This document shows, one piece after another, positions 1-64,000 of a stretch of 64,000 nucleotides of DNA. The notes under the pieces are model-generated. The model worked only from the letters and a program-made list of their open reading frames with translations, was not told the origin of the DNA and did not search any database. Origin of the DNA: Marinilabilia salmonicolor JCM 21150 (lineage in GTDB: Bacteria > Bacteroidota > Bacteroidia > Bacteroidales > Marinilabiliaceae); assembly GCF_000259075.1 (NCBI RefSeq), contig NZ_AJKI01000046.1:1-64000 (forward strand). The letters run 5' to 3'. Position 1 is the stretch's first letter; each line of letters begins with the position of its first letter. Made by a program: the position numbers and the translations under genes.

Positions 1-23
1 GATTAAACTATTTGGATACAAAA

Positions 24-60
24 AGGGTGCAAAATATTTTAAGGGTGCAAATCAGGGTGC
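24..60. repeat. Triple AGGGTGC direct repeat beside the tRNA 3' end
   Basis: The heptamer AGGGTGC occurs at 24-30, 42-48 and 54-60, the first two followed by AAA. It lies within 100 bases of the 3' end of the tRNA-Arg gene, the usual target side for tyrosine-recombinase elements. Arm-type integrase sites would look like this, but no integrase is visible in the window, so the role is inference. Confidence 0.4.
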
Positions 61-119
61 AGCCATAAAAACAAAAAACCACAACTCCTTTTAATATAAA
101 GAATTGCGGTTATATTTTG

Positions 120-193
120 TGATCCGGGCGGGATTCGAACCCACGACCGACAGCTTAGAAGGCTGTTGCTCTATCCAGCTGAGCTACCGGACC
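120..193 (-). tRNA. tRNA-Arg (anticodon TCT)
   Basis: Read on the minus strand this is a 74-nt cloverleaf: 7-bp acceptor stem GGTCCGG/CCGGATC with one G-T pair, D-arm GCTC...GAGC, anticodon stem ACAGC/GCTGT with loop CTTCTAA (anticodon TCT), five-base variable region, T-arm GTGGG-TTCGAAT-CCCGC and discriminator A. CCA is not encoded. The tRNA decodes AGA (and AGG by wobble). It stands alone, with no other tRNA nearby. Confidence 0.97.
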
Positions 194-434
194 ATTTTGC
201 TCAAATGCGGTGCAAAGATAGGAAAAAGATGGAAAAGACCATCGTTCAAAGTGTTTTTTTGGCCTTGAATTATTCCTGGAATGGAAAGATTTTCCGATTT
301 TTTGTTGGTTTGATGATTGATAGTGTGTTTCGTGTCACATATTTATTTTTTTTGTCTTAGGTGAATAAATAATCTGGCAGTTCATTGAATGCGTCATCTT
401 TATTGTTGTATGAGGGGTTTAGGACTAAAATAGT

Positions 435-442
435 TATATTTG
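435..442 (+). promoter_or_regulatory. -7 box TATATTTG upstream of the RecQ-like gene
   Basis: An exact Bacteroidota TAnnTTTG box lies 37 bases before the ATG at 479. It overlaps a possible TTG start at 440 and so argues for the ATG as the true start. A good -33 TTTG is not evident. Confidence 0.45.
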
Positions 443-478
443 ATTGTTTACAACTATGACCTGTGCATTCAGCAGACT

Positions 479-2158
479 ATGAACACCATTGCATTTATAG
501 ATGTTGAAACCGATGTCCGAACCGGTAAAATTCTTGATGTAGGATATGTTGACGCGGAAGGACGACAGGTTCATTCTGCCTCTGTTTCTGATCTCTTACC
601 TTTGCTAAAAGAAAAGCCGTTTTTATGTGGGCACAATTTTGTGAAACATGACTGGATGTTTCTTAAACAATATCTGGAACCACTGGGCTTCGGTAGCCAA
701 CACCTCATCGATACTTTATTCTGGTCTCCGCTGTTGTTTCCGTCCAAACCCTATCATTCACTGGTGAAAGATGATAAGTTGGAGTATGATGATGCCAACA
801 ATCCACTAAACGATGCTATTAAAGCGCGTATATTATTAGACGATGAAATTTCTGCTTTTTATCTTCTGTCTGAATCGCTGAAAGAAATCTTTTACTTGCT
901 GCTTAATGATAAAACCGGGTTTTCTGCTTTTTTCAGATATATTGGTTACTCCACCATAGAAAATGACCTGGCGGGAATCATACGAAAAGTTTTTTCAAAT
1001 CAGATATGTGCACATGTGCCAGTGGAAAAACTGGTGGATGAATATCCTGTTGAAATGGCTTATGCCTTGTCACTGATCAATAGTGAGAGTCGTTATTCTA
1101 TTACACCTCCCTGGGTTTTGAGGAGTTTGCCGGAGGTGGAAAAAGTATTTGCAATTATGAGGAATAAGCCTTGTTTTGAAGGATGTGGGTATTGCAAAAA
1201 TAAGCTGGATGCGCTTTATGGCTTAAAAGAAATTTTTGGCTTTGATTCTTTCCGGAGTTATGATAGGAAGCCACTGGAACAGCAAGCTGCTGATGCTGCA
1301 CTGCAAGGAAACTCCTTATTGGCAGTTTTTCCTACAGGTGGGGGCAAATCGGTGACTTTTCAGTTGCCTGCACTTCTTCAGGGGCAGTCAGTAAAGGGAC
1401 TTACGGTAGTGATTTCACCCCTGCAGTCATTGATGAAAGATCAGGTGGATAACCTCGAAAAACTGGGCATCACTGAGGCGGTAACTATTAACGGACTTTT
1501 GGATCCCATAGAGCGAAGCAAATCCTTGGAAAGAGTGGAGGATGGATCCGCTTCATTGCTGTACATTTCGCCGGAGTCACTGCGGTCTCTCACGATCGAA
1601 CGGGCCCTGCTGGGGCGAAATGTAGTCCGTTTCGTAATTGATGAGGCACACTGTTTCAGTTCATGGGGACAGGATTTCAGGGTGGATTATCTCTATATTG
1701 GTGACTTTATCAGGTCTCTTGTGGCAAAAAATCAATTGTCCATTCATCTGAAAGGTAGTTGGCTTGATAACCTCGTTTCAGTGGACGGATTAAAAGTGTA
1801 TTCTGATAGAAGGATGTGGCAGATGCCGGAAATATTGACAGTCCAGTTGACCCATCGTGATGTATGGCTCGATTATTATCGGAATAAACAGCGGGAGATA
1901 AGCGGGATTAAAGCAGGAGCCATTTTACGAATTGACGGCTATGATTGCTGCAACACAAAAGGACATGTTTTGCTGAAGTTTTCCAGAGGATTTCAGAACT
2001 TTATTGATGATTTGAATCAAAAAGGATATCTGCCAGTTGAGGCAGTGGTAAATTTTGTGGTGTGGTGGAAAAAAGAAGACGACGCAAAAGAGATTAAGAT
2101 ATTGTTGCCTCACATTCGGTTTAAAAATAGTAAATCCGGAACCATTCCCGCCGGTTAA
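479..2158 (+). pseudogene. Exonuclease-RecQ helicase, internally deleted (559 aa)
   Basis: The N-terminal ~170 residues resemble a DnaQ-type 3'-5' exonuclease (AFIDVET at the start, later CGHNFVKHDW). Then comes the first RecA domain of a RecQ helicase: PTGGGKS (~residue 290), SPLQSLMKDQ, VIDEAHCFSSWGQDFR (~388). Just after this motif (~residue 418) the protein jumps to a C-terminal module with FVVWWKKED. Motif III, the whole second RecA domain and the RQC region are missing. As I recall, full Bacteroidota proteins of this design are about 1,600 residues, so roughly 1 kb of protein is absent while the frame stays open. Without the second RecA domain it cannot be a working helicase; the exonuclease might still act. 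I call it a remnant, but a shortened functional form or an assembly collapse are alternatives. ATG 479 is preferred to TTG 440, which lies in the promoter box. Confidence 0.7.
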
Positions 2159-2439
2159 TAACGGGTGTTCCGGATTTTCATTCTCACAGTTTAGGTATCT
2201 ACGGTATTTTGTCTGTTCAATTCAATAAACCGGAAGCTTCAGGGAAGTCAACACCCTTAGGCCTCCGGACTTATCCGAGTCCAAAACCTCTAACATTAAT
2301 GAACTGGTTTTTTTATCTATGTGAAAATGCAACCACCTAAAAGCGTGTGTTTTGTGTGTTTTACTTAGTTGTTTGAGTAAGTCGAAAATGGACTTTGCTT
2401 TTGTCCTCAAAATTAATTGTTGGCCCCCATTCGGGGACC

Positions 2440-2515
2440 CGGTCCACTTGTCCTTTGTACCCCGGGTCATTACCCGGGGTTATTTAAATTGGCCCCTTTC
2501 AGGGACCTGCCCTCT
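2440..2515. repeat. REP-like double hairpin (CCCCGGGT/ACCCGGGG)
   Basis: A perfect 8-bp hairpin CCCCGGGT-CATT-ACCCGGGG is followed by an AT spacer and a weaker CCCCTTTCAGGG hairpin. This two-hairpin layout resembles REP/BIME units spread by RAYT transposases in Bacteroidota; no RAYT gene is in the window. It fills much of the 482-base gap between the RecQ-like gene and asnB, where I find no convincing gene. Confidence 0.5.
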
Positions 2516-2606
2516 GCATCCGCGACTGAGGTACTTTCATTTCAGAACTTTGTGACAACTGTTCCTGCATGCCTATTCACAGGGTGAACTCAAACTCCCT
2601 TTTCTT

Positions 2607-2633
2607 AGTCCCTCTTGAGGGGATTAGGGGGCC
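2607..2633 (-). repeat. GC-rich 3'-end palindrome, copy 1 (after asnB)
   Basis: On the asnB strand the element reads GGCCCCCTAAT, then CCCC...GGGAC. It starts 7 bases after the asnB stop codon. The same element in the same orientation relative to the upstream gene recurs at 6901-6930 and 16647-16676, with a variant at 17939-17973. Confidence 0.6.
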
Positions 2634-2640
2634 TTAGGGG

Positions 2641-4227
2641 CTATTCTCCGCTTTTCCCATAGTTGGGAAGAACCCTTGCGCTTGGGTCATCCACATCGCA
2701 GTTTTCCCATGTTTTGTTAGGCATCCAGAAATCTTTTATCAGATCGGCCCTTCCGGGGAAGTGACTTTCAAAAATATCCCGGTACATCAAGGATTCTTTG
2801 GATATTGGAGTGGCAAAAGTGTATTTTGCCCTTGCCCGCTGAAGATCTTCATCGCTGTAAAGATCTTCGGCGTAGCCTTTCAGATAATCCACAGAGCTGT
2901 GTCCAACGGCGTCAGAGAAGGCGGCCTTTTCCCGGTAAAGAATATCGTGAGGTAGTAAGTCTCCTTCAAACGCTTTGCGCAGCAGGTATTTGCCAATGCC
3001 CGTATAGTTCATCTTTTTTTCGGGTTGAATAGCCATTACATACTTAACAAAATCCAGATCTCCAAACGGGACACGCGCTTCCAGGCCATTTGATGAAATG
3101 CAACGGTCGGCCCGGAGAACGTCATACATATATATTTCCTTCAATCGTTTCTCGGCTTCTTGCTGAAATGCCTCTGGCGTTGGAGCAAAATCGGTGTATT
3201 TGTAACCGAAAATTTCATCACTTATTTCACCGGTCATCAAGACCTTAATGTCTGTATTTTCGTGTATGTACTTGCTCACTAAATACATCCCCATAGAAGC
3301 CCTGATGGTCGTGATGTCCCATGTTTCGGTGTTGTAGATCAAAGTGCTCAGTGTGTCAAAGATATCCTGACGCGAAAAAAGCACTTCTGTATGGTCGGCA
3401 CCAATATAATCAGCTACCTGACGGGCATATTTGGTATCGATGGGGCCATCTTCAATACCGACAGCAAAGGTACGGATAGGCTTATCTGTCATACGGGCTG
3501 CCAAAGCACATACCAAACTTGAGTCAAGCCCTCCGCTTAGCAAAAAACCCAGAGGCGCGTCACTATCCATGCGCTTTTCCACCGCACGTGTCAGTCGATG
3601 GTTGATTTCTTTAAAAATGGAGTCCTGTTCATCATCATGGAACTGATCTACTTTGGCAATGTCGCAATAGCTGATGAAATCTTTTCCATCATAGCAATAA
3701 CCCGGAGGAAATGGATGTATTTCTTCACAGATTTGATGAAGTGCTTTCATTTCGCTGGCAAACAGCATTTCTTTTTCGGGAGTGTATCCATAAAACAATG
3801 GGCGAATCCCAATTGGATCACGTGCTGCCATATATTTATTTTTCTTCTCATCGTATATGACGCAGGCAAATTCGGCGTCCAAAGACTGAGACATCCCGAT
3901 TATTCCCTTTTCAAGATAAAGGGGGATCATTACTTCACAATCACTTGAGGATTGAAAGTCAAAAGTTCCTTCGAAGCTTTTCCGAATTTCCCTAAAGTTG
4001 TAAACTTCTCCGTTGCATACCAACTTAATGTGCTTGTATTCCAACGGTTGATTACCATTATTGGAGAGATCCATTATTTTCAGTCTATGAAAGCCTATCC
4101 AGCCATTATTGCCCAGGTCTTTCATGATGGTGTTATCGGGCCCCCGGTATTGCAGGCTCCTGAAATCATGGGCCATCTGCAACCTCAGCATCTGGTCATC
4201 TCCGGTGTAAACAGCAAATCCACACAT
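2641..4227 (-). CDS. asnB: Asparagine synthase B, glutamine-hydrolysing (528 aa)
   Basis: Makes asparagine from aspartate, ATP and glutamine in the cytosol. The protein begins MCGFAVY, giving the N-terminal Cys nucleophile of class II glutamine amidotransferases after Met removal; the amidotransferase domain covers about residues 2-190. The synthetase domain follows with the PP-loop LLSGGLDSS near residue 230 that binds ATP. The length fits AsnB of E. coli (554 aa) and relatives. It is monocistronic: a good promoter lies upstream and a GC-rich palindrome starts just after the stop. AsnB-like enzymes for modified substrates exist, but nothing here suggests one. Confidence 0.95.
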   Translation of the reverse strand: MCGFAVYTGDDQMLRLQMAHDFRSLQYRGPDNTIMKDLGNNGWIGFHRLKIMDLSNNGNQPLEYKHIKLVCNGEVYNFREIRKSFEGTFDFQSSSDCEVMIPLYLEKGIIGMSQSLDAEFACVIYDEKKNKYMAARDPIGIRPLFYGYTPEKEMLFASEMKALHQICEEIHPFPPGYCYDGKDFISYCDIAKVDQFHDDEQDSIFKEINHRLTRAVEKRMDSDAPLGFLLSGGLDSSLVCALAARMTDKPIRTFAVGIEDGPIDTKYARQVADYIGADHTEVLFSRQDIFDTLSTLIYNTETWDITTIRASMGMYLVSKYIHENTDIKVLMTGEISDEIFGYKYTDFAPTPEAFQQEAEKRLKEIYMYDVLRADRCISSNGLEARVPFGDLDFVKYVMAIQPEKKMNYTGIGKYLLRKAFEGDLLPHDILYREKAAFSDAVGHSSVDYLKGYAEDLYSDEDLQRARAKYTFATPISKESLMYRDIFESHFPGRADLIKDFWMPNKTWENCDVDDPSARVLPNYGKSGE

Positions 4228-4282
4228 GGTAGTCGGTTTTTTAATTTTTTCTGTGATTGATTAATTGTAATTATTATAGAAG

Positions 4283-4312
4283 CAAAAGTAATGAATTAAT
4301 ACAAAATACCAA
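4283..4312 (-). promoter_or_regulatory. asnB promoter (-33 TTGG, -7 TACTTTTG)
   Basis: On the minus strand TTGG (4309-4312) is followed after 18 bases by TACTTTTG (4283-4290), an exact TAnnTTTG box, in a very AT-rich region 56 bases before the asnB ATG. Confidence 0.6.
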
Positions 4313-4386
4313 TAAAAAACTTATAAAATGATACAAAAACTTTTCAAAAAGTTACAAATAGATTGATTTTATGTGTTTTTTGTTAC

Positions 4387-4419
4387 AAAAAAAAAGAGAC
4401 ACACTTTTTAGTGCATCTC
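4387..4419 (-). terminator. Intrinsic terminator of serB
   Basis: On the minus strand GAGATGCACT-AAAA-AGTGTGTCTC folds with eight of ten base pairs and is followed by nine T residues. It lies 89 bases after the serB stop codon. Confidence 0.75.
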
Positions 4420-4507
4420 CTTTTTAATGAATTTTTCTTCTGCCTTCTGCCTGTCAGACTTCTCATTAATTAATTCTAACAGTTTATGGCCACGGCAACG
4501 TTATTTT

Positions 4508-5731
4508 TTATAAATTAATCTCCCGGTCTCTAAATCCCAGCAGATATAGGATGGCATCCAGCCCAATGGTTGAAATGGCATGTCTTGCAGATGCTTTAAC
4601 TTTGGGTTTGGCATGGAACGCGATTCCCAGGCCTGCTTCCCGGAGCATCGGTAAATCATTGGAGCCGTCACCTACGGCTATTACCTGTGCCAGATTGATA
4701 TCTTCTTTGAAGGCTATGAGTTTTAATAGTTCAGCTTTTTTATGTCCATTGATAATTTCTCCAATATGGCGACCGGTAAGCTTTCCGTCTTTTATTTCCA
4801 ACTCATTGGCAAAAACATAATCGATGTTGAGCTTGCTTTTCAGATAATTCCCAAAATAGGTGAACCCACCTGAAAGAATAGCCGTTCGGTAACCATATTT
4901 TTTGAGTACCTGAAATAGTCTTTTGGCTCCTTCGGTGAGGGGAAGTGATTCTGCAACCTCCTGCATTACCGATTCTTCGAGACCTTCCAGCAATGCCACT
5001 CGTTGTCTGAAGCTTTCATCAAAATCAATTTCGCCCCGCATTGCTGATTCTGTGATGGCACTGACTTCATCATAAACTCCGGCCTTACGGGCAAGTTCAT
5101 CGATCACTTCAGCCTGGATAAGTGTGGAGTCCATATCGAAACAGACCAGTCTTCGGTTCCTTCGATAAATATTATCCTCCTGAAAAGCGATGTCAACTCC
5201 GCTTGATCCAGCGATCTCAATGAAACGGGTTTTCATCTTCTCAATATTGGTTGGAGTTCCCCTTACTGAAAATTCGACGACAGATTTTACTTTTCCCTGA
5301 GCGTCATCAAGGGGGATTCGGCCGCTAAGCCTTGAAATTATATCGATATTCAGATCTTGATCTACAATCTCTTTTGTGACTGCAGCCAGCTGAATGGCTG
5401 TTAGCTTGGGTGACAAAAGCGTAATAATATAACGCTCTTTTCCCTGGCGACCCACCCAGTCAATATATTGTTCTTCTGTAATGGGGGTGAATTTCACATT
5501 GAGACCGATCTCATAAGCTTTAAAAAGGAGATCTTTTAATATGGGAGAGGATTCTGATTTTTCAGGCACTTCAAATAAGATACCCAAACCCAGATCCTGA
5601 TGAATAACGGCCTGGCCGATATCCAGAATGTTCACATTGTATTGGGCCAGGATATCGGTGAGGGCTGAGGTAAGACCGGGCTTGTCCTCACCGCTGATAT
5701 TAACTAAAATGACTTCTCTTTTGTGACTCAC
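4508..5731 (-). CDS. serB: Phosphoserine phosphatase SerB with ACT domains (407 aa)
   Basis: Catalyses the last step of serine synthesis, phosphoserine to serine. The N-terminal ~180 residues form two ACT-like regions (starts VILVNISGEDKPGL) that could sense serine. The HAD phosphatase core begins at LVCFDMDSTLI, with the nucleophile and acid/base pair of the DxDST motif at about 199-203. Further on are ILSGGFTYFG (motif II, ~290) and VAVGDGSNDLPML (metal-binding motif IV, ~350). The length matches the ACT-ACT-HAD type of SerB. It stands alone with its own promoter box and terminator. Confidence 0.95.
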   Translation of the reverse strand: MSHKREVILVNISGEDKPGLTSALTDILAQYNVNILDIGQAVIHQDLGLGILFEVPEKSESSPILKDLLFKAYEIGLNVKFTPITEEQYIDWVGRQGKERYIITLLSPKLTAIQLAAVTKEIVDQDLNIDIISRLSGRIPLDDAQGKVKSVVEFSVRGTPTNIEKMKTRFIEIAGSSGVDIAFQEDNIYRRNRRLVCFDMDSTLIQAEVIDELARKAGVYDEVSAITESAMRGEIDFDESFRQRVALLEGLEESVMQEVAESLPLTEGAKRLFQVLKKYGYRTAILSGGFTYFGNYLKSKLNIDYVFANELEIKDGKLTGRHIGEIINGHKKAELLKLIAFKEDINLAQVIAVGDGSNDLPMLREAGLGIAFHAKPKVKASARHAISTIGLDAILYLLGFRDREINL

Positions 5732-5767
5732 AGTCCTTCGTTATTGATTTTTAAATCTATTTTGAGA

Positions 5768-5775
5768 CAAAGATA
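5768..5775 (-). promoter_or_regulatory. -7 box TATCTTTG upstream of serB
   Basis: An exact TAnnTTTG box on the minus strand, 36 bases upstream of the serB ATG. The -33 region is weak (ATTTC). Confidence 0.45.
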
Positions 5776-5949
5776 CAGCTCAAACGGCTGAAATCTGAAT
5801 TTTGTCATGAAAAATTAGATGAATGTTCAGGTTTTCTTTCCGGGAGGTTATTTGTACACACTTTAAAGACAATTTGTAACCCATCAAAATGGCTGGTTGG
5901 TTGTAAAATTGTATCGCAATATAAATAGGAAAACCAAAATTGATGTTTT

Positions 5950-6939
5950 ATGAAGCTCAAGTGGATTTTTGTATGGGTTGGTTTTATGTTTGTTTCTGGC
6001 ACATCTGCTCAGGATTTTATTGTGGCTGGAGATGGTTCCGGTGATTTTAAAACAGTTCAGGAAGCCATCAATGCGGTACCTGATTTCAGGAAACAACGCA
6101 CAACTATTTTCATTAAGAACGGTGTTTACAAAGAAAAACTGGTGCTTCCCGCTTCAAAAAACAATGTGACTTTTATTGGAGAAGATAAGTTGAAGACCAT
6201 TATTACCAATGATGATTATGCTTCAAAATTGAATCAATTTGGCGAGGAGATGGGCACTACAGGCTCTTCGGGGTTCTTTGTCTTTGGAAATGACTTTACC
6301 GCCCGCAATATTACCTTTGAAAATTCCGCAGGAGCTGTCGGACAGGCGGTGGCTGTTCGGGTGGACGGAGATCGAATTGTATTTGAGAACTGCAGATTTC
6401 TTGGTCATCAGGATACGCTCTATCCACATGGGAAGAACAGTCGGCAGTATTACAAAAACTGCTACATTGAAGGCACTGTGGATTTTATTTTTGGCTGGTC
6501 AACCGCCGTTTTCGATGAGTGTGAGATATTCTGCAAAGACCATGGTTACATTACTGCAGCCTCAACAGATGAAGAGACTGAATATGGGTTTGTTTTCCTA
6601 AATTGTCGAATAACAGGTGACACCCCTGAAAATTCATTTTACCTGGGACGTCCCTGGAGACCTTATGCGCAGACCGTTTTTGTGAATTGTTTTCTGGATA
6701 AACACATTAAGCCGGAGGGATGGCACAATTGGAGCAGTGAAGACAAAGAGAAAACGGCTTATTATGCAGAATATAAATCTCATGGCCCGGGAGCAGCTCT
6801 CACGGATCGTGTGCCCTGGTCTCATCAGTTAACCGATGATGAAGCGAAGAAATATACCCCGGAAAATATATTCAGTGGGGAGGACAACTGGGATTTTCAG
6901 GGCCCCCTAAATCCTCCCAGGGGGGACTTTGAGTTTTGA
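5950..6939 (+). CDS. Pectinesterase, CE8 family (329 aa)
   Basis: Removes methyl groups from homogalacturonan. Residues 1-20 are a signal peptide ending SGTSAQ, so the protein is exported. The beta-helix carries the family's catalytic motifs: GQAVAVRVDGDR with the first Gln (132), GHQDTLY (Gln 154, Asp 155), GTVDFIFG (catalytic Asp 178) and YLGRPW (Arg 234, Trp 236). The last ten residues (NPPRGDFEF) are encoded by a dispersed GC-rich palindrome and are probably not part of the fold. It is followed by a GH43 enzyme on the same strand, suggesting use of pectin or hemicellulose, although no SusC/D pair is near. Confidence 0.93.
   Translation: MKLKWIFVWVGFMFVSGTSAQDFIVAGDGSGDFKTVQEAINAVPDFRKQRTTIFIKNGVYKEKLVLPASKNNVTFIGEDKLKTIITNDDYASKLNQFGEEMGTTGSSGFFVFGNDFTARNITFENSAGAVGQAVAVRVDGDRIVFENCRFLGHQDTLYPHGKNSRQYYKNCYIEGTVDFIFGWSTAVFDECEIFCKDHGYITAASTDEETEYGFVFLNCRITGDTPENSFYLGRPWRPYAQTVFVNCFLDKHIKPEGWHNWSSEDKEKTAYYAEYKSHGPGAALTDRVPWSHQLTDDEAKKYTPENIFSGEDNWDFQGPLNPPRGDFEF
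6901..6930 (+). repeat. GC-rich 3'-end palindrome, copy 2 (inside pectinesterase 3' end)
   Basis: Begins GGCCCCCTAAAT and ends GGGGGGACTTT. It encodes the C-terminal residues of the pectinesterase, and the stop codon follows nine bases later. Same orientation relative to the gene as copies 1 and 3. Confidence 0.65.
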
Positions 6940-7134
6940 GTTTCGTGTTTCCGCGATTCTGTGCTGGTTGTTGAATTGTTCTGATTCTGGATTAATGGTG
7001 TAATATCACAAATTTCAGCAATGAGCAATGAGCTAACAGCCTCTCTATTAATCTCTAACATTCAGTTTCCAGCCTATAGACCCAATTCTGAACTTTTTTA
7101 GTGTTTAAGTAATAAAAAAATAAAACAAAGTATA

Positions 7135-8760
7135 ATGAATAAACTACTTCAATCACTGGCACTTCTGATGGTGGGTTTTCCCATTGTCCAAGCTCAGAAT
7201 GGGCCAGTTTCAGAAGTGTGGGTCGCTGATCAGGGTGACGGAACCTACAAAAATCCTATCATTCACGCCGATTATTCCGATCCTGATGTATGTCGTGTGG
7301 GGGATGATTACTATATGACGGCTTCGAGTTTTAACTGTGTGCCCGGATTGCCCATTTTGTATTCCAAAGACCTTGTCAACTGGGAATTGATAGGGCATGC
7401 TTTACCCATTCAATATCCTGAAGTGCATTTCTCAGACCCTCAGCATGGAAATGGTGTATGGGCTCCTTCTTTCAGGTTTCATGATGGTGAATTCTACATA
7501 TATTATGGTGATCCTGATTTCGGTATTTATATGCTTAAAGCGAAAGATCCACACGGACCATGGAGTAAGCCTCATTTGGTGAAAGCCGCGAAAGGACTTA
7601 TCGATTCCAGTCCACTCTGGGATGATGATGGCAGGGCTTATTTGACGCACGCTTTTGCCGGGAGCCGTGCCGGACTAAAATCGGTGTTGATTGTGCAGGA
7701 GATGACACCTGATGGAAAGAGCCTTATCGGAGAACCCGTGATGGTTTTCGATGGTCATGATGACCATCCTACAGTGGAAGGGGCTAAGTTTTACAAACAT
7801 GATGATTACTATTACATTTTTGCTCCTGCAGGAGGGGTTACGCAAGGGTGGCAACTGGCGTTGAGATCAAAAAGTCCTTTCGGTCCGTATGAAGTTAAGC
7901 GGGTTCTTGAGCAGGGATCAACAGATATCAATGGCCCTCATCAGGGTGGCTGGGTAGAGACACAGAAAGGAGAGTACTGGTTTTTGCATTTTCAGGATAA
8001 GGCAGCCTATGGCCGCATCGTTCACATGCAGCCCATGAGTTGGAAAGAAGGATGGCCTGTGATGGGGCAGGACTTTGATGGCAATGGTGTTGGCGAACCG
8101 GTGTTGACTCATAAAAAGCCTGATATCGATACCGAATGGAGGATTGTAACACCCCCGGATCGTGATGAATTTAATGGACATACCACCGGGGTGCAATGGC
8201 AATGGCATGCCAATCCTAAACTGAAATATGGTTTTCCTTCCGGTAATCTGGGATTTTATCGGCTTAACTGTCGTCCACGGCCCGAAGGAGCTCAAAACCT
8301 GTGGGGTGTGCCCAATATGTTGTTGCAGAAATTCCCTTCTGATGAATTTATGGTCACGACCAAACTTACGTTCAATCATCGTTTCGATGGTGAAGAACTT
8401 GGATTTATTGTGATGGGTGACTCATACCAGTATATTTCTCTGATGCAAAAAGAGGGACAATTGATGGCCCGGGTGGTTCGTTGTAATGGAGCCCGAAAAG
8501 GGGGTGAAGAAGAAGTCTTGTTCGAAGAGGAAGTGAAGAACAATACTATTTACCTGCGTATTGAAGTTAATAATGAGGCTGAGTGTTCTTTTAGTTTCAG
8601 TGAAAACGGTCGTCGGTTTAAAACTGTGGGACAACCTTTTCAGGCTGTTGAAGGTCGTTGGATTGGTGCTAAGATCGGCTACTTTGCCCTGCGCGACGGG
8701 ATGATCAATGATGCCGGGAATGCAGATATTGACTGGTTCAGAGTAGAGTCAGTCAATTGA
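7135..8760 (+). CDS. Glycoside hydrolase family 43 (541 aa), xylosidase/arabinosidase type
   Basis: Predicted exported glycosidase acting on xylan or arabinan side chains. A signal peptide occupies residues 1-20 (FPIVQAQ). The five-bladed propeller covers about 35-330 and shows the GH43 catalytic set: Asp in HADYSDPDV (base, ~49), Asp in DSSPLWDDDG (pKa modulator) and Glu in TVEGAKFY (acid, ~215). A C-terminal beta-sandwich (about 345-541, starting DRDEFNG) is typical of the larger GH43 subfamilies with xylosidase or arabinofuranosidase activity. The exact substrate cannot be read from sequence. The 195-base gap after the pectinesterase holds no terminator that I see, so co-transcription is possible. 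Confidence 0.93.
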   Translation: MNKLLQSLALLMVGFPIVQAQNGPVSEVWVADQGDGTYKNPIIHADYSDPDVCRVGDDYYMTASSFNCVPGLPILYSKDLVNWELIGHALPIQYPEVHFSDPQHGNGVWAPSFRFHDGEFYIYYGDPDFGIYMLKAKDPHGPWSKPHLVKAAKGLIDSSPLWDDDGRAYLTHAFAGSRAGLKSVLIVQEMTPDGKSLIGEPVMVFDGHDDHPTVEGAKFYKHDDYYYIFAPAGGVTQGWQLALRSKSPFGPYEVKRVLEQGSTDINGPHQGGWVETQKGEYWFLHFQDKAAYGRIVHMQPMSWKEGWPVMGQDFDGNGVGEPVLTHKKPDIDTEWRIVTPPDRDEFNGHTTGVQWQWHANPKLKYGFPSGNLGFYRLNCRPRPEGAQNLWGVPNMLLQKFPSDEFMVTTKLTFNHRFDGEELGFIVMGDSYQYISLMQKEGQLMARVVRCNGARKGGEEEVLFEEEVKNNTIYLRIEVNNEAECSFSFSENGRRFKTVGQPFQAVEGRWIGAKIGYFALRDGMINDAGNADIDWFRVESVN

Positions 8761-8781
8761 AAAGGTGATTTTGTTTTAAAA

Positions 8782-8853
8782 GCCACTAAAACCTAAAGCA
8801 ACTTAAAGATGGAAAGGCTGACTTTGGACCTTGTTGTTTTGAGTTTTAGTGGC
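8782..8853. terminator. Long inverted repeat between convergent genes
   Basis: GCCACTAAAAC (8782-8792) and GTTTTAGTGGC (8843-8853) are a perfect 11-bp inverted repeat with further partial pairing inside. It sits between the ends of the GH43 gene and the converging small membrane gene, so a bidirectional terminator is likely. It may also be a dispersed repeat. Confidence 0.5.
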
Positions 8854-8877
8854 GAAAAAGAGTTTCCTGAGTGGAGC

Positions 8878-9081
8878 TTAAATCAGATGATGCAAACGCT
8901 CATCTACGTTTTCATCTTCAAAATCGCCCTCGTAGTAACGTTTTCTTATCCGCGAGATTACGGAATTGAATTCAGATTCTCCTCCGGCCATTTTAAGAAT
9001 CAGCCAAACGATCAGGACCAGTAATAAGGCTGAGAGAATCCAGAAAATGGAAAGCCCTGTTATTGCTGATATTGAAACCAT
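8878..9081 (-). CDS. Small membrane protein, SHOCT-like tail (67 aa)
   Basis: One strong transmembrane helix (about residues 5-35, LLLVLIVWLIL) is followed by a charged tail with RIRKRYYEGDFEDENVDERL, the layout of small SHOCT-type proteins such as the 75-aa one at 12292. Function unknown. I chose the Met at 9081 because AGGAGG lies just upstream, one of the few good ribosome-binding sites here. It is the most distal gene of the copper island and may not belong to it, since a 430-base gap separates it from the DUF302 gene. That gap (9082-9512) holds only short inverted repeats (9219-9234, 9441-9485) and nothing I can identify as a gene. Confidence 0.55.
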   Translation of the reverse strand: MVSISAITGLSIFWILSALLLVLIVWLILKMAGGESEFNSVISRIRKRYYEGDFEDENVDERLHHLI

Positions 9082-9512
9082 TCTCCACAACCTCCTTTCT
9101 TTTCTGTTGTTTGATGAAACAAATATGTGTCTTAACGTAAAAAAACTCTTGTATGCGAATTCCATCCGACCTTAATAAACAAATTTTATACGGATGAAAC
9201 CCGGAGCCGGAAACAGTACGGAATAACAATTCCGATGGCCCTATGATCTGTCGCCAGCTCTGGGCAATCACTAAGTTCGTGCAAAACGGAGGTGTTGTCA
9301 ACTATTTTTCTGAACCTCAAATTTCCGCAAATGTTTTACATTTCTCTTTAAAAACCGTTGTAGGAAATAGGTTAACCCCGATTTAGAAAATCACTTATTT
9401 GGGTGAAGTATGAGTCCAAATGAGATGATTTACTTAATCGAATCCGCAGGGATTACCGCGATTTTTCAATCATTCTTTGCGGATTTTGGGTAAAACAGAA
9501 AATGGCTGGCTC

Positions 9513-9899
9513 TTAAAGGGCTTTGATGGCTTTCTCAAGCAGCGATTTAATTTCTTCTGCAATGGGAGCCAGCTTGTCGTTCTCAACAGCTATCATAGAC
9601 GCTACCGGGTCAACTGCTGCTACTTCCGTTTTGCCGTCACCCAAATCCTGCACAATGACGTTACAGGGGAGCATGGTGCCTATTTTGTTTTCCTGTTGCA
9701 AGGCTTTATAGGCATTGGGCGGATTACAGGCTCCCAGAATTTTATATTTTCTGAAGTCCACATCCAGCTTTGCTTTCAGCTTTTCGTGAATGTCAATCTC
9801 AGATAGTACGCCAAAGCCCTGTTCGCTTAAGGCTGCTTTGGTTTTTTCTACTGCAGATTCAAAGTCTGTGTTGAGTGTTGTTTCGATGTAATAGTTCAT
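9513..9899 (-). CDS. DUF302 family protein (128 aa)
   Basis: Matches the DUF302 pattern: an N-terminal strand-helix (MNYYIETTL, then AVEKTKAALSEQGFGVLSEID), the conserved KYKILGACNPPNAYKAL stretch and a C-terminal VDPVASM segment. It has no signal peptide. The biochemical role of DUF302 is not established, but these proteins are often encoded next to metal or sulfur genes. Here the gene follows the copper ATPase on the same strand after 111 bases that contain a CATGCTC-rich simple repeat. Start at 9899 is preferred over 9941 because the extra 14 residues do not fit the family. Confidence 0.85.
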   Translation of the reverse strand: MNYYIETTLNTDFESAVEKTKAALSEQGFGVLSEIDIHEKLKAKLDVDFRKYKILGACNPPNAYKALQQENKIGTMLPCNVIVQDLGDGKTEVAAVDPVASMIAVENDKLAPIAEEIKSLLEKAIKAL

Positions 9900-10010
9900 T
9901 GTAATTGATTTTAAAGTGTTCAACAATAAGAGGTGAGGCAAGGAGCAAAGAGCACGGTGTACATAGCTGTTGCGCCATGCTCTATGCCCCAGACTCCATG
10001 CTCTGTGCTT

Positions 10011-12155
10011 CTACTTCAGCTTGCGCTTCAGCAGCTGTGCATTAATGGCCACAACAACCGTGCTTAAACTCATAAGAACTGCACCTACAGCCGGACTAAT
10101 CAGTATGCCTGCACTGTATAAAACACCAGCTGCCAGCGGAATGGCCACTACGTTGTAGCCTGTGGCCCAGACGAAATTCTGAATCATTTTGCGATAAGTG
10201 GCTTTACCAAAGGTGATGAGTGACGCAATGTCTTGTGGATTGCTGTTTACCAATATGATATCTGCCGTTTCGGCAGCCACATCGGTTCCCGATCCTACAG
10301 CTATTCCTATATTCGCAGTGGCAAGGGCAGGGGCATCGTTGATCCCGTCTCCGGTCATGGCTACGAATTCGCCTTTATCCTGCAATTCTTTAACTTTCTC
10401 CAGTTTTTGATCGGGCAAAATGCCTGCAAAATAGTCATCTAACTTGAGTTCGTCGCTTACTGCTTTTGCCACTTTTTCATTGTCCCCGGTCATCATGATC
10501 ACCTTAATGCCATTCTTTTTCAGTGTTTCAATGGCTTTGTATGATTCGGGTCTGATCTCATCAGCCAGGGCAATAACCCCTGCTGCCTTGTCATTTACCA
10601 GAACATAAACCACTGTTTCCTGTTGGTTTTCTTCCTGGTTTTCCGGAATTTCTATATTGTTTTCTTTAAGGTAGCCGGGACTGACCACCTTCACTTTTTG
10701 ATTTTCAACCATGCCCTCAATACCTTTCCCGCTGATGGCGTTGAAATCTTCGACTTCCTGGACTTTAAGATCAAGTTCTTTTACTTTTTGTATGATTCCT
10801 GTGGCCAGCGGGTGTTCCGATTTAGATTCTAAAGCCCCGGCAAGTCTGATGACATCTTCTTTCTCATATTTATCAGAAAGGGATTCATACCGACTAACAG
10901 CAAAGTTTCCTTTAGTTAGTGTTCCTGTCTTGTCAAACGCCAGAACCGATATTTTGCGTGAGTTTTCGAATGCTGTCCGGTTGCGGATCAACAAACCTTT
11001 ACTGGCCGATAATGAGGTGGAAATGGCTACCACGAGAGGTACTGCCAGTCCCAGAGCATGGGGGCAGGTTATTACCATAACACTGGCCATCCGTTCCAGT
11101 GCAAACACAAAACTTTCACCTACAATAAGCCAGGTCGCCAGCGTTCCAAAACCAATGGTCAGGGCAATGATGGTAAGCCAGGCAGCTATGCGGTCTGCCA
11201 GATTCTGGGTCTTCGACTTTTTATTTTGGGCTTCCTTCACCATATTGATGACTTTCTTGAGGTAAGCTTCTTCACCAATCTGCTCTACCGCAACGGTGAG
11301 CGAACCATTGCCATTGATGGTCCCGCCTATTACTTTGTCATCTTTGGATTTCTTAACCGGCTTGGATTCTCCGGTAACCATCGACTCGTTTACACTACTT
11401 TCTCCCTCTGTGATCACACCATCTACAGGAATTTTTTCACCCGGACGAACCAAAACTTTGTCCTCCTTTTTCAGCTGATCCACCTTTACATCTTCGGTTT
11501 CTCCATCTTTAAGACGATGAGCTTCTGATGGCATGAGGGCTACAAGCTTTTGAAGCGATTGAGATGCGCCCATAACTGATTTCATCTCAATCCAGTGTCC
11601 CAGCAACATAATATCGATCAGGGTTGCCAGCTCCCAGAAGAAGGTACTTCCTTCAAGTCCGAAAGTAGTAGCAGTGCTGTATCCCCAGGCAACGGTGATG
11701 GCCACCGCAATGAGGGTCATCATACCGGGTTGTTTCTTTTTCAACTCGTCAACTAATCCGGTAAGGAAGGGCCAGCCACCGTAGAAAAAAACGATGGTAG
11801 AAAGGCCAAATAAAAGATATTTGTCTGCGCCCTGAGTCAGTGAAAACTCAAAGCCCAGGAGACCCTGAATCATGGGGGATAAAATCAAAATAGGGATAGA
11901 GAGGGCAAGGGAAATCCAGAAGCGTTTCCGGAAATCTTTGATCATCATGGCATGGTGTTGGGAATGGTCGTGGCCGCCATGTCCTTCATGATCACCATGT
12001 CCATTATGGTCTCCCTGGTGGTGCTGATGATTGTGCCCGTCATGGTTGTGTTTTGAGTGGTCTTTATGTTGATGATCATGGTCCTGATGCTCTTTCTGGT
12101 TATCGTGACCATGATTGTGTTGAGATGAAGTGTGGTCTTTATGGTCGTGTTGCAT
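10011..12155 (-). CDS. copB: Copper-translocating P-type ATPase, CopB type (714 aa)
   Basis: Exports copper from the cytosol using ATP. The first ~70 residues are extremely His-rich and presumably bind metal; there is no CxxC domain. The P1B core follows: transmembrane helices, phosphatase motif TGES (261-264), the metal-site motif CPH at 364-366 in helix 6 (CopB group, rather than CPC of CopA), phosphorylation motif DKTGTLT (408-414), and later TGDGINDAP. CopB-type pumps are associated with Cu(I), Cu(II) or Ag(I). It lies third from the end of the copper island, after a SHOCT protein and a repeat. Confidence 0.95.
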
Positions 12156-12239
12156 AAAAGGAGTTTTTTAGATTATTGAATTTTTCAGTGGTCTCCCCGT
12201 GTGAATTGTATTATTGAATGGTGTCTGCGGGCTTTATGT

Positions 12240-12287
12240 GGCAGATCGGTGCTCAGCACTGCTGCTTTACTTGTTAAAGAATCCGCC
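12240..12287 (-). repeat. GCGGATTC palindromic repeat, copy 1 (before copB)
   Basis: On the minus strand it begins GGCGGATTCTTTAACAAG, continues AAAGCAGCAG and ends ACCGATCTGCC. The same ~47-base unit occurs at 21797-21843 before cusA, in the opposite orientation relative to the gene, and a degenerate copy is at 37679-37720. The ends GGCGGAT and ATCYGCC are inverted repeats. Confidence 0.6.
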
Positions 12288-12291
12288 ACAC

Positions 12292-12519
12292 CTAATTCTT
12301 TAAATCTTTTTTTCGCTGTTCAAACTCTTCTTTGTCAATTTCACCTTTGGCGAAGCGCTCTTTTAATATGTCTAAAGGTGATTTTTGGATAGAAGAAGTC
12401 TGATTTGTTTCGCCGGGGCGAAAAGTCCTGAAGGCCAGCCAGAGGATTAGCAGTAAAATGACAATTCCGATAATCCAGCCAAAGCCCATGCCCCAGCCAT
12501 GTCCAAATCCTTGCATCAT
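12292..12519 (-). CDS. SHOCT-domain small membrane protein (75 aa)
   Basis: One transmembrane helix (about residues 12-32, GWIIGIVILLLILWLAF) is followed by the short C-terminal SHOCT motif: LDILKERFAKGEIDKEEFEQ. The Met/Gly/His-rich start (MMQGFGHGWGMGFG) may bind metal. SHOCT domains are thought to mediate oligomerisation; the specific role is unknown. It lies 28 bases after the multicopper oxidase on the same strand, so it is likely co-transcribed with copper genes. Confidence 0.85.
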   Translation of the reverse strand: MMQGFGHGWGMGFGWIIGIVILLLILWLAFRTFRPGETNQTSSIQKSPLDILKERFAKGEIDKEEFEQRKKDLKN

Positions 12520-12547
12520 AGTCTTTGTTTTTTAATTAGAATATTGT

Positions 12548-14140
12548 CTAAGGCAGTACCTCGTAATTCCGCATCATACCCATGTCTTCGTGCTCCAGAT
12601 TGTGGCAGTGATAGATGTATTTGCCGGTAAAGTCCCTGAAACTCATAACAACTTTTACCTTCATTCCGGGCATCAATAGGAAGGTGTCCTGCCAGCCCTT
12701 ATCTATGAAGCCATCCTTTACGCTGTTCCAAACATCAGCATTCATTTCTGAGATGTCACGTTCGATGATTTGAAATTGCAGGCCGTGTATGTGTGCAGGG
12801 TGGGGGAGTTGCATCATGTCCTGCATCATGCCCATTCCACTTCCATCATCGCCATTTATGAACTGCCAGACTTCTGTGGTGTTGAGTTTAACTTTTTCCC
12901 AGTCAGCAACTTCTTCCATTTCAAAGGTTTCGCCATTGATGACCCAGTTCATGCGTTCATGATAGAAATGAAACTGTTTTGGAGAATCATAATTTATGGC
13001 ATCAACAGCAGCAATCTCCTCAATTTTAGAGAGTGTTTGTGGAAGTTCCAGAGATTTTCCTTTATCCCCGGTAACATTAAAGGTGTACAATGGCATGGCT
13101 TCTCCATTTTCGGAAGAGGAATTTCCTCCCATCATGCCTCCTCCCATGTTGCCCATCATTCCGCCACTACCCATGCGGCCCATGGAGGTTCCTGAGTTGA
13201 AGGTTAGGCTTTCGAGCGTTATTTTTTCGCCTGAGTTGCAGGCTGAGAAATTCTTCCAAATCTCTACCCGCTCTCCCGGTGCCAGCATTAGGTAAGGTTT
13301 GTTAAGAGGCTTTTCGAGCAACCCTCCATCGGTGGCGATGACCTTAATATCTGAATCATCACTCCATGCCAGCTTGTAGATGCGGGCATTGGAACCATTG
13401 AGAATTCTAAACCTGTAAGTGCCCTTATTAACATCCTGAGTCAATTTCTTTTGTCCGTTGATGAAAATCTGATCTCCCAGAAAGCCCTGCATTCTTTGCA
13501 TAGGACTACCTTCTAAATAAATCAGCTGATTGTCTGAATCGAAAGACCTGTCCTGAATAACCAAAGGTTGGTCGTATGCTCCTGAAGGTAACTGCTTCTT
13601 CTCATCTTCAATGATGAATAATCCTGCCAGTCCGCGATATACCTGAGGACCGGTGATTTTATCGGGATGGGGATGAAACCAGTAGGTCCCCGGACGGTCA
13701 ACCACCGTAAATTCATACACATATTGCTCGCCATTATCAACAGCGTGCATGGGATGTCCGTCCATTTCAGGAGGAATGTGTAATCCGTGCCAGTGAATAA
13801 TACTTTCACTGGGAAGATTGTTTTTAAAAATAACCCTGATTTTTTGTCCATGCTTTACACGGATGATCGGACCAAGGTAAGACCCTTGTATTTCTGAGAG
13901 ATTGCTGTCGTTCCCTTTAAGAAGCCTGGCTTCATATTGGAAAATATTTGTTTTTGGACCGTCCAGAAGTTGCATAGCAACCGGTTGAGCGGTCAACTCG
14001 ATTTCAATATCAGGCGAAAAATCGCTGCTTGCATTGCCTGATCCGTTTTGGGCATTACTTTTTCCTTGTGCATTACAGGCACTCAAACCAGTAGCAATCA
14101 AAAGCAGGAAAATGAGTTTTGTTGAAGTGAAGTTTTTCAT
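12548..14140 (-). CDS. Multicopper oxidase lipoprotein, CueO/CopA type (530 aa)
   Basis: Probably oxidises periplasmic Cu(I) to the less toxic Cu(II). The start at 14140 gives a lipoprotein signal (lipobox LSAC, Cys 22); the open frame further upstream overlaps the HMA gene and is not needed. Three cupredoxin domains carry all four copper-ligand motifs: HWHGLH, WFHPHPDK, HPAHIHGLQF and YHCHNLEHEDMGM. A Met/Gly-rich insert (GMMGNMGGGMMGG) matches the Cu(I)-binding loops of CueO-like enzymes. It lies 115 bases after the HMA protein gene; that gap holds a GCATGGGGCATGG simple repeat. Confidence 0.93.
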   Translation of the reverse strand: MKNFTSTKLIFLLLIATGLSACNAQGKSNAQNGSGNASSDFSPDIEIELTAQPVAMQLLDGPKTNIFQYEARLLKGNDSNLSEIQGSYLGPIIRVKHGQKIRVIFKNNLPSESIIHWHGLHIPPEMDGHPMHAVDNGEQYVYEFTVVDRPGTYWFHPHPDKITGPQVYRGLAGLFIIEDEKKQLPSGAYDQPLVIQDRSFDSDNQLIYLEGSPMQRMQGFLGDQIFINGQKKLTQDVNKGTYRFRILNGSNARIYKLAWSDDSDIKVIATDGGLLEKPLNKPYLMLAPGERVEIWKNFSACNSGEKITLESLTFNSGTSMGRMGSGGMMGNMGGGMMGGNSSSENGEAMPLYTFNVTGDKGKSLELPQTLSKIEEIAAVDAINYDSPKQFHFYHERMNWVINGETFEMEEVADWEKVKLNTTEVWQFINGDDGSGMGMMQDMMQLPHPAHIHGLQFQIIERDISEMNADVWNSVKDGFIDKGWQDTFLLMPGMKVKVVMSFRDFTGKYIYHCHNLEHEDMGMMRNYEVLP

Positions 14141-14255
14141 AATCAGTGCTTTTGTAAGTGGAACAAGTGGACTGAGGGATTGTTTGAAGGGATCTTGGAT
14201 AGGGGGCATGGGGCATGGACAAGGCACATGAGGTCCTGCTCCATGCCCCGTGCTC

Positions 14256-14630
14256 TTAGTGCTGGTGCCCGTGGTGATCATCTTTGTCATCTTTCGACTC
14301 GGAACGATCATACTTGCAGCATCCGGGAAGATTGTTGTAAACTTCATCAGAAGCTTTGTGCTTTCCGGTGTCATGACCGGCTTTTGCAATTGCTTTTTGA
14401 ATTGCATCCAGTGAAGTTTCAGAATCGTCAAAGACCACTTTTGCCATCATGGTTTCCTTGTCCCATTCTGCCTCGGTAACTCCTTCAACGGACTTTGCAG
14501 CTTTTTCGATGCGTTTTTCACACATGCCGCAATTTCCTTTTACTTCAAATTTCTCGGTTTTGCTTTGTGCAAATACCGCTACTGTTCCAATCAGCAGCAT
14601 GGTTAACAGACTTAACATTTTACGTTTCAT
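14256..14630 (-). CDS. Exported heavy-metal-associated (HMA) protein, His-rich tail (124 aa)
   Basis: A signal peptide (residues 1-21, ending AVFAQ) directs export. An HMA fold follows with the metal site GNCGMCEKRIEKA (CxxC), then EGVTEAEWDKE and the usual second half. The C-terminus adds a Cys pair (LPGCCKY) and a His-rich end (DDHHGHQH), giving two further possible copper ligands. It probably acts as a periplasmic copper chaperone or buffer between the Cus pump and the oxidase that flank it. It starts 76 bases downstream of cusB. Confidence 0.9.
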   Translation of the reverse strand: MKRKMLSLLTMLLIGTVAVFAQSKTEKFEVKGNCGMCEKRIEKAAKSVEGVTEAEWDKETMMAKVVFDDSETSLDAIQKAIAKAGHDTGKHKASDEVYNNLPGCCKYDRSESKDDKDDHHGHQH

Positions 14631-14685
14631 AACATTCTTGTTTTTGTGTTTAAAAATTGATTTAATAAATGTGGGTTGGGATTGA

Positions 14686-14707
14686 GAGACTCATAATTTT
14701 GCGTCTC
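14686..14707. repeat. GAGACGCAA palindrome, copy 1 (at cusB stop)
   Basis: GAGACTCATAATTTTGCGTC is followed by TCTAC; the cusB stop codon lies in this terminal part. A copy with mismatches in the left arm compared with 16503-16527. Confidence 0.55.
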
Positions 14708-16542
14708 TACTCTAATGTCTCTTTCACCTCTCCGCATTCCAGCATCATATCTCCATAATAGGGGTTGCGGATGTTCTCTTCGGTACTCAGCCAGTAAGCT
14801 CCCTTGTCGTCATTAGCCATGGGGCAAAACTGAAAATAAACGGTTTTTTCGTCCAGTCCGAAAGCTTTGACTTTGCTGTATAAAAAAGGGTTGAAATCAA
14901 CAAAAGCTGCTCTTTGTGATTCCAGATCATCAGATTCGCTAATGGTTGTCAATGCAGATTCCATTTTGTCAAGATTTTCCATCCAAAACATGTGAGCATC
15001 TCCTTTGAGCAGAGCCATATCGATGTTTCCAAGCGCCTTAAGGGCCTCTTTGGCTTCTGATGCTGCTAATTCAGCGTTGGAGGCCACCATGGCATCTTTC
15101 ATTTCAATGTACTGATCAAAAAATGCCGTCAGTTGCTTTTTAAATTGCAGTGGTGATTCGTAGTCTGGGATTTCCTGGTCTTCAGGATTCTGACTTGCCT
15201 CTTTCATGCTTTCCATTTCCCCGGAGGACATTGTGCCATGATCGTGTCCTGTGGCAGGTTCTCCTCCTTCAGGACTCATCATGCTGGGTTTTCCGCTTAA
15301 TTGCGCTGCAGCATCAATGCTGAAGGTGCCATGGACGGCAATTTCTTCTCCTGCTTCCAGCCCTTCTTCTATAATATAGCTGTTGCCCAGATCAAGTCCC
15401 AACAATACTTCTCGCATAATAAAGCTTACGTTGTCTTCAGAGCTCTTTTTGACATACACCACTGAACGTTTTCCTGTCCACATGACTGCTGATTGCGGAA
15501 CAACGATGTTTTCTTCCTCATTGCTGAGGCCGGCCTCAACTTCACCAGAAACAAACATTTCCGGTTTTAGCTTAAGATTGGAATTGTTGACTTCCACACG
15601 GGCTTTGGCCACCCTTGTTTTAGGATTAATTACCGGGTCGATGTAATCAATCTTGCCTGAGAATGTTTCACCCGGGAGGGAGGAGACCGTAAAAGTTACT
15701 TCATTGCCTTCCTCGATCCATGGAATATCACTTTCGTAAACGTCGAACAAAATCCATATTGATGATAGATCAGCTATTTTGTAAATGGCTTGTCCGCGCT
15801 TTATGTAATCCCCCATGTTAACAAGCTTATCTGTTACATAGCCGGATACATCTGCCAAAACCGGAAATTGTTCCTGAGGCTCTCCGGAGTCAAGAATATT
15901 CTTAATTTGTGCATCGGTGAGTTTCCAGTTTTTGAGCTTTTCATAGGATGCCCTGTAAAGTTCCGGCTGAGCCTCTTTGATAGACCGAGCTTCGAATAGT
16001 TCCTCCTGTGCAGTTACCAAATCTGGAGAATAGACATAAGCAACAGGGGCTTCCCTTTTTACATACTGTCCCGTAAAATTGATGGTCAGTTTTTCTATTC
16101 TTCCCGGCACATGCGAGGATTGGGAGTACACTTCCCGCTCATCAGCTTCTACTTTACCGTCAAGGCGCACTGTTTTGTGAGCAGTTCCTTTTGTAACTTT
16201 TTGGGTTTGAACGCTTGCCAGTTGCATCGCTGTAGGTGACATTCTTATTTCTCCTGGATCAGCTCCTCCATCATCTTCTTCCAACGGGATCAGCTCCATT
16301 CCGCAGATGGGACAATCACCCGGATCGGGTTGCTTGATTTGTGGGTGCATGGAGCAGGTCCATGTAGTTTCTTCGGCTGTATGATCGTGCTGAGAGGTCT
16401 CTTCTTGCGCCTGTTCTCCTCCCGAGCCGCCAAACAGGAGCCAGCCAAGTAATATCCCCGCTGCCAGGGTGATTCCTGTGGTTTTTATTGTTTTTTTTCG
16501 TTGAGACGCAAGATCTTGCGTCTTTACTTTATTATTGTTCAT
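14707..16542 (-). CDS. cusB: RND efflux periplasmic adaptor CusB with metal-binding and DUF3347 domains (611 aa)
   Basis: Links the inner-membrane pump CusA with the outer-membrane channel for copper/silver export. One N-terminal transmembrane anchor (about 20-40) is followed by a His stretch and a small heavy-metal-binding domain: WTCSMHPQIKQ and CPICGMELIP (~60-85). The adaptor core (barrel-sandwich, hairpin, beta-barrel) spans about 95-420. The C-terminal ~150 residues form a DUF3347 domain ending with FQFCPMAND and MMLECG, Cys/Met-containing candidate copper ligands. The N-terminal residues KTQDLASQR are encoded by a GAGACGCAA palindrome, so they are probably insertion-derived. Confidence 0.93.
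   Translation of the reverse strand: MNNNKVKTQDLASQRKKTIKTTGITLAAGILLGWLLFGGSGGEQAQEETSQHDHTAEETTWTCSMHPQIKQPDPGDCPICGMELIPLEEDDGGADPGEIRMSPTAMQLASVQTQKVTKGTAHKTVRLDGKVEADEREVYSQSSHVPGRIEKLTINFTGQYVKREAPVAYVYSPDLVTAQEELFEARSIKEAQPELYRASYEKLKNWKLTDAQIKNILDSGEPQEQFPVLADVSGYVTDKLVNMGDYIKRGQAIYKIADLSSIWILFDVYESDIPWIEEGNEVTFTVSSLPGETFSGKIDYIDPVINPKTRVAKARVEVNNSNLKLKPEMFVSGEVEAGLSNEEENIVVPQSAVMWTGKRSVVYVKKSSEDNVSFIMREVLLGLDLGNSYIIEEGLEAGEEIAVHGTFSIDAAAQLSGKPSMMSPEGGEPATGHDHGTMSSGEMESMKEASQNPEDQEIPDYESPLQFKKQLTAFFDQYIEMKDAMVASNAELAASEAKEALKALGNIDMALLKGDAHMFWMENLDKMESALTTISESDDLESQRAAFVDFNPFLYSKVKAFGLDEKTVYFQFCPMANDDKGAYWLSTEENIRNPYYGDMMLECGEVKETLE
16503..16527. repeat. GAGACGCAA palindrome, copy 2 (inside cusB 5' end)
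   Basis: Contains the perfect palindrome AGACGCAAGATCTTGCGTCT followed by TTAC. It lies within codons 6-14 of cusB and keeps the frame open. Confidence 0.7.
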
Positions 16543-16561
16543 GGCGTTTAGTTTTGTTGTT

Positions 16562-16586
16562 GAGGCGCAATGTTTTGCGTCTTTAC
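16562..16586. repeat. GAGACGCAA palindrome, copy 3 (cusB leader)
   Basis: GAGGCGCAATGTTTTGCGTC then TTTAC, twenty bases upstream of the cusB start and 34 bases from copy 2, in the same orientation. Confidence 0.6.
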
Positions 16587-16646
16587 TTTTTATTATCTGC
16601 TGTTCATCGTTTTGCGATGCCCCCCTTGCCAGTGATTGTGGTCAGG

Positions 16647-16676
16647 AAAGTCCCCCTTAGGGGAATTTAGGGGGCC
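16647..16676 (-). repeat. GC-rich 3'-end palindrome, copy 3 (cusC 3' end)
   Basis: On the minus strand GGCCCCCTAAATTCCCC leads to GGGGGACTTT. It supplies the last codons and the TAA stop of the outer-membrane channel gene. Confidence 0.65.
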
Positions 16677-17902
16677 CCCAAGACATAATCCATCCTTGCC
16701 ACAGCGGTCTTATACTTGCTTATGGCATCGACTTTTTTCTTTTCGTATTTCAACAACTCCTGCTGCATGCGCAAAATTTCTTCGAAATCTTTCCCCGAAT
16801 TGGCATAGGCTGTTGTCAACAGTTTCAGGGCCCGGCGGGTTTCATCGATTTGTTGATCATACAGCCTGATGAGTTGCTCTTGTTTGTTGATGTCAAACCA
16901 AACACTTTCATATTTTGAAATCAGATTGTTGGTAAACTGATTTTTTTGGAGTGCCAGGCTTTCCTGTTTTAGCTGTGCTTCTTTGACCGCGGAATTGTAT
17001 TTCTTCCTGAAAATGGGGATGGAGACCGATATCATAGGCATGATCACATCCCGGCCGCTGTCTTCCACCTGCATATCTGTGGGTCCGCCTACCACTACAT
17101 AGTCAAGGCCGAGCCCCAGATTGGGGTATCCGTTTTTTCGGGCAGCTGTTTCTTCAGCTTCACTTGATTGACGCATCAGTTCCAGCTTCTTCAAAACCGG
17201 ATGCTGTTCCATCAGCGAATCCTTGTTTAAATGAACCGTCATTGTGTCTGTCTTTTCCACCACTTCGATGGTTACCTTTTCCTCTGCAGACCTGTTCAGC
17301 ATTTTGTTGAACCTGGTGAGCAAAGGTTTCTCCTCCTGGTTGAGAATTTCCAGGTTTGTGGAAGCATCTTTCAGCATAATATCCACTCTCAGGACATCTA
17401 CCATGGCACCTTTGCCATTCTCAAAGTTACGGGTGGCAATCTCCTTGTATGAATTCAGAATTTCGAGGTTCTCCCGCTCTATCTGCTTCCACTCACTGAG
17501 TTTGTAAAGCGGATAGTAAGCAGCAGCCACCTCGTAATAAAGTTGGTTGCGGGCATCCACAAACTCCTGAAATTTTGCTTCTGCGGCCAGGGTTGCAGCA
17601 TCTTCCCTTGCTTTGAGTGTCCCAAACCATGGAAACATCTGCGAAAGCGAGAATTTGGCTTCCTGAGGCCCCAGGCGGGTTTCTACCGGTGAGATGAAGT
17701 ACCCGAACGTAAATGTGGGATCGGGCAGCGAGCTCACCTGAGGAACCTTTTGAAGAGCCGCTTCAAATGTCTTGTATTTGGCCTGCAGGCCGGGATTGTT
17801 CTCTGCTGCAGTGCGGAAATAGTCCTCCAGGGATTGGGCAATGCTGCCTGTCAATCCCAGAAAGACTAATCCCACTATAAGTATTAATTGTTTTGATCTC
17901 AT
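16667..17902 (-). CDS. cusC: TolC-family outer-membrane channel of the Cus system (411 aa)
   Basis: Outer-membrane exit duct of the tripartite copper pump. A signal peptide (1-22, GSIAQ) is followed by the two helical repeats typical of outer membrane efflux proteins: SLEDYFRTAAENNPGLQAKY (first) and a second starting near PVLKKLELMRQSSEAEE. It lacks the N-terminal lipobox of E. coli CusC. The stop of the upstream cusA and this start are only 4 bases apart, so they are translationally linked. The last residues (LGAP) and the stop codon come from a GC-rich palindrome. Confidence 0.9.
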   Translation of the reverse strand: MRSKQLILIVGLVFLGLTGSIAQSLEDYFRTAAENNPGLQAKYKTFEAALQKVPQVSSLPDPTFTFGYFISPVETRLGPQEAKFSLSQMFPWFGTLKAREDAATLAAEAKFQEFVDARNQLYYEVAAAYYPLYKLSEWKQIERENLEILNSYKEIATRNFENGKGAMVDVLRVDIMLKDASTNLEILNQEEKPLLTRFNKMLNRSAEEKVTIEVVEKTDTMTVHLNKDSLMEQHPVLKKLELMRQSSEAEETAARKNGYPNLGLGLDYVVVGGPTDMQVEDSGRDVIMPMISVSIPIFRKKYNSAVKEAQLKQESLALQKNQFTNNLISKYESVWFDINKQEQLIRLYDQQIDETRRALKLLTTAYANSGKDFEEILRMQQELLKYEKKKVDAISKYKTAVARMDYVLGAP

Positions 17903-17906
17903 ATTA

Positions 17907-20900
17907 TTATTCTTTTTTGTTGGCTACCTGTCTTTTTTCTCCCCCTCCCTCGGAGGGGGTCGGGGGGAGGCGGTTTTCCTCCCTCAAACTATACAGCACA
18001 GGCACAATGAAATAGGTTACAGCTGCTGCAATCATCCCTCCAAATGCTGGGATGGCCATTGGCACCATAATATCGGAGCCTTTTCCGGTGGATGTGAGTA
18101 CCGGAAGCAACGCAATAATTGTTGTTGCTGTGGTCATCACTGCCGGGCGAATACGACGCAGGCCTGCATCCATAATGGCTCCACGGATGGCACCAATGCT
18201 TTCGGGTTTATGGCGACGGAAACTCTGATCCAGGTATGTTCCCATAACAACTCCATCGTCGGTGGCAAGTCCGAAAAGGGCTATGAAGCCCACCCAAACG
18301 GCCACACTGAGATTAATGGTCTGCATCTGAAACAGTTCTCGCAAATTGGTGCCAAAGACCTGGAAATTCATGAACCAATCCTGTCCGTAAAACCAGAGCA
18401 GAATAAATCCACCGCTGAAAGCCATGGCAATACCGGTAAAGATCATCAACGAGGTGGTCACCGACTTAAACTGGAAATAGAGTATCAGAAAGACGATGAT
18501 TAACACCACGGGAACGATGATGGAGAGCCGCTTCTCGGCCCTTATCTGGTTTTCATAGTTTCCGGAGAATTTATAGCTCACACCAGATGGAACTTTCAGC
18601 TCTCCGCTGTCGATTTCGGTCTGAATCGCATTTTGTGCATCGTTAACCACTTCCACTTCGGCAAAGCCTTCCCGCTTATCGAACAGTACGTAGCTGGTGA
18701 GAAAGGTCTCTTCACTTTTGATCATTTGGGGGCCGCGAACATATTCCACATTCACCAGCTGATTTAGCGGAACCTGCGCTCCAGTGGGGGTGGACATCAG
18801 AATCTTACCCAATGATTCGGGGTCTTCCCGCAGTTCCCTGGGGTAACGCACCCTAACCGGGAATCGCTCCCGGCCTTCAACTGTGGTAGAAATCTTCATG
18901 CCGCCAATGGCCGTTTCAATAGTTTGCTGAACATCTTCCACATTCAAGCCATATCTTGAAATCGCGTTACGATTGATGTTCAGATGTATGTATGGCTTCC
19001 CGATGACGCGGTCGGCAAAGGCGGCTTCGGCTTTTACCGATGGTACCTCTTTCAGGATGGATTCCAGTTTCATTCCAAACGCCTCAATGGTTTTGAGGTC
19101 GGGGCCATAAACCTTGATTCCCATGGGAGCTCTCATACCCGTTTGCAACATCACCAGACGTGTTTCGATGGGCTGCAACTTAGGTGCGGATGTGACACCC
19201 GGTATTTTGGTGGCTTTTACAATCTCGTCCCAAATATCATCCGGAGTCTGAATTTCCTCACGCCAGTTGCGGAAGAACAGCCCGTTTTCATCGGGAATCA
19301 AATCGGCTTTGGTGATGCCTTTCTCAAGTGCTTCCTGATTGTTCAAAGTGTCCCCGTGACTGGTGATGAAACGGTCTTCATCATCGGTGCGGAACCTCGT
19401 ACGGTGCCCGCGTTCATCCAGTGCATACTCCGGTTTGTAGTTGATCACATTTTCGTACATAGATACCGGCGCAGGGTCAAGTGCTGATTCCACACGTCCC
19501 AGTTTTCCAACGGTCAGTTCCACCTCAGGAATGCTGGTGACCAGCATATCGAGCTGCTTCAATACCTTCAGGTTGTATTCCATTCCCGAGTGAGGCATGG
19601 ATGTGGGCATCAGCAGGAAACTTCCCTCGTCGAGCGATGGCATAAATTCTTCGCCAATGCCGGGGAAGGAGTGGGCCAGCCCTGACCACACCGTGGTGGT
19701 ACGGACATTCCATCCGAGCTGATCAAAACCTTTGGCGATGAATCCAAACATGGTGTTGAAGCCCATCCAGACAGTTAATCCGAGTACTATGAGGAATCCA
19801 GGGATTGCCAGAAATGTGGCTTTGTGTTCGAGCGTCCATCGTAATATTGGTTTGTAAAATTTCTCCAAAAGGATAAAGAATCCCAGAATGAGTGCCACCA
19901 TCAGGGCTACAAACAGGATGTTGGTAAACGTGCTTTTGGCCGGTCCCAGCGGTAACCAGTAGGTGGACAGAATCCAGATTACTGCCAGCACTGAGATGAT
20001 CAATGCCGAATGTTTCAGCAGGTAGTGGTACCATTTATTATCTTCACGAGAGGACACACTGTAATGTTGGTTCGCCCATCCGGTGATACCGAAAAGCAGC
20101 AATACTGTACCGCCCCATTCAGCGCCAAAAATTAGTGCCACTAATCCAACAACTGCAAGTGCCACATTGCCCCATTTGGACACATTGCGGTTTTTGATTC
20201 GGAATCCGAAAAACCAGTGTGCCAGAGTAGGAAGAATCAGTAACGAAACAAATAGAGCAGCAACCAGCGCAAATGTTTTGGTGAATGCCAGCGGGCCAAA
20301 CAATTTTCCTTCGGCAGCCTGCATGGTAAATACCGGAATGAAGCTGACGATGGTAGTAGATACTGCTGTCAGGATGGCTGAGGATACTTCTGACGCACCC
20401 TTGTAAACAGTGGTGATCAACTTCTGTTCGGGCGGTGCTTCTTCAATATTTTTGATCACGTTCTCAGACAGTATGATCCCTAAATCGACCATCGTGCCAA
20501 TGGCAATGGCGATTCCAGAAAGTGCTACGATGTTGGCGGTTACCCCAAAGTAGCGCATGGCTATGAACACCATCAGCACGGCAATGGGTAGCAATGCTGA
20601 TATCATAACCGAAGCCCGCAGGTTGTATATCATCACAATAATTACCAGTATGGTGATGAGAATCTGCAGTGATAAGGCTGTTTCCAGTGTCCCAAGAGTT
20701 TCATAAATCAGGCCTGACCGGTCGTAGAACGGCACAATGGTTAATTGACTTTCGGTGCCGTCTGCTAAAGTCTTACTCGGCAATCCGGGGCCAATGTCGT
20801 TTATCTTGTCTTTTACATTGTTGATGACTTCCAGGGGATTGGCTCCATAACGGGCCACAACAACGCCACCCACCACTTCTGCACCGTCTTTGTCCAACGC

Positions 20901-21773
20901 TCCGCGCCGCGAGGCCGGCCCCAGCGACACTTTGGCCACATCGCTTATCCGTACCGGAACATTATCCTTCACAGATACTACGGCCTGCTCTATGTCTTCG
21001 ATGTTTTTGATGTAGCCAATACCTCGCACCAGATACTCTGCCTGGTTGATCTCAACCGTTTTGGCTCCGACATCGCGGTTCGATTTCTTCACTGCCATCA
21101 TGACTTTCGACAAAGGTATGTTGTAGGCCTTAAGTGCACTTGGATTGACATCAATCTGGTACTCCTTGACAAAGCCGCCGATGGAAGCCACCTCTGATAC
21201 GCCTTTGGCTGAATTGAGACTATACTTCACATAGTAATCCTGAATGGTCCGGATTTCGTGTAAGTCCCAGCCTCCTGTAGGGTTACCTTCCTTGTCACGT
21301 CCCTCAAGGGTGTACCAGTAAACCTGCCCCAGTGCTGTGGCATCGGGCCCCAGTGTGGGCTGAGCGCTTTCCGGCAATAGTCCCGACGGTATGGAGTTGA
21401 GTTTCTCCAGAATACGGGAGCGTGACCAATAGAATTCTACGTCTTCCTCAAAGATGACGTAAATGCTGGAAAATCCGAAAATGGAGGAACTTCGGATGCT
21501 CTTGACTCCCGGAATTCCCAGTAAATAAGTGGTAAGTGGATAAGTGATCTGGTCTTCTATGTCCTGAGGCGACCGGCCTTTCCACTCGGTGAAAACAATT
21601 TGCTGGTTCTCGCCAATATCCGGGATAGCATCTACCGGTACCGGATTGGAGGGTAAGGGGTCAATTTTCCATCCAAACGGGGAAGTTACCACCCCCCAGG
21701 TAACCAGACTGATGAGCACCAGCATGGTGACCAGCTTGTTTTCCAGAAAGTATTTAATAATCCTGTTTAGCAT
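17907..21773 (-). CDS. cusA: Copper/silver RND efflux pump CusA (1288 aa)
   Basis: Inner-membrane proton-driven pump that moves Cu(I)/Ag(I) out through CusB and CusC. It begins MLNRIIKYFLENKLVTMLV (first helix) and contains the heavy-metal-RND signatures DAIPDIGENQQIV and GPDATALGQVYWY plus Met-rich stretches (LLMPTSMPHSGM). It is ~240 residues longer than E. coli CusA: extra transmembrane segments lie between helix 6 and the second porter region (about residues 540-680), and a charged segment follows near EYALDERGHRTRF. The C-terminal RLPPTPSEGGGEK is encoded by a repeat. The start at 21773 is chosen because the first helix follows at once; the 24 codons upstream lie in repeat sequence. Confidence 0.94.
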   Translation of the reverse strand: MLNRIIKYFLENKLVTMLVLISLVTWGVVTSPFGWKIDPLPSNPVPVDAIPDIGENQQIVFTEWKGRSPQDIEDQITYPLTTYLLGIPGVKSIRSSSIFGFSSIYVIFEEDVEFYWSRSRILEKLNSIPSGLLPESAQPTLGPDATALGQVYWYTLEGRDKEGNPTGGWDLHEIRTIQDYYVKYSLNSAKGVSEVASIGGFVKEYQIDVNPSALKAYNIPLSKVMMAVKKSNRDVGAKTVEINQAEYLVRGIGYIKNIEDIEQAVVSVKDNVPVRISDVAKVSLGPASRRGALDKDGAEVVGGVVVARYGANPLEVINNVKDKINDIGPGLPSKTLADGTESQLTIVPFYDRSGLIYETLGTLETALSLQILITILVIIVMIYNLRASVMISALLPIAVLMVFIAMRYFGVTANIVALSGIAIAIGTMVDLGIILSENVIKNIEEAPPEQKLITTVYKGASEVSSAILTAVSTTIVSFIPVFTMQAAEGKLFGPLAFTKTFALVAALFVSLLILPTLAHWFFGFRIKNRNVSKWGNVALAVVGLVALIFGAEWGGTVLLLFGITGWANQHYSVSSREDNKWYHYLLKHSALIISVLAVIWILSTYWLPLGPAKSTFTNILFVALMVALILGFFILLEKFYKPILRWTLEHKATFLAIPGFLIVLGLTVWMGFNTMFGFIAKGFDQLGWNVRTTTVWSGLAHSFPGIGEEFMPSLDEGSFLLMPTSMPHSGMEYNLKVLKQLDMLVTSIPEVELTVGKLGRVESALDPAPVSMYENVINYKPEYALDERGHRTRFRTDDEDRFITSHGDTLNNQEALEKGITKADLIPDENGLFFRNWREEIQTPDDIWDEIVKATKIPGVTSAPKLQPIETRLVMLQTGMRAPMGIKVYGPDLKTIEAFGMKLESILKEVPSVKAEAAFADRVIGKPYIHLNINRNAISRYGLNVEDVQQTIETAIGGMKISTTVEGRERFPVRVRYPRELREDPESLGKILMSTPTGAQVPLNQLVNVEYVRGPQMIKSEETFLTSYVLFDKREGFAEVEVVNDAQNAIQTEIDSGELKVPSGVSYKFSGNYENQIRAEKRLSIIVPVVLIIVFLILYFQFKSVTTSLMIFTGIAMAFSGGFILLWFYGQDWFMNFQVFGTNLRELFQMQTINLSVAVWVGFIALFGLATDDGVVMGTYLDQSFRRHKPESIGAIRGAIMDAGLRRIRPAVMTTATTIIALLPVLTSTGKGSDIMVPMAIPAFGGMIAAAVTYFIVPVLYSLREENRLPPTPSEGGGEKRQVANKKE
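17939..17973 (-). repeat. GC-rich palindrome, variant copy 4 (cusA 3' end)
   Basis: On the minus strand CCTCCCCCCGACCCCCTCCG is followed by AGGGAGGGGGAG. It encodes the CusA residues PPTPSEGGG, ten codons before the stop. It is related in layout and position to copies 1-3 but differs in sequence. Confidence 0.55.
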
Positions 21774-21796
21774 ATATGATGTGGTTTGTAGGTGCT

Positions 21797-21843
21797 GCGG
21801 ATTCTTTGACGAGCAAAGCAGCAGAGCTGAGCGCTGATCCGCC
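21797..21843 (+). repeat. GCGGATTC palindromic repeat, copy 2 (before cusA)
   Basis: GCGGATTCTTTGACGAGC is followed by AAAGCAGCAG and GCGCTGATCCGCC. It lies 23 bases upstream of the cusA start, in the leader. The rest of 21844-22232 is AT-rich and holds TTCTGTCTTCTGCC-type and TTTGCGCC-type simple repeats but no recognisable gene. Confidence 0.6.
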
Positions 21844-22232
21844 AAATATTACTTATGTTTCTTTGTTAATTTTAAATACAGAGGTTCAAAGACTCAAAGA
21901 ATACTTTGGTTAAATGAGAAAATACAATCCTTCTCTGCCAATATGAGGGAAACAACTCTTTCTTTTAAAGAGTTTAATAACAGAGATTGCATGAAGTCAG
22001 CAGAGCGTTTTATCTGATTCAGAATAAAAATTCCTGTATTGCAATTATTTAGAAGATGTTCCTTAGATGTTTGCTTATCAGGCAACCTTTCCTCAGAATA
22101 TTGGAAGATGATCTTATTGGTCAATTATTTTTCTTCTGTCTTCTGCCTCTCAAACTTCTGCCTGTTGGTAGCTTAAAAATGAAAATCTCCTTATTTATTT
22201 CTCTGCATCTTTGCGCCTATGCGTTTAAGGTA

Positions 22233-22604
22233 TCACAACAGAAATACCTGCTGCAATGCCAGGCGAGTACCCAGGCCGCGGGGCGGCGGATCGGAATCGT
22301 TAAATGAAGTGATAAAGCCGGCTTCCGGAAGAGAAATCTCAACTTCGGATGAGGTAAGAATAAGATCAGAAGCATAAATATGCTCCAGATTTGTTTGTGG
22401 GGAAACGGCTAAAAAGTCATTTTCCAGTTGCAGAAACTGTGTTTCGGTATGGCAACACATGCCATCGTCACAGCAGGGATCAGCTTCTGATTTTAGTTCT
22501 ACCGAAACCAGGTCGCTTCCACAATAATGCTTAGAAACAGCAAACCCTGTTGTTGAAATCAACAACAGGCAAGTCATAATGATATTCGTGACGTTTCTGA
22601 GCAT
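22233..22604 (-). CDS. HYC_CC_PP family small exported protein (123 aa)
   Basis: The protein has a signal-like N-terminus (MTCLLLISTTGFAVSKH) and the three family hallmarks in order: HYCGSDLVSVE, CCDDGMCCHTE and SDPPPR near the C-terminus. I recognise this as the Bacteroidota family named for HYC, CC and PP motifs. The clustered Cys and His residues suggest metal binding in the periplasm, but no function is established. It lies upstream of cusA on the same strand with a -7 box before it, so it may be the first gene of the copper operon, although 459 bases separate the two. Confidence 0.8.
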   Translation of the reverse strand: MLRNVTNIIMTCLLLISTTGFAVSKHYCGSDLVSVELKSEADPCCDDGMCCHTETQFLQLENDFLAVSPQTNLEHIYASDLILTSSEVEISLPEAGFITSFNDSDPPPRGLGTRLALQQVFLL

Positions 22605-22718
22605 TTGTTTTGTTTTTAAACGCGGAGACGCTGAGGCCGCAGAGTTTTATTAATGTTATAAATATTTCCATCATTCTTTTCTCTGTGTATTGGCGTCTTT
22701 GCGTTTTATGTTTTGTTA

Positions 22719-22726
22719 CAAATATA
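22719..22726 (-). promoter_or_regulatory. -7 box TATATTTG of the copper operon
   Basis: An exact TAnnTTTG on the minus strand, 115 bases upstream of the HYC_CC_PP start, inside the small palindrome GTTATATTTGTAAC. No -33 TTTG at the expected spacing, which would fit an activator-dependent promoter. Confidence 0.4.
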
Positions 22727-22866
22727 ACAGAATACCTCATGGGATGTTTTACACAATTTTCGGGAAAACTTATATGGGGGCCCAGAGCATGGGGCAGAGG
22801 GCATGGAGCAGAGAGCCGGGTCATTATCCGTTTTTTTTTTATGAGGGACCAGCCCCGGCAGGGGTG

Positions 22867-22926
22867 ACACTTTCTAACCAGACACATGACTTTTTACAAA
22901 CTATCCTGACTTTATAGACGGGCACT
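22867..22926 (-). mobile_element. Covarying-hairpin element, truncated copy B
   Basis: On the minus strand it starts AGTGCCCGTCTATAAAGTCA and ends GGTTAGAAAGTGT, matching the first 60 bases of copies A and D. The rest of the element is missing. The 478-base gap 22605-23082 otherwise holds CGCAGAGACGC-like and GCATGGGGCAG-like simple repeats and no gene. Confidence 0.6.
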
Positions 22927-23082
22927 AATTAATGGCTAATTTCAATGCATGCCGGAACGGTCATTTTTTTAGTTACATTCGTGGCCTGTTAATATGAAAA
23001 CTTATTCATTGTATAAATAGTTCAGATTAGTTCAACCACCTTTTAAAATTCAGAAATCATCAGTGAATTAATAAATATTTGT

Positions 23083-23565
23083 TTGTCTTGCGGCTTGTGT
23101 TGCGATGGAAGCCTGATTGGGTTTGTAGACCTTGGTAGAGAAGAGCTGTCAAAGCTGAGCGTTTTGATGGATATAGAAGAATTTGAGATGTCAGGTTTCT
23201 TTTTGCTTCCCTGTAATAATCTTGGGTGCGATGGATGTAAAATATATTCTCAAAGACCCAAACAGTGTGGGAAATTTGAGTGCGGACTTTTGAAATCCAT
23301 TGAAAAAAAGGAATTGGATTTTGATTCGGCCCTGGAAGCTATTCGTGTTTTTAAACACAAGAAGATTGCCATTGAAAAACAGTTTGAGACATTACCATTT
23401 AAATTAGAGTCTCCATCGTTTTACTTTAAAGTGCTTGAATTAAGAAACCTGTTAAAGAAGGACAGTTCTGATTTATCCGATACACAAATGTTTGTGAAAT
23501 TATTTGCCGATATAGATGAACTCAATGCGCAGGCTTTAAAGAGTTTTGGAATTTCATATTTTTAG
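23083..23565 (+). CDS. YkgJ-family cysteine cluster protein (160 aa)
   Basis: Carries the YkgJ/UPF0153 pattern of zinc or iron-sulfur cysteines: CLSCGLCCDG at the N-terminus, then CNNLGCDGCKIY and RPKQCGKFEC by residue 65; the C-terminal half is helical. Function unknown for the family. The start is unclear. TTG at 23083 would place the first Cys at residue 3, while the frame is open back to 23047 and encodes NSEIISELINICL with no ATG or GTG. An ATT/ATC/ATA start upstream or the TTG must be used. Confidence 0.8.
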   Translation: MSCGLCCDGSLIGFVDLGREELSKLSVLMDIEEFEMSGFFLLPCNNLGCDGCKIYSQRPKQCGKFECGLLKSIEKKELDFDSALEAIRVFKHKKIAIEKQFETLPFKLESPSFYFKVLELRNLLKKDSSDLSDTQMFVKLFADIDELNAQALKSFGISYF

Positions 23566-23612
23566 ATTCATCTGGACGGATACGAAATTATTCCAGGCAA
23601 AATAAATTACCC

Positions 23613-23620
23613 TAACTTTG
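23613..23620 (+). promoter_or_regulatory. -7 box TAACTTTG of the ywbE gene
   Basis: Exact TAnnTTTG 27 bases before the ywbE ATG, in the 82-base gap after the YkgJ gene. Confidence 0.5.
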
Positions 23621-23647
23621 CGCTTAAATTGAAAAGATAAAAAGTTA

Positions 23648-23845
23648 ATGGACGGACAGCACAGAGCGAATATTCAACCAGGTACGGAGGTTGATGTTGT
23701 AAAAAAGGAAGATCAGCGTTCCGGCACTATTACAACCGGGGTTGTCAAACAAATTCTAACCAAAAGTGCGTTTCACCCTCATGGTATAAAGGTTCGGTTA
23801 ACATCCGGAATTGTGGGCCGGGTGAAGGAGATAAGGGGCGTATAG
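23648..23845 (+). CDS. ywbE: YwbE family protein (DUF2196, 65 aa)
   Basis: Full-length small protein matching the YwbE family: RANIQPGTEVDVVKKEDQRS followed by GTITTGVVKQILTKSAFHPHGIKV and GIVGRVKEI. It has an SH3/KOW-like beta-barrel look and no membrane segment. The function is unknown. Its own -7 box lies just upstream, and the DEAD-box helicase gene follows 83 bases later on the same strand; a nucleic-acid link is a guess. Confidence 0.9.
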   Translation: MDGQHRANIQPGTEVDVVKKEDQRSGTITTGVVKQILTKSAFHPHGIKVRLTSGIVGRVKEIRGV

Positions 23846-23928
23846 GGCTGGGAACATGGAGCGTGGCAATGAGCTGCAAGCTACGAGCAGAAATGGGTTA
23901 AATACCGATATCAAAATAATAATACAGA

Positions 23929-25173
23929 ATGAAGTTCGAAAGATATAGTTTTTCAGAAGATATAAAGAGTAACCTTCGGAAACTTGGTTTTAATCGACCT
24001 ACAGATATTCAGTATAAATCTATTCCTCCAATCATGCGTGGGGAGGATGTCCTGGCCGTTGCTCAAACCGGAACCGGCAAAACTGTGGCGTTTGCGCTTC
24101 CTGTAATCCAGAGGTTGATTACCCGGAGCAGGAAAAAGGACAAAAATGCAGTTAGTTGTGTGGTGATGGTTCCCACCCATGAGCTGGCCATACAGGTTAG
24201 CCGGGTCTTTGAAGAACTGTCTTTTGGTCTCTCTCTGACAATAGCAGGGATCTATGGCGGAGCTGATCAGGATCCGCAGATTGAAAAACTGAGGCAGGGG
24301 GTGGATGTGGTTGTGGCCACTCCGGGCCGTTTGTTTGATTTGGAGAGTCAGGGCCATCTGTCGCTTGAAGCTGTTGAAACACTGATTCTTGATGAGGCAG
24401 ACCACATGCTTGAGCTGGGTTTTAAGCACGATATGAATCAGCTGATCAAAAAATTACCCCGACGGAGACAGGTGCTGTTTTTCTCAGCTACCATCAATAA
24501 GTATGTAAAAGATATGGCTTACTCGCTGGTTCATAAAGCTGTGCGAATACAGATCTCCCCCAATGATCCTGTTTCCAAAAAGATAGACCACTCGGTGGCA
24601 TTTATTGAAATGGATGATAAAAGATTTTTTCTGGAACGTATTGTTCGTGAACATCCGGAAGGAAAGATTTTGGTTTTCGTTCGCACCAAGGTGCGTGCAG
24701 AACGGGTGATGAAAGCGCTGGAGCGTGTGAATTTGCAGAGTCAGACCATTCATAGTGATAAGGATCAAACGGAACGAAACCAGGTAATGGAGCAGTTCTC
24801 ATCGGGTAAGAATAAGATTCTTATTGCTACCGATGTGAGTGCACGTGGAGTTGATATCCCTGATGTCGATATCGTTATCAATTATGATATCCCCGAAGAG
24901 ACTGAAAACTACGTGCATCGTGTGGGCAGAACAGGACGTGGCCAGAAAAGAGGCCTGGCCATTGCGTTTTGTAGTCCTGAAGAAAAAGAGCGGTTGGAGG
25001 CCATCGAAAGTTTCCTGAACCGGAAAATTACACAGATTGATATAGAAAAAGGCGCGTACCAGGAAACACTCAATATGTCAGGGGTAGAGGACACGGATTG
25101 GCAGGCGCTGATGGACGAGGCTGATGAACTGGAGGATAAAAAGAAAAGAAAAAACAAGAAGTCTCGGAAATAA
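23929..25173 (+). CDS. DEAD-box RNA helicase, RhlE-like (414 aa)
   Basis: ATP-dependent RNA helicase of ribosome assembly or RNA decay type. The Q motif (GFNRPTDIQ), motif I AQTGTGKT, Ia PTHELAIQ, Ib TPGR, II DEAD, III SAT, and motifs V-VI (ATDVSARGVDIPD, HRVGRTGR) are all present and intact. A short basic tail (KKKRKNKKSRK) ends the protein and probably binds RNA. The size fits RhlE-like proteins, but the subfamily (RhlE, CshA, DbpA) cannot be fixed by eye. No partner gene is coupled downstream. Confidence 0.94.
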   Translation: MKFERYSFSEDIKSNLRKLGFNRPTDIQYKSIPPIMRGEDVLAVAQTGTGKTVAFALPVIQRLITRSRKKDKNAVSCVVMVPTHELAIQVSRVFEELSFGLSLTIAGIYGGADQDPQIEKLRQGVDVVVATPGRLFDLESQGHLSLEAVETLILDEADHMLELGFKHDMNQLIKKLPRRRQVLFFSATINKYVKDMAYSLVHKAVRIQISPNDPVSKKIDHSVAFIEMDDKRFFLERIVREHPEGKILVFVRTKVRAERVMKALERVNLQSQTIHSDKDQTERNQVMEQFSSGKNKILIATDVSARGVDIPDVDIVINYDIPEETENYVHRVGRTGRGQKRGLAIAFCSPEEKERLEAIESFLNRKITQIDIEKGAYQETLNMSGVEDTDWQALMDEADELEDKKKRKNKKSRK

Positions 25174-25329
25174 TTTCACCTTGAAAACAATAACCCAAAA
25201 TGGACAATACACTTTTGAATCTTTTGTTTATTTCAATTCCTTCGTTGAGGTGATTACAAATTTTGTGATGGCCGCTCAGTTTTTGTTGTTGTTTTTCTCA
25301 TCCAAACCAAGTCGGGGGTTAGAATCAAT

Positions 25330-25521
25330 TTAGTATAGATCTGAACGTCTGTGTGCCAGAAAATGGCCCATGCGCGAAGACTTAATTTTATTTAAAAGGG
25401 TTGGATTCAGGTTTGCAAAAAGTAATTCTGAGCCGGAAGACAGGTTGTCTCCTATAACATTTCCTTTAGGATCTATAACACCACAAATTCCCGAGAATTT
25501 CTGGACTTCTCCTCTCTGTTG
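25330..25521 (-). pseudogene. Remnant of a carbon-nitrogen hydrolase (nitrilase-like) C-terminus
   Basis: On the minus strand the open frame reads GICGVIDPKGNVIGDNLSSG, then ELLFANLNPTLLNKIKSSR and GHFLAHRRSDLY before a TAA. This is the C-terminal pattern of the nitrilase superfamily (last strands, then HRR-DLY). Upstream an in-frame stop (25522-25524) and an unrelated AT-rich sequence replace the catalytic part, so Glu-Lys-Cys are absent and no start codon exists. It is a decayed gene end. The rest of the 816-base gap 25174-25989 holds a TTTGCGCCATTGCG simple repeat and element copy A. Confidence 0.7.
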
Positions 25522-25798
25522 TTACTCAATTGGTTTACTCACTCTGATTTTATACTCTGTGTGAAATTTAAACAGTTTCTTAAGTAATCCATTTGTCAAT
25601 ACTTGCTTTAGCCTTCGCAATTGGCTGGTAATTAATTATTTACACGACCTGCGGTGCGGTATTTAAAACACTCATAATAAGATCTTTGCGCCATTGCGTC
25701 TCTGCGTTTACGGTTTTTTTAACGGACTATTGCGATTCTAAAAATAATTAAAAAAACACCCTTTCATTTGTAACTTTTCCCAACTTTAGGAACTAAAT

Positions 25799-25963
25799 AG
25801 TGTCCGTCTATAAACTGAGCAAATTCTGTTTTAAGGGCTGTTTCTGGTCAGAAAGTGCCAATTGCTAGGCTTGCGAAGCCGCCAAAAACGGAGTTTACTA
25901 ATCGTAAATGAGTATTTTGGCGGCAAGCGTAACAACGCAAGTGGTACTTTATGGACAGAAACT
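25799..25963 (+). mobile_element. Covarying-hairpin element, copy A (165 bp)
   Basis: Ends AGTGTCCGTCTATAAA and TTTATGGACAGAAACT are inverted repeats, flanked by the 4-bp direct repeat AAAT (25795-25798, 25964-25967). The central hairpin has arms GCCGCCAAAA (25878-25887) and TTTTGGCGGC (25915-25924), the internal loop ACGGAG/TGAGTA and an inner stem TTTAC/GTAAA. A second stem pairs AAAGTGCCA (25852) with TGGTACTTT (25942). Noncoding. It ends 26 bases before the sigma-factor gene. Confidence 0.8.
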
Positions 25964-25989
25964 AAATAAGAAAATCAAATTGATGAGCT

Positions 25990-26511
25990 TTGAAAAAGGA
26001 AGAGTTATTTAATAAAATAGTTGCTGAAAACAGCGACCGTATTCGTCGTATTTGTGCCTACTACAACTCCAATGTTCACGATCAGCAGGATATGTGCCAG
26101 GAAGTGCTCGTTAATATTTGGAAGAGCCTGGATAATTTTCGTGGTGAGGCTGCTGTAAGTACCTGGATATACCGCATCGCTGTGAATACCTCTTTGCAAT
26201 ACACCGGAAAAGCTTACCGGAATATGAAATTATTGGTTTCGGCAGACTCTCTCCATTTGAGCAATGTTCTTGATGATGCAGATCTTATTCACAAAAAGAT
26301 GGAGGAAGACCGGTTTGAGATTCTTCAACGGGAATTAAACTTGTTGTCGGTTGTGGACAAAGCATTGATATCCCTGATGCTTGAAGGGCTATCGATGAGA
26401 GAGATTGCAGAGGTGATAGGAATTACCGAATCTAATGTGAAGACTAAGATTCACCGAATCAAGATTCATTTAAAAAACAAACTAAAACAAAAAGATTATG
26501 TTCCACAATAA
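25990..26511 (+). CDS. ECF-type RNA polymerase sigma factor (173 aa)
   Basis: Region 2 (DRIRRICAYYNSNVHDQQDMCQ, then EVLVNIWKSLDNFRGEAAVSTWIYRIA) and region 4 (helix-turn-helix LSMREIAEVIGITESNVKTK) are complete, so it should direct RNA polymerase to a small regulon. The start must be TTG at 25990, because TGA lies two codons upstream in frame and the next Met is far inside; a short ATG frame at 25983 is out of phase. The next gene overlaps by 14 bases, in the position of an anti-sigma gene. Element copy A lies just upstream. Confidence 0.93.
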   Translation: MKKEELFNKIVAENSDRIRRICAYYNSNVHDQQDMCQEVLVNIWKSLDNFRGEAAVSTWIYRIAVNTSLQYTGKAYRNMKLLVSADSLHLSNVLDDADLIHKKMEEDRFEILQRELNLLSVVDKALISLMLEGLSMREIAEVIGITESNVKTKIHRIKIHLKNKLKQKDYVPQ

Positions 26512-27037
26512 TAATTCATTCTCAGGAATAGATCAGTTAACTGGTAAACTTAAACAGGAAGATCAAAAATACAGTCGTTTAAGTAAGGGGTTTCAAATTG
26601 TTTATTGGGTTTTTGCCTTTTTTTACTTGATTATGCTGATTCTTCATTTTACAGTTGATGTAGTGCCTTTCTCAGATAAAATAAGTGGGGGATTTTGCTT
26701 TATAGCCATGGTAATATTTGCATTATTCTTTAGGAATTATTACCAAGAGTACAAAAATGTGGATTATTCTTTACCTACCCTTATTATGTTGAAGAAAGCT
26801 GCCTATAGATACCAGCCTTTTCAACTCAAAACCGTTTGGATATTTCTTGCTATTATTTTCCTGAATGCCGGATTAAGCTTTGGAACAGTTAATCGTGCTG
26901 ATCTTATTGGGGTGCAGGTAGTTTTTTGGGCATTAATGGGACTCGCCATTGGTATTGGCCTCGTGCGTTGGTATTATAAATATAAGCCTCTTCGTGATGC
27001 CGCTTTAAGAATGATAAAAGAAATTGAAGAGCAATAG
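26498..27037 (+). CDS. Membrane protein coupled to the ECF sigma factor (179 aa)
   Basis: About four transmembrane helices (VYWVFAFFYLIMLILHF, FCFIAMVIFALFF, VWIFLAIIFLNAGL, VVFWALMGLAIGIGLV) with a ~35-residue charged N-terminus and a charged C-terminus. Not recognised as a known family. The 14-base overlap with the sigma gene means translational coupling, so it is a candidate sigma-factor regulator or membrane sensor. It lacks an obvious zinc anti-sigma HxxxCxxC motif. An alternative is a sigma-controlled membrane protein. Confidence 0.8.
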   Translation: MFHNNNSFSGIDQLTGKLKQEDQKYSRLSKGFQIVYWVFAFFYLIMLILHFTVDVVPFSDKISGGFCFIAMVIFALFFRNYYQEYKNVDYSLPTLIMLKKAAYRYQPFQLKTVWIFLAIIFLNAGLSFGTVNRADLIGVQVVFWALMGLAIGIGLVRWYYKYKPLRDAALRMIKEIEEQ

Positions 27038-27259
27038 CCCTTAGCGTTTGACATATTTGTCGATTATACTCATAACCACTGAATAGGATTGTATCGGATA
27101 GTGTAATGTTTTGCAATTTTCCTATTTGTTTACGAATTTTAGTGTTGATATTTTTAACCTGAATTAAAAAAAAGAAGGTGATGGCAATCATTTACTAATG
27201 GTATTATGCTATTTGTTTCTGATAAATATCTGTATATTAATAAAATATATTCTGCGGTT

Positions 27260-29854
27260 ATGATGGGTTCAAACAAAATTTATTTTACACTAACACTGTT
27301 TTTTATGGGACTTTTGGGTTTTACTTCCTGTCAATCCAGGGTGGAAAACCCACCTGTCGAAATTGAGATCAATCAGGGGTGGGAGTTTTCCAAAGCCGGC
27401 TCCGATAGCTGGATGCCCGCCAATGTTCCTGGTACGGTTCATTCCGACCTGCTGGCCAATGACAAAATTGAAGATCCGCATTACCGAAAGAACGAAAACG
27501 ATGTTCAGTGGATTGAAGATGCGGACTGGGTTTACCGAACGTCCTTTGAGGTGGAAAAGAATCTGTTGCCGGCCTCTGATGTGATTGAGCTTCAGCTTGA
27601 AGGTCTGGATACTTATGCAGATGTTTACCTGAACGATAAAAAAATTCTGGAAGCTGACAATATGTTTGTTGGTTACGATCTGGATGTGAAGAAATATCTT
27701 GTTGAAGGAACCAATCATCTTCGCGTATATTTTCATTCTCCGGTAGCAAAGGGGATGGAGAAACTCAATCAACTTGAATATGCCATTCCTGCAATTAATG
27801 AGCAGGCTCCCGAAGGGGAAAGAACCAACGTTTTTACACGCAAAGCTCCTTTCCATTTTGGCTGGGACTGGGGGCCGCGTTTGGTGACTTCCGGAATCTG
27901 GCGTCCGGTGACACTGGTGGCCTGGAATAAAGCCATAATCGATGATGTTTATGTTGTAACGGAAGAGGTCAGTGACAACGTAGCTAAACTTTCGGGAACT
28001 GTTACTCTCGAAACGGAAAAAGCAGGCGAATATCATCTTTCTCTTTCGATAGATGAAAATAGTCCGGTTGTTGAAAAAGCTGTAAATCTTGATGCAGGAA
28101 TCAACAATGTGCCTTTCGAGTTTGAAATTCAAAACCCTCAATTGTGGTGGTCCAATGGTTTGGGCGAACCTTATCTTTACGATTTTAATTTTGCTCTGTC
28201 GTCCAAAAATCAGGTGCTTGATTATCATCAGCTCAATTACGGCGTTCGTACGCTAAAGCTGGTTCAAGAGTCCGATGAGGTTGGTCATTCTTTTTATTTT
28301 GAATTGAACGGAGTCCCTGTTTTCATGAAAGGAGCCAATATTATTCCTCCGGAAACACTGACGCCTGTTGCAGATAAGGCTCGTTACGACCGGTTAATAG
28401 GCAATGCGGTGGCTGCCAATATGAATATGGTGCGTGTTTGGGGCGGTGCCATCTATGGTGAAGACTATCTCTATGATCTATGTGATCGGAACGGAATTCT
28501 GGTGTGGCAGGATTTTATGTTTGCCTGTGCGCTTCAGCCGGGCGATGAGGCCCATCTGGAAAACATAAAAAAAGAGGCGGAGTACAATGTTAAACGTCTG
28601 CGCAATCACCCATCTATTGCGCTTTGGTGCGGGAACAACGAGAACTATCATGGTTGGCACGAATGGGGATGGAGTGAGATGTATGATCCTGATGTAAAAG
28701 AATTTGTCTGGAATACTTACAAGACCATATTTAATCAGATTTTGCCGGATGCGGTTTCGGAATTTGACCCGAAAACCACCTATTGGCCTTCCTCTCCCTT
28801 GGCTTTCGATGGTAGCAAAGCCGATCGGAAATCGGGCGATGAGCACGACTGGACCATCTGGTTCGGTCAAAAGCCATTTTCCGCTTATGGCGAGGACCTG
28901 CCGCGTTTTGTCAGTGAGTATGGTTTGCAATCTTTTCCATCCATCCATACCATCGAAGCTTTCACTGCAGAAGGCGACCGCGACTGGGATACGGAAGTAA
29001 TGCGTCACCGACAGCGTGGGAAAATGCCTTATGTTCGTCCTGATTTTGACGGGAACGACATGATTCGTTGGTATATGGATCAATATTATAATCTCCCCGA
29101 AGATTTTGGAGATTTCGTATATGTGAGTCAGCTACTGCAGGCTAAAGCCTACAAGATGGCGCTGGAAGCCCATCGTCGCAATATGCCGCACACCATGGGA
29201 TCTCTCTATTGGCAGCTTAACGATAGCTGGCCTACGATTTCCTGGTCAACCGTTGATTACTATGGTCGATGGAAGGCCGCGCATTATGCTGTGAGAGATG
29301 CCAATGAAGCCATTATTGTTGCTCCGGTTGAGGAGGAAGGAAGGTTCAGGGTATATGCGGTAAATGATTTGCTTTCTGAAGTTAATGGAGAATTGAATGT
29401 CAGAGTGATGGATTTTTCAGGAAACGAAATCTATAGCAAGGTTGCTGATGTCACCGCTGCCGGCAACTCTTCCGGTTTGGTGTTCGATGAGAATGTCGAT
29501 GATCTGATTGGTAAAGCCGATCGCCGTGAGCTGGTTTTTGTCATTGAGTTTGTTTCCGGAGGGCAGGTAGTGGCAGATAATCTGTATTACCTGCATCGCC
29601 CCAAAGAGTTGAAACTTCCGGAGGCTAAGGTTGAACTCTCCGCGAGGAAAACCGAAGAAGGTTATCAGCTTACCCTTTCATCTGATGTGCTGGCAGGAAA
29701 TGTATTTTTGGATACTCCGGATGGCAATGGATTTTTCACTGATAACTTCTTTGATTTGCTCCCGGGCGAAAGCAAGGTGGTTGATCTGGAGATCAGTAAG
29801 ATATTAGATCCTGAGCAGGATATAAGTATTCTGACGCTTAACCAGGTTCAATAA
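27260..29854 (+). CDS. Beta-mannosidase, GH2 family lipoprotein (865 aa)
   Basis: Releases beta-mannose from manno-oligosaccharides or glycoprotein glycans. The start at 27260 gives a lipoprotein signal peptide (MGLLGFTSC, lipobox Cys), so it is anchored at the envelope; TTA/TTG-rich codons upstream look untranslated. The GH2 order is visible: sugar-binding domain, Ig-like sandwich, TIM barrel with the acid/base Glu in WCGNNEN (~460) and the nucleophile Glu in FVSEYG (~552), and a C-terminal beta domain. WGGAIYGED and WQDFMFAC match beta-mannosidases rather than beta-galactosidases. A strong terminator follows at once. Confidence 0.93.
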   Translation: MMGSNKIYFTLTLFFMGLLGFTSCQSRVENPPVEIEINQGWEFSKAGSDSWMPANVPGTVHSDLLANDKIEDPHYRKNENDVQWIEDADWVYRTSFEVEKNLLPASDVIELQLEGLDTYADVYLNDKKILEADNMFVGYDLDVKKYLVEGTNHLRVYFHSPVAKGMEKLNQLEYAIPAINEQAPEGERTNVFTRKAPFHFGWDWGPRLVTSGIWRPVTLVAWNKAIIDDVYVVTEEVSDNVAKLSGTVTLETEKAGEYHLSLSIDENSPVVEKAVNLDAGINNVPFEFEIQNPQLWWSNGLGEPYLYDFNFALSSKNQVLDYHQLNYGVRTLKLVQESDEVGHSFYFELNGVPVFMKGANIIPPETLTPVADKARYDRLIGNAVAANMNMVRVWGGAIYGEDYLYDLCDRNGILVWQDFMFACALQPGDEAHLENIKKEAEYNVKRLRNHPSIALWCGNNENYHGWHEWGWSEMYDPDVKEFVWNTYKTIFNQILPDAVSEFDPKTTYWPSSPLAFDGSKADRKSGDEHDWTIWFGQKPFSAYGEDLPRFVSEYGLQSFPSIHTIEAFTAEGDRDWDTEVMRHRQRGKMPYVRPDFDGNDMIRWYMDQYYNLPEDFGDFVYVSQLLQAKAYKMALEAHRRNMPHTMGSLYWQLNDSWPTISWSTVDYYGRWKAAHYAVRDANEAIIVAPVEEEGRFRVYAVNDLLSEVNGELNVRVMDFSGNEIYSKVADVTAAGNSSGLVFDENVDDLIGKADRRELVFVIEFVSGGQVVADNLYYLHRPKELKLPEAKVELSARKTEEGYQLTLSSDVLAGNVFLDTPDGNGFFTDNFFDLLPGESKVVDLEISKILDPEQDISILTLNQVQ

Positions 29855-29860
29855 TATAGA

Positions 29861-29899
29861 AAGCGGCGAATTTTTAATGCAGGAATTCGCCGCTTTTTT
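29861..29899 (+). terminator. Intrinsic terminator after the beta-mannosidase
   Basis: Perfect 12-bp stem AAGCGGCGAATT/AATTCGCCGCTT with an 11-base loop, running into a six-T tract. Confidence 0.92.
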
Positions 29900-29928
29900 C
29901 TACTGACTAAAAACTAAAATCTATAACC

Positions 29929-30915
29929 ATGAAAGTCCTTTACATCGGTGGAACCGGAAATATTAGTACAGCATCCAGTCGACTGGCCATAGAAATGGGG
30001 TTTGATTTATATCTGTTGAACCGTGGAACCAGAAAGGTTGAAATCCCGGGAGTAAAGAGTCTGGTCGCCGATCACTCCGATTCGGCGTCTGTAAAAGAAG
30101 CTGTTCAGGGGCATGAGTGGGATGTGGTGGTCAACTGGATTGCGTTTACTGAGCAAGATGTGCAGCGGGATTTTGAGTTGTTTCACGGCAAAACCAGGCA
30201 ATATATCTTCATTAGTACTGCATCTGCTTATCAAAAGCCGGGCGGACATCCTGTAATTACCGAATCAACGCCTCTTTACAATCCTTACTGGCAGTATTCA
30301 CGCGATAAAATTGCCTGTGAAGACTTCCTGATGCGGAAATATCGGGAAGAAGGATTTCCCATAACCATTGTCCGGCCGTCCCATACTTATGATACAGTTA
30401 TACCGGTTCCTTTGTGTGGTTGGAACGATTTTACCATTATCGATCGCATTCGTAAAGGCAAAGAGGTGATTGTTCATGGCGATGGCACTTCTCTGTGGAC
30501 AGTTACCCATTCTGATGATTTTGCCAAAGGATTTAATGGTTTGCTGGGCCATCGTCAGTCCATCGGGCATAGTTTTCACATTACATCGGATGAAATTATG
30601 AACTGGAACCAGATTTTTGAATTGGTAGCCGAAGCAGCCGGAGCCCCACTTAAGGCGGTTCATATTGCATCTGATTTCATTGCCCGATATGATGAGCATT
30701 CGTATGGAGGCTTGTTGGGAGATAAGGCTCAGAGCGTTATTTTCGATAACTCAAAAATAAAACGCTTTGTTCCCGGTTATCATGCAACCATTAAATTTAG
30801 TGAGGGTATTAAAAGAACCATTCGCTGGTTTGAGGAGAAACCGGAACGTATGCAGATGGACCCGGCCAAAGGGCAGTTGGTAGACAGGATTCTTGGTGCT
30901 TACAAATCGTTATAG
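29929..30915 (+). CDS. NAD-dependent epimerase/dehydratase (extended SDR, 328 aa)
   Basis: Rossmann start MKVLYIGGTGNISTASSRLA (Gly-rich NAD site), then FISTASAYQKPGG and the YSRDKIACED segment, where the catalytic Tyr-x3-Lys is YSRDK (Tyr ~124). This resembles the group of NAD-dependent epimerases often found beside glycan genes; substrate not predictable. The gene is separated from the beta-mannosidase by a terminator, so it is an independent unit; the phosphoesterase gene downstream has its own -7 box. Confidence 0.88.
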   Translation: MKVLYIGGTGNISTASSRLAIEMGFDLYLLNRGTRKVEIPGVKSLVADHSDSASVKEAVQGHEWDVVVNWIAFTEQDVQRDFELFHGKTRQYIFISTASAYQKPGGHPVITESTPLYNPYWQYSRDKIACEDFLMRKYREEGFPITIVRPSHTYDTVIPVPLCGWNDFTIIDRIRKGKEVIVHGDGTSLWTVTHSDDFAKGFNGLLGHRQSIGHSFHITSDEIMNWNQIFELVAEAAGAPLKAVHIASDFIARYDEHSYGGLLGDKAQSVIFDNSKIKRFVPGYHATIKFSEGIKRTIRWFEEKPERMQMDPAKGQLVDRILGAYKSL

Positions 30916-30961
30916 ATTTGTTAACTCCTTTTATCGGGTCTTTCCCTGCTTAAAAGTTTTA

Positions 30962-30969
30962 TATATTTG
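30962..30969 (+). promoter_or_regulatory. -7 box TATATTTG before the LpxH-like gene
   Basis: Exact TAnnTTTG 18 bases before the ATG, with TTTC 17 bases upstream of it as a weak -33 box. Confidence 0.5.
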
Positions 30970-30987
30970 TTGCTATAAGCCAGATAT

Positions 30988-31833
30988 ATGAGTGAAAAAA
31001 GACCACTAAAAGCTGTAGTCGTCTCAGATGCACACCTGGGAACGATCAGCAGCAAAGCCAACCAACTTTATGCTTATCTGAAGACCATTCAGCCGGAAAC
31101 ATTGGTGTTGAATGGCGATATTATTGACTTCTGGCGTTTCTCAAAACGTTACTTTCCTGCTTCTCACCTGAGGGTGATTCGTTACCTTTTTAAAATGGCC
31201 GAGACCGGAACGAAAATTATTTTTATTCCCGGGAATCATGATGAGGTAGGACGCCGTTTTACGGGTGTCGATTTTGGCCATCTTCGTATTGACAATAAGG
31301 TTGTGCTTACCCTTGACGGGAAATCTACCTGGATTTTTCATGGAGATGTGTTCGATGTGGTGATGCACCATTCCAAGTGGTTGGCGAAAATGGGAGCCGC
31401 CGGTTACGGAATTCTGGCCGGCATCAATCGCATGGTTAATTCAGTGCTTCGTTTCTTTGGACGCAACCCCATCTCTCTTGCTGCTAAAATAAAGGATAAA
31501 GTCAAAGGTGGGAAAAAAGAGCCGGTAACCAAGTTTGAAGCTATGGTGGCCCGTCTGGGCATTCGTAAAGGTTATCATTATGCCATTTGCGGGCACATTC
31601 ATCGGCCGGCAAAGAAACGTATTAAATCCCCTTCAGGGGCCATCACTTATCTTAATTCGGGAGATTGGGTAGACCATATGACTTCGCTGGAGTACGAAAA
31701 TGAAGACTGGCATTTGAAACACTGGGATGCAAAAGTGGAGACTTCGGTAGAGGATTCTGTGGAAGAGCAAATTCTCTCAGAAACCATTGAAGATGTCTTT
31801 AATCGGGCGTTTAAAGAGATACTGAAAAGCTGA
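30988..31833 (+). CDS. LpxH-like UDP-2,3-diacylglucosamine diphosphatase family (281 aa)
   Basis: Calcineurin-type metallophosphoesterase. The metal-ligand motifs appear in order: VVSDAHLG, LNGDIIDFWR, IPGNHDE, FHGDVFD and CGHIHRP. This matches the LpxH/LpxG-like group, whose best-known role is removing UMP from UDP-2,3-diacylglucosamine in lipid A synthesis. The protein is longer than E. coli LpxH (240 aa) and has a basic segment (GRNPISLAAKIKDKVKGGKK) that could touch the membrane, so another phospho-lipid substrate is possible. Confidence 0.85.
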   Translation: MSEKRPLKAVVVSDAHLGTISSKANQLYAYLKTIQPETLVLNGDIIDFWRFSKRYFPASHLRVIRYLFKMAETGTKIIFIPGNHDEVGRRFTGVDFGHLRIDNKVVLTLDGKSTWIFHGDVFDVVMHHSKWLAKMGAAGYGILAGINRMVNSVLRFFGRNPISLAAKIKDKVKGGKKEPVTKFEAMVARLGIRKGYHYAICGHIHRPAKKRIKSPSGAITYLNSGDWVDHMTSLEYENEDWHLKHWDAKVETSVEDSVEEQILSETIEDVFNRAFKEILKS

Positions 31834-31943
31834 GATAGAAGTCTGACATATAATTTGTTAAAGCTAAAAGTTGAGGGGCTGAAGTAGGTGAGGGTAATGT
31901 TATAGTTTAGTTGTGGTTCAGCTTAAAGAAAAATCCACTTCCA

Positions 31944-31975
31944 ATTGTTTCCTAATTAAGAAACTTGTATCTTCG
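31944..31975 (+). promoter_or_regulatory. Toxin-antitoxin promoter with palindromic operator
   Basis: ATTG (31944-31947) and TATCTTCG (31968-31975, one mismatch to TAnnTTTG) are 20 bases apart. Between them lies the near-perfect palindrome GTTTCCTAATTAAGAAAC (31947-31964, 16 of 18 bases symmetric). A HigA-type repressor bound there would block the promoter; this is inference from position. Confidence 0.55.
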
Positions 31976-31988
31976 TATAAAAAGATGA

Positions 31989-32336
31989 ATGAATAAGAAG
32001 TTTAAAATTGAACTACTTGGGGAAGCGATTGATTTCGTTGAATCTCTGGATGATAAAACGAGAGAAAAAATCCTCTATAACGCTAGGAAAGCCCAAATAG
32101 TAAATGACCCAGAATTATTCAAGAAACTAAATGATTTGATTTGGGAACTAAGAACCAAATACAATAAGAATCAATACCGACTTCTTGCATTTTGGGATAA
32201 AACGGAAAATGAAGAAACGTTAGTTTTGGCAACTCATGGATTTGTTAAGAAAACGCAGAAAACCCCAAAAGGAGAAATAAAAAAAGCAGAAGAAATACGG
32301 AAAGAATATTTTGAACAAAAAAATAACGGGTTATGA
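31989..32336 (+). CDS. RelE/ParE-superfamily toxin, HigB-like (115 aa)
   Basis: Small basic protein with the RelE-fold pattern: EAIDFVESLDDKTREKILYN helices, ELRTKYNKNQYRLLAFWD strands (the Tyr-Arg-Leu run is typical) and the late THGFVKKTQKTP motif found in phage-derived Gp49-like/HigB toxins. Such toxins are ribosome-dependent mRNA nucleases. The gene precedes the antitoxin and overlaps it by four bases (ATGA), the HigBA order. Both genes are distinctly AT-rich compared with their neighbours, which fits horizontal transfer. Confidence 0.9.
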   Translation: MNKKFKIELLGEAIDFVESLDDKTREKILYNARKAQIVNDPELFKKLNDLIWELRTKYNKNQYRLLAFWDKTENEETLVLATHGFVKKTQKTPKGEIKKAEEIRKEYFEQKNNGL

Positions 32337-32662
32337 AAAGCGATAGATTAAGAAAGAAAAGCCTTGACGAAATGATTGATAAGCACATCGGCGAGATTGG
32401 CACTGAGAAACGGGATAATTTTGAAGAAGAACTTCGTCTTGATATTTTGGGGCAGACAATAAGAAGAATACGAGAAGACAAACATTTGACACAAGCTCAA
32501 CTTGGAGAAATGATTGGTGTGAAAAAAGCCCAAATTTCTAAAATTGAAAATAATCTAACAGACGCACGATTTGAAACAATTTTAAAGGTATTCAGAGCAT
32601 TGAATGCAAAAATCAATTTTAATGTAGAATTGATGAATCAGAAAATCCAATTTGAACAATAA
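32333..32662 (+). CDS. XRE-family antitoxin, HigA-like (109 aa)
   Basis: A ~45-residue N-terminal helical region, probably the toxin-binding part, precedes a clear XRE helix-turn-helix: LTQAQLGEMIGVKKAQISKI. The C-terminus FRALNAKINFNVEL resembles other HigA proteins. It should neutralise the upstream toxin and repress the operon at the palindrome 31947-31964. The 202 bases after it (32663-32864) hold no gene or clear terminator. Confidence 0.9.
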   Translation: MKSDRLRKKSLDEMIDKHIGEIGTEKRDNFEEELRLDILGQTIRRIREDKHLTQAQLGEMIGVKKAQISKIENNLTDARFETILKVFRALNAKINFNVELMNQKIQFEQ

Positions 32663-32864
32663 AAAGCCGAAACCACAACAAAGCTATCATCTGCCAGCCT
32701 TGGCATTTAAAGCCTATTTAGGTTTTGTTTTACCTATAACCATGCGTTCAAGTTTATAAAGTCACAGCTAGCCTGGAAACCCCGTCCAGGGGCGTACAGC
32801 CGCGACATTTTCTGCCTTTAAGCATAAACTCTCATAAAATAAATGAGCAAAATGAAGAAAGCTC

Positions 32865-33680
32865 CTAACCTTGTTCATGCAAAATTAACATTGGATGGTG
32901 CGGATGTCTCACCATTTTTTTGATGATGTGAGGATTGAAGATGCGTTGGAAAAAACTGTGGTGATGCCTGATCAGTGTCAGCAGGGTTGCATCGTTTTCA
33001 TCCATGAATTTTAATATGCTTTTACATAAATCTCCCTCATTGTCGATGAAGTGAAAACTGAGTTTTATACCAGGAAAATGAGCTGCAATCTTTTCTTCAG
33101 CCTCAATACGGTTAATATATTCCTCTTCCAGCACATTCAGAAATAAGAGTTCACTGTTGTAGGCTTTAATGAGGTGGGTGAGCGGCCCCACCATTTTGGA
33201 AATGTCCACATCTTTAAGGTCTGTGGCAAAAGCGATTTTGTCGGGTGCCTCGAATCTTGCTTCTTTGGGAACTACCAGCATAGGAAAATGGACGTGTTTG
33301 ATGATTTCAAGCGCAGTACTTCCCAACAGGAAGTGTTCCAGGGCGCTTTCTCCTTTGCAGCCCAATATAATTATTTCCGGTTCGTAGTCGTTGATCTCTT
33401 TCTTTAAAACTTCTGTCATGGCTCCAAATCTGGAAGCCAGTTCTATGCGTGCATTTGGGAATTTGGCATGAAGCAGGGACAGTTCTTTTCGCAAACCGCG
33501 CATGCTTTCTTCAGCCATTTCTTCTTTTACCTGCATGATGTAGGGACTGCCACTGAATTCAACATCATAAATATTCAGCAATTCAAAATGTGCCTGTTCT
33601 TTTTCAAACATTTTCAGTGCATAGATAGCTGCATTCCGGGCAATCTCCGAAAAGTCGGTAAGGAGTAATACACGTCTCAT
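32865..33680 (-). CDS. Universal stress protein, two UspA domains (271 aa)
   Basis: Two tandem UspA folds: the first starts MRRVLLLTDFSEIARNAAIY and has ILGCKGESALEHFLLGSTAL, the G-2x-G-9x-G(S/T) nucleotide site, near residues 105-125. The second starts DKIAFATDLKD and lacks a clear copy of this site. Tandem Usp proteins of ~270-280 aa are common in Bacteroidota and may bind ATP/AMP. ATG 33680 is chosen; a GTG at 33728 preceded by AGGAGG would add 16 residues outside the domain and cannot be excluded. Confidence 0.9.
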   Translation of the reverse strand: MRRVLLLTDFSEIARNAAIYALKMFEKEQAHFELLNIYDVEFSGSPYIMQVKEEMAEESMRGLRKELSLLHAKFPNARIELASRFGAMTEVLKKEINDYEPEIIILGCKGESALEHFLLGSTALEIIKHVHFPMLVVPKEARFEAPDKIAFATDLKDVDISKMVGPLTHLIKAYNSELLFLNVLEEEYINRIEAEEKIAAHFPGIKLSFHFIDNEGDLCKSILKFMDENDATLLTLIRHHHSFFQRIFNPHIIKKMVRHPHHPMLILHEQG

Positions 33681-33889
33681 AGGTCTGGTATTTTGAGGGT
33701 AAAACAATTCAGGCTTGCGCTTTTCCACTCACTGAACAACACCTCCTATCGGTTCAGTGTCATAAAATTTACGAAAAATTTCTTTTAAAGGAAAGTTTGA
33801 AGTGTAAGAATTTTTTGTTTTCCAAAAGAACTTTGGATCTTAGAACTTTGAAGGGTAAGCCTGCAATGGGATGACGATATTGGTGGTTC

Positions 33890-34249
33890 CTATAAAATTC
33901 GTTCCAGAACAAATACACCATTTACACCCTGGGTGTCTTCTCCTGAGCCAACTATTTGTCCCATGGCGTTGATGAGGCCGGATCGCTCTTCCGGCTCGTA
34001 AGAAGCGTTTTTAGCCCCGGAGAGGACTATTACTGACGATTCTGAAAAAATAACCTGCGCCCCGTCGACTTTTCCTTTTATTGTGACCCGGATGAACATA
34101 GGAGGCTCTTCCGGAATAACCTCTTTGAATACGATATGTCCGGATAGTTGTTTCCCGGATTGAAACAAACGGGCTTCTCCTAGGTCTTCCCCATGATCAA
34201 ATTCTTCATGGAAGCGCCAAAAACCGGTTAGATCGTACGATTGTTTCAT
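33890..34249 (-). CDS. Conserved hypothetical protein, beta-rich (119 aa)
   Basis: Soluble, acidic, predicted mostly beta-strand, no signal peptide or membrane segment: YDLTGFWRFHEEFDHGED, then GHIVFKEVIPEEPPMFIRV and VIVLSGAKNASYEPEERSG. I do not recognise a family; the pattern suggests a small lipocalin/beta-barrel-like fold. It lies 24 bases after the NicO-like transporter gene on the same strand, so it is probably the last gene of the Nudix operon. Confidence 0.75.
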   Translation of the reverse strand: MKQSYDLTGFWRFHEEFDHGEDLGEARLFQSGKQLSGHIVFKEVIPEEPPMFIRVTIKGKVDGAQVIFSESSVIVLSGAKNASYEPEERSGLINAMGQIVGSGEDTQGVNGVFVLERIL

Positions 34250-34273
34250 GGTTGTGTGGCTTTTGTGTCTGGG

Positions 34274-34924
34274 TTACAGTCCCAAAAACTGAATGGATAT
34301 TCCTGATGCAAATATAATGATCCCTGCCAACAGATGGGCAAGGGGTTGTAGTTTCTGAAATCTGATTTGTGACAATCCCATAGATGCAGCCCAGACAGCA
34401 ATGAGCATAGTTCCCACGGTTACAACTCCGAAGATGGTGGTAACCAATATTACAGCCATTGTGCTTTCGTGTGCGGCCGGATACATAAGCAGAGGAATAA
34501 GCGGCTCGCACGGCCCCAGGAAAAAGATAATGAAAAGCATCCATGGAGTTGCATTGGATACAGACTGGTGTTCATGACCATGCCGGGACTTTCTTTTGTG
34601 TTTGAGATAATGTCGCAAACCCCAGATGGCATACAGCAAACCAAATGCTATTAAACCCCAGGCTGCCAGATTGCCCCTGACTCCTTCGAACCAGGTTAAC
34701 TTTTGCAACTGGATGCCTATGAGTATACCCAGCATACCGATAATTACGCTGCTTAATACATGCCCTATACCACAAATTGCCGTTAGGCCAAGTGTGCGTG
34801 AAAGACTCCAGTCTCTTGCTTTTCCGATTACGATAAATGGGAGATAATGATCGGGCCCGAGAAGTGTATGAACAAAACCGATACTTGCAGCACTCCACAG
34901 GAGAATGATAAGTTCGTTCGTCAT
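34274..34924 (-). CDS. Polytopic membrane protein, NicO/RcnA-like metal transporter (216 aa)
   Basis: Six probable transmembrane helices with the N-terminal motif GFVHTLLGPDHYLPF, close to the HxxxxDH signature of nickel/cobalt transporters, and a central His-rich cytoplasmic stretch KRKSRHGHEHQ. The later FFLGPCEPLIPLL also resembles the NicO/TauE-like and cytochrome biogenesis (DsbD-like) superfamily. Metal (Ni, Co) transport is the likeliest role, but urease-accessory-like or thiol-related functions are possible. Its start overlaps the stop of the Nudix gene by one base (TAATG). Confidence 0.75.
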   Translation of the reverse strand: MTNELIILLWSAASIGFVHTLLGPDHYLPFIVIGKARDWSLSRTLGLTAICGIGHVLSSVIIGMLGILIGIQLQKLTWFEGVRGNLAAWGLIAFGLLYAIWGLRHYLKHKRKSRHGHEHQSVSNATPWMLFIIFFLGPCEPLIPLLMYPAAHESTMAVILVTTIFGVVTVGTMLIAVWAASMGLSQIRFQKLQPLAHLLAGIIIFASGISIQFLGL

Positions 34925-35448
34925 TATTTTTTGTCTGCCAGGTAAGTTTTTAGGATCTTTTTGATAGAATTACTGCTGATTTTGTTAAAATCAATCTCTT
35001 TGGGGTCGAAAAAGTGAAAGTCAGCAATGTCGTCGTCCACCTTAATATTCTCAAAGCTTTTTACTTTGCAGGCAAATCCGAAATCGGTTGTAAAAACGGA
35101 ATAATCATTATAGACGTATTCATTGGGAAAGCTTCCCAGATAGGACAGGTCGGTGACCTCAAGGTTGAGTTCTTCTTTTAATTCCCGTTTTAGTGCATCT
35201 TCCCCGTTTTCCATGGGATCAACGAAGCCGCCTGGTAAGTCAAGTGCCCCGATGGCCGGTTCTACCCCTCTGACTGTGAGTAGTATCTGCCCTTCTTCGT
35301 TTTCTATGACAGCGGCCACGGCTGCAGCACTGTTGATAAAGAACTTAAACCCGCAACTGTCGCATTTGAATGATTTGGCGGAGTCTGTTTTAAACAATCC
35401 TGAGCCACAACTGGGGCAATACTTCAAAACTTTTTCGGGACGTGCCAT
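34924..35448 (-). CDS. Zinc-ribbon Nudix hydrolase (174 aa)
   Basis: An N-terminal zinc ribbon (YCPSCGSGLF, then FKCDSCGFKFF) precedes a Nudix domain. The Nudix box GGFVDPMENGEDALKRELKE continues EL, with the catalytic Glu residues present. The layout resembles NudC/NADH-pyrophosphatase relatives, but it lacks the long N-terminal domain and the SQPWPFPxS motif, so the substrate is unknown. First gene of a three-gene operon. The leader (35449-35598) contains a small GGCGC/GCGCC hairpin at 35494-35512 and no clear -7 box. Confidence 0.9.
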   Translation of the reverse strand: MARPEKVLKYCPSCGSGLFKTDSAKSFKCDSCGFKFFINSAAAVAAVIENEEGQILLTVRGVEPAIGALDLPGGFVDPMENGEDALKRELKEELNLEVTDLSYLGSFPNEYVYNDYSVFTTDFGFACKVKSFENIKVDDDIADFHFFDPKEIDFNKISSNSIKKILKTYLADKK

Positions 35449-35598
35449 ATATAAGATTTGTTGATATTCTATTTTGCTGTTTTGTTGTTGCTTGGCGCTA
35501 TTGTCAGGCGCCCTGTTACTGTGTTTTCGGTTTGCTGTTTAATTGTAAACCTAAATACAAATCAACAAACCGACAAGAGAAAAAACAAAAATAAATGG

Positions 35599-37179
35599 TT
35601 AAAAACCGTTTAAGTTCATGGTGACTGTAGGTATAAGTAGCAGAAAACCAGTGATGATCAGAATGGCAATTAAAGGAGCAATCCATCTTGCCCATTTCAC
35701 ATAAGGAATACGTGCCACGCCCAACACACCAATTAACACCCCTGATGTGGGGGTGATGAGGTTGGTAAAACCATCGCCAAACTGGAAGGCCATTACCGTA
35801 GCCTGCCTGGAAAGACCTATCAGATCACTAAAAGGAGCCATGATGGGTATGGTGAGTGCCGCTTTAGCCGATCCACTGGGAATAACAATGTTGATGACAG
35901 TCTGAATGACATACATAATTCCAACAGAAGCCACATTGCCCATTTCCTGCATTCCTCCGGCCATAGCGTGTAAAATGGTGTGCACAATATTACCGTTTTC
36001 GAGAATGACAATGATTCCTCCCGCCAATCCTACAATCAGTGCGGCTGACATGATATCTTTGGCACCTTCGAGAAACAGGTGAGTGATTTCATCGGCACTT
36101 TTGTTCATGGCTATTCCGGCCAGAATGCCCATCGCAAAGAAGAGAGTAGCAATTTCCATGATGTACCAGCCAAAGCCCATAACACCGACTATCAGGAATA
36201 AAATGGTGAACCCGAGGATGACCAAAACAAAGGCAGGAGAAGATTTTCGCAGGGCAAGATATCCTGTTATGGCAAAAAGTGCTGTGAGTCCGGGAATAAA
36301 AAAGGTGGTTATTCCATCGCCTCCGCCAATTGTCAGGGTGCTCACAGGCCAATAAATGGAAAACAGAATCAGCGCACCTAAGGTTAGGAAATAGGCAACC
36401 CATGAGGCGGTATAAGTTTTATGACCTGTTTCGGCATCGCTTTCCGTTATTTCATGTCGCCAGTGATGATCTTCCTCGTAAACGGGTGACCGCTTCGGGT
36501 CTTTTTTGATGCGTGCTCCATACCATAAAATATAACCAATGCCAATGAGGTTGATGACAACCCAGGAAAAGAGACGGTATTCGAAACCACTGAAGAGCGG
36601 AAGTCCTGCCAGGCCCTGTGCAATACCGATGGTAAAGGGATTCAGCACTGCTCCGGCAAAGCCCAGACCGGCTGCCACAAATACCATGGAAACACCCATG
36701 ATACTGTCGTAGCCCATGGAGATTGCCAGCGGAACGACAATGACCACAAACGCAATGGTCTCTTCACTCATGCCAAAAACTGCTCCGAAGACGGAAAACA
36801 TCAGCATAACCATGACGATGATGAGATTATTGGCTCCAATGAGTTTGATGGCTTTGTATTTATCCAGTCTCCGGGTGAATTTCAGAAAAGAGTAAATACC
36901 CATGTCAATGGCTTTGCTGTCGTTGAGAATCCAGAAGGCTCCGCCAATCATCAGGATGAAAACGATGATGCCTGCCTGTTTCTCGAAACCTTCGAATAGG
37001 GCTGAAAATATCTGCCACGTCTGGGGTTGACTTTCCACCTCACGGAAATCGACCATCGAGGTGGTGCTGCCATCTTCGGGGGCTACATATTGTCCCCCGG
37101 GAACGAACCAGGTGGCCACGGCTGCCATTACTATCAGTGAAAATACAATTACGTAGGTATGAGGAACTTTTTTAAACAT
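35599..37179 (-). CDS. YfcC-family basic amino acid/dicarboxylate carrier (526 aa)
   Basis: Twelve or so transmembrane helices with the family start VPHTYVIVFSLIVMAAVATW followed by FVPGGQY, and the conserved SEETIAFVVIVVPLAI and PSGSAKAALTIPIMAP segments. YfcC proteins belong to the DcuC-like anaerobic C4-dicarboxylate/arginine-ornithine carrier superfamily; the transported solute cannot be told from sequence. Monocistronic. Its promoter faces that of a GroES-like gene within a 76-base intergenic region. Confidence 0.9.
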   Translation of the reverse strand: MFKKVPHTYVIVFSLIVMAAVATWFVPGGQYVAPEDGSTTSMVDFREVESQPQTWQIFSALFEGFEKQAGIIVFILMIGGAFWILNDSKAIDMGIYSFLKFTRRLDKYKAIKLIGANNLIIVMVMLMFSVFGAVFGMSEETIAFVVIVVPLAISMGYDSIMGVSMVFVAAGLGFAGAVLNPFTIGIAQGLAGLPLFSGFEYRLFSWVVINLIGIGYILWYGARIKKDPKRSPVYEEDHHWRHEITESDAETGHKTYTASWVAYFLTLGALILFSIYWPVSTLTIGGGDGITTFFIPGLTALFAITGYLALRKSSPAFVLVILGFTILFLIVGVMGFGWYIMEIATLFFAMGILAGIAMNKSADEITHLFLEGAKDIMSAALIVGLAGGIIVILENGNIVHTILHAMAGGMQEMGNVASVGIMYVIQTVINIVIPSGSAKAALTIPIMAPFSDLIGLSRQATVMAFQFGDGFTNLITPTSGVLIGVLGVARIPYVKWARWIAPLIAILIITGFLLLIPTVTMNLNGF

Positions 37180-37208
37180 TGGTATTGGTCTTTGTTTTTA
37201 GTCAACTC

Positions 37209-37216
37209 CAAAAATA
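37209..37216 (-). promoter_or_regulatory. -7 box TATTTTTG of the YfcC gene
   Basis: Exact TAnnTTTG on the minus strand 29 bases before the ATG. A TATATTTG on the plus strand (37239-37246) lies only 9 bases before the GroES-like ATG and may be the divergent promoter with a very short leader. Confidence 0.45.
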
Positions 37217-37255
37217 GCCTTTTACCGACGATTATTTTTATATTTGGTGAAAAAA

Positions 37256-37639
37256 ATGGTTCCCGGAATTGACGAAAAAGATTTAAGCAAGTTCATTGTA
37301 GTGGGCGACAGAGTGCTGATTCAGCCCAAAACGCCAGAGAAACGAACCAAATCTGGTCTGTTTCTGCCTCCCAATGTGCAGGAAAAAGAAAAAGTACACT
37401 CCGGTTATGTGGTTAAAGTAGGGCCCGGCTATCCCATTTCGGCCATTGCTGAAGAGGATGAACCCTGGAAATCGAAGAGTGAAAATGTCCGTTATGTTCC
37501 GCTTCAGCCCCGTGAGGGCGATCTTGCTGTCTATCTGCAAAATAGTGGCTACGAGATAGAATTCAATAATCAGAAGTATGTGATTGTTTCCCAGTCGGCT
37601 ATATTGATGCTAATCAGGGATGAAGGGCTGTTTGAGTAG
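37256..37639 (+). CDS. GroES-like co-chaperonin family protein, no GroEL neighbour (127 aa)
   Basis: Contains the cpn10 core: FIVVGDRVLIQPKTPEKRTK, GLFLPPN, SGYVVKVGPGYP, GDLAVYL and QKYVIVSQSAILMLI. It is longer than GroES (97 aa) because of an N-terminal extension and an insert (AIAEEDEPWKSKSENVRYVP) where the roof loop should be. No groEL is adjacent, so this is a divergent paralogue of unknown partner, a form seen as a stand-alone gene in Bacteroidota. ATG 37256 is used rather than TTG 37244, which overlaps a -7-like box. Confidence 0.85.
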   Translation: MVPGIDEKDLSKFIVVGDRVLIQPKTPEKRTKSGLFLPPNVQEKEKVHSGYVVKVGPGYPISAIAEEDEPWKSKSENVRYVPLQPREGDLAVYLQNSGYEIEFNNQKYVIVSQSAILMLIRDEGLFE

Positions 37640-37678
37640 AATCTGGGGCCAGGAGCATGGGGCACAGACTTCGCTAAT

Positions 37679-37720
37679 GCGGATTTTTTTGTGAATAAAG
37701 CGGCAGAACCGAGGGGCAAT
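37679..37720 (+). repeat. GCGGATTC palindromic repeat, degenerate copy 3
   Basis: GCGGATTTTTTTGTGAATAA followed by AGCGGCAGAACCGAGG aligns with the copies at 12240 and 21797 but has lost the closing arm. Confidence 0.4.
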
Positions 37721-37743
37721 TTGAATTCCTTAAGAAGGTGTTG

Positions 37744-37861
37744 TCCAAAAAGTATTAATCCCCAAAAAAAAGTCATGTTGAGCGTAGTCGAAACATCTGT
37801 CTTTCAGGTGAAACAGATTCTTCGACAAGCTCAGAATGACATCATAATTGGACTTTTTGGA
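37744..37861. mobile_element. Small inverted-repeat element with nested hairpin
   Basis: Outer 10-bp inverted repeats TCCAAAAAGT (37744-37753) and ACTTTTTGGA (37852-37861) enclose a long imperfect hairpin (37772-37840) with arms GTCATGTTGAGCGTAGTCGA and TTCTTCGACAAGCTCAGAAT. The inner hairpin resembles a dispersed repeat I recall from other Bacteroidota. It and GCATGGGGC-type repeats fill the 324-base gap 37640-37963, which has no gene. Confidence 0.55.
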
Positions 37862-37963
37862 TAGCTCCAGCGAGGGATTCTAATTTTTGCCAGCCAGGTT
37901 TTACTCCCATGTGCCATGCCCTATGCGCTTTGCTCTATGCCTTAGTAAATGCTCAGCCTCTCC

Positions 37964-39760
37964 CTAATACTCTCCCGAAAAACGTTTTACAAAATTCCGG
38001 TAAGCCGTAAACGCATTGGCCCGGGAAATAAAGCCCAGGTATTTTCCTTTGTCAATAACAGCGATATTGAATCGTCCGGATGTTCGGAAAATCTCTACCA
38101 GATCTTCCATGGAGTCGTCGGGACTGATAAAATATTCCGGCATATACATCAGGTCTTTGACTTCCACTGATTCATATAGATCCGGTTTGAAGATGATGTT
38201 TCGTATGTCATCCATCTTTACCATTCCATGCAGGATACCGCGGTTGTCCACAACCGGGAACAGATTCCTGTGCGCTTTAGAAACCACTTCTACCAAATCG
38301 CCCAATTTGGCATCGGGTAAGATGACCGAGAAATCTGTTTCAATGAGTTTGGTAACATCCATAAGTGCAAGCGCCACCTGGTCTTTGTCGTGAGTGAGTA
38401 GCTCTTTTCGTTGGGCCAGCTGATGCGTATAAACCGAGTTTTTTACAAATGTTTTGGCTGTTGCAAAGGAGATGGTGGCAGTAATCATCAGAGGAAGAAA
38501 TAACTCATAACCTCCGGTGACATCAGCAATTAGAAAAAGACCTGTTAAAGGGGCATGCAGTACTCCTGCAATGAGGCCCCCCATGCCGGCAAGAGCGAAA
38601 TTTTGCTCCGATAGTTCGGTGATTCCTAAGTTCGAGACAACCATTGCAAAAAGCAGTCCGGTACTGGAACCAATAAACAGCGTTGGAGCAAAAATTCCAC
38701 CGACACCTCCACTTCCAAAAGTGATGGAGGTGGCTACTACTTTAAGAGCAATCATTATGAGGATAAGTCCTGCCACTGCCGGCCAGAAATATTCCAGCCC
38801 GGCGAATAGTTTCTGGTCAAAAAGGAAAGATATATCCCCAGCCAGGAGACTGTTAATGATATCGTATCCCTCACCATACAGAGAAGGGAAAAAGAAAAGC
38901 AGGATTCCCAGTCCGATACCTCCGACGATCAGGCGCGAAAGGACAGTCTTTAGTTTGCCGAATAGTCGCTCAATATGCAAGTAAGCTTTAGTGAAATAGA
39001 CAGCAACTAAACCTGTAATAACCCCCAGCAGAATATAGAAGAGCAGGTCATTTATTTCAAAAGTTTCTGTAATTGTTACCGGATATAATACTTGTTGTCC
39101 TAAAAAGAGATAGGAGGTGAGTACGGCTGAGGCAGAGGCCATCAGCAAAGGAACGATGGCCGTCAGGGTCAGATCCAGCATAATGACCTCCAATGCAAAA
39201 ACGATGGCGGCAATGGGTGCCTTAAATATGGCTGACATGGCAGCGGCAGAAGCACACCCCAGCAAAAGTGTAATTTGCCTGAAATTGAGGTGAAACAGTT
39301 GCCCGATGTTACTGCCAATAGCCGCACCGGTTGATACCGTGGGGCCCTCCAGTCCCACACTGCCTCCAAAGCCCACGGTTAATGAGCTGGTAACAATGCT
39401 TGAAAACATATTGTGACGACGAATTCGGCCTTTACGTTTGGACAGGGCATACAGCACATTGGGAATGCCATGCCGCACAGGCCGTTTGAGTACAAACTTA
39501 ATGAAAAGTACAGCGAGGAGAATTCCTATTATAGGGGAAATGAGGAAAATATAACCTTGTCCTTCGACATGAATGACATCCTGAACCAGCACACTGATAA
39601 AGTGAACACTGTTTTTGATGGCTACTGCTCCCAGACCTGAAGCAATTCCTACCAGTATGCTGAGAAACATTATGAACTGTCGATTACTGATGTGTCGTAA
39701 TCGCCATCTCAGAAATCTCCCCAGTAGTTTTTCAGGATTTAGTTTGTTCTTTAGCCCCAT
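37964..39760 (-). CDS. ClC-type chloride channel/antiporter with CBS domains (598 aa)
   Basis: Membrane chloride transporter. Selectivity motifs are present in order: GSVGLEGPT (GxEGP with the gating Glu), GCASAAAMSAIFKAPIAA and GSGGVGGIFAPTLFIG. The N-terminal ~440 residues give the helical bundle; the C-terminal ~150 residues hold two CBS domains (ending in DKGKYLGFISRANAF) that bind nucleotides and regulate ClC proteins. Presence of the gating Glu is common to channels and H+/Cl- exchangers, so the mode is open. Divergent from the TonB receptor gene. Confidence 0.94.
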   Translation of the reverse strand: MGLKNKLNPEKLLGRFLRWRLRHISNRQFIMFLSILVGIASGLGAVAIKNSVHFISVLVQDVIHVEGQGYIFLISPIIGILLAVLFIKFVLKRPVRHGIPNVLYALSKRKGRIRRHNMFSSIVTSSLTVGFGGSVGLEGPTVSTGAAIGSNIGQLFHLNFRQITLLLGCASAAAMSAIFKAPIAAIVFALEVIMLDLTLTAIVPLLMASASAVLTSYLFLGQQVLYPVTITETFEINDLLFYILLGVITGLVAVYFTKAYLHIERLFGKLKTVLSRLIVGGIGLGILLFFFPSLYGEGYDIINSLLAGDISFLFDQKLFAGLEYFWPAVAGLILIMIALKVVATSITFGSGGVGGIFAPTLFIGSSTGLLFAMVVSNLGITELSEQNFALAGMGGLIAGVLHAPLTGLFLIADVTGGYELFLPLMITATISFATAKTFVKNSVYTHQLAQRKELLTHDKDQVALALMDVTKLIETDFSVILPDAKLGDLVEVVSKAHRNLFPVVDNRGILHGMVKMDDIRNIIFKPDLYESVEVKDLMYMPEYFISPDDSMEDLVEIFRTSGRFNIAVIDKGKYLGFISRANAFTAYRNFVKRFSGEY

Positions 39761-39785
39761 TCAGTCCTTTTATGTGGTTTTATCT

Positions 39786-39793
39786 CAAATATA
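39786..39793 (-). promoter_or_regulatory. -7 box TATATTTG of the ClC gene
   Basis: Exact TAnnTTTG on the minus strand 25 bases upstream of the ClC start codon, within the 155-base divergent region shared with the TonB receptor. Confidence 0.45.
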
Positions 39794-39915
39794 TCATTTT
39801 TAGCACGAAACTGAATGATTTGAGGTGTGTATTTTGAAGATTTGATTTGTTTTTTAGAACAACTTTATTGCAATTACTGTTTAATAATTTACATTTAAAC
39901 TCTAAACAAATAAAG

Positions 39916-42315
39916 ATGACACTTAAACTGAAATTATTTATAGTTCTCCTTTTTACTACTTCATTGGGGTTTGCCCAGAATGCGACCCTTAGAGGATTGG
40001 TTAAAGATGCCTACAATAATGATCCGCTTCCGTTTGTGAATATTGTGATCGAAGGCACCAATACCGGGACTACTACCAATGAGGATGGAGAATTCATTTT
40101 CGAGGAGCTGGAGCCCGGTTTTATTCGTTTGCAATTATCGTCCATTGGTTATGAGAACAAGTTGACGGAAGAAATTAACCTCTCGGCAGTGCGTTCCAAT
40201 TACATAGAGATTGCCATGAAACAAAAAACGACTCAGCTGGAGGAAGTGCAGGTAACTGCCGGTAGTTTTGTTCGCCGTGGTGAAACACCTGTGTCTTTGC
40301 GACGAATAGGAATTGAGCAGATAGAAAAAGGGGCAGGTGCATCCCGTGATTTGGCCAAAGTATTGCAGAGCTTTCCAGGTGTGGGTGCTGCTGTTTCTTT
40401 CCGTAATGACCTGATTGTTCGGGGAGGCGGACCTTCAGAGAATCGTTTCTTTTTGGATGGAATTGAAATTCCTGTGTTGAACCATTTCTCTACTCAGGGA
40501 GCATCGGGAGGGGCCGTTGGGATTCTTAACGTGGACTTTATTCGTGAAGTGGACTTTTACTCCAGTGCCTTCCCAGCGGACAGGGGCGGTGCCATGAGTT
40601 CAGTATTCGAGTTTAAGCAGATTGATGCCAACAAGGACAAACCATCATTCAAAAGTACTTTGGGTGCATCCGAAGTGTCTTTGTCGGCCAACACTCCTTT
40701 GGGAGAGAAAACGGGAGGGCTTTTTTCTGTACGTCGTTCTTATCTTCAGTTTTTGTTTGATCAGATCGGTTTGCCTTTCCTGCCTACGTTTAATGATTTT
40801 CAGTTTCGTACCAAAACACGCTTTGACCAGAAAAATGAATTGACATTGCTGGGAGTCGGAGCTATCGATGAGTTTAAGTACAATCCGTCGCCCGATCCTA
40901 CAGAAGAGAATCGCTATACATTGCAATATCTGCCGGCTTACGAACAGTGGAATTATACTGTGGGAGCCAGCTTTAAGCATTTCATGGAGCGAAACTATTA
41001 TGTGCTGGCCCTTAGCCGCAGTCATTTGAACAATGTTATTTCAAAATACGAAGACAACGAGGTGGATAATCCCGATAAATTGTTGACCGATTATACCAGC
41101 GATGAAATACAAAACCGTCTACGGTTCGAAATTTTTAGCAATCCAGGTGAATATACCCTGAAAGGAGGTATGAATCTTGAAAGTGCCTCCTATTACAACC
41201 GCACTTTTGCAAGAAGTTTTCGTGACGGTCGGGAAGCATTGATTCGTTACAGTTCTGATCTGGATTTTTTCCAATATGGTGCATTTGGATCTGTGTCCAG
41301 AAAGTTCCTGGATGAAAAGCTGGATGTGAGGGCAGGAGTGCGTTTCGATGCTAATACATACAGCGACGAGATGAATAATCCGTTTAGCCAATTCAGTCCG
41401 AGGCTTACGGCATCCTATGATCTTATGCCCCGGGTGAGCGTTACCTTTAACTCGGGACGTTATTTTCAGTTACCGGCTTATACTATGATGGGGTATCGTG
41501 ATAACGACGGGCAATTGGTGAATAAAAATAATGGTTTAAAATACATTCATGCTGATCACATTGTGGCCGGTATTGAATGGACGCCAAATAATTATACCCG
41601 CATTGGGCTGGAGGGATTTTTGAAAGATTATGACAATTATCCCTTCTCTGTTCAGGACTCCGTAGCGATGGCCAGTAAAGGTGGGGATTACGGGACTTTT
41701 GGAGATGAGGAAGTGACCAGTTCCTCCGAGGGACGTACCTACGGATTGGAGTTACTGGTCAGACAAAAATCGCCTAAAGGATACAGTTATATTTTGGCTT
41801 ATACCTGGAGTCATGCCGAGTTTACCGATGTTGACGGAAATTATGTGCCTTCAGCATGGGATAGTGAGCATTTGCTGACGTTCACCTTCAATAAATCATT
41901 TAAAAAGAATTGGGATTTTGGACTAAAGTGGCGATTTGCAGGAGGTTTGCCATACACTCCTTACGATCTGGAGAAATCCAGAGATGTTCAGGCATGGAAT
42001 GTGCGTGGACGAGAATACCCGGATTATGATCGTTTTAATGAAAAGCGTTTACCCTCTTTTCATCAACTTGATCTCCGGGTGGATAAGTCATGGATGTTTC
42101 CAAAGTTTTCTCTGGGATTGTATCTGGATATACAAAATGTTTATAACAAACAGAATGAAAATCCTCCCCGGTTGGTTCAGCGTCTTGGAGACGATGGAGA
42201 ACCTGTGGTGGCCAACCCATCTGTACCGGCAGAGAATCAGGAGTACGACCTGAAGGAGTTAATTACCACTTCAGGAACCGTTCTTCCGACTATTGGTATA
42301 ATTCTGGAATTTTAA
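39916..42315 (+). CDS. TonB-dependent receptor with carboxypeptidase-like N-terminal domain (799 aa)
   Basis: Outer-membrane active transporter. Start 39916 gives a signal peptide (LFTTSLGFAQ), then a carboxypeptidase-regulatory-like domain (ATLRGLVKDAYNNDPLPFVN, ~25-110), a plug (LAKVLQSFPGVGAAVSFRND, IVRGGGPSENRFFLDGIEIP) and a ~580-residue beta-barrel with many aromatic strands. No SusD-like lipoprotein gene lies next to it, so it is not a classic SusC; the plug resembles receptors of the CirA/FepA kind in Bacteroidota. Substrate unknown. Its last 45 bases overlap the converging metallophosphoesterase gene. Confidence 0.92.
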   Translation: MTLKLKLFIVLLFTTSLGFAQNATLRGLVKDAYNNDPLPFVNIVIEGTNTGTTTNEDGEFIFEELEPGFIRLQLSSIGYENKLTEEINLSAVRSNYIEIAMKQKTTQLEEVQVTAGSFVRRGETPVSLRRIGIEQIEKGAGASRDLAKVLQSFPGVGAAVSFRNDLIVRGGGPSENRFFLDGIEIPVLNHFSTQGASGGAVGILNVDFIREVDFYSSAFPADRGGAMSSVFEFKQIDANKDKPSFKSTLGASEVSLSANTPLGEKTGGLFSVRRSYLQFLFDQIGLPFLPTFNDFQFRTKTRFDQKNELTLLGVGAIDEFKYNPSPDPTEENRYTLQYLPAYEQWNYTVGASFKHFMERNYYVLALSRSHLNNVISKYEDNEVDNPDKLLTDYTSDEIQNRLRFEIFSNPGEYTLKGGMNLESASYYNRTFARSFRDGREALIRYSSDLDFFQYGAFGSVSRKFLDEKLDVRAGVRFDANTYSDEMNNPFSQFSPRLTASYDLMPRVSVTFNSGRYFQLPAYTMMGYRDNDGQLVNKNNGLKYIHADHIVAGIEWTPNNYTRIGLEGFLKDYDNYPFSVQDSVAMASKGGDYGTFGDEEVTSSSEGRTYGLELLVRQKSPKGYSYILAYTWSHAEFTDVDGNYVPSAWDSEHLLTFTFNKSFKKNWDFGLKWRFAGGLPYTPYDLEKSRDVQAWNVRGREYPDYDRFNEKRLPSFHQLDLRVDKSWMFPKFSLGLYLDIQNVYNKQNENPPRLVQRLGDDGEPVVANPSVPAENQEYDLKELITTSGTVLPTIGIILEF

Positions 42316-43458
42316 ATTAATTAAAATCACCTCGGGTCTGTTGCCGGTTCTAACCGGTGGCCCCCAGGTACCAAAACCGGTGCTCACCCAGAAATGGGTG
42401 TCACCTTTTTGTTTGTAACCACGGCTTACCTCATAAATTTTATTGGTAATATATCCGAATGGCCATAATTGTCCGTGATGAGTATGCCCTGACAGCTGAA
42501 GGTCAATGCCATTTCCTGCAACAGAATCCAGATGATATGGCTGGTGATCCAGCATAATTACCGGTAGGTTGGTATCGATATTCTGAAGAAGTTCTTCCAC
42601 TCCCTTTCTTTTCTGGCCTTTGCTGAAATTGGCATGGAGGTCTTCACGGCCAATCACATAAAACGCATCCCCGATAAGCACTGAAGAGTCGCGAAGTACT
42701 TTTATACCATGTTCTTCAAGATAATTTATTGATGGTTCTCCACCACCGATATATTCATGGTTTCCAGTGGAAGCATAAATGCCCATTGGTGCTTTGAGTT
42801 TTCGTAGAGAATCACCCAGGTTCTGACGAATAACGGGGCCTACATCTTCATCCAATACATCTCCGGCCATTAATATGATGTCCGGATTGAGTGCATTGAG
42901 CTTGTTGACCAGTTTTCCGGTTTTTCGGGGGCCGATGATGGTCCCCAGATGCACATCACTGACGGCAGCAATGCGCAACTCTTTTAATCCATTGGCCGTT
43001 TTGGGGATTTCAATGTTAAGCTCTGCTGTCCTCGGGTGCCAGGCATTAATGTGACCAGCCATGATAACGAGGAAAGTAATTGACGCCACTGAAGCTCCAA
43101 CGATAAACTTGAATTGCGTATAATCAGTTCCGGCCATTTTTTGAATAAACGGAATTGCCAGATTTATGAGTCTGCCTATATCGATCAACAAAACCTGCAG
43201 TGTGGCGTAAAGCATGACAGCAAACCAGAACGCTCCCAGCCAGTGCAGAGATACGGTAAGCGGGTTGTACATACTCTTTTCGAGCGTTCGGCCAATGATG
43301 TAGCTAAAAGTGGCCAATACCATGAATGCGATAAACCAGGGTCTTATCTTTGGATGTGCTTCAAGGGCCTGGAAGCCCCGCCATGTAAGATAAAGATTGA
43401 CGAGTATCTGAACTGTGAGTACGATTACAAAAAACATAAAGTATTGACTCTTGTGCAT
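42271..43458 (-). CDS. Membrane-anchored metallophosphoesterase, YkuE-like (395 aa)
   Basis: Four N-terminal transmembrane helices (about residues 7-130) precede a calcineurin-like domain with its motifs in order: AVSDVHLGT, MAGDVLDED, STGNHEYIGG, LDHQPYHLD and LSGHTHHGQLWP. The active site would face the periplasm or outside, as in YkuE/YaeI-type lipid or nucleotide phosphoesterases. The C-terminal QNYTNSRKNGS extends past the usual end and overlaps the TonB-receptor 3' end for 45 bases. The gene is preceded by a -7 box next to element copy C. Confidence 0.9.
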   Translation of the reverse strand: MHKSQYFMFFVIVLTVQILVNLYLTWRGFQALEAHPKIRPWFIAFMVLATFSYIIGRTLEKSMYNPLTVSLHWLGAFWFAVMLYATLQVLLIDIGRLINLAIPFIQKMAGTDYTQFKFIVGASVASITFLVIMAGHINAWHPRTAELNIEIPKTANGLKELRIAAVSDVHLGTIIGPRKTGKLVNKLNALNPDIILMAGDVLDEDVGPVIRQNLGDSLRKLKAPMGIYASTGNHEYIGGGEPSINYLEEHGIKVLRDSSVLIGDAFYVIGREDLHANFSKGQKRKGVEELLQNIDTNLPVIMLDHQPYHLDSVAGNGIDLQLSGHTHHGQLWPFGYITNKIYEVSRGYKQKGDTHFWVSTGFGTWGPPVRTGNRPEVILINLKFQNYTNSRKNGS

Positions 43459-43481
43459 GTAAAAAGTTTAATCAGGAAATG

Positions 43482-43489
43482 CAAATATA
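43482..43489 (-). promoter_or_regulatory. -7 box TATATTTG of the metallophosphoesterase
   Basis: Exact TAnnTTTG 23 bases before the ATG. Its -33 region (TTAG, 19 bases upstream) lies inside the inverted terminal repeat of element copy C. Confidence 0.5.
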
Positions 43490-43492
43490 CTT

Positions 43493-43691
43493 AGGGTCTG
43501 TCCATAAACTAAGCGTTTTTCACGTGTTTGAGATAGAAAGTTCAAATTCAAGGCGTGTGAAAAATCTAAACCGCAGTCCCGAAGTAGCTTTTGTAAGGTT
43601 TTTTAAACAAAAAACCAACAAAAAGCACAATCGGGATGAGTATTTAGATTTTGAGCAACAACGCAGAAGTTGGACTTTATAGACAAACACT
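43493..43691 (+). mobile_element. Covarying-hairpin element, copy C (199 bp)
   Basis: Ends AGGGTCTGTCCATAAACTAA and ATAGACAAACACT form terminal inverted repeats; flanks ACTT/ACTC agree in three of four bases. The central hairpin arms are AAAATCTAAA (43561-43570) and TTTAGATTTT (43643-43652), with loop CCGCAG/TGAGTA, inner stem TCCCGA/TCGGGA and a further GGTTTTTT/AAAAAACC stem. The second stem is AAAGTTCAA (43537) with TTGGACTTT (43670). It ends 2 bases before the SDR stop codon. Confidence 0.78.
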
Positions 43692-43693
43692 AC

Positions 43694-44512
43694 TCAAATA
43701 TTGATAAGTACACGTGTCAGTTTCCGGAACCATGTTCCCGGTAAAATCCGGTAAAGCAATAAAAATATTTTTGCCTGAAAACCTGCCGGGTATCTGAGTT
43801 TGTTGCTTCTGGAAGTGGCTGCCCGGTATATGGCTTTGGCTACAACCTCGGGTTGAGCCGCGTATTTGAATGTTTTGTTGTAGAAATGGGATACCTTCTG
43901 CGAGATGGCTATATATTTTTGATCATCAGGAGGTAGTATTTCATCTTTGGATCGGCCGTTGAATTGAGTCTTTACCGGGCCCGGCTCAATGATTTTAACT
44001 TTAATGTTGAAGGGATATAGTTCATAAAATAGACTTTCTGTAAGTCCTTCCACTGCGTATTTGCTGGCATGATACAACGAATAAAGAGGAAGCCCCATTT
44101 TTCCGGCTATGGATGAAATATTGATGATGGTTCCCTTTTTTCTTTTCCGCATCAAAGGCAAAATATATCTGATAACCCTGAGGGTTCCCAATACATTGGT
44201 GTCTAGTTGTCTGATGATTTGCTCATCGCCTGCTCCCTCCAGAATCCCCAGTGCACCGTAGCCGGCATTGTTAACCACCACATCAATTCCGTCCATGTCC
44301 GTCCATGCTTTTAGGATGGTTTGTTCTGCACCGTGGGGTTGAGTTACATCCAGCGGATAAATAGCAACGCCCGGAATATTAACCAGGTCACCTGCTTTCT
44401 CGGGATTGCGCATGGTGGCAGCAACTTTCCAGCCGCGTGCTACGAAGTAACGAACGGTTTCGCGTCCTATTCCAGAGGAGGCCCCGGTGATGAGAATGTT
44501 TTTTGTGTTCAT
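43694..44512 (-). CDS. Short-chain dehydrogenase/reductase (272 aa)
   Basis: Classical SDR: cofactor motif GASSGIGRE (~10-18), NNAGYG, catalytic Ser in NISSIAGKMGLP and YHASK as Tyr-x3-Lys (~150-154). The region after the first strand (ATMRNPEKAGDL, with Arg near the end of the second strand) suggests NADP(H). Substrate unknown; the C-terminal FLLLYRILPGTWFRKLTRV is hydrophobic and may associate with membrane, as in SDRs of lipid metabolism. Its 3' end abuts element copy C. The 188 bases upstream hold no clear -7 box on this strand. Confidence 0.92.
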   Translation of the reverse strand: MNTKNILITGASSGIGRETVRYFVARGWKVAATMRNPEKAGDLVNIPGVAIYPLDVTQPHGAEQTILKAWTDMDGIDVVVNNAGYGALGILEGAGDEQIIRQLDTNVLGTLRVIRYILPLMRKRKKGTIINISSIAGKMGLPLYSLYHASKYAVEGLTESLFYELYPFNIKVKIIEPGPVKTQFNGRSKDEILPPDDQKYIAISQKVSHFYNKTFKYAAQPEVVAKAIYRAATSRSNKLRYPAGFQAKIFLLLYRILPGTWFRKLTRVLINI

Positions 44513-44700
44513 GGATGGTTTTAATGAGTAAAATAAAAATTGTTATTCTAACTTTGACGCGAAAAGTCTTCGGATGTTTTTTTTATTTTATCAATGTACC
44601 ATAAAGAACAATAAACTTCCTTTTATGTTTGTTGAATGATGGGGGCCGGAGGATGAAGTGCTCCGTTGCCTTTATGAGTTTTAATTGAAAAATGTAAAGA

Positions 44701-45057
44701 ATGAACAATAAAATTTTTCTTTTTACAGGGTTATTCCTGGTTTTTGTAGCTGTCGGATTGCGGATTTTTGGTGTGGATTGGTACAGCTATGTGCTGATTG
44801 CCGGGATTTCACTTAAAGTATTATATCTCACACTGGGTTTACTTAATGGCTCTCTGGCAGGAGGACGTTACCTGGTGATGCTTTTTGCCGGTATTGCCAT
44901 GGTGGGAACCGGCGGTTTTATGAAGGGGGAGCCATCAACTGCTTTGATTGGCTCCTTGCTGATGTACGCCGGATTTCTGCTGAAAGCAGTTTCTATTGTA
45001 TTTATGGTTGTAGTGGGGCGCAGACGCCGGATGCAAGCCAAAGAGCTGATGAATTGA
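44701..45057 (+). CDS. Small polytopic membrane protein, unknown (118 aa)
   Basis: Four predicted transmembrane helices (FLFTGLFLVFVAVGLRIF, YVLIAGISLKVLYLTLGLL, YLVMLFAGIAMVGTGGF, LLMYAGFLLKAVSIVFMVVV) and a basic C-terminal tail (GRRRRMQAKELMN). Not recognised as a characterised family; similar small proteins appear in Bacteroidota as DUF-type gene products. A TAACTTTG box lies far upstream (44549-44556), leaving a 145-base leader if used. Convergent with the S9 peptidase. Confidence 0.7.
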   Translation: MNNKIFLFTGLFLVFVAVGLRIFGVDWYSYVLIAGISLKVLYLTLGLLNGSLAGGRYLVMLFAGIAMVGTGGFMKGEPSTALIGSLLMYAGFLLKAVSIVFMVVVGRRRRMQAKELMN

Positions 45058-45100
45058 TGAGGAAAAAACTCATCAACTCACTAACTCATTAGCTCGCCAG

Positions 45101-47257
45101 CTATTTTTTAAGCCACTTATCCAGCCATCCGAAAAATTCTCTTTGCCAGAGGATGCCGTTTTGGGGAGTGAGCACCCAGTGACTCTCTTCGGGAAAGAAG
45201 AGGAAACGTGACGGAACACCTCTGAGTTTTGCAGCATTGAAAGCCGCCATTCCCTGAGTGTAGGGAATGCGGAAATCTTTGCCCCCATGAATGACAAGCA
45301 AGGGCGTGTCCCATTTTTCCACAAAGAGGTGCGGGGAGAAGTCGTAATGTTTTTCGGGCATTTCCCAGTAAGGTTTTTTCAGATCCCAGTTGACAAAGAA
45401 CATCTCCTCGGTGGTGGTGTACATCATCTCCTGGTTAAATACCCCACAATGCGAGATGAAAGCACTGAATCGCTTGTCATGGTTGCCGGCAAGCCAATAG
45501 ACCGAATACCCTCCATAACTGGCACCTACGGCACCCAGATTTTCCTCATCCACATAAGGCTCTTTGGCCATAGTGTCGATGGCGCTGAAATAGTCCTGCA
45601 TATTTTGTCCGCCATAATCGCCACTGATTTGCTCGTTCCATTCGCGACCAAACCCCGGAAGACCCCGTCTGTTTGGGGCCACAACGACGTAGTCGTTGGC
45701 TGCCATCATCTGGAAATTCCATCGGTAGCTCCAAAACTGACTCACACTGCTTTGCGGGCCTCCCTGGCAATAGAGCAGAGTCGGGTATTTCTTTTCCGGA
45801 TCGAAATTAGGCGGATAGATAATCCAGGTAAGCATTTCTTTATTATCGGTAGTGGTTATCCATCGTTTTTCAACTTTACCCATATTGATTTGGTTCAGAA
45901 TGGGCTGGTTAATGGCGGAGATGTTTTTAGCTGATCCATCCACCGGGTTCACAGCAAAAATGTCGGTGGGGGCACTCATACTCATACGGGTCGTAATTAG
46001 TTGTCCACCAGCCGGAATTACAGATGTGTAATTGTTTTTTCCATCGGTAATTTTATGGATGTCGCCACCCGGAAGATTGATGCGATATATATCCTCCGTA
46101 GCATGACGGTTGCTGATAAAAAAGAGAGCATCCCCCATGAGGTTCCATACAGGTGCATGGATGTCCTGATCAAAATTGGCCGTGTAATCAATCACCCGGC
46201 CGGTTTCCAGATCTTTGACCATCAGTCGGTTTTTGTCAGCCTCATAACCATCACGAGGCATCGACTCCCAGGCCATCCGCAGTCCGTCGGGCGAAAATAC
46301 CGGATTTTTGTCATAGCCGGGGTTTTCTTCCGTCAGGTTGATGGTTGTTTTGTTCTCCAGATCGTAGAGATATATATCGGAGTTGGTGGATAGGGCATAA
46401 TTCTTTCCACTCAGTTTTTTACAGGTGTAAGCAATTTTCTGACCGTCGGGCGTCCAGATAATCTGCTCCATTCCACCAAATGGTTGCAAAGGGGTATCAA
46501 AGCGTTCATCTTCCATGATATCAGTAGCCTCGATGATGAATCTTTCTTTCTGGTAGGGGGCTACGAATATATGGCTGTACTTGTAGTCATGCCAATTGTC
46601 CCAGTGGCGATACATTAAGTCGTCTTCAATGCGTGCATTGGTTTTTGGGAGATCAGGATAGATATCCTCCGGGGTTTCATCCAGCTTGATATTTTTAATG
46701 AACAGCAGATGCTCCATGTCGGGGGAGTATTTGTAATTGCTGATACCTCCGGGGATATCCGTAATCTGAACCACTTCTTTTCCATTTGGATTCATCTCAT
46801 AAAGCTGGCGATCCCCATTGTATTCGGAGAGGAACGTTATTTTTTGACCATCGGGTCGCCAGTTGACAGCACTTACTGTATTTCTTTTGGCCTTTTTTTC
46901 TACTTCTACCGCTTTCTTTTTTCCTCCAAAAGAAAACGAAAACGACCAGTTGTTTTTAAACTGCGTATCTATTCTCTGCCGGTTGGTTCCATCGGCATCC
47001 ATCACAAAAAGGTCGGTATTAAAACTGTTGTTTCCGATATTTGGGTAAGTAACCGTAAAAAGTACTTTCTGGTGGTCAGGAGAAACACTTAAGTTGCCGA
47101 TACGGCCCATTGACCAAAGTACTTCGGGGGTCATAATGCCGTTTTCAACCTTCACGTTTTCAGGTTTAAAAGTTGGTTGCATTTCTTGTTTTGTTTTTTC
47201 GGAACAGCCCGTCATTAGTACAAGGCCTGTGAGTATTAAAAATACCGGTTTTTTCAT
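45101..47257 (-). CDS. S9-family serine peptidase lipoprotein (718 aa)
   Basis: Prolyl-oligopeptidase/acylaminoacyl-peptidase type enzyme that trims oligopeptides. Start 47257 yields a lipoprotein signal (LTGLVLMTGC). The N-terminal half is a seven-bladed beta-propeller of TolB/WD40-like repeats (WRPDGQKITFLSEY, WTPDGQKIAY, FSPDGLRMAWES). The C-terminal alpha/beta-hydrolase has YCQGGPQSS (oxyanion region), catalytic Ser in GASYGGYS (~580), Asp in GGKDFRIPY and His in EESHWV. It would be anchored in the envelope, facing the periplasm or outside. Its own -7 box lies 95 bases upstream. Confidence 0.93.
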   Translation of the reverse strand: MKKPVFLILTGLVLMTGCSEKTKQEMQPTFKPENVKVENGIMTPEVLWSMGRIGNLSVSPDHQKVLFTVTYPNIGNNSFNTDLFVMDADGTNRQRIDTQFKNNWSFSFSFGGKKKAVEVEKKAKRNTVSAVNWRPDGQKITFLSEYNGDRQLYEMNPNGKEVVQITDIPGGISNYKYSPDMEHLLFIKNIKLDETPEDIYPDLPKTNARIEDDLMYRHWDNWHDYKYSHIFVAPYQKERFIIEATDIMEDERFDTPLQPFGGMEQIIWTPDGQKIAYTCKKLSGKNYALSTNSDIYLYDLENKTTINLTEENPGYDKNPVFSPDGLRMAWESMPRDGYEADKNRLMVKDLETGRVIDYTANFDQDIHAPVWNLMGDALFFISNRHATEDIYRINLPGGDIHKITDGKNNYTSVIPAGGQLITTRMSMSAPTDIFAVNPVDGSAKNISAINQPILNQINMGKVEKRWITTTDNKEMLTWIIYPPNFDPEKKYPTLLYCQGGPQSSVSQFWSYRWNFQMMAANDYVVVAPNRRGLPGFGREWNEQISGDYGGQNMQDYFSAIDTMAKEPYVDEENLGAVGASYGGYSVYWLAGNHDKRFSAFISHCGVFNQEMMYTTTEEMFFVNWDLKKPYWEMPEKHYDFSPHLFVEKWDTPLLVIHGGKDFRIPYTQGMAAFNAAKLRGVPSRFLFFPEESHWVLTPQNGILWQREFFGWLDKWLKK

Positions 47258-47351
47258 CGGGAGATTTTTTTTTGTTGAAATCAACAGAATTATTACTCAA
47301 TTGATTTGGGAATAGGGGAATTGAACCATCCTTTTGGGCAATCCATCTTTG

Positions 47352-47359
47352 CAAAAATA
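47352..47359 (-). promoter_or_regulatory. -7 box TATTTTTG of the S9 peptidase
   Basis: Exact TAnnTTTG on the minus strand with TTTA 19 bases upstream as -33. The leader would be about 90 bases. Confidence 0.5.
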
Positions 47360-47448
47360 GACAGATTTTTGACTAAAATAAACTGATGGTTGTATTTTAT
47401 TAAGGGTTACCTGCTTCTCTTGTACTTGCAATTCCACCTCTTTAGTCC

Positions 47449-47456
47449 TATTTTTG
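47449..47456 (+). promoter_or_regulatory. -7 box TATTTTTG of the Pif1-like helicase
   Basis: Exact TAnnTTTG with CTTG 20 bases upstream. It ends 19 bases before the ATG at 47476 and overlaps the region of a TTG alternative (47461), supporting the ATG. Confidence 0.55.
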
Positions 47457-47475
47457 AAGATTGGAACGGCAAAAT

Positions 47476-49968
47476 ATGAATAAAATGGATTTTCAAACCA
47501 ACCCTGAACTTAAGCTGGCACGCGAATTTGTTGAATCGACAAAAAAGAATGTATTTCTTACCGGAAAAGCCGGAACCGGAAAAACTACTTTTCTGCATAA
47601 TCTGAAAGCCACACTTCCCAAGCGTATGGTAGTTGTAGCACCTACAGGAGTAGCTGCCATCAATGCCGGAGGGGTAACTATTCATTCATTTTTTCAATTG
47701 CCTTTTGGGCCTATTGTTCCCGGTGCTGCTGGTGGAAATGGGCAGGAGGGCCGCAATGTTCATCGTTACAGTCGCCAAAAGATTGATATTATTCGGACGC
47801 TCGATCTGCTGGTTATTGATGAGGTTAGTATGGTACGTTCCGACCTTCTGGACGGCATTGATGAGGTGTTGCGTCGTTTTAGACGAAATAACCTGCCTTT
47901 TGGTGGTGTTCAACTCCTGATGATTGGTGATTTGCAGCAGTTGGCACCTGTGATTAAAGATGAGGAGTGGAGCTTATTACGTCCCTATTATGATTCTGCA
48001 TTTTTCTTTGGAAGCAGGGCATTACAGAAAACCGATTATGTAAGCATTGAACTGAAACAGATCTTTCGTCAGCAGGACGATCAGTTTATCGGGGTGCTCA
48101 ATAAAATACGCGACAACCAACTTGACCGCGCCGGATTGGAATTGTTGAATCAAAGTCATCGGCCCGAGATTGTCAATGGCGACGCAGAAGGGTACATCAC
48201 ACTGACAACACATAATTATCAGGCACGAAAAATTAATGATGCGCGGTTGTCCAAACTTCCCGGAGATTCGCACACCTTTAAAGCAATCGTGGAGGGAAAT
48301 TTCCCTGATAGTAACTTCCCTACAGAATCGAGCCTGATATTGAAGAAAGGGGCTCAGGTGATGTTTGTGAAGAATGATTCTTCTGCTGAGAAAGCCTACT
48401 ACAACGGGAAAATTGGTCAGATCACTGCAATTGCCGGGGATAAAATTTTCGTGAAATGTCCCGGCGATGAAGATGTGATAGAGGTAAAGCCGGAGCGTTG
48501 GGACAACACCCGCTATAAGATTGATGAAGAAACCAAGGAGATACAGGAAGATGTGGAAGGCACCTTTACCCAGTATCCGCTGAAAACAGCATGGGCCATT
48601 ACCATTCATAAAAGTCAGGGACTCACTTTTGAGAAAGCCATCATTGATGCCAATGCTGCTTTTGCCCACGGACAGGTTTATGTGGCGCTGAGTCGCTGTA
48701 AATCGCTTGAGGGACTGGTGCTGACGAGTCCGTTGAATGTTTCTGCGTTGAAAACAGATGCAGAAGTATCCGGATTTATCAGCAGGGTGGAGGAGGAGCC
48801 TGTTGGAGACGATGCTCTGATGCAGGCCAAGCGGGATTATCGCTTTATGTTGTTGCAGGAAATGTTTGACCTGAGCACTCTGGAACGCCAGTTGGCTTAT
48901 TGTCTTCGGGTGGCATATGAAAATAAAGGAACCGTTCAAGATGAATTACCCGTATCACTGGGGAATATGAAGACTATGCTTACAGGTGCGATGAAGCCGG
49001 TGGCAGACAGGTTTCTTGGACAAATCAATCGTTTGTTGCAGGAAAATCCTGATACCGACAACAACGATTTTTTGCAGGAACGTATCCAAAAAGCGAGTAA
49101 CTGGTTTTCTGATAAGACATCTGAAAGTCTCAAGGCCCCTTTTGAGAACCTCAATCTGGAGACCGACAATAAGGCTGTGCGAAAAACGCTGAAGCAGGCT
49201 TTTGAACGGCTCGGACTGGAGATTGGCATTAAATCTATGGTTTATGAACAGTGTAAAGAGGGATTTGAGGTGAAGAAATATCTCAAGGCTCGCGCACAAG
49301 GGGTGCTTGACGGAGGTTCCGTTCCATCGACAGGCCGGTCACGCAAAGCGGTAGATGTGTCCGTGAAATACCCAGATTTGTACAGCCGGCTGAAGCAGTG
49401 GCGCGATGATAAAGCTGAAGAGCTTGACCATGAGGTTTATATGGTGCTCCAGATTAAGTCGATGAAGCATATTGCTGCCACCTTGCCGCAGTCGATGAAG
49501 GAAATGAAAAAGATTCATGGCTTCGGGAAAGTGAAGTTGGAAAAGTTTGGTCCCGAAGTGCTCCAAATAGTTCTGGATTACTGCAAAGAACATGATTTGG
49601 GAAGAGAGGACAGGGAGGAGAATCCTTTTGAAATGCCTCCGTCCAAACCCAAAAAAGAAAAAGTGGATACCAAACAGGTAACTTTTGACCTTTTCAAGAA
49701 AGGGAAAACCATCGAAGCTATAGCTCAGGAACGATCACTCACCGCCGGAACCATCTTTACCCATATCGGACATTTTGTGCGAAGCGGTGAAATCAATATT
49801 TTTCAGATCATTCCGGCTGAGAAAGTGCATCGGGTGGCTGACTGGCTCGACGGGAATAAGGCAGAGTCGCTGACTGAAGTCAAGAACCACTTTGGAGATG
49901 AGGTTTCATGGGATGAACTGCGGTTGATTGTCAATCATGTGAAAGCGAAGGAAGAGGTGAAGGGCTAA
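47476..49968 (+). CDS. Pif1/RecD-like helicase with HRDC and helix-turn-helix domains (830 aa)
   Basis: Superfamily 1 DNA helicase. Walker A is FLTGKAGTGKTTF (~30-40), followed by VVAPTGVAAINAGG, the Walker B LVIDEVSMVR, MIGDLQQLAPV and a C-terminal motor part with AWAITIHKSQGLTF and VALSRCKSL, the order found in Pif1-like proteins. After a ~170-residue helical linker come an HRDC domain (LDHEVYMVLQIKSMKHIAAT, ~650-715) and a C-terminal helix-turn-helix (KKGKTIEAIAQERSLTAGTI) as in RecQ C-termini. The HRDC and HTH suggest binding to structured or single-stranded DNA. Length is typical for Bacteroidota members. Confidence 0.92.
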   Translation: MNKMDFQTNPELKLAREFVESTKKNVFLTGKAGTGKTTFLHNLKATLPKRMVVVAPTGVAAINAGGVTIHSFFQLPFGPIVPGAAGGNGQEGRNVHRYSRQKIDIIRTLDLLVIDEVSMVRSDLLDGIDEVLRRFRRNNLPFGGVQLLMIGDLQQLAPVIKDEEWSLLRPYYDSAFFFGSRALQKTDYVSIELKQIFRQQDDQFIGVLNKIRDNQLDRAGLELLNQSHRPEIVNGDAEGYITLTTHNYQARKINDARLSKLPGDSHTFKAIVEGNFPDSNFPTESSLILKKGAQVMFVKNDSSAEKAYYNGKIGQITAIAGDKIFVKCPGDEDVIEVKPERWDNTRYKIDEETKEIQEDVEGTFTQYPLKTAWAITIHKSQGLTFEKAIIDANAAFAHGQVYVALSRCKSLEGLVLTSPLNVSALKTDAEVSGFISRVEEEPVGDDALMQAKRDYRFMLLQEMFDLSTLERQLAYCLRVAYENKGTVQDELPVSLGNMKTMLTGAMKPVADRFLGQINRLLQENPDTDNNDFLQERIQKASNWFSDKTSESLKAPFENLNLETDNKAVRKTLKQAFERLGLEIGIKSMVYEQCKEGFEVKKYLKARAQGVLDGGSVPSTGRSRKAVDVSVKYPDLYSRLKQWRDDKAEELDHEVYMVLQIKSMKHIAATLPQSMKEMKKIHGFGKVKLEKFGPEVLQIVLDYCKEHDLGREDREENPFEMPPSKPKKEKVDTKQVTFDLFKKGKTIEAIAQERSLTAGTIFTHIGHFVRSGEINIFQIIPAEKVHRVADWLDGNKAESLTEVKNHFGDEVSWDELRLIVNHVKAKEEVKG

Positions 49969-50222
49969 GGTTGATAATGAGGTGGCACGCTGATTTTAAC
50001 GGGATTTTTCGTGCGTTTTGTTTGATGGTTTCACTTTGCAAAAACAAACAATCGGGGCGTAGTCCCCTCCGCTTTCCGGCCCGGGGTGATGGCCAAAAGC
50101 AAAAAGGGCGGTTTTTAAGGGCTTTCCGAAATTAATAAGTATTCCAGATTTATGTGATGTCCAAATTTTATGATCTGTCGGGGTGAACCACAACATTAGT
50201 TGGATAATTGTGTTTTAAGATA

Positions 50223-51065
50223 ATGAACAGCCAACTTTCTCAATTAATAGAAGGTTCAAAAGAACGTCTTCGACTTTTTCTAAGCATTTGTTTCGGGATA
50301 TTTATGTTTATGCTTTTTTTTGAGCCTTTTTCGATATTTCTCACCGATTTAAATAAGCGTCTGGTGTTTTTGGTGGGGCTGACCGGTATTTTCCTACTTT
50401 TGATGATGCTGGTTTATGTGATTTTAAGTCATTTTCTTGCCCGCTCCGGTTCGCCTATAAAGGAATCGATTCTTTCTTCGTATGTCAGTGGATTTATTCT
50501 GTTGGTTCTGAGTAGTATATCCGTCACTTTTTATTTGAGATATGTAGGGATGGCGGATATGTCTTTTTTTACCTTTTTCAAAATTCTGGTAATCTCATTG
50601 GTTCCCCCGGTTGCAATAAGTTTGCACGATACCATTCAAAACCTGAAAGCCCACAATGCTGATTTAATCATTTCCAGAGAAAAGGAGCGGAAGCAGATTG
50701 AAAAGTACGAGGAGGACCTTTTAAGCCGAATGATAGACCTGGAATCTGAAGGAGGGAGAGATTCAATTAAAGTAGTTGTTTCTAATATAATTTACGTTGT
50801 TTCGGCAGATAATTATGTGGAAATTGTATTTAAAAAGGATGAACACTTTGAGAAGAAGTTATTGCGGAATACTTTGAAGAATCTCCAGCTTTTACTATCT
50901 CCGTATTCAAACTTTATTCGCTGTCACCGGACCTGCCTGGTTAACATTCACTACATTGATCAATTGCGTAAAAACTACAACAATTATTGGATATCTCTAA
51001 AGGGAACCGATCAAAAATTGCCTGTTTCGCGTCAGTATTTACTGAAAGTCAGAGAGGTAGTGTGA
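50223..51065 (+). CDS. Membrane-bound LytTR transcription regulator (280 aa)
   Basis: Four N-terminal transmembrane helices (FLSICFGIFMFMLFFEPF, RLVFLVGLTGIFLLLMMLVY, YVSGFILLVLSSISVTFYL, FKILVISLVPPVAISL) are joined by a short coiled coil (KERKQIEKYEEDLLSRMIDL) to a C-terminal LytTR DNA-binding domain: NIIYVVSADNYVEIVF, FIRCHRTCLVNIHYID, LPVSRQYL. A one-component regulator that could sense the membrane directly, since no histidine kinase or receiver domain is nearby. A desaturase gene follows, so lipid state is a possible signal. ATG 50223 is preferred to TTG 50208. The 254-base gap before it holds no clear feature. Confidence 0.9.
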   Translation: MNSQLSQLIEGSKERLRLFLSICFGIFMFMLFFEPFSIFLTDLNKRLVFLVGLTGIFLLLMMLVYVILSHFLARSGSPIKESILSSYVSGFILLVLSSISVTFYLRYVGMADMSFFTFFKILVISLVPPVAISLHDTIQNLKAHNADLIISREKERKQIEKYEEDLLSRMIDLESEGGRDSIKVVVSNIIYVVSADNYVEIVFKKDEHFEKKLLRNTLKNLQLLLSPYSNFIRCHRTCLVNIHYIDQLRKNYNNYWISLKGTDQKLPVSRQYLLKVREVV

Positions 51066-51071
51066 TGTCTA

Positions 51072-51094
51072 GGGGTGAGTGCTACTCGCCCTTT
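51072..51094 (+). terminator. Intrinsic terminator after the LytTR gene
   Basis: GGGTGAGT-GCT-ACTCGCCC (8-bp stem with one G-T pair) followed by TTTATTATT, seven bases after the stop codon. Confidence 0.75.
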
Positions 51095-51270
51095 ATTATT
51101 GATATCCATCCCATAAGTGCCCTCTTTACCATTATTCGTGGTTGCTTTACCCCTTTCATTTCATAGCATTCTGTGTGGGGGGTATCTTTGTAAGAAAATG
51201 GAATTTCCATAAAGCCGTTTGGTTTTTGTTTCACGGTTTTCAGTAGATTCAATGTTTGTTCAATAATCAA
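51082..51270 (-). CDS. Doubtful small ORF (62 aa)
   Basis: Would encode a basic protein with LNLLKTVKQKPNGFMEIPF and TECYEMKGVKQPRIMVKRAL. The start would be TTG with a stop two codons upstream, and the end runs through the LytTR terminator. The amino-acid composition is protein-like but I recognise nothing. The remaining gap to 51418 is AT-rich and holds the leader of the desaturase gene without a clear -7 box. Confidence 0.25.
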   Translation of the reverse strand: MIIEQTLNLLKTVKQKPNGFMEIPFSYKDTPHTECYEMKGVKQPRIMVKRALMGWISIIKGE

Positions 51271-51418
51271 TTTAGTTGTTATGAAACGAGCATGATATTA
51301 TTTAAGCATAATACCACAAAAGAATATGATTAAAAAATATTATGCGAGAGCGAAGGGTTCCATTCGTTCTAGAAATTTTAATTAGTTTTTTATCAGATAA
51401 TTACAAAAATTAAAACGA

Positions 51419-52516
51419 ATGAAAGATCAAATAATAACTTTTCCCTTAGATAAAAATCCTGATTTCATCAAAGATTTGAGAGGGAGGGTGGATGCTTACT
51501 TTAAAGAAAACAACCTTTCGAAATATGGTAATAAAACCATTGTTTTTCAGTCGGTTTTCATGGGTGTTCTCTATGTTCTGCCTTATGTGCTGATGTTGTC
51601 AGGTGTTATAACTTCGATTCCGGGAATTATACTGAGCTGGGTGGCAATGGGTGCCGGAATGGCCGGTTTGGGAATGGTGTTGATGCACGATGCCAATCAT
51701 CGTGTGTTTTCCAGGAACCAAACGGTTAATAAATGGCTTGGAAAGTCACTGTATCTTCTCGGGGGATTTCCACCAAACTGGAGGCATCAGCACAACACGA
51801 TGCACCATGGTTTTACGAATATCGAGGGGCATGACGAGGATATTGCTCCTGTTGGATTTTTGAGGTTTTCACCACACCGTAAGCTTTTTAAGGTTCATCG
51901 CTTTCAACATATTTATGCCTGGTTTTTATACGGTTTGATGACGCTTTCGTGGGTTACCATGAAGGATTTTGTGCGAATCAGGAATTACAAAAATGAAGGT
52001 GTTGCCCCCTTTGATAAGAAATACAAGTGGTATCTCACAGATTTGATTGTTGCCAAATCAATTTATTACTTTTTTCTGCTGGTATTACCGATTTTGATAA
52101 TGCCGGTTGGCTGGTACTGGATTGTTGGCGGCTTCTTTATTATGCATTATATCAGCGGCCTGATACTAACCACCATTTTTCAAACTGCTCACGTGGTGCC
52201 AAGTTCTGCTTATCCAATCCCATCAGAAGAAGGAAAACTGGAAAACAACTGGGCCATTCATCAGCTGTTGACGACCTCTGATTTTGCACCCAAAAGCAAA
52301 GTTCTTTCCTGGATGATAGGGGGCTTAAATTATCAGGTTGAGCATCATTTGTTCCCAAATATCAGCCATGTTCACTATAAAAAACTGTCGCAATTGGTTA
52401 AAGAAACTGCTTTTGAATATAATCTGCCCTATCACTCTCAGAAAACGTTTTTTAAAGCGGTTGCAGGTCACACGAGAATGTTAAAAATGTTGGGACGGCA
52501 AGTGGCATTAGTTTAA
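51419..52516 (+). CDS. Membrane fatty acid desaturase (365 aa)
   Basis: Introduces a double bond into acyl chains at the membrane. All three His boxes of the front-end/acyl-lipid desaturase type are intact: HDANH (~residue 90), HQHNTMHH (~120) and QVEHHLFP (~305, Gln as first ligand). Hydrophobic pairs of helices lie between. The Q-x-x-HH third box places it with delta-6/delta-5-like and linoleoyl-CoA desaturases rather than with delta-9 enzymes. Such enzymes need O2, notable for an organism that otherwise looks like an anaerobe or facultative anaerobe. Confidence 0.92.
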   Translation: MKDQIITFPLDKNPDFIKDLRGRVDAYFKENNLSKYGNKTIVFQSVFMGVLYVLPYVLMLSGVITSIPGIILSWVAMGAGMAGLGMVLMHDANHRVFSRNQTVNKWLGKSLYLLGGFPPNWRHQHNTMHHGFTNIEGHDEDIAPVGFLRFSPHRKLFKVHRFQHIYAWFLYGLMTLSWVTMKDFVRIRNYKNEGVAPFDKKYKWYLTDLIVAKSIYYFFLLVLPILIMPVGWYWIVGGFFIMHYISGLILTTIFQTAHVVPSSAYPIPSEEGKLENNWAIHQLLTTSDFAPKSKVLSWMIGGLNYQVEHHLFPNISHVHYKKLSQLVKETAFEYNLPYHSQKTFFKAVAGHTRMLKMLGRQVALV

Positions 52517-52646
52517 TTGCTCAATCCGGGTTCACATGGTTTTGATGGTCCGGCCTCATAATTGATTTCAATTTATGGTTGGACTTGTTATTTTTAATAT
52601 TTATTGTGCATATTTAGGGTTAAATGAAGTTAAACCTACCTATGCA

Positions 52647-53408
52647 ATGAATATTACCGAGTATAATAAAACCGTTTGGGACAAGTATGTCGCCAACAAG
52701 GTTCGATGGACGATTCCTGTTTCTAAAGAGGAAATTGAAAATGCCGGAAATGGAAACTGGGACATTGTTTTGACTCCGGCAAAGCCGGTGCCTCACGACT
52801 GGTTTCCCGACTTGAAAGGCCTTAGAATTCTGGGTCTTGCATCCGGTGGCGGACAACAGGGGCCCATTCTGGCTGCTTTAGGGGCTGAAGTCACTATTTT
52901 CGACAATTCCGAAAATCAATTAAATCAGGATCGAAAGCTCAGTGACGAATTCAATCTTAATATTAAAACGGTTCAGGGAGATATGAAAGACCTTTCGGTA
53001 TTTGCCGATGAGTCCTTCGATTTGATTTTCAATCCCTGCTCTGCAGTCTTTGCGGACAATTTAAAACCAATCTGGCAGGAATGTTCCCGTGTTTTGAAAT
53101 CCGGTGGAATTCTGATGACAGGATTGATTAATCCCGTTATTTTCCAGTTGGATCAGGAAACCGTTCCATTTCAGTTGATTTATTCTCAGCCCTATTCAGA
53201 TTTGGATTCATTGCCCAAGGAAAAACTGGATGAGCTGATTGAAAGCCAGGAAACTTTGGAGTTTGGTCATAGCCTGACGGACGAAATCGGGGGACAACTC
53301 AATGCCGGATTTTTAATCACTGATTTTTATGAAGATGACTGGAATGGTGAAAAAGAGATTGACAAATATTTGCCTTCTTTTTTTGCTACGAGGGCGGTGA
53401 AAAAATAA
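52647..53408 (+). CDS. Class I SAM-dependent methyltransferase (253 aa)
   Basis: Methyltransferase domain with motif I GLRILGLASGGGQQG (SAM site), the acidic end of strand 2 in VTIFDNSENQL and FDLIFNPCSAVFADNL as motif IV region, followed by EVLKSGG-like ECSRVLKSGG. Similar proteins are annotated only as class I methyltransferases of unknown substrate. Start 52647 is chosen because MNITEYNKTVWDKYV is the usual family start and the 24 codons before it are hydrophobic and unlike the family. Independent of the desaturase by a 130-base gap. Confidence 0.88.
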   Translation: MNITEYNKTVWDKYVANKVRWTIPVSKEEIENAGNGNWDIVLTPAKPVPHDWFPDLKGLRILGLASGGGQQGPILAALGAEVTIFDNSENQLNQDRKLSDEFNLNIKTVQGDMKDLSVFADESFDLIFNPCSAVFADNLKPIWQECSRVLKSGGILMTGLINPVIFQLDQETVPFQLIYSQPYSDLDSLPKEKLDELIESQETLEFGHSLTDEIGGQLNAGFLITDFYEDDWNGEKEIDKYLPSFFATRAVKK

Positions 53409-53427
53409 TTGAAAAACATTGGTGTCC

Positions 53428-53658
53428 TTATTTCTTAAGTTTACGAAGCAGTAAAAACAATCCCCGAAAAACCCAAAGGATCAAATAGATGACAATGCTA
53501 ATTACTACAACGTATCCCAGGTGAGTGTACAATTCGCTCCAGCTGGTATTGTAATAAATTATTGAATAGACATTGAGTCCGATGGCCGCGACCAGGCAGA
53601 GAAGCCATATAAAAATCTCTCTTTTTAGTTTTCGTGGGGTAATGATAATATTTTTCAT
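53428..53658 (-). CDS. Small two-helix membrane protein (76 aa)
   Basis: Two predicted transmembrane helices (IFIWLLCLVAAIGLNVYSIIY, LGYVVVISIVIYLILWVFRG) with basic ends. Function unknown. The start codon at 53658 has no strong ribosome-binding site. Protein-like codon use and clear topology support it as real. Convergent with the methyltransferase gene. Confidence 0.65.
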   Translation of the reverse strand: MKNIIITPRKLKREIFIWLLCLVAAIGLNVYSIIYYNTSWSELYTHLGYVVVISIVIYLILWVFRGLFLLLRKLKK

Positions 53659-53781
53659 CAGTATAAAATTTGTTTAAGTTATTGGCTTGATGGAACTCAC
53701 ATGTCAGAATATTATACATGATCCTTTGTGGTTTCCTTGCCATGCTCGTTTCATTCGTATAAAATCTATTTATTAAGGTTT

Positions 53782-53817
53782 CCGAATGTTCGGGAGAACT
53801 CGTCCGGAACATTCGGG
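53782..53817. terminator. Hairpin CCGAATGTTC/GAACATTCGG
   Basis: A perfect 10-bp stem with a 16-base loop in the 288-base gap 53659-53946, between the small membrane gene and the end of the Gfo/Idh operon. It lacks a strong T-run on either side, so termination is only likely; a dispersed hairpin is also possible. Confidence 0.45.
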
Positions 53818-53946
53818 ACTAGTTTTATCTAATTAAATTTATATTCACTTTAAAGTCTTCTGTTTATATGATTTCGTTGGTGTTTTGGGCATGTTGGGAT
53901 TAAAAGCTATCACTACTGCCTAAAAACTACTCACTATCTCTTTCAC

Positions 53947-55233
53947 CTATATCCTGTATTTGTCTGCAAGTGTTAGTTTCTCTCCTGTTTCAATGGCAAT
54001 TTCGCCAAGCATCGTCCAAATACTGGCATTGTAACCCTCTCTGATTAGAGCTTCAGGTGCTTTGCCTGCTCTGATGTATTTTGCAAAGGCTTCCAATTGA
54101 AGTGCAGTGTCATAAAAATCGGTATTTTCTATGATGGGCTCCCCGTTGTATTTTACAGCTGTTTCGGGTACCCAACTGGCATCCCCAATCATCACTTTTC
54201 CAAAAAATCCTGATTCCATATCGTTGAGCAACTGAAGTATGCCTGGTGCAGGAGGGGGCGTTTCAGTGTAGTAACGGTTCGTTTCAAATTCAATGGTGCC
54301 TTTGTGTCCCATGATTTGTTCCTCCAAACCGTATTTTTTGTTGCTGGTCATGGAGTCGTAAACAAACTGGGTGCCATCATCGTAAGAGTATATGAGGGCC
54401 ACATTATCGTTCACTTCCCGGCCGTCTTTCCAGTACACGATGCTTCCCGTTCCGGTTACTGATACCGGAGTCTTTTGAAGTGCCCAGTTGGCCACCTGAA
54501 TCTGGTGCGACATTAACTCAGTTAGCAACCCTGCCGAGTATTCCTTGTACAATCGCCAGTTGATGAAACGTTCCATCTCTATTGAATTATTGGGCACCGG
54601 ACGTCGCCAGTCGTTGTTTCGATGCCAATAGGCGCGGATTTGTCCCAGTTTGCCAAGATCTCCATTGTGTATGCGTTGCATCCCCTCGAGATAAACCGGG
54701 TTGAAAAGGCGTTGATGCCCGATTTGAAGGATCTTTCCGGTTGCTTTATGGGCATCGTACATGGCTTTTGTGGTGTCCAGTGTGCGTGCCATGGATTTTT
54801 CGCAAAACACGTGAATGCCTGCATTCATAGCATCGATGGTAATATGAGCGTGTTGATGCAGCGGTGTGGCAATGATAACGCCATCAACTTCTTCTTTATT
54901 GAGCAATTCTTCGTAATTGCTGTAAAGAACCGGATTCATGTTTTGTTCTTTGCACATTTCGTCCGTTTCCTGCAGATGGGGTTGATAAACATCACAAAGG
55001 GCTGCAATTTCCAGGTTGCTGCTTTGGGTTATTTCAAATAAGAGGCGCAGGAGCTGCTTACCCCGGCTGCCTGTGCCAATAACAGCAAGTCTTACCCTGT
55101 CTGAGGGATTTTTACCGGCTGCAGATGACTGCGCAAAAGCACTGAGCCATGGCGAGGCAGCCAGCGTTGCCACCGAACCTGTGAGTGCCATTTTTTTGAG
55201 GAATTCTCTTCTTGATTGTATTTTATCCTGCAT
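53947..55233 (-). CDS. TAT-exported Gfo/Idh/MocA-family oxidoreductase 2 (428 aa)
   Basis: NAD(P)-dependent sugar or glycoside oxidoreductase. Residues 1-35 form a twin-arginine signal (SRREFLKKMALTG, ending SAFAQ), so it is exported folded with its cofactor. The Rossmann motif is VRLAVIGTGSRGKQLL. The usual EKP cofactor/catalytic motif is EKS here (HVFCEKSMART). The C-terminal barrel domain has QLEAFAKYIRAGK and YNASIWTMLGEIAIETG as in periplasmic glycoside 3-dehydrogenases and GH109-like proteins. Last gene of a tight operon (14 bases after the ApbE-like gene). The pathway assignment is inference from neighbours. Confidence 0.88.
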   Translation of the reverse strand: MQDKIQSRREFLKKMALTGSVATLAASPWLSAFAQSSAAGKNPSDRVRLAVIGTGSRGKQLLRLLFEITQSSNLEIAALCDVYQPHLQETDEMCKEQNMNPVLYSNYEELLNKEEVDGVIIATPLHQHAHITIDAMNAGIHVFCEKSMARTLDTTKAMYDAHKATGKILQIGHQRLFNPVYLEGMQRIHNGDLGKLGQIRAYWHRNNDWRRPVPNNSIEMERFINWRLYKEYSAGLLTELMSHQIQVANWALQKTPVSVTGTGSIVYWKDGREVNDNVALIYSYDDGTQFVYDSMTSNKKYGLEEQIMGHKGTIEFETNRYYTETPPPAPGILQLLNDMESGFFGKVMIGDASWVPETAVKYNGEPIIENTDFYDTALQLEAFAKYIRAGKAPEALIREGYNASIWTMLGEIAIETGEKLTLADKYRI

Positions 55234-55247
55234 AGATTTTGTGTGTT

Positions 55248-56114
55248 TTAATGAATTGGAAAAACAGCCCATTTCTCCACATTGAAATGGCTGGCTATTT
55301 CCTGATGTTTTTCATCAGGTGCTGCGATGAGGGCAGTTGATAAAACCTCCGCCTCAGTGGCACTTTCACTCTGAACGACTGCGGTAAACGAGGGGGGACA
55401 ATCTCCCGTTTTGGGATTCAGGATGTGTGGCGTTTTTCCACTCCCATGGCCGGCACAGCTGACAGAAACGGTATCATTTCTCAGTGGCCAGATTTCTCCT
55501 TCAATTTCCTGATTCTTTAATGAAAAAGGCCAGTGATTACCATGTGGATGATGTCCGCGGGTTAGAATGGAACTGCCTCCAAAACTGATAAATGTATTTT
55601 TAATGCCAAATTCATCCAATATCTTCGAAGTTTCATCCAATGCCAATCCTTTTCCTATCCCTCCGAAATCCAGGGATACGGCAGGATGAAGAAACTGTAT
55701 GGTATTATTTGACGTATTTATTTTAATGAGATCTTCCGGAGGATGAATGGGAAGGGAACTTTCTGAAAATGCACTCTTTTCTTTTAAGGAGGCATAAACT
55801 TTTCCGGCAAATACATTGAAATAGCCCTCCGACTTTTGAATATATTTCATGCCGTTGCTGATGGTTTTAAAGAGAAACGGGCTGATAGCCATGCTTTTAG
55901 AAAAGGCATTTTTGTTAACCTTAAAAGTTTCGGCTTCTGAATTGAATCGATCCAGAATGGTTTGTAATTCCATAATTTGGGTGACTACTTTTTCAGTCAC
56001 CTGATCAGCCAATTCCTGATTAATACCCCAAAAGACGATGTCCAGCGGGGTATTCATCAGAAAAGCAGTTTTGTGATGTATGTTATCAGAATTTTGGTTC
56101 CCAGCCTTTTTCAT
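55248..56114 (-). CDS. ApbE-like FAD:protein FMN transferase, divergent (288 aa)
   Basis: The ApbE pattern is recognisable: GYFNVFAG (for GxFDPTVG), SLDFGGIGKGLALDET (FAD-binding), FISFGGSSILTRG (for NIGGDI), HILNPKTG (for HIIDPRTG) and ATEAEVLSTAL (for ADALATAL, where Glu replaces the metal-binding Asp). It has no signal peptide or lipobox, so it would act in the cytosol. ApbE proteins attach FMN to Ser/Thr in a target protein; no obvious flavinylation target lies in the window. The start overlaps the upstream Gfo/Idh gene by 29 bases, so translation is coupled. Two Asp changes leave activity uncertain. Confidence 0.8.
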   Translation of the reverse strand: MKKAGNQNSDNIHHKTAFLMNTPLDIVFWGINQELADQVTEKVVTQIMELQTILDRFNSEAETFKVNKNAFSKSMAISPFLFKTISNGMKYIQKSEGYFNVFAGKVYASLKEKSAFSESSLPIHPPEDLIKINTSNNTIQFLHPAVSLDFGGIGKGLALDETSKILDEFGIKNTFISFGGSSILTRGHHPHGNHWPFSLKNQEIEGEIWPLRNDTVSVSCAGHGSGKTPHILNPKTGDCPPSFTAVVQSESATEAEVLSTALIAAPDEKHQEIASHFNVEKWAVFPIH

Positions 56115-57435
56115 AAGTTCTTTCCCATAATTCCATCGCTTTGTAACTATTGGTAATGTGCCCGTTTTTAGGGTCGCATATCAGCGACTCCCCGGTACGC
56201 GAAGAGATGTTGGCCAAATGTCCAAGTAGCGTACTGGTGGCTCCCTCATCAATTGGGGAACGCAAATCTTCTTTGCCCCTGATGGCTTCAAAGAAATTTT
56301 GGGCATGCAGGGTTGACATATCGCCACCGCCTCCCAGTTGCGTGCCACCCTCACTACTGCCTGATTGTTTCTCCCTGATTAGCGAGCCGTTGCGGTCAAA
56401 CAGCTTGTAACCTCCACGGTCAACCCACACACTACCTTCAGTACCATAAATGATGGTTCCACGTCCGGCGCCATAGGTTTTCTGAGCGTTTCGACTCTTG
56501 CCATCCCATTGAATCATTTTATTTCCGGGAAAACGAAAGGTGGCATCCATGGTGTCATACATCGTCCAGCCATCATCCGGCCAGTGATATTTGCCTGAGT
56601 TGACCATTACTGCTTCGGGGAAGCTGACTTGCAGAGCCCAGCGTGCCACATCCAGTTCATGTACGGCATTGTTGCCTGTTTCGGCGGTACCATAATCCCA
56701 TCCATACCAGTGCCAGTTGTAGTCCCAGGTGTTGTGCTCGTAAGCTTTCCGGGGTGCCGGTCCCTGCCACAATTCCCAGTTCAGACCTTCCGGAGGAGCT
56801 GCTTTGGTGGGATTGACGACCCTTCCGCGCCCATTGCTGTAAAAGGCTTTGGCCATGTAAGGTTTGCCAATAGCTCCATTGTGGATTTCTTTGATGATTT
56901 CGATGGTTTCGATTGAGGATCTCTGTTGGTTACCCATTTGTATGACCTTCCCGTAGCGGTCGCGCGACTTTACAAGTAATTCACCTTCGTAAGGGTTGTG
57001 ACTGCAGGGTTTTTCCACATACACATGTTTCCCGGCAGCATTGGCAAGCCAGGTTCCGGGTGCGTGCCAGTGATCGGGGGTGGCCAGAAATATGGCATCC
57101 ACATCTTTGTCGTCAATTACTTTGAAGAAATCTTCTTCAAGTGTTGGTCTGTAATCAAGGACTTCCCCAAATCTTTTGGCTGCATTGTCCATCTGACTTT
57201 GCATCACGTCGCACAGATACAGTAAGCGGACATTGCTTTTTGGGTCGGCAATAGGGGGAATGTAGGCTCCTAACCGGCGACCCAGGCCAATAATGGCCAC
57301 ATTCAGCCGGTCGTTGGCTCCCATTATTCCGGCATAGCTTTTAGAGCTCATACCCATTCCGGCTATCGTGAGCCCTGCAGCACCCAAAGCCGATTTTTTG
57401 ATGAATTCTCTTCTTGAGTTTTTATTCTTTTTCAT
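56086..57435 (-). CDS. TAT-exported Gfo/Idh/MocA-family oxidoreductase 1 (449 aa)
   Basis: Twin-arginine signal NSRREFIKKSALGAAGL at residues 6-22. Rossmann motif VAIIGLGRRLGAYIPPI, then ATPDHWHAPGTWLANAAGKH and the intact EKPCSH motif (Lys of EKP binds cofactor/substrate). The middle part AVHELDVARWAL carries the catalytic-domain His. The size and motifs match the large TAT Gfo/Idh proteins found beside DUF1080 genes in Bacteroidota. The likely role is oxidation or re-reduction of the C3 hydroxyl of a glycoside in the periplasm. Start 57435 is chosen to place the TAT motif properly; element copy D lies upstream. Confidence 0.9.
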   Translation of the reverse strand: MKKNKNSRREFIKKSALGAAGLTIAGMGMSSKSYAGIMGANDRLNVAIIGLGRRLGAYIPPIADPKSNVRLLYLCDVMQSQMDNAAKRFGEVLDYRPTLEEDFFKVIDDKDVDAIFLATPDHWHAPGTWLANAAGKHVYVEKPCSHNPYEGELLVKSRDRYGKVIQMGNQQRSSIETIEIIKEIHNGAIGKPYMAKAFYSNGRGRVVNPTKAAPPEGLNWELWQGPAPRKAYEHNTWDYNWHWYGWDYGTAETGNNAVHELDVARWALQVSFPEAVMVNSGKYHWPDDGWTMYDTMDATFRFPGNKMIQWDGKSRNAQKTYGAGRGTIIYGTEGSVWVDRGGYKLFDRNGSLIREKQSGSSEGGTQLGGGGDMSTLHAQNFFEAIRGKEDLRSPIDEGATSTLLGHLANISSRTGESLICDPKNGHITNSYKAMELWERTYEKGWEPKF

Positions 57436-57487
57436 GGTTTTGGTTTTATTGGATGATGAAAATAGGTTTGCATAAGGATTCTTAGTT

Positions 57488-57652
57488 AGTGTCTGTCCAT
57501 AAAGTACCATTTACTGCGTTACGCTTGTCCGAAAAGTACTCATTTACGAAAAGTAAACTCCGTATTTTCGGACTTCGCAAGCCTTGTAACTGGCACTTTC
57601 TGAACAGACACAGCCCTAAAAACAGAATTTGCTTAGTTTATAGACAGGCACT
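57488..57652 (-). mobile_element. Covarying-hairpin element, copy D (165 bp)
   Basis: Terminal inverted repeats AGTGTCTGTCCATAAA and TTTATAGACAGGCACT are flanked by the 4-bp direct repeat AGTT (57484-57487, 57653-57656). Hairpin arms GTCCGAAAA (57527-57535) and TTTTCGGAC (57565-57573) enclose the conserved loop TACGGAG/TGAGTAC on the minus strand and inner stem TTTAC/GTAAA. Same length as copy A, opposite orientation. Between it and the DUF1080 gene is an ACTACTGACTACTGACTACT simple repeat. The gap 57436-57730 has no gene. Confidence 0.8.
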
Positions 57653-57730
57653 AGTTAGTATGTTGTGTCTTACAATTTCAACTACTTACTACTAACTACT
57701 GACTACTGACTACTTAATACCGACTATATC

Positions 57731-59125
57731 CTACTGACTAATTTCTTTTATCTTAATATTCTTAAACTCCACCTCATTGCCATGATCCTGAAGCAGGATG
57801 TTTCCTTTTTCATATTCACCAAAGTCAGGCCACTTGCTATATTTACTGTAAGCTACCAGCGCACGCCACATTGGGGTGTCACGTTCGTACTCCACGACTT
57901 TGATGCCGTTAAGGAAATGCTGAACTTTTTTACCATTTACCACAATCATCGCCCGGTTCCATTTGTCATAACCATTGACATATTTCTCGCGGGGTAAGTG
58001 GGGATTGTATTCATAGCCGTTAGCTTTGATGAGATCATACAGGGAAGCCATGGTACGGTTTCCTTCCACTCCCAGTTTTGCGTCGGGATGATGCTCGTCA
58101 TCAAGAATCTGGAATTCGCAACCAATGGAAGAGCCTTCCCCTTTGTTTAGCTCAGTATCCACAAAATACTTGATGCCGCTGTTGGCCCCTTTTGTGATGC
58201 TGAAATCTACAATCAGGATGAAATCTGCGTATTGCTTTTGGGTGACAATGTCTCCACCATTTGCAGATTCATCGCCTCCTGAGGCGTGAACTTTCAGGAT
58301 TCCATCATTGATGCTCCAACCGTCTTTTGGGAAATGATCCAGTTTGGCGCCCCGCCAGCCCCTGGTGGTTTCTCCGTCCCACAATAATTCCCATCCATCG
58401 GTTCTTTCGCGTTCTGTAAGCTGATTTTTCAGATAGCTTACTTCCGGAGCTTCCATTTTTTTGTATTCCTCAAAGTCTCTTTCGGTTATTTCTTTAAGTC
58501 GGATGTTTTTCCATCTTATTTTTTTGCCTTCCAGCGCCTTGTTATTACCGATACTATGTACCTGCAGTGCTATGAAACCGGTTTCAATATCCTCTTCAAC
58601 AAGGTTGGAGGCAGGTACGCCATTAACCCAGGTCATAATATGATGATCGAAAGCAACCACTTTAAAGGTGTTCCATTCACCTTTTTTAAAAGCATCTTTG
58701 GCTTCGGGGTTGTAATCCAACGGGTAGCGCCACCCTTTCCGGGCTTCGTCATAGATACCGCCGGCCCATGCACGTTTCGAATCTTCACATTCCACCTGAG
58801 GGCCGTGTACGCGTCCGTTGTTATAATCTTTGTTGCTATGGCTTCGAATTTGAACGCCCGAATTCAATCCCTCATCCATTTTCATGTCGTATTCCAGAAT
58901 GAAATTGGCGTACTCTTTTTTGGTGGTAAGGAATGTATTGGGAGATTTAGTAACCGATGTTCCAACAATCATTCCATCTTCCACATCGTAAGGGGCATGC
59001 CCGTTCAGTACTTCCCAGCCCCGGAGGTTTTTTCCGTTAAAAAGTTCTTTCCAGTCGCTTTGGGCATTTGCGCCGATGACTGACATGAAAAGAATTACAG
59101 ATAAAAGAGAAAGACATTTTTTCAT
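57731..59125 (-). CDS. Tandem DUF1080 (3-keto-disaccharide hydrolase/lyase) protein (464 aa)
   Basis: A signal peptide (1-21, VIGANAQ) precedes two DUF1080 beta-sandwich domains: the first begins [19 protein letters not shown] and contains SGVQIRSHS, the second begins [13 protein letters not shown] (~residue 240) and contains [11 protein letters not shown]. The first domain has [14 protein letters not shown] and [12 protein letters not shown], the second [18 protein letters not shown]1080 members cleave glycosides after oxidation at C3, by beta-elimination or hydrolysis. Two domains in one chain suggests one active and one binding copy, or two reactions. It is the first gene of the cluster, divergent from the hybrid regulator. 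Confidence 0.9.
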
Positions 59126-59245
59126 AGTTCTTCTTTTTAGTTTTATTTTGTGAAGGCAATTTAAGTATTGTTAATCCCGGGGAGGGGACGATTTTGTGTC
59201 AAAACAGGATGGGATTGATTCATGTATCAGATGATCAGGTGAATA

Positions 59246-62200
59246 ATGAAACTTTTCTTTGTAATAGTGTTGCTGTCTTTTTTGTCGGAACTGGTTTTTG
59301 CTCAAACACCAAGGTTCGACCATTTTGATATTTCTACCGGGTTATCTCAGAATAACATTAATGGTCTTGTTATCGATGACAAAGGAAATATTTGGGCAGG
59401 GACACTTGATGGACTGAATAAATATGACGGATATAACTTTGAGATCTTTAAACCAGGGGCTGATCAGGATGGAGAAATTTCAGGGAATCATATTGTCTCG
59501 ATGGGTAAGGGAATGGATGGAGATGTCTGGGTAACCACGCGGGAAGGAGATTTGAATCAGTATCTGGCATCGTCAAAGAAGTTTCGAAGATTTAGTCAGA
59601 AAATTTTTGAGGATGTGGGGATTTTTCCGGAGGATAATATTTGGCAATTCAATGATTCTTTGGTTTGGTTTAGCCAGGGAGACAGGACAGGTGTTATAAA
59701 TATTCATTCAGATCAATGTAATACGTTTGGAGCACCCGGCTATGTAAGCGGAATTAATCAGAATGGGGATACACTCCTGATTTATGGTGACTTTGGCATT
59801 CAGCAATGGGTTATTGGTGGTGCTGAACAGTCGCTCAGGAGGAATCCTGAAATAGTTTCTTCATTTCCCTGCTACTTTTTGGAAAAGAGAGAGGGCCATT
59901 GGTTGGCCGTTTCAGGGGATGGGGTATATTATTTGGAGGACGAAACAGATATAGGAGAACGCGTTTTTAGTTTCCCTGAAGCCGGCCTTTCTGATGTAGA
60001 TCCTTCAACATTTACCAGTTTCGCAGCTTTTAATGAAGATTTTTGGATTGGGGGATTTAATTTGTTGGTTCGCATTCAAAAGAAAGGTGGCAAATGGAGT
60101 TCGGAAAGGTTTTCTTATGCTGCTGAAAATGAAAATACATTTAAAGGTTATAATGTAACTCATCTTCAATTCGACAGGCTGGGGAATCTATGGATTGGAA
60201 CTCAGAAAAACGGGATTAACCATTTCAACTATGAGAAAAACCAGTTTATGCATTACAACTGGAATGCCCCATTAAGCAGACCTGATGCCGATCCTGTCAG
60301 GGCTATTTGTCGTAGGGAAAACGGTGAATTATGGCTGGGGTTTGACAGGAATGGCGTGGGAATCATTTTTCCCGACGGACATCAGAAATATTTTAGTCAC
60401 TATCATACCAAGGATGGGGAAACCAGTCCTATACACAATGTGCGATCCATATTTGAGGACTCCCAAGGCAATGTTTGGATTGGAGAATTGGGCGAGTTGT
60501 GTGTTTACAATGAAAAAGCACAACGCATCGAGGCGGTTGATTTGCGTTTCAACTGGAAGTGGCCGCATCAGAGTTATGTGATCAAGGAATGGGACAGGGG
60601 CACTTTGATGGTGACTTCTTCCTGGAATATCGGGTGGATAAATCTGGAATCGATGGCTCTGGACAGGGGTATCAACCTTAACGAGAATGAAGGGTATCTG
60701 TCGGGAAGTCTCAGAGATATTGTAAGGGATGAGAATGGCCACTATTGGGTGGCAAAGGATGAGAACGGACTTTTCCAGGTTGACCAGTGGAACAAACGAT
60801 TTAAGAAGGTTCAGAAAGAATCGCATAAGCTGTCGGATAACAAAGTGTATTGTATGGCGGTTGACGGTGACAGTTTGTGGATTGGTACCAATTCAGGTCT
60901 AAACCTCCTCAGTCGGACAAAAGGACAAGTAGAAAAAAAGTATTTTGAGCAGGATGGATTAAGCAATAATATTATCTACAGTCTTAACATTGACTCTTCA
61001 GGAATTATTTGGATGAGTACCAATAGGGGAATTAGCAGGTTTAATCCTGTTTCCGGGGCCTTTAAAACTTATTTGTCCAATGATTTTTTCATGGATGATG
61101 CCCATTTTGTGAATGATTCCGGCCAAATCTACTATGGTGGCTATACCGGAGTTGTTGGGTTTCACCCTGATGATATTGTTCCGCTTCGTGTCAGGGTCAG
61201 GGCTACTTTGGAGAGCTTTATGTTGTACAACCGGCTAATTATGCCCGGAGATACAGTGAACAGAAGGATCTTGTTGAATAAACCTCTGGGGGAAACCTCC
61301 GGAATGAAGCTTCGGTATGATGAGAATTCATTTGCCATACATTTTAATGCCTATCCATTTGACGTGCCCAATCAAAATGTATATCGCTACCGGTTGGCCG
61401 GACTGCAGGATGAATGGACCGTTTCTGAGGCAACCAACCGGCAAGCCCGATATGCGGCCGTTCCTCCGGGTGATTATACTTTTGAAGTTCAGGCCGCATT
61501 TAGTCATGCCGATTATGGACCGGTAACGTGTTTGGATATTGAAATTATTCCTCCGTTTTGGCAAACGGGATGGTTTAAATCGTTATTGGTGCTGCTTCTG
61601 CTCGCCTTTGTTTTTGCAGGTTACCAAATACGATTGCGACAAATTCGTAAGCGCAATATTTTACTGAAAAAACGAGTGGAGGAGCAAACACGTGAATTAA
61701 GAGACCGCAACAGGCAAATTGTGGAAATTTCGGAAAAACTCCATGAGGCAGATCAGTCAAAACTCCGGTTCTTTACCAATATTTCTCATGATTTCCGCAC
61801 ACCTCTGACCTTGATTCTTGCTCATCTGGATAGCTTTGGCAATGCGAGAAGTAAAGCAGTAAAAACTATTCGCAATAATGCGCTTCGCCTCCTCAATTTA
61901 ATTAATCAGCTGATAGATCTTCGGAAGCTGGATCAAGGCGAATTGGCGATTTCCATCTCCCGGTTTGATATTGTGGCTTTTGCCGCCGGGGTCGTGGACT
62001 CGTTCCAGGTTTTGGCATCTAAAAAAGGGGTTGATCTTGGTTTCTACAGTTCCGTGGATTTACTGGAGGTTTGGTTGGATATCGATAAAACAGAGAAGAT
62101 TCTCTACAATTTGCTTGCCAATGCTTTGAAATATACGCCGGGTGGCAGATCGATTCTGGTGAGTGTGGCAGAGAATGCCGACCGGTTTTCTTTGGTTGTT

Positions 62201-63262
62201 CAGGATCAGGGCATGGGAATGTCAGAAGAAGAGGTGTCGAATGCTTTTGATCGTTTTTTCCGTTCTGAAAAGGGGCAGGAACACGCATCAGGCCATGGAA
62301 TCGGTCTGACAATTGTGAAAGGACTCACCGAAATTCAGCAAGGAACTATTCATGTTGAAAGTGTGGTGGAGAAAGGTTCTGAGTTTATTTTGACCTTTTT
62401 GAAAGGTAGAGAACACTTTTCAGAACATGATTTTAAAAACGTTAATGAAGAACCGGTATTCCGGGAAGAAAATGCTGTTTCTGTTTCAGATAATAACGGG
62501 TTTTCAAAGTTTGGGGGCCAGAATATTTTGGTAGTGGAGGACAATAATGAGCTTTCTGAGTTTCTGAGAGGCTTGTTGAATATCTGGTTTAATGTAAAGG
62601 TTGCTGAGAATGGGCGGGAAGCCTTTGAGATAATGAACGATTTTACGCCGGATTTGATTATTTCTGATGTAATGATGCCCGTAATGGATGGAATAGAATT
62701 TTGTCGCAAAGTAAAGGCAGACATCCGGACTTCCCACATTCCTTTTATTTTGTTGACGGCGCGTACAGATGCCGAAACGCATATTGAAGGATTTGAATTG
62801 GGCGTGGATGATTACATCGAAAAACCCTTCAACAGCCGGATATTGTTGGCCCGGTTGAAAGCATTACTCGAAAACCGCGAAAAGTTGAAGCGGCATTTTG
62901 AAAACCTGTCTCAAAAAATCATTCCCGGAGAAGTTCTTGCCAAAAGAGACCAGTCATTTATTGAATCGGTCAACAAGATTATCGAAAACCGGTATGCTGA
63001 AGCCGATTTTGGTGTGGAAATACTCAGTTTTGAGATGAATATGAGCCGCTCCACTTTTTACCGCAAATTTAAAGCATTAACAGGGGTTTCAGCGGCCGAT
63101 TATCTTCGAAAAATCCGGTTACATAAGGCGGCAGGTTATTTGCAGCAGGAGGACATTCCCGTTTCTCTGGTGGCTGAACGGGTAGGTTTTCAGAGTGTTT
63201 CCCATTTTCGAAAATGCTTTAAAGAAGAGTTCGGGGAAACACCAGGTGTTTGGGGAAGATAA
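59246..63262 (+). CDS. Hybrid two-component system sensor/regulator (1338 aa)
   Basis: One-protein signalling system of Bacteroidota. Order: signal peptide (1-19), two-component-regulator propeller repeats in the periplasm (for example GNIWAGTLDGLNKYD, GNLWIGTQKNGI, DSLWIGTNSGLN), a Y_Y_Y domain (about 690-770), one transmembrane helix (~775-797), histidine kinase with FTNISHDFRTPL (His ~848) and GHGIGLTIVKGL, a receiver with ISDVMMPVMDG (Asp ~1139) and a C-terminal AraC helix-turn-helix (~1240-1338). It should sense a glycan fragment and activate the divergent DUF1080-Gfo/Idh cluster. No SusC/D is near, so the target differs from a usual PUL. Confidence 0.95.
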   Translation: MKLFFVIVLLSFLSELVFAQTPRFDHFDISTGLSQNNINGLVIDDKGNIWAGTLDGLNKYDGYNFEIFKPGADQDGEISGNHIVSMGKGMDGDVWVTTREGDLNQYLASSKKFRRFSQKIFEDVGIFPEDNIWQFNDSLVWFSQGDRTGVINIHSDQCNTFGAPGYVSGINQNGDTLLIYGDFGIQQWVIGGAEQSLRRNPEIVSSFPCYFLEKREGHWLAVSGDGVYYLEDETDIGERVFSFPEAGLSDVDPSTFTSFAAFNEDFWIGGFNLLVRIQKKGGKWSSERFSYAAENENTFKGYNVTHLQFDRLGNLWIGTQKNGINHFNYEKNQFMHYNWNAPLSRPDADPVRAICRRENGELWLGFDRNGVGIIFPDGHQKYFSHYHTKDGETSPIHNVRSIFEDSQGNVWIGELGELCVYNEKAQRIEAVDLRFNWKWPHQSYVIKEWDRGTLMVTSSWNIGWINLESMALDRGINLNENEGYLSGSLRDIVRDENGHYWVAKDENGLFQVDQWNKRFKKVQKESHKLSDNKVYCMAVDGDSLWIGTNSGLNLLSRTKGQVEKKYFEQDGLSNNIIYSLNIDSSGIIWMSTNRGISRFNPVSGAFKTYLSNDFFMDDAHFVNDSGQIYYGGYTGVVGFHPDDIVPLRVRVRATLESFMLYNRLIMPGDTVNRRILLNKPLGETSGMKLRYDENSFAIHFNAYPFDVPNQNVYRYRLAGLQDEWTVSEATNRQARYAAVPPGDYTFEVQAAFSHADYGPVTCLDIEIIPPFWQTGWFKSLLVLLLLAFVFAGYQIRLRQIRKRNILLKKRVEEQTRELRDRNRQIVEISEKLHEADQSKLRFFTNISHDFRTPLTLILAHLDSFGNARSKAVKTIRNNALRLLNLINQLIDLRKLDQGELAISISRFDIVAFAAGVVDSFQVLASKKGVDLGFYSSVDLLEVWLDIDKTEKILYNLLANALKYTPGGRSILVSVAENADRFSLVVQDQGMGMSEEEVSNAFDRFFRSEKGQEHASGHGIGLTIVKGLTEIQQGTIHVESVVEKGSEFILTFLKGREHFSEHDFKNVNEEPVFREENAVSVSDNNGFSKFGGQNILVVEDNNELSEFLRGLLNIWFNVKVAENGREAFEIMNDFTPDLIISDVMMPVMDGIEFCRKVKADIRTSHIPFILLTARTDAETHIEGFELGVDDYIEKPFNSRILLARLKALLENREKLKRHFENLSQKIIPGEVLAKRDQSFIESVNKIIENRYAEADFGVEILSFEMNMSRSTFYRKFKALTGVSAADYLRKIRLHKAAGYLQQEDIPVSLVAERVGFQSVSHFRKCFKEEFGETPGVWGR

Positions 63263-63264
63263 TT

Positions 63265-63452
63265 AATGCCTGTCCATAAACTAAGCAAAATTTGTTTTTG
63301 ATCATGTGTTTGTCAAGAAAGTGCCAGTTGCAAAGCCTGCCCCGATATTTTTCGGCGGCTTGCCATTCCCGGAAATGCGGAGCTTACCTGAGTAAATGAG
63401 GGGTTTCCGGGAATGGCATAACGCAGTAAATGGTACTTTATGGAGAGACATT
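63265..63452 (+). mobile_element. Covarying-hairpin element, copy E (188 bp)
   Basis: Ends AATGCCTGTCCATAAA and TTTATGGAGAGACATT. The 14-bp hairpin GCCATTCCCGGAAA (63362-63375)/TTTCCGGGAATGGC (63404-63417) encloses the loop TGCGGAG/TGAGGGG and inner stem TTAC/GTAA. It fills the whole gap between the regulator stop and sbcC; its last base is the first base of the sbcC stop triplet. No target duplication is seen (AATT and TATA). Confidence 0.75.
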
Positions 63453-64000
63453 TATAGTTCCCAACTCGCCTTTACCAGACTACCCTTCTCGTCATCATTA
63501 TCAATCTTCAGAAAAGTGCCTATTTCCTGGTTCATCTCTTCCACATGTGAAATAACTCCCACAATCCGGTTCTCGTGGCGCAATGATTTCAGGGTGTCAA
63601 AAACAATGCTGAGCGATTCCCGGTCCAGCGTGCCAAAACCTTCATCCAGAAAGAAGAAATTTCCGCTGGCGGAGGTATGTTTTTGAATGCTGTCGGCCAG
63701 TGAAAGAGCCAGTGACAGAGAAGCCTGGAAGGTTTGTCCGCCCGAAAGGGTTTTGACACTTCGCAGGTGACCTTCGTTCATGAAATCGCGTACCTGAAAC
63801 GAGTTGTCTGATGCCAGTTCCAGTGAGAGGTGCTGCCGGGTGAGCCGGTAAAATCGGTCGTTGGCAGCCCGCACCAGTTCCTGCAGAAAAACCGTGGAAA
63901 TGTATTTGACAAAACGACCTCCCTGAAAGAGGTTTTTCATCATTTTCAGGTCTTCGGCCCGTTCCAGCACTTTGGAATGTTGTTTTTTTATCTCTTTGGC
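63452..64000 (-). CDS. sbcC: SbcC-type exonuclease ATPase, C-terminal part (cut by window edge)
   Basis: The frame is open to the window edge, so the start lies beyond 64000. The visible 182 residues contain the ABC signature LSGGQTFQASLSLALSLAD, Walker B FFFLDEGFGTLD and the D-loop/H-loop region GVISHVEEMNQEIGTF, the C-terminal ATPase half of SbcC/Rad50. With SbcD it forms the MRE11-RAD50-like nuclease that opens DNA hairpins and palindromes. Its 3' end touches element copy E. Confidence 0.93.
   Translation of the reverse strand, partial: AKEIKKQHSKVLERAEDLKMMKNLFQGGRFVKYISTVFLQELVRAANDRFYRLTRQHLSLELASDNSFQVRDFMNEGHLRSVKTLSGGQTFQASLSLALSLADSIQKHTSASGNFFFLDEGFGTLDRESLSIVFDTLKSLRHENRIVGVISHVEEMNQEIGTFLKIDNDDEKGSLVKASWEL

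Follow-up and report, generated by a model that had tools for sequence, protein, structure and literature searches.

A covarying, foldable core in small mobile elements of Marinilabilia salmonicolor and distant bacteria

Four element copies and their family in the genome

The window, a stretch of 64,000 nucleotides from Marinilabilia salmonicolor JCM 21150 (contig NZ_AJKI01000046.1, positions 1 to 64,000), holds four copies of a short mobile element bounded by terminal inverted repeats (TIRs) (Table 1). A preliminary description had reported four copies with self-complementary arms, all of which were found in the sequence and proved to be members of a multi-copy family. Its copy spans are real, except that the leading A of copies 1 and 2 is better assigned to the target duplication. 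The orientation of copy 3 was corrected to the minus strand. The loop TGAGTA, described as conserved, reads TGAGGG in copy 4. Target duplications are perfect at copies 1 and 3 and match at 5/6 positions at copy 2, and none was seen at copy 4.

Table 1. Parts of the four element copies in the window
Feature	Position	Strand	Basis
Copy 1, mobile element body, TIR to TIR	25800..25962	+	sequence; 81-100% identical relatives in genome; empty site in sisters
Copy 1, left target duplication TAAATA (part of AACTAAATA)	25794..25799	.	sequence; single AACTAAATA at empty site
Copy 1, right target duplication TAAATA	25963..25968	.	sequence; empty-site comparison
Copy 1, covarying core, arms GCCGCCAAAA/TTTTGGCGGC	25865..25937	+	covariance model, E 1e-13 (copy 1 in model)
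Copy 2, mobile element body, long inner module	43494..43690	+	sequence; flanks TACTTA/TACTCA, 5/6 match
Copy 2, covarying core, arms AAAATCTAAA/TTTAGATTTT, inner TCCCGA/TCGGGA	43549..43666	+	covariance model, E 6e-4 (outside model)
Copy 3, mobile element body	57489..57651	-	sequence; perfect flanks TAGTTA at 57483-57488 and 57652-57657
Copy 3, covarying core, arms GTCCGAAAA/TTTTCGGAC	57514..57586	-	covariance model, E 2e-15 (copy 3 in model)
Copy 4, mobile element body, extra inserted hairpin inside	63266..63452	+	sequence; left flank TAATTA, right duplication not clear
Copy 4, covarying core, arms GCCATTCCCGGAAA/TTTCCGGGAATGGC	63354..63426	+	covariance model, E 1.3e-6 (outside model)

The TIR decamer TGTCYATAAA has 161+147 matches in the 4.98-Mb genome, versus 32+27 for the reversed pattern, and single-copy queries returned 45, 50 and 55 matches (only 40 candidates being scored per query). 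Full-length matches of copy 1 are 81-100% identical. A perfect 6-bp flanking duplication was found in 24 of 40 distinct elements, each counted once and drawn from examined stretches of this genome, against a shuffling expectation of 3.2; it was absent in the other 16. At the one site tested, that of copy 1, an empty site with a single AACTAAATA was present in two of four sister genomes, and none was among the matches listed for the other two. Because of these target duplications and the empty site, the element family is mobile. Shorter than 500 bp, multi-copy, flanked by terminal inverted repeats and target duplications, and polymorphic in insertion, the window family shares these features with MITEs.

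A core with compensating stems across lineages

The interior of the elements contains a core of the pattern CAAGGC-arm-AAAA-N-CGGAG-stem-TGAG-N-A-TTTT-arm'-AACGC. It was found in at least 117 stretches of GTDB genomes, from cultured Pseudomonadota and Bacteroidota and from MAGs with further labels, where by our estimate about 0.1 match would be expected by chance. Carriers include Pseudomonas, Halomonas, Marinomonas, Nitrosomonas, Marinilabilia and MAGs of several further groups, and their TIRs differ. This shows conservation of the core over two phyla in cultured species, and over more if the MAG labels are correct. Further copies with divergent self-complementary arms had been predicted, and they occur both in the same genome and in other genera. 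In Salinicola tamaricis, two elements on one chromosome have near-identical body segments with unrelated TIRs and arms. Among other replicons, copy 1 as query gave 0 matches in phages, two patterns gave 3 and 1 matches in viral contigs, and 8 of 72,556 plasmid records matched a Pseudomonas element; E. coli genomes gave no match to an N. europaea element.

Folding of one strand of the element is predicted to give a rod in which conserved purine-rich internal loops separate three to four stems and the TIR forms the outermost one; the elements are called rods below. The covariance model was built from 28 cores, of which 26, picked for completeness from 40 listed cores (two of them extended), come from other genomes and the remaining two are copies 1 and 3. 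It recovers all four window copies, including copies 2 and 4 from outside the model. For these 28 cores, two-sided change affects 13 of 22 pairs (covariation score 0.384, versus 0.123 when shuffled). A larger set of 83 cores, comprising the matches at E 0.01 from 78 chosen loci, raised this to 19 of 22 pairs (0.403 versus 0.121), with slid versions scoring at most 0.064. At element length, 24 of 26 located elements (27 were sought) were compared; here 27 of 41 pairs change on both sides and 96% are paired, and within the TIR stem 14 of 15 pairs show a change on both sides. Covariation exceeded 500/500 shuffles both for the 83 cores and for the 24 element-length sequences. Across phyla, stems vary on both sides, yet conservation at loop positions is 93-100%; 79 of 83 cores retain the G-T pair that closes the inner stem. 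Fold z-scores were -5.8 and -4.4 for the plus and minus strands of copy 1 folded as RNA and -4.8 for copy 4 folded as DNA; in each of the three folds, none of 200 shuffles was as stable as the native sequence.

These comparisons show that the stems, including the TIR, change with compensation and that the loops stay constant. Since ends and stems differ by lineage yet still pair, it is suggested that persistence or movement of the element is aided by the fold itself. The shuffles, target duplications and empty site support the reading first proposed, of an element that is mobile and whose interior is self-complementary and covaries; covariation was significant, and the contrary outcome foreseen in the preliminary description, a known MITE whose arms are mere recent duplications, did not occur. 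In an ungapped test of 9-bp arms, 57 of 117 instances had scores of at most 6, partly through bulges or a missing arm. Stem compensation taken alone could arise through hairpin-templated repair without selection, a process that unpaired loops would not survive.

Some rod ends shared with IS5 elements

Of the roles first considered (structured RNA, single-strand site or transposon end), the outer inverted repeat behaves like the last, while the conserved interior is something more. The TIR CTAG-CAGGCCGTTGAAAAA is common to rods and both ends of the IS5-family ISPst12, and GAGACCTTTGCACGA is common to rods and IS5 elements of Moraxella and Acinetobacter (ISAba23), which carry it at one end and read GAAACC... 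at the other. The IS5 elements with TIRs matching rods lack the core, which means that IS5 transposition as such does not require it. The target duplication is 6 bp in the window family, versus the 4-bp CTAG of ISPst12.

A same-ended autonomous element was found for two other TIR types, in one case at one end only, and none for the window TIR. The 3 DDE_Tnp_1 proteins of the same genome do not have this TIR in their flanks, a single decamer lying inside an ORF, and DUF772 transposase loci in relatives carry only similar sequences, such as AGTCTGTCTAAAAAC, and no window TIR; for the window copies, the likeness to IS5-family TIRs is a resemblance only. Among TIR pairs separated by at most 3.5 kb, the 0.86 Mb scanned gave no convincing gene-bearing copy; those more than 600 bp apart have one end with 3 mismatches, or an end in common with a short copy, and seem to be fortuitous. 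Cores whose halves lie more than 90 bp apart, sought as autonomous copies in this genome, numbered 17 and showed no pattern. An autonomous copy in the same genome was rejected, as neither the long TIR pairs in the 0.86 Mb scanned nor the split cores gave anything convincing.

Possible roles of the folded body and known relatives

It is probable that the rods form a superfamily of non-autonomous IS5-type (MITE-like) elements, with a folded body selected at mobility or amplification and ends exchanged between transposases. An IS5-family transposase would cut and join the element in trans, and a change of transposase would proceed through exchange of the outer stem. The folded form would act at transposition or copying, because the structure is kept across lineages and lost in resident copies. 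Most likely, both TIRs would be brought together in a single duplex end, either by folding of one strand, such as lagging-strand DNA while single-stranded, or by a cruciform, with the loops putatively recognised by a conserved transposase surface or a host factor. The folded form may be single-stranded DNA, a cruciform or RNA. Matches to Y1 transposases occur in 5/5 genomes of the genus, and another enzyme is therefore possible. A more specific proposal, which we hold as tentative, is that the rods are a widespread satellite of IS5-family transposons that takes the TIRs of the resident transposase, its loops raising mobility above that of the parent IS and its two ends being presented, folded, as one duplex. 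If true, this would be a DDE-transposed element with a folded strand as substrate.

MITE-like elements are usually defined species by species through their ends. Here, one foldable body spans phyla, its ends and stems having undergone compensating replacement, and conservation therefore sits where a TIR-based reading misses it. The rods thereby offer a test of whether DNA or RNA folding lets non-autonomous elements outcompete their parent IS. This question is raised by MITEPsy1: movement of this element was recorded in a trap, but none of ISPsy2, its likely parent (PMC3189936). With the covariance model, the family can be searched for in any genome.

A structured noncoding RNA, in which a transcript folds and works in trans or in cis (as UTR, in stability or in termination) and is spread by mobility, is an unlikely account. 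The strongly conserved loops and the retained G-T pair closing the inner stem (79/83) would fit it, as would a lean across lineages toward G-U over A-C in the arms (13:3), the pair beside CGGAG (6:1) and the TIR stem (74:49). However, the lean in the arms, counted over 117 instances, falls to 16:12 in a 10-bp recount of 55 distinct arm pairs scoring at least 7/10, taken from these instances and three viral contigs; with two such different counts, strand asymmetry was dropped as proof of an RNA. In resident copies of three subfamilies (71, 49 and 15 copies), broken pairs became G-T in 200 cases and A-C in 192. Orientation to flanking genes is unbiased (20/20/15/24, n=79, from 91 instances of which 10 lay inside ORFs of at least 90 aa and 2 at edges), and a cis-regulatory RNA was rejected for this reason. 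A terminator-like site was not found at copy 1. In Rfam searches, only a tRNA reached the gathering score in the window, and at 17 other loci none of the weak E-value matches, which lay off the core or far under the families' cut-offs, rose above it. The lack of orientation bias and of a G-T over A-C excess in resident copies disfavours a host RNA function.

It is also rather improbable that the rods are ordinary type II MITEs, with stems matched by hairpin-templated repair and loops conserved by youth and horizontal spread. In P. gingivalis and P. syringae, MITEs are known that combine IS5 TIRs with unrelated bodies (PMC4596501, PMC3189936), and resident copies of the rods lose pairing like neutral DNA. 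Youth, however, cannot account both for loops that are 93-100% conserved and for stems that vary on both sides across phyla, and hairpin repair would probably erase mismatched loops.

It is very improbable that the rods are REP-like and that a Y1 (RAYT-type) transposase moves them as folded single-stranded DNA. The hairpin architecture and the Y1_Tnp matches in all five genus genomes (7 in this genome, including fragments) would agree with this. However, at the 5 loci examined among the 25 Y1 matches listed, no core and only one lone TGTCAATAAA lay nearby, the family has target duplications, which are not expected from HUH enzymes, and its size and TIRs are unlike those of REPs. REP and REPIN-RAYT systems consist of palindromes that lie between genes in many copies and depend on a separate enzyme for movement. 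Rods are likewise intergenic multi-copy palindromes, probably with a separate mobilising enzyme, but they are long and have TIRs and target duplications, and the linkage of REP/RAYT systems to Y1 genes was not seen for rods at those 5 of the 25 listed loci.

Structured mobile repeats are already known as a kind, and no description of the present element was found in the literature searched. Among the papers listed, none was recognised as a description of this core (those consulted include PMC2267715, PMC4666352, PMC10969869, PMC2864571, PMC6429828 and PMC2718517), and a literature search with the core letters gave no repeat paper by title among the matches listed. MITEPsy1 and BrickBuilt, as far as their available descriptions go (PMC3189936, PMC4596501), resemble rods in being small, non-coding and mobile, with IS5-family TIRs and target duplications, and those texts do not describe a core common to different TIRs for MITEPsy1 (PMC3189936) or BrickBuilt (PMC4596501). 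In the MITEPsy1 sequence, the CGGAG/TGAG core is missing and folding is weak (z -2.2 and -1.0), while BrickBuilt bodies are presented in the available text as tandem repeats, unlike rods (PMC4596501). Integron attC sites and the attC-like OTH-22-1, in the accessible part of its report (PMC8632094), share with rods a conserved folded strand of variable stem sequence. The mirrored R boxes of attC, RYYYAAC/GTTRRRY, occur in 0/111 rods, as in 0/111 shuffled ones, and an integron-type site is disfavoured on this count and by the target duplications. The available text on MRSC-65-2 (PMC11109978) describes a long covarying stem, often in dozens of copies per genome and in diverse phyla, that is thought to be selfish, leaving RNA or DNA open; the long covarying stem, high copy number and spread over diverse phyla are common to rods. 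Another MRSC motif in the supplement of that report might be the present element. Rods are set apart from MRSC-65-2 by the repeated UYCCGG with which it is described, which occurs at least once in only 6 of 111 rods, twice in 3, and in 0/25 of the rod family f19.

Covariation of the fold and its spread among bacteria

The element family is real, mobile and structurally conserved. Its core reads CAAGGC-arm-AAAA-N-CGGAG-stem-TGAG-N-A-TTTT-arm'-AACGC, and elements carrying it within any type of terminal inverted repeat (TIR) are here called rods. The covarying hairpin proposed in the preliminary description was borne out in three sets of sequences, each above its shuffled or slid controls. Across 28 cores (26 from other genomes, plus window copies 1 and 3), both sides had changed in 13 of 22 pairs, with a covariation score of 0.384 against 0.123 after shuffling and none of 500 shuffles as high. 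A covariance model built from these cores gave 83 matches with both-side change in 19 of the 22 pairs (score 0.403 versus 0.121), in an alignment that was fitted to the model and is thus biased towards its structure. Both-side change was also found in 27 of 41 pairs, with 96% of cells paired, in a MAFFT alignment, made without structure, of 24 element-length sequences (Gammaproteobacteria and Nitrosomonadales); the score of 0.512 fell to 0.094 or less after sliding by 1-3 columns, the 41-pair structure having been derived by hand from locus L166 and checked on L221, a choice that favours it over the slid versions. In this set, 14 of 15 pairs of the TIR stem showed both-side change. Unpaired positions were 93-100% conserved (GGA opposite GA, the A before X and after Y, and AGG and AAC below). 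A plain arm test found 9/9 pairing in 34 of 117 instances, versus 33 of 2340 with the 3' arms shuffled; scores of 6 or less in 57 of the 117 arose partly from bulges or an absent arm stem (L170, L173).

The core is not local, and the family is broader than was visible from the window. Matches occurred in 22 of 71 genomes of the host's bacterial family (the window's own genome, G000, included) and in 9 of 21 genera; in the more distant genera mostly the centre alone matched, inside other ends, and loci L097 and L105 retained ends similar to the window type. Marinilabilia and Anaerophaga elements have the window's right end and arms in common. Two candidate cores, L100 (G017) and L110 (G056), were rejected on inspection. 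The model search of the phylum, a check the preliminary description had suggested, matched 39 of 394 genomes at E 0.01 under strict filters: G000, one genome of family f25 and 37 of family f19, the last from genera g81 and g86 with genomes of 1.6-3 Mb. Each had from 1 to at least 12 matches (the best 12 being scored). Of 27 f19 instances, 25 have C-G as the pair adjoining CGGAG, and the other 2 have A facing G there.

Searched with an exact pattern for the centre, GTDB genomes yielded at least 117 matching stretches. Cultured hosts among the matches listed were Pseudomonas, Stutzerimonas, Halomonas, Salinicola, Marinomonas and Nitrosomonas europaea, together with Marinilabilia salmonicolor and Anaerophaga thermohalophila; metagenome-assembled hosts, whose labels may be binning errors, were Alistipes, Tannerellaceae, Lentimicrobiaceae, Mariprofundales, Desulfobacteraceae, Acidobacteriota, Mucispirillum and Oligoflexia. 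Short cores (L170, L173, L186) have no arm stem, CAAGGC/AACGC stacking straight on the CGGAG/TGAG loop; L170 and L186, from a Mariprofundales MAG, gave three model matches each.

Copies, subfamilies and mobility in Marinilabilia salmonicolor

The four window copies, with their arms and partners, were confirmed in the sequence, with the amendment that copy 3 lies on the minus strand. Each occupies a gap between called ORFs or the edge of one.

Window copies, trimmed to the element, and associated features
Feature	Positions	Strand
Copy 1	25800-25962	
Sigma factor ORF (ECF type)	25990-26511	
Copy 2	43494-43690	
Oxidoreductase ORF	56086-57510	
Copy 3	57489-57651	minus
Copy 4	63266-63452	
Additional hairpin in copy 4	63320-63360	
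Region of the SbcC-like ORF, whose end copy 4 abuts	63452-63970	

Fold stability was far above that of shuffles for copy 1 (as RNA, both strands) and copy 4 (as DNA). Copy 1 lies 27 bp upstream of an ORF for an ECF-type sigma factor that has domains of sigma-70 regions 2 and 4. This copy is missing from two sister genomes and may alter expression of the sigma factor gene. The called start of the oxidoreductase ORF, 57510, falls within copy 3; the real start is therefore likely to lie downstream or to have been altered by the insertion. Copy 4 is flanked by a two-component regulator ORF and the end of the SbcC-like ORF. SbcC elsewhere is a hairpin nuclease subunit, and the adjacency is probably a coincidence.

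Mobility, also raised in the preliminary description, is supported by flank repeats and an empty site. Identical 6-bp flanks bounded 24 of 40 distinct elements in the examined stretches of G000, where 3.2 were expected on shuffling right flanks among copies and counting each element once; TANNTA flanked 29 of the 40 elements on the left, and the right-hand count was also 29 of 40. The copy 1 site, seen among the matches listed for sister genomes in G037 and G039, is empty in these two of the four, with one AACTAAATA. The element end recreates the target, in keeping with the occurrence of tandem and nested copies.

The TIR decamer TGTCYATAAA occurs 308 times in G000, versus 59 for the reversed pattern. 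Copies 1, 4 and 2 as queries gave 45, 50 and 55 matches (best 40 candidates scored in each). Distances between paired TIRs cluster at about 153, 164-165, 188 and 216-238 bp, besides a 199-bp form. Subfamilies are set apart by the inner module, which is long in copy 2 and a short AATAC-TAAT-GTATT in its close relatives; L073, L087 and L090 are hybrids that carry one type's arms around a different type's inner module. The modules swapped among subfamilies, all within a fixed CRNAG/TGAG frame (L061-L090), are a short AATAC..GTATT hairpin, a TTTAC..GTAAA hairpin and one of 60 nt. The additional GCCTGCCCCGAT...TCGGGGC-like hairpin, inserted in copy 4, L072 and L013, resembles an insert in L098 and may be a separate small repeat; an exact pattern for it had no match in the window.

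Ends and relation to known systems

Collinear element bodies occur within unrelated ends. The CAGGCCGTTGAAAAA rod end is the ISPst12 TIR, at both ends and CTAG-flanked, and the GAGACCTTTGCACGA rod end is one end of a Moraxella IS5 and of an ISAba23-family IS5 of Acinetobacter, with the other end one base off; beyond the TIRs, no core was seen in ISPst12 or the GAGACCTTTGCACGA-ended IS5 elements. Two further end types resemble, by eye, the ISPsy19 and ISPsy2 ends given in PMC3189936. On one Salinicola tamaricis chromosome, the bodies of two rods share nearly identical segments, and their ends differ. As judged from these sequences, rod ends appear to be exchanged.

No IS sharing the window-type end was found. 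The window-type TIR was absent from the flanks of three DDE_Tnp_1 genes of G000, DUF772 transposases had no match in that genome, and sequences near relatives' DUF772 loci were similar but not identical to the window-type end.

The nearest published kind is the candidate class of mobile or repeat sequences exemplified by MRSC-65-2 (PMC11109978); identity with that example was rejected, as its UYCCGG repeat is present in only 6 of 111 rods. MITEPsy1 lacks the rods' core, and integron attC boxes were found in 0 of 111 rods and likewise in no shuffled sequences. Y1 transposases matched in all five genomes of the genus, and no rods lay at five Y1 loci examined. In G000, IS200-like Y1 genes or fragments gave seven matches (L363, G000:C30:7177-7521, and six other places). 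In Rfam, tRNA alone exceeded its gathering score. No description of the core was found in the literature searched; supplements or subscription papers may hold one. Rods are best classed as a superfamily of structured, MITE-like elements of IS5 type whose ends can be exchanged.

Nature of the folded form

Broken pairs in resident copies were G-T in 200 cases versus A-C in 192 (71, 49 and 15 copies), and all orientations relative to genes were represented (20, 20, 15 and 24 of 79); it therefore seems that resident copies do not maintain the fold in place. Its maintenance across spreading lineages suggests that it acts in transposition or copying. Repair templated by the hairpin may contribute to the matching of the arms, though mismatched loops should not survive it. 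G-T exceeded A-C by 13:3 and 6:1 in one count, 16:12 in another and 74:49 in the TIR stem. This strand-specific evidence is weak, so single-stranded DNA, a cruciform and RNA were all considered; the folded form is more likely DNA, single-stranded or cruciform, than RNA.
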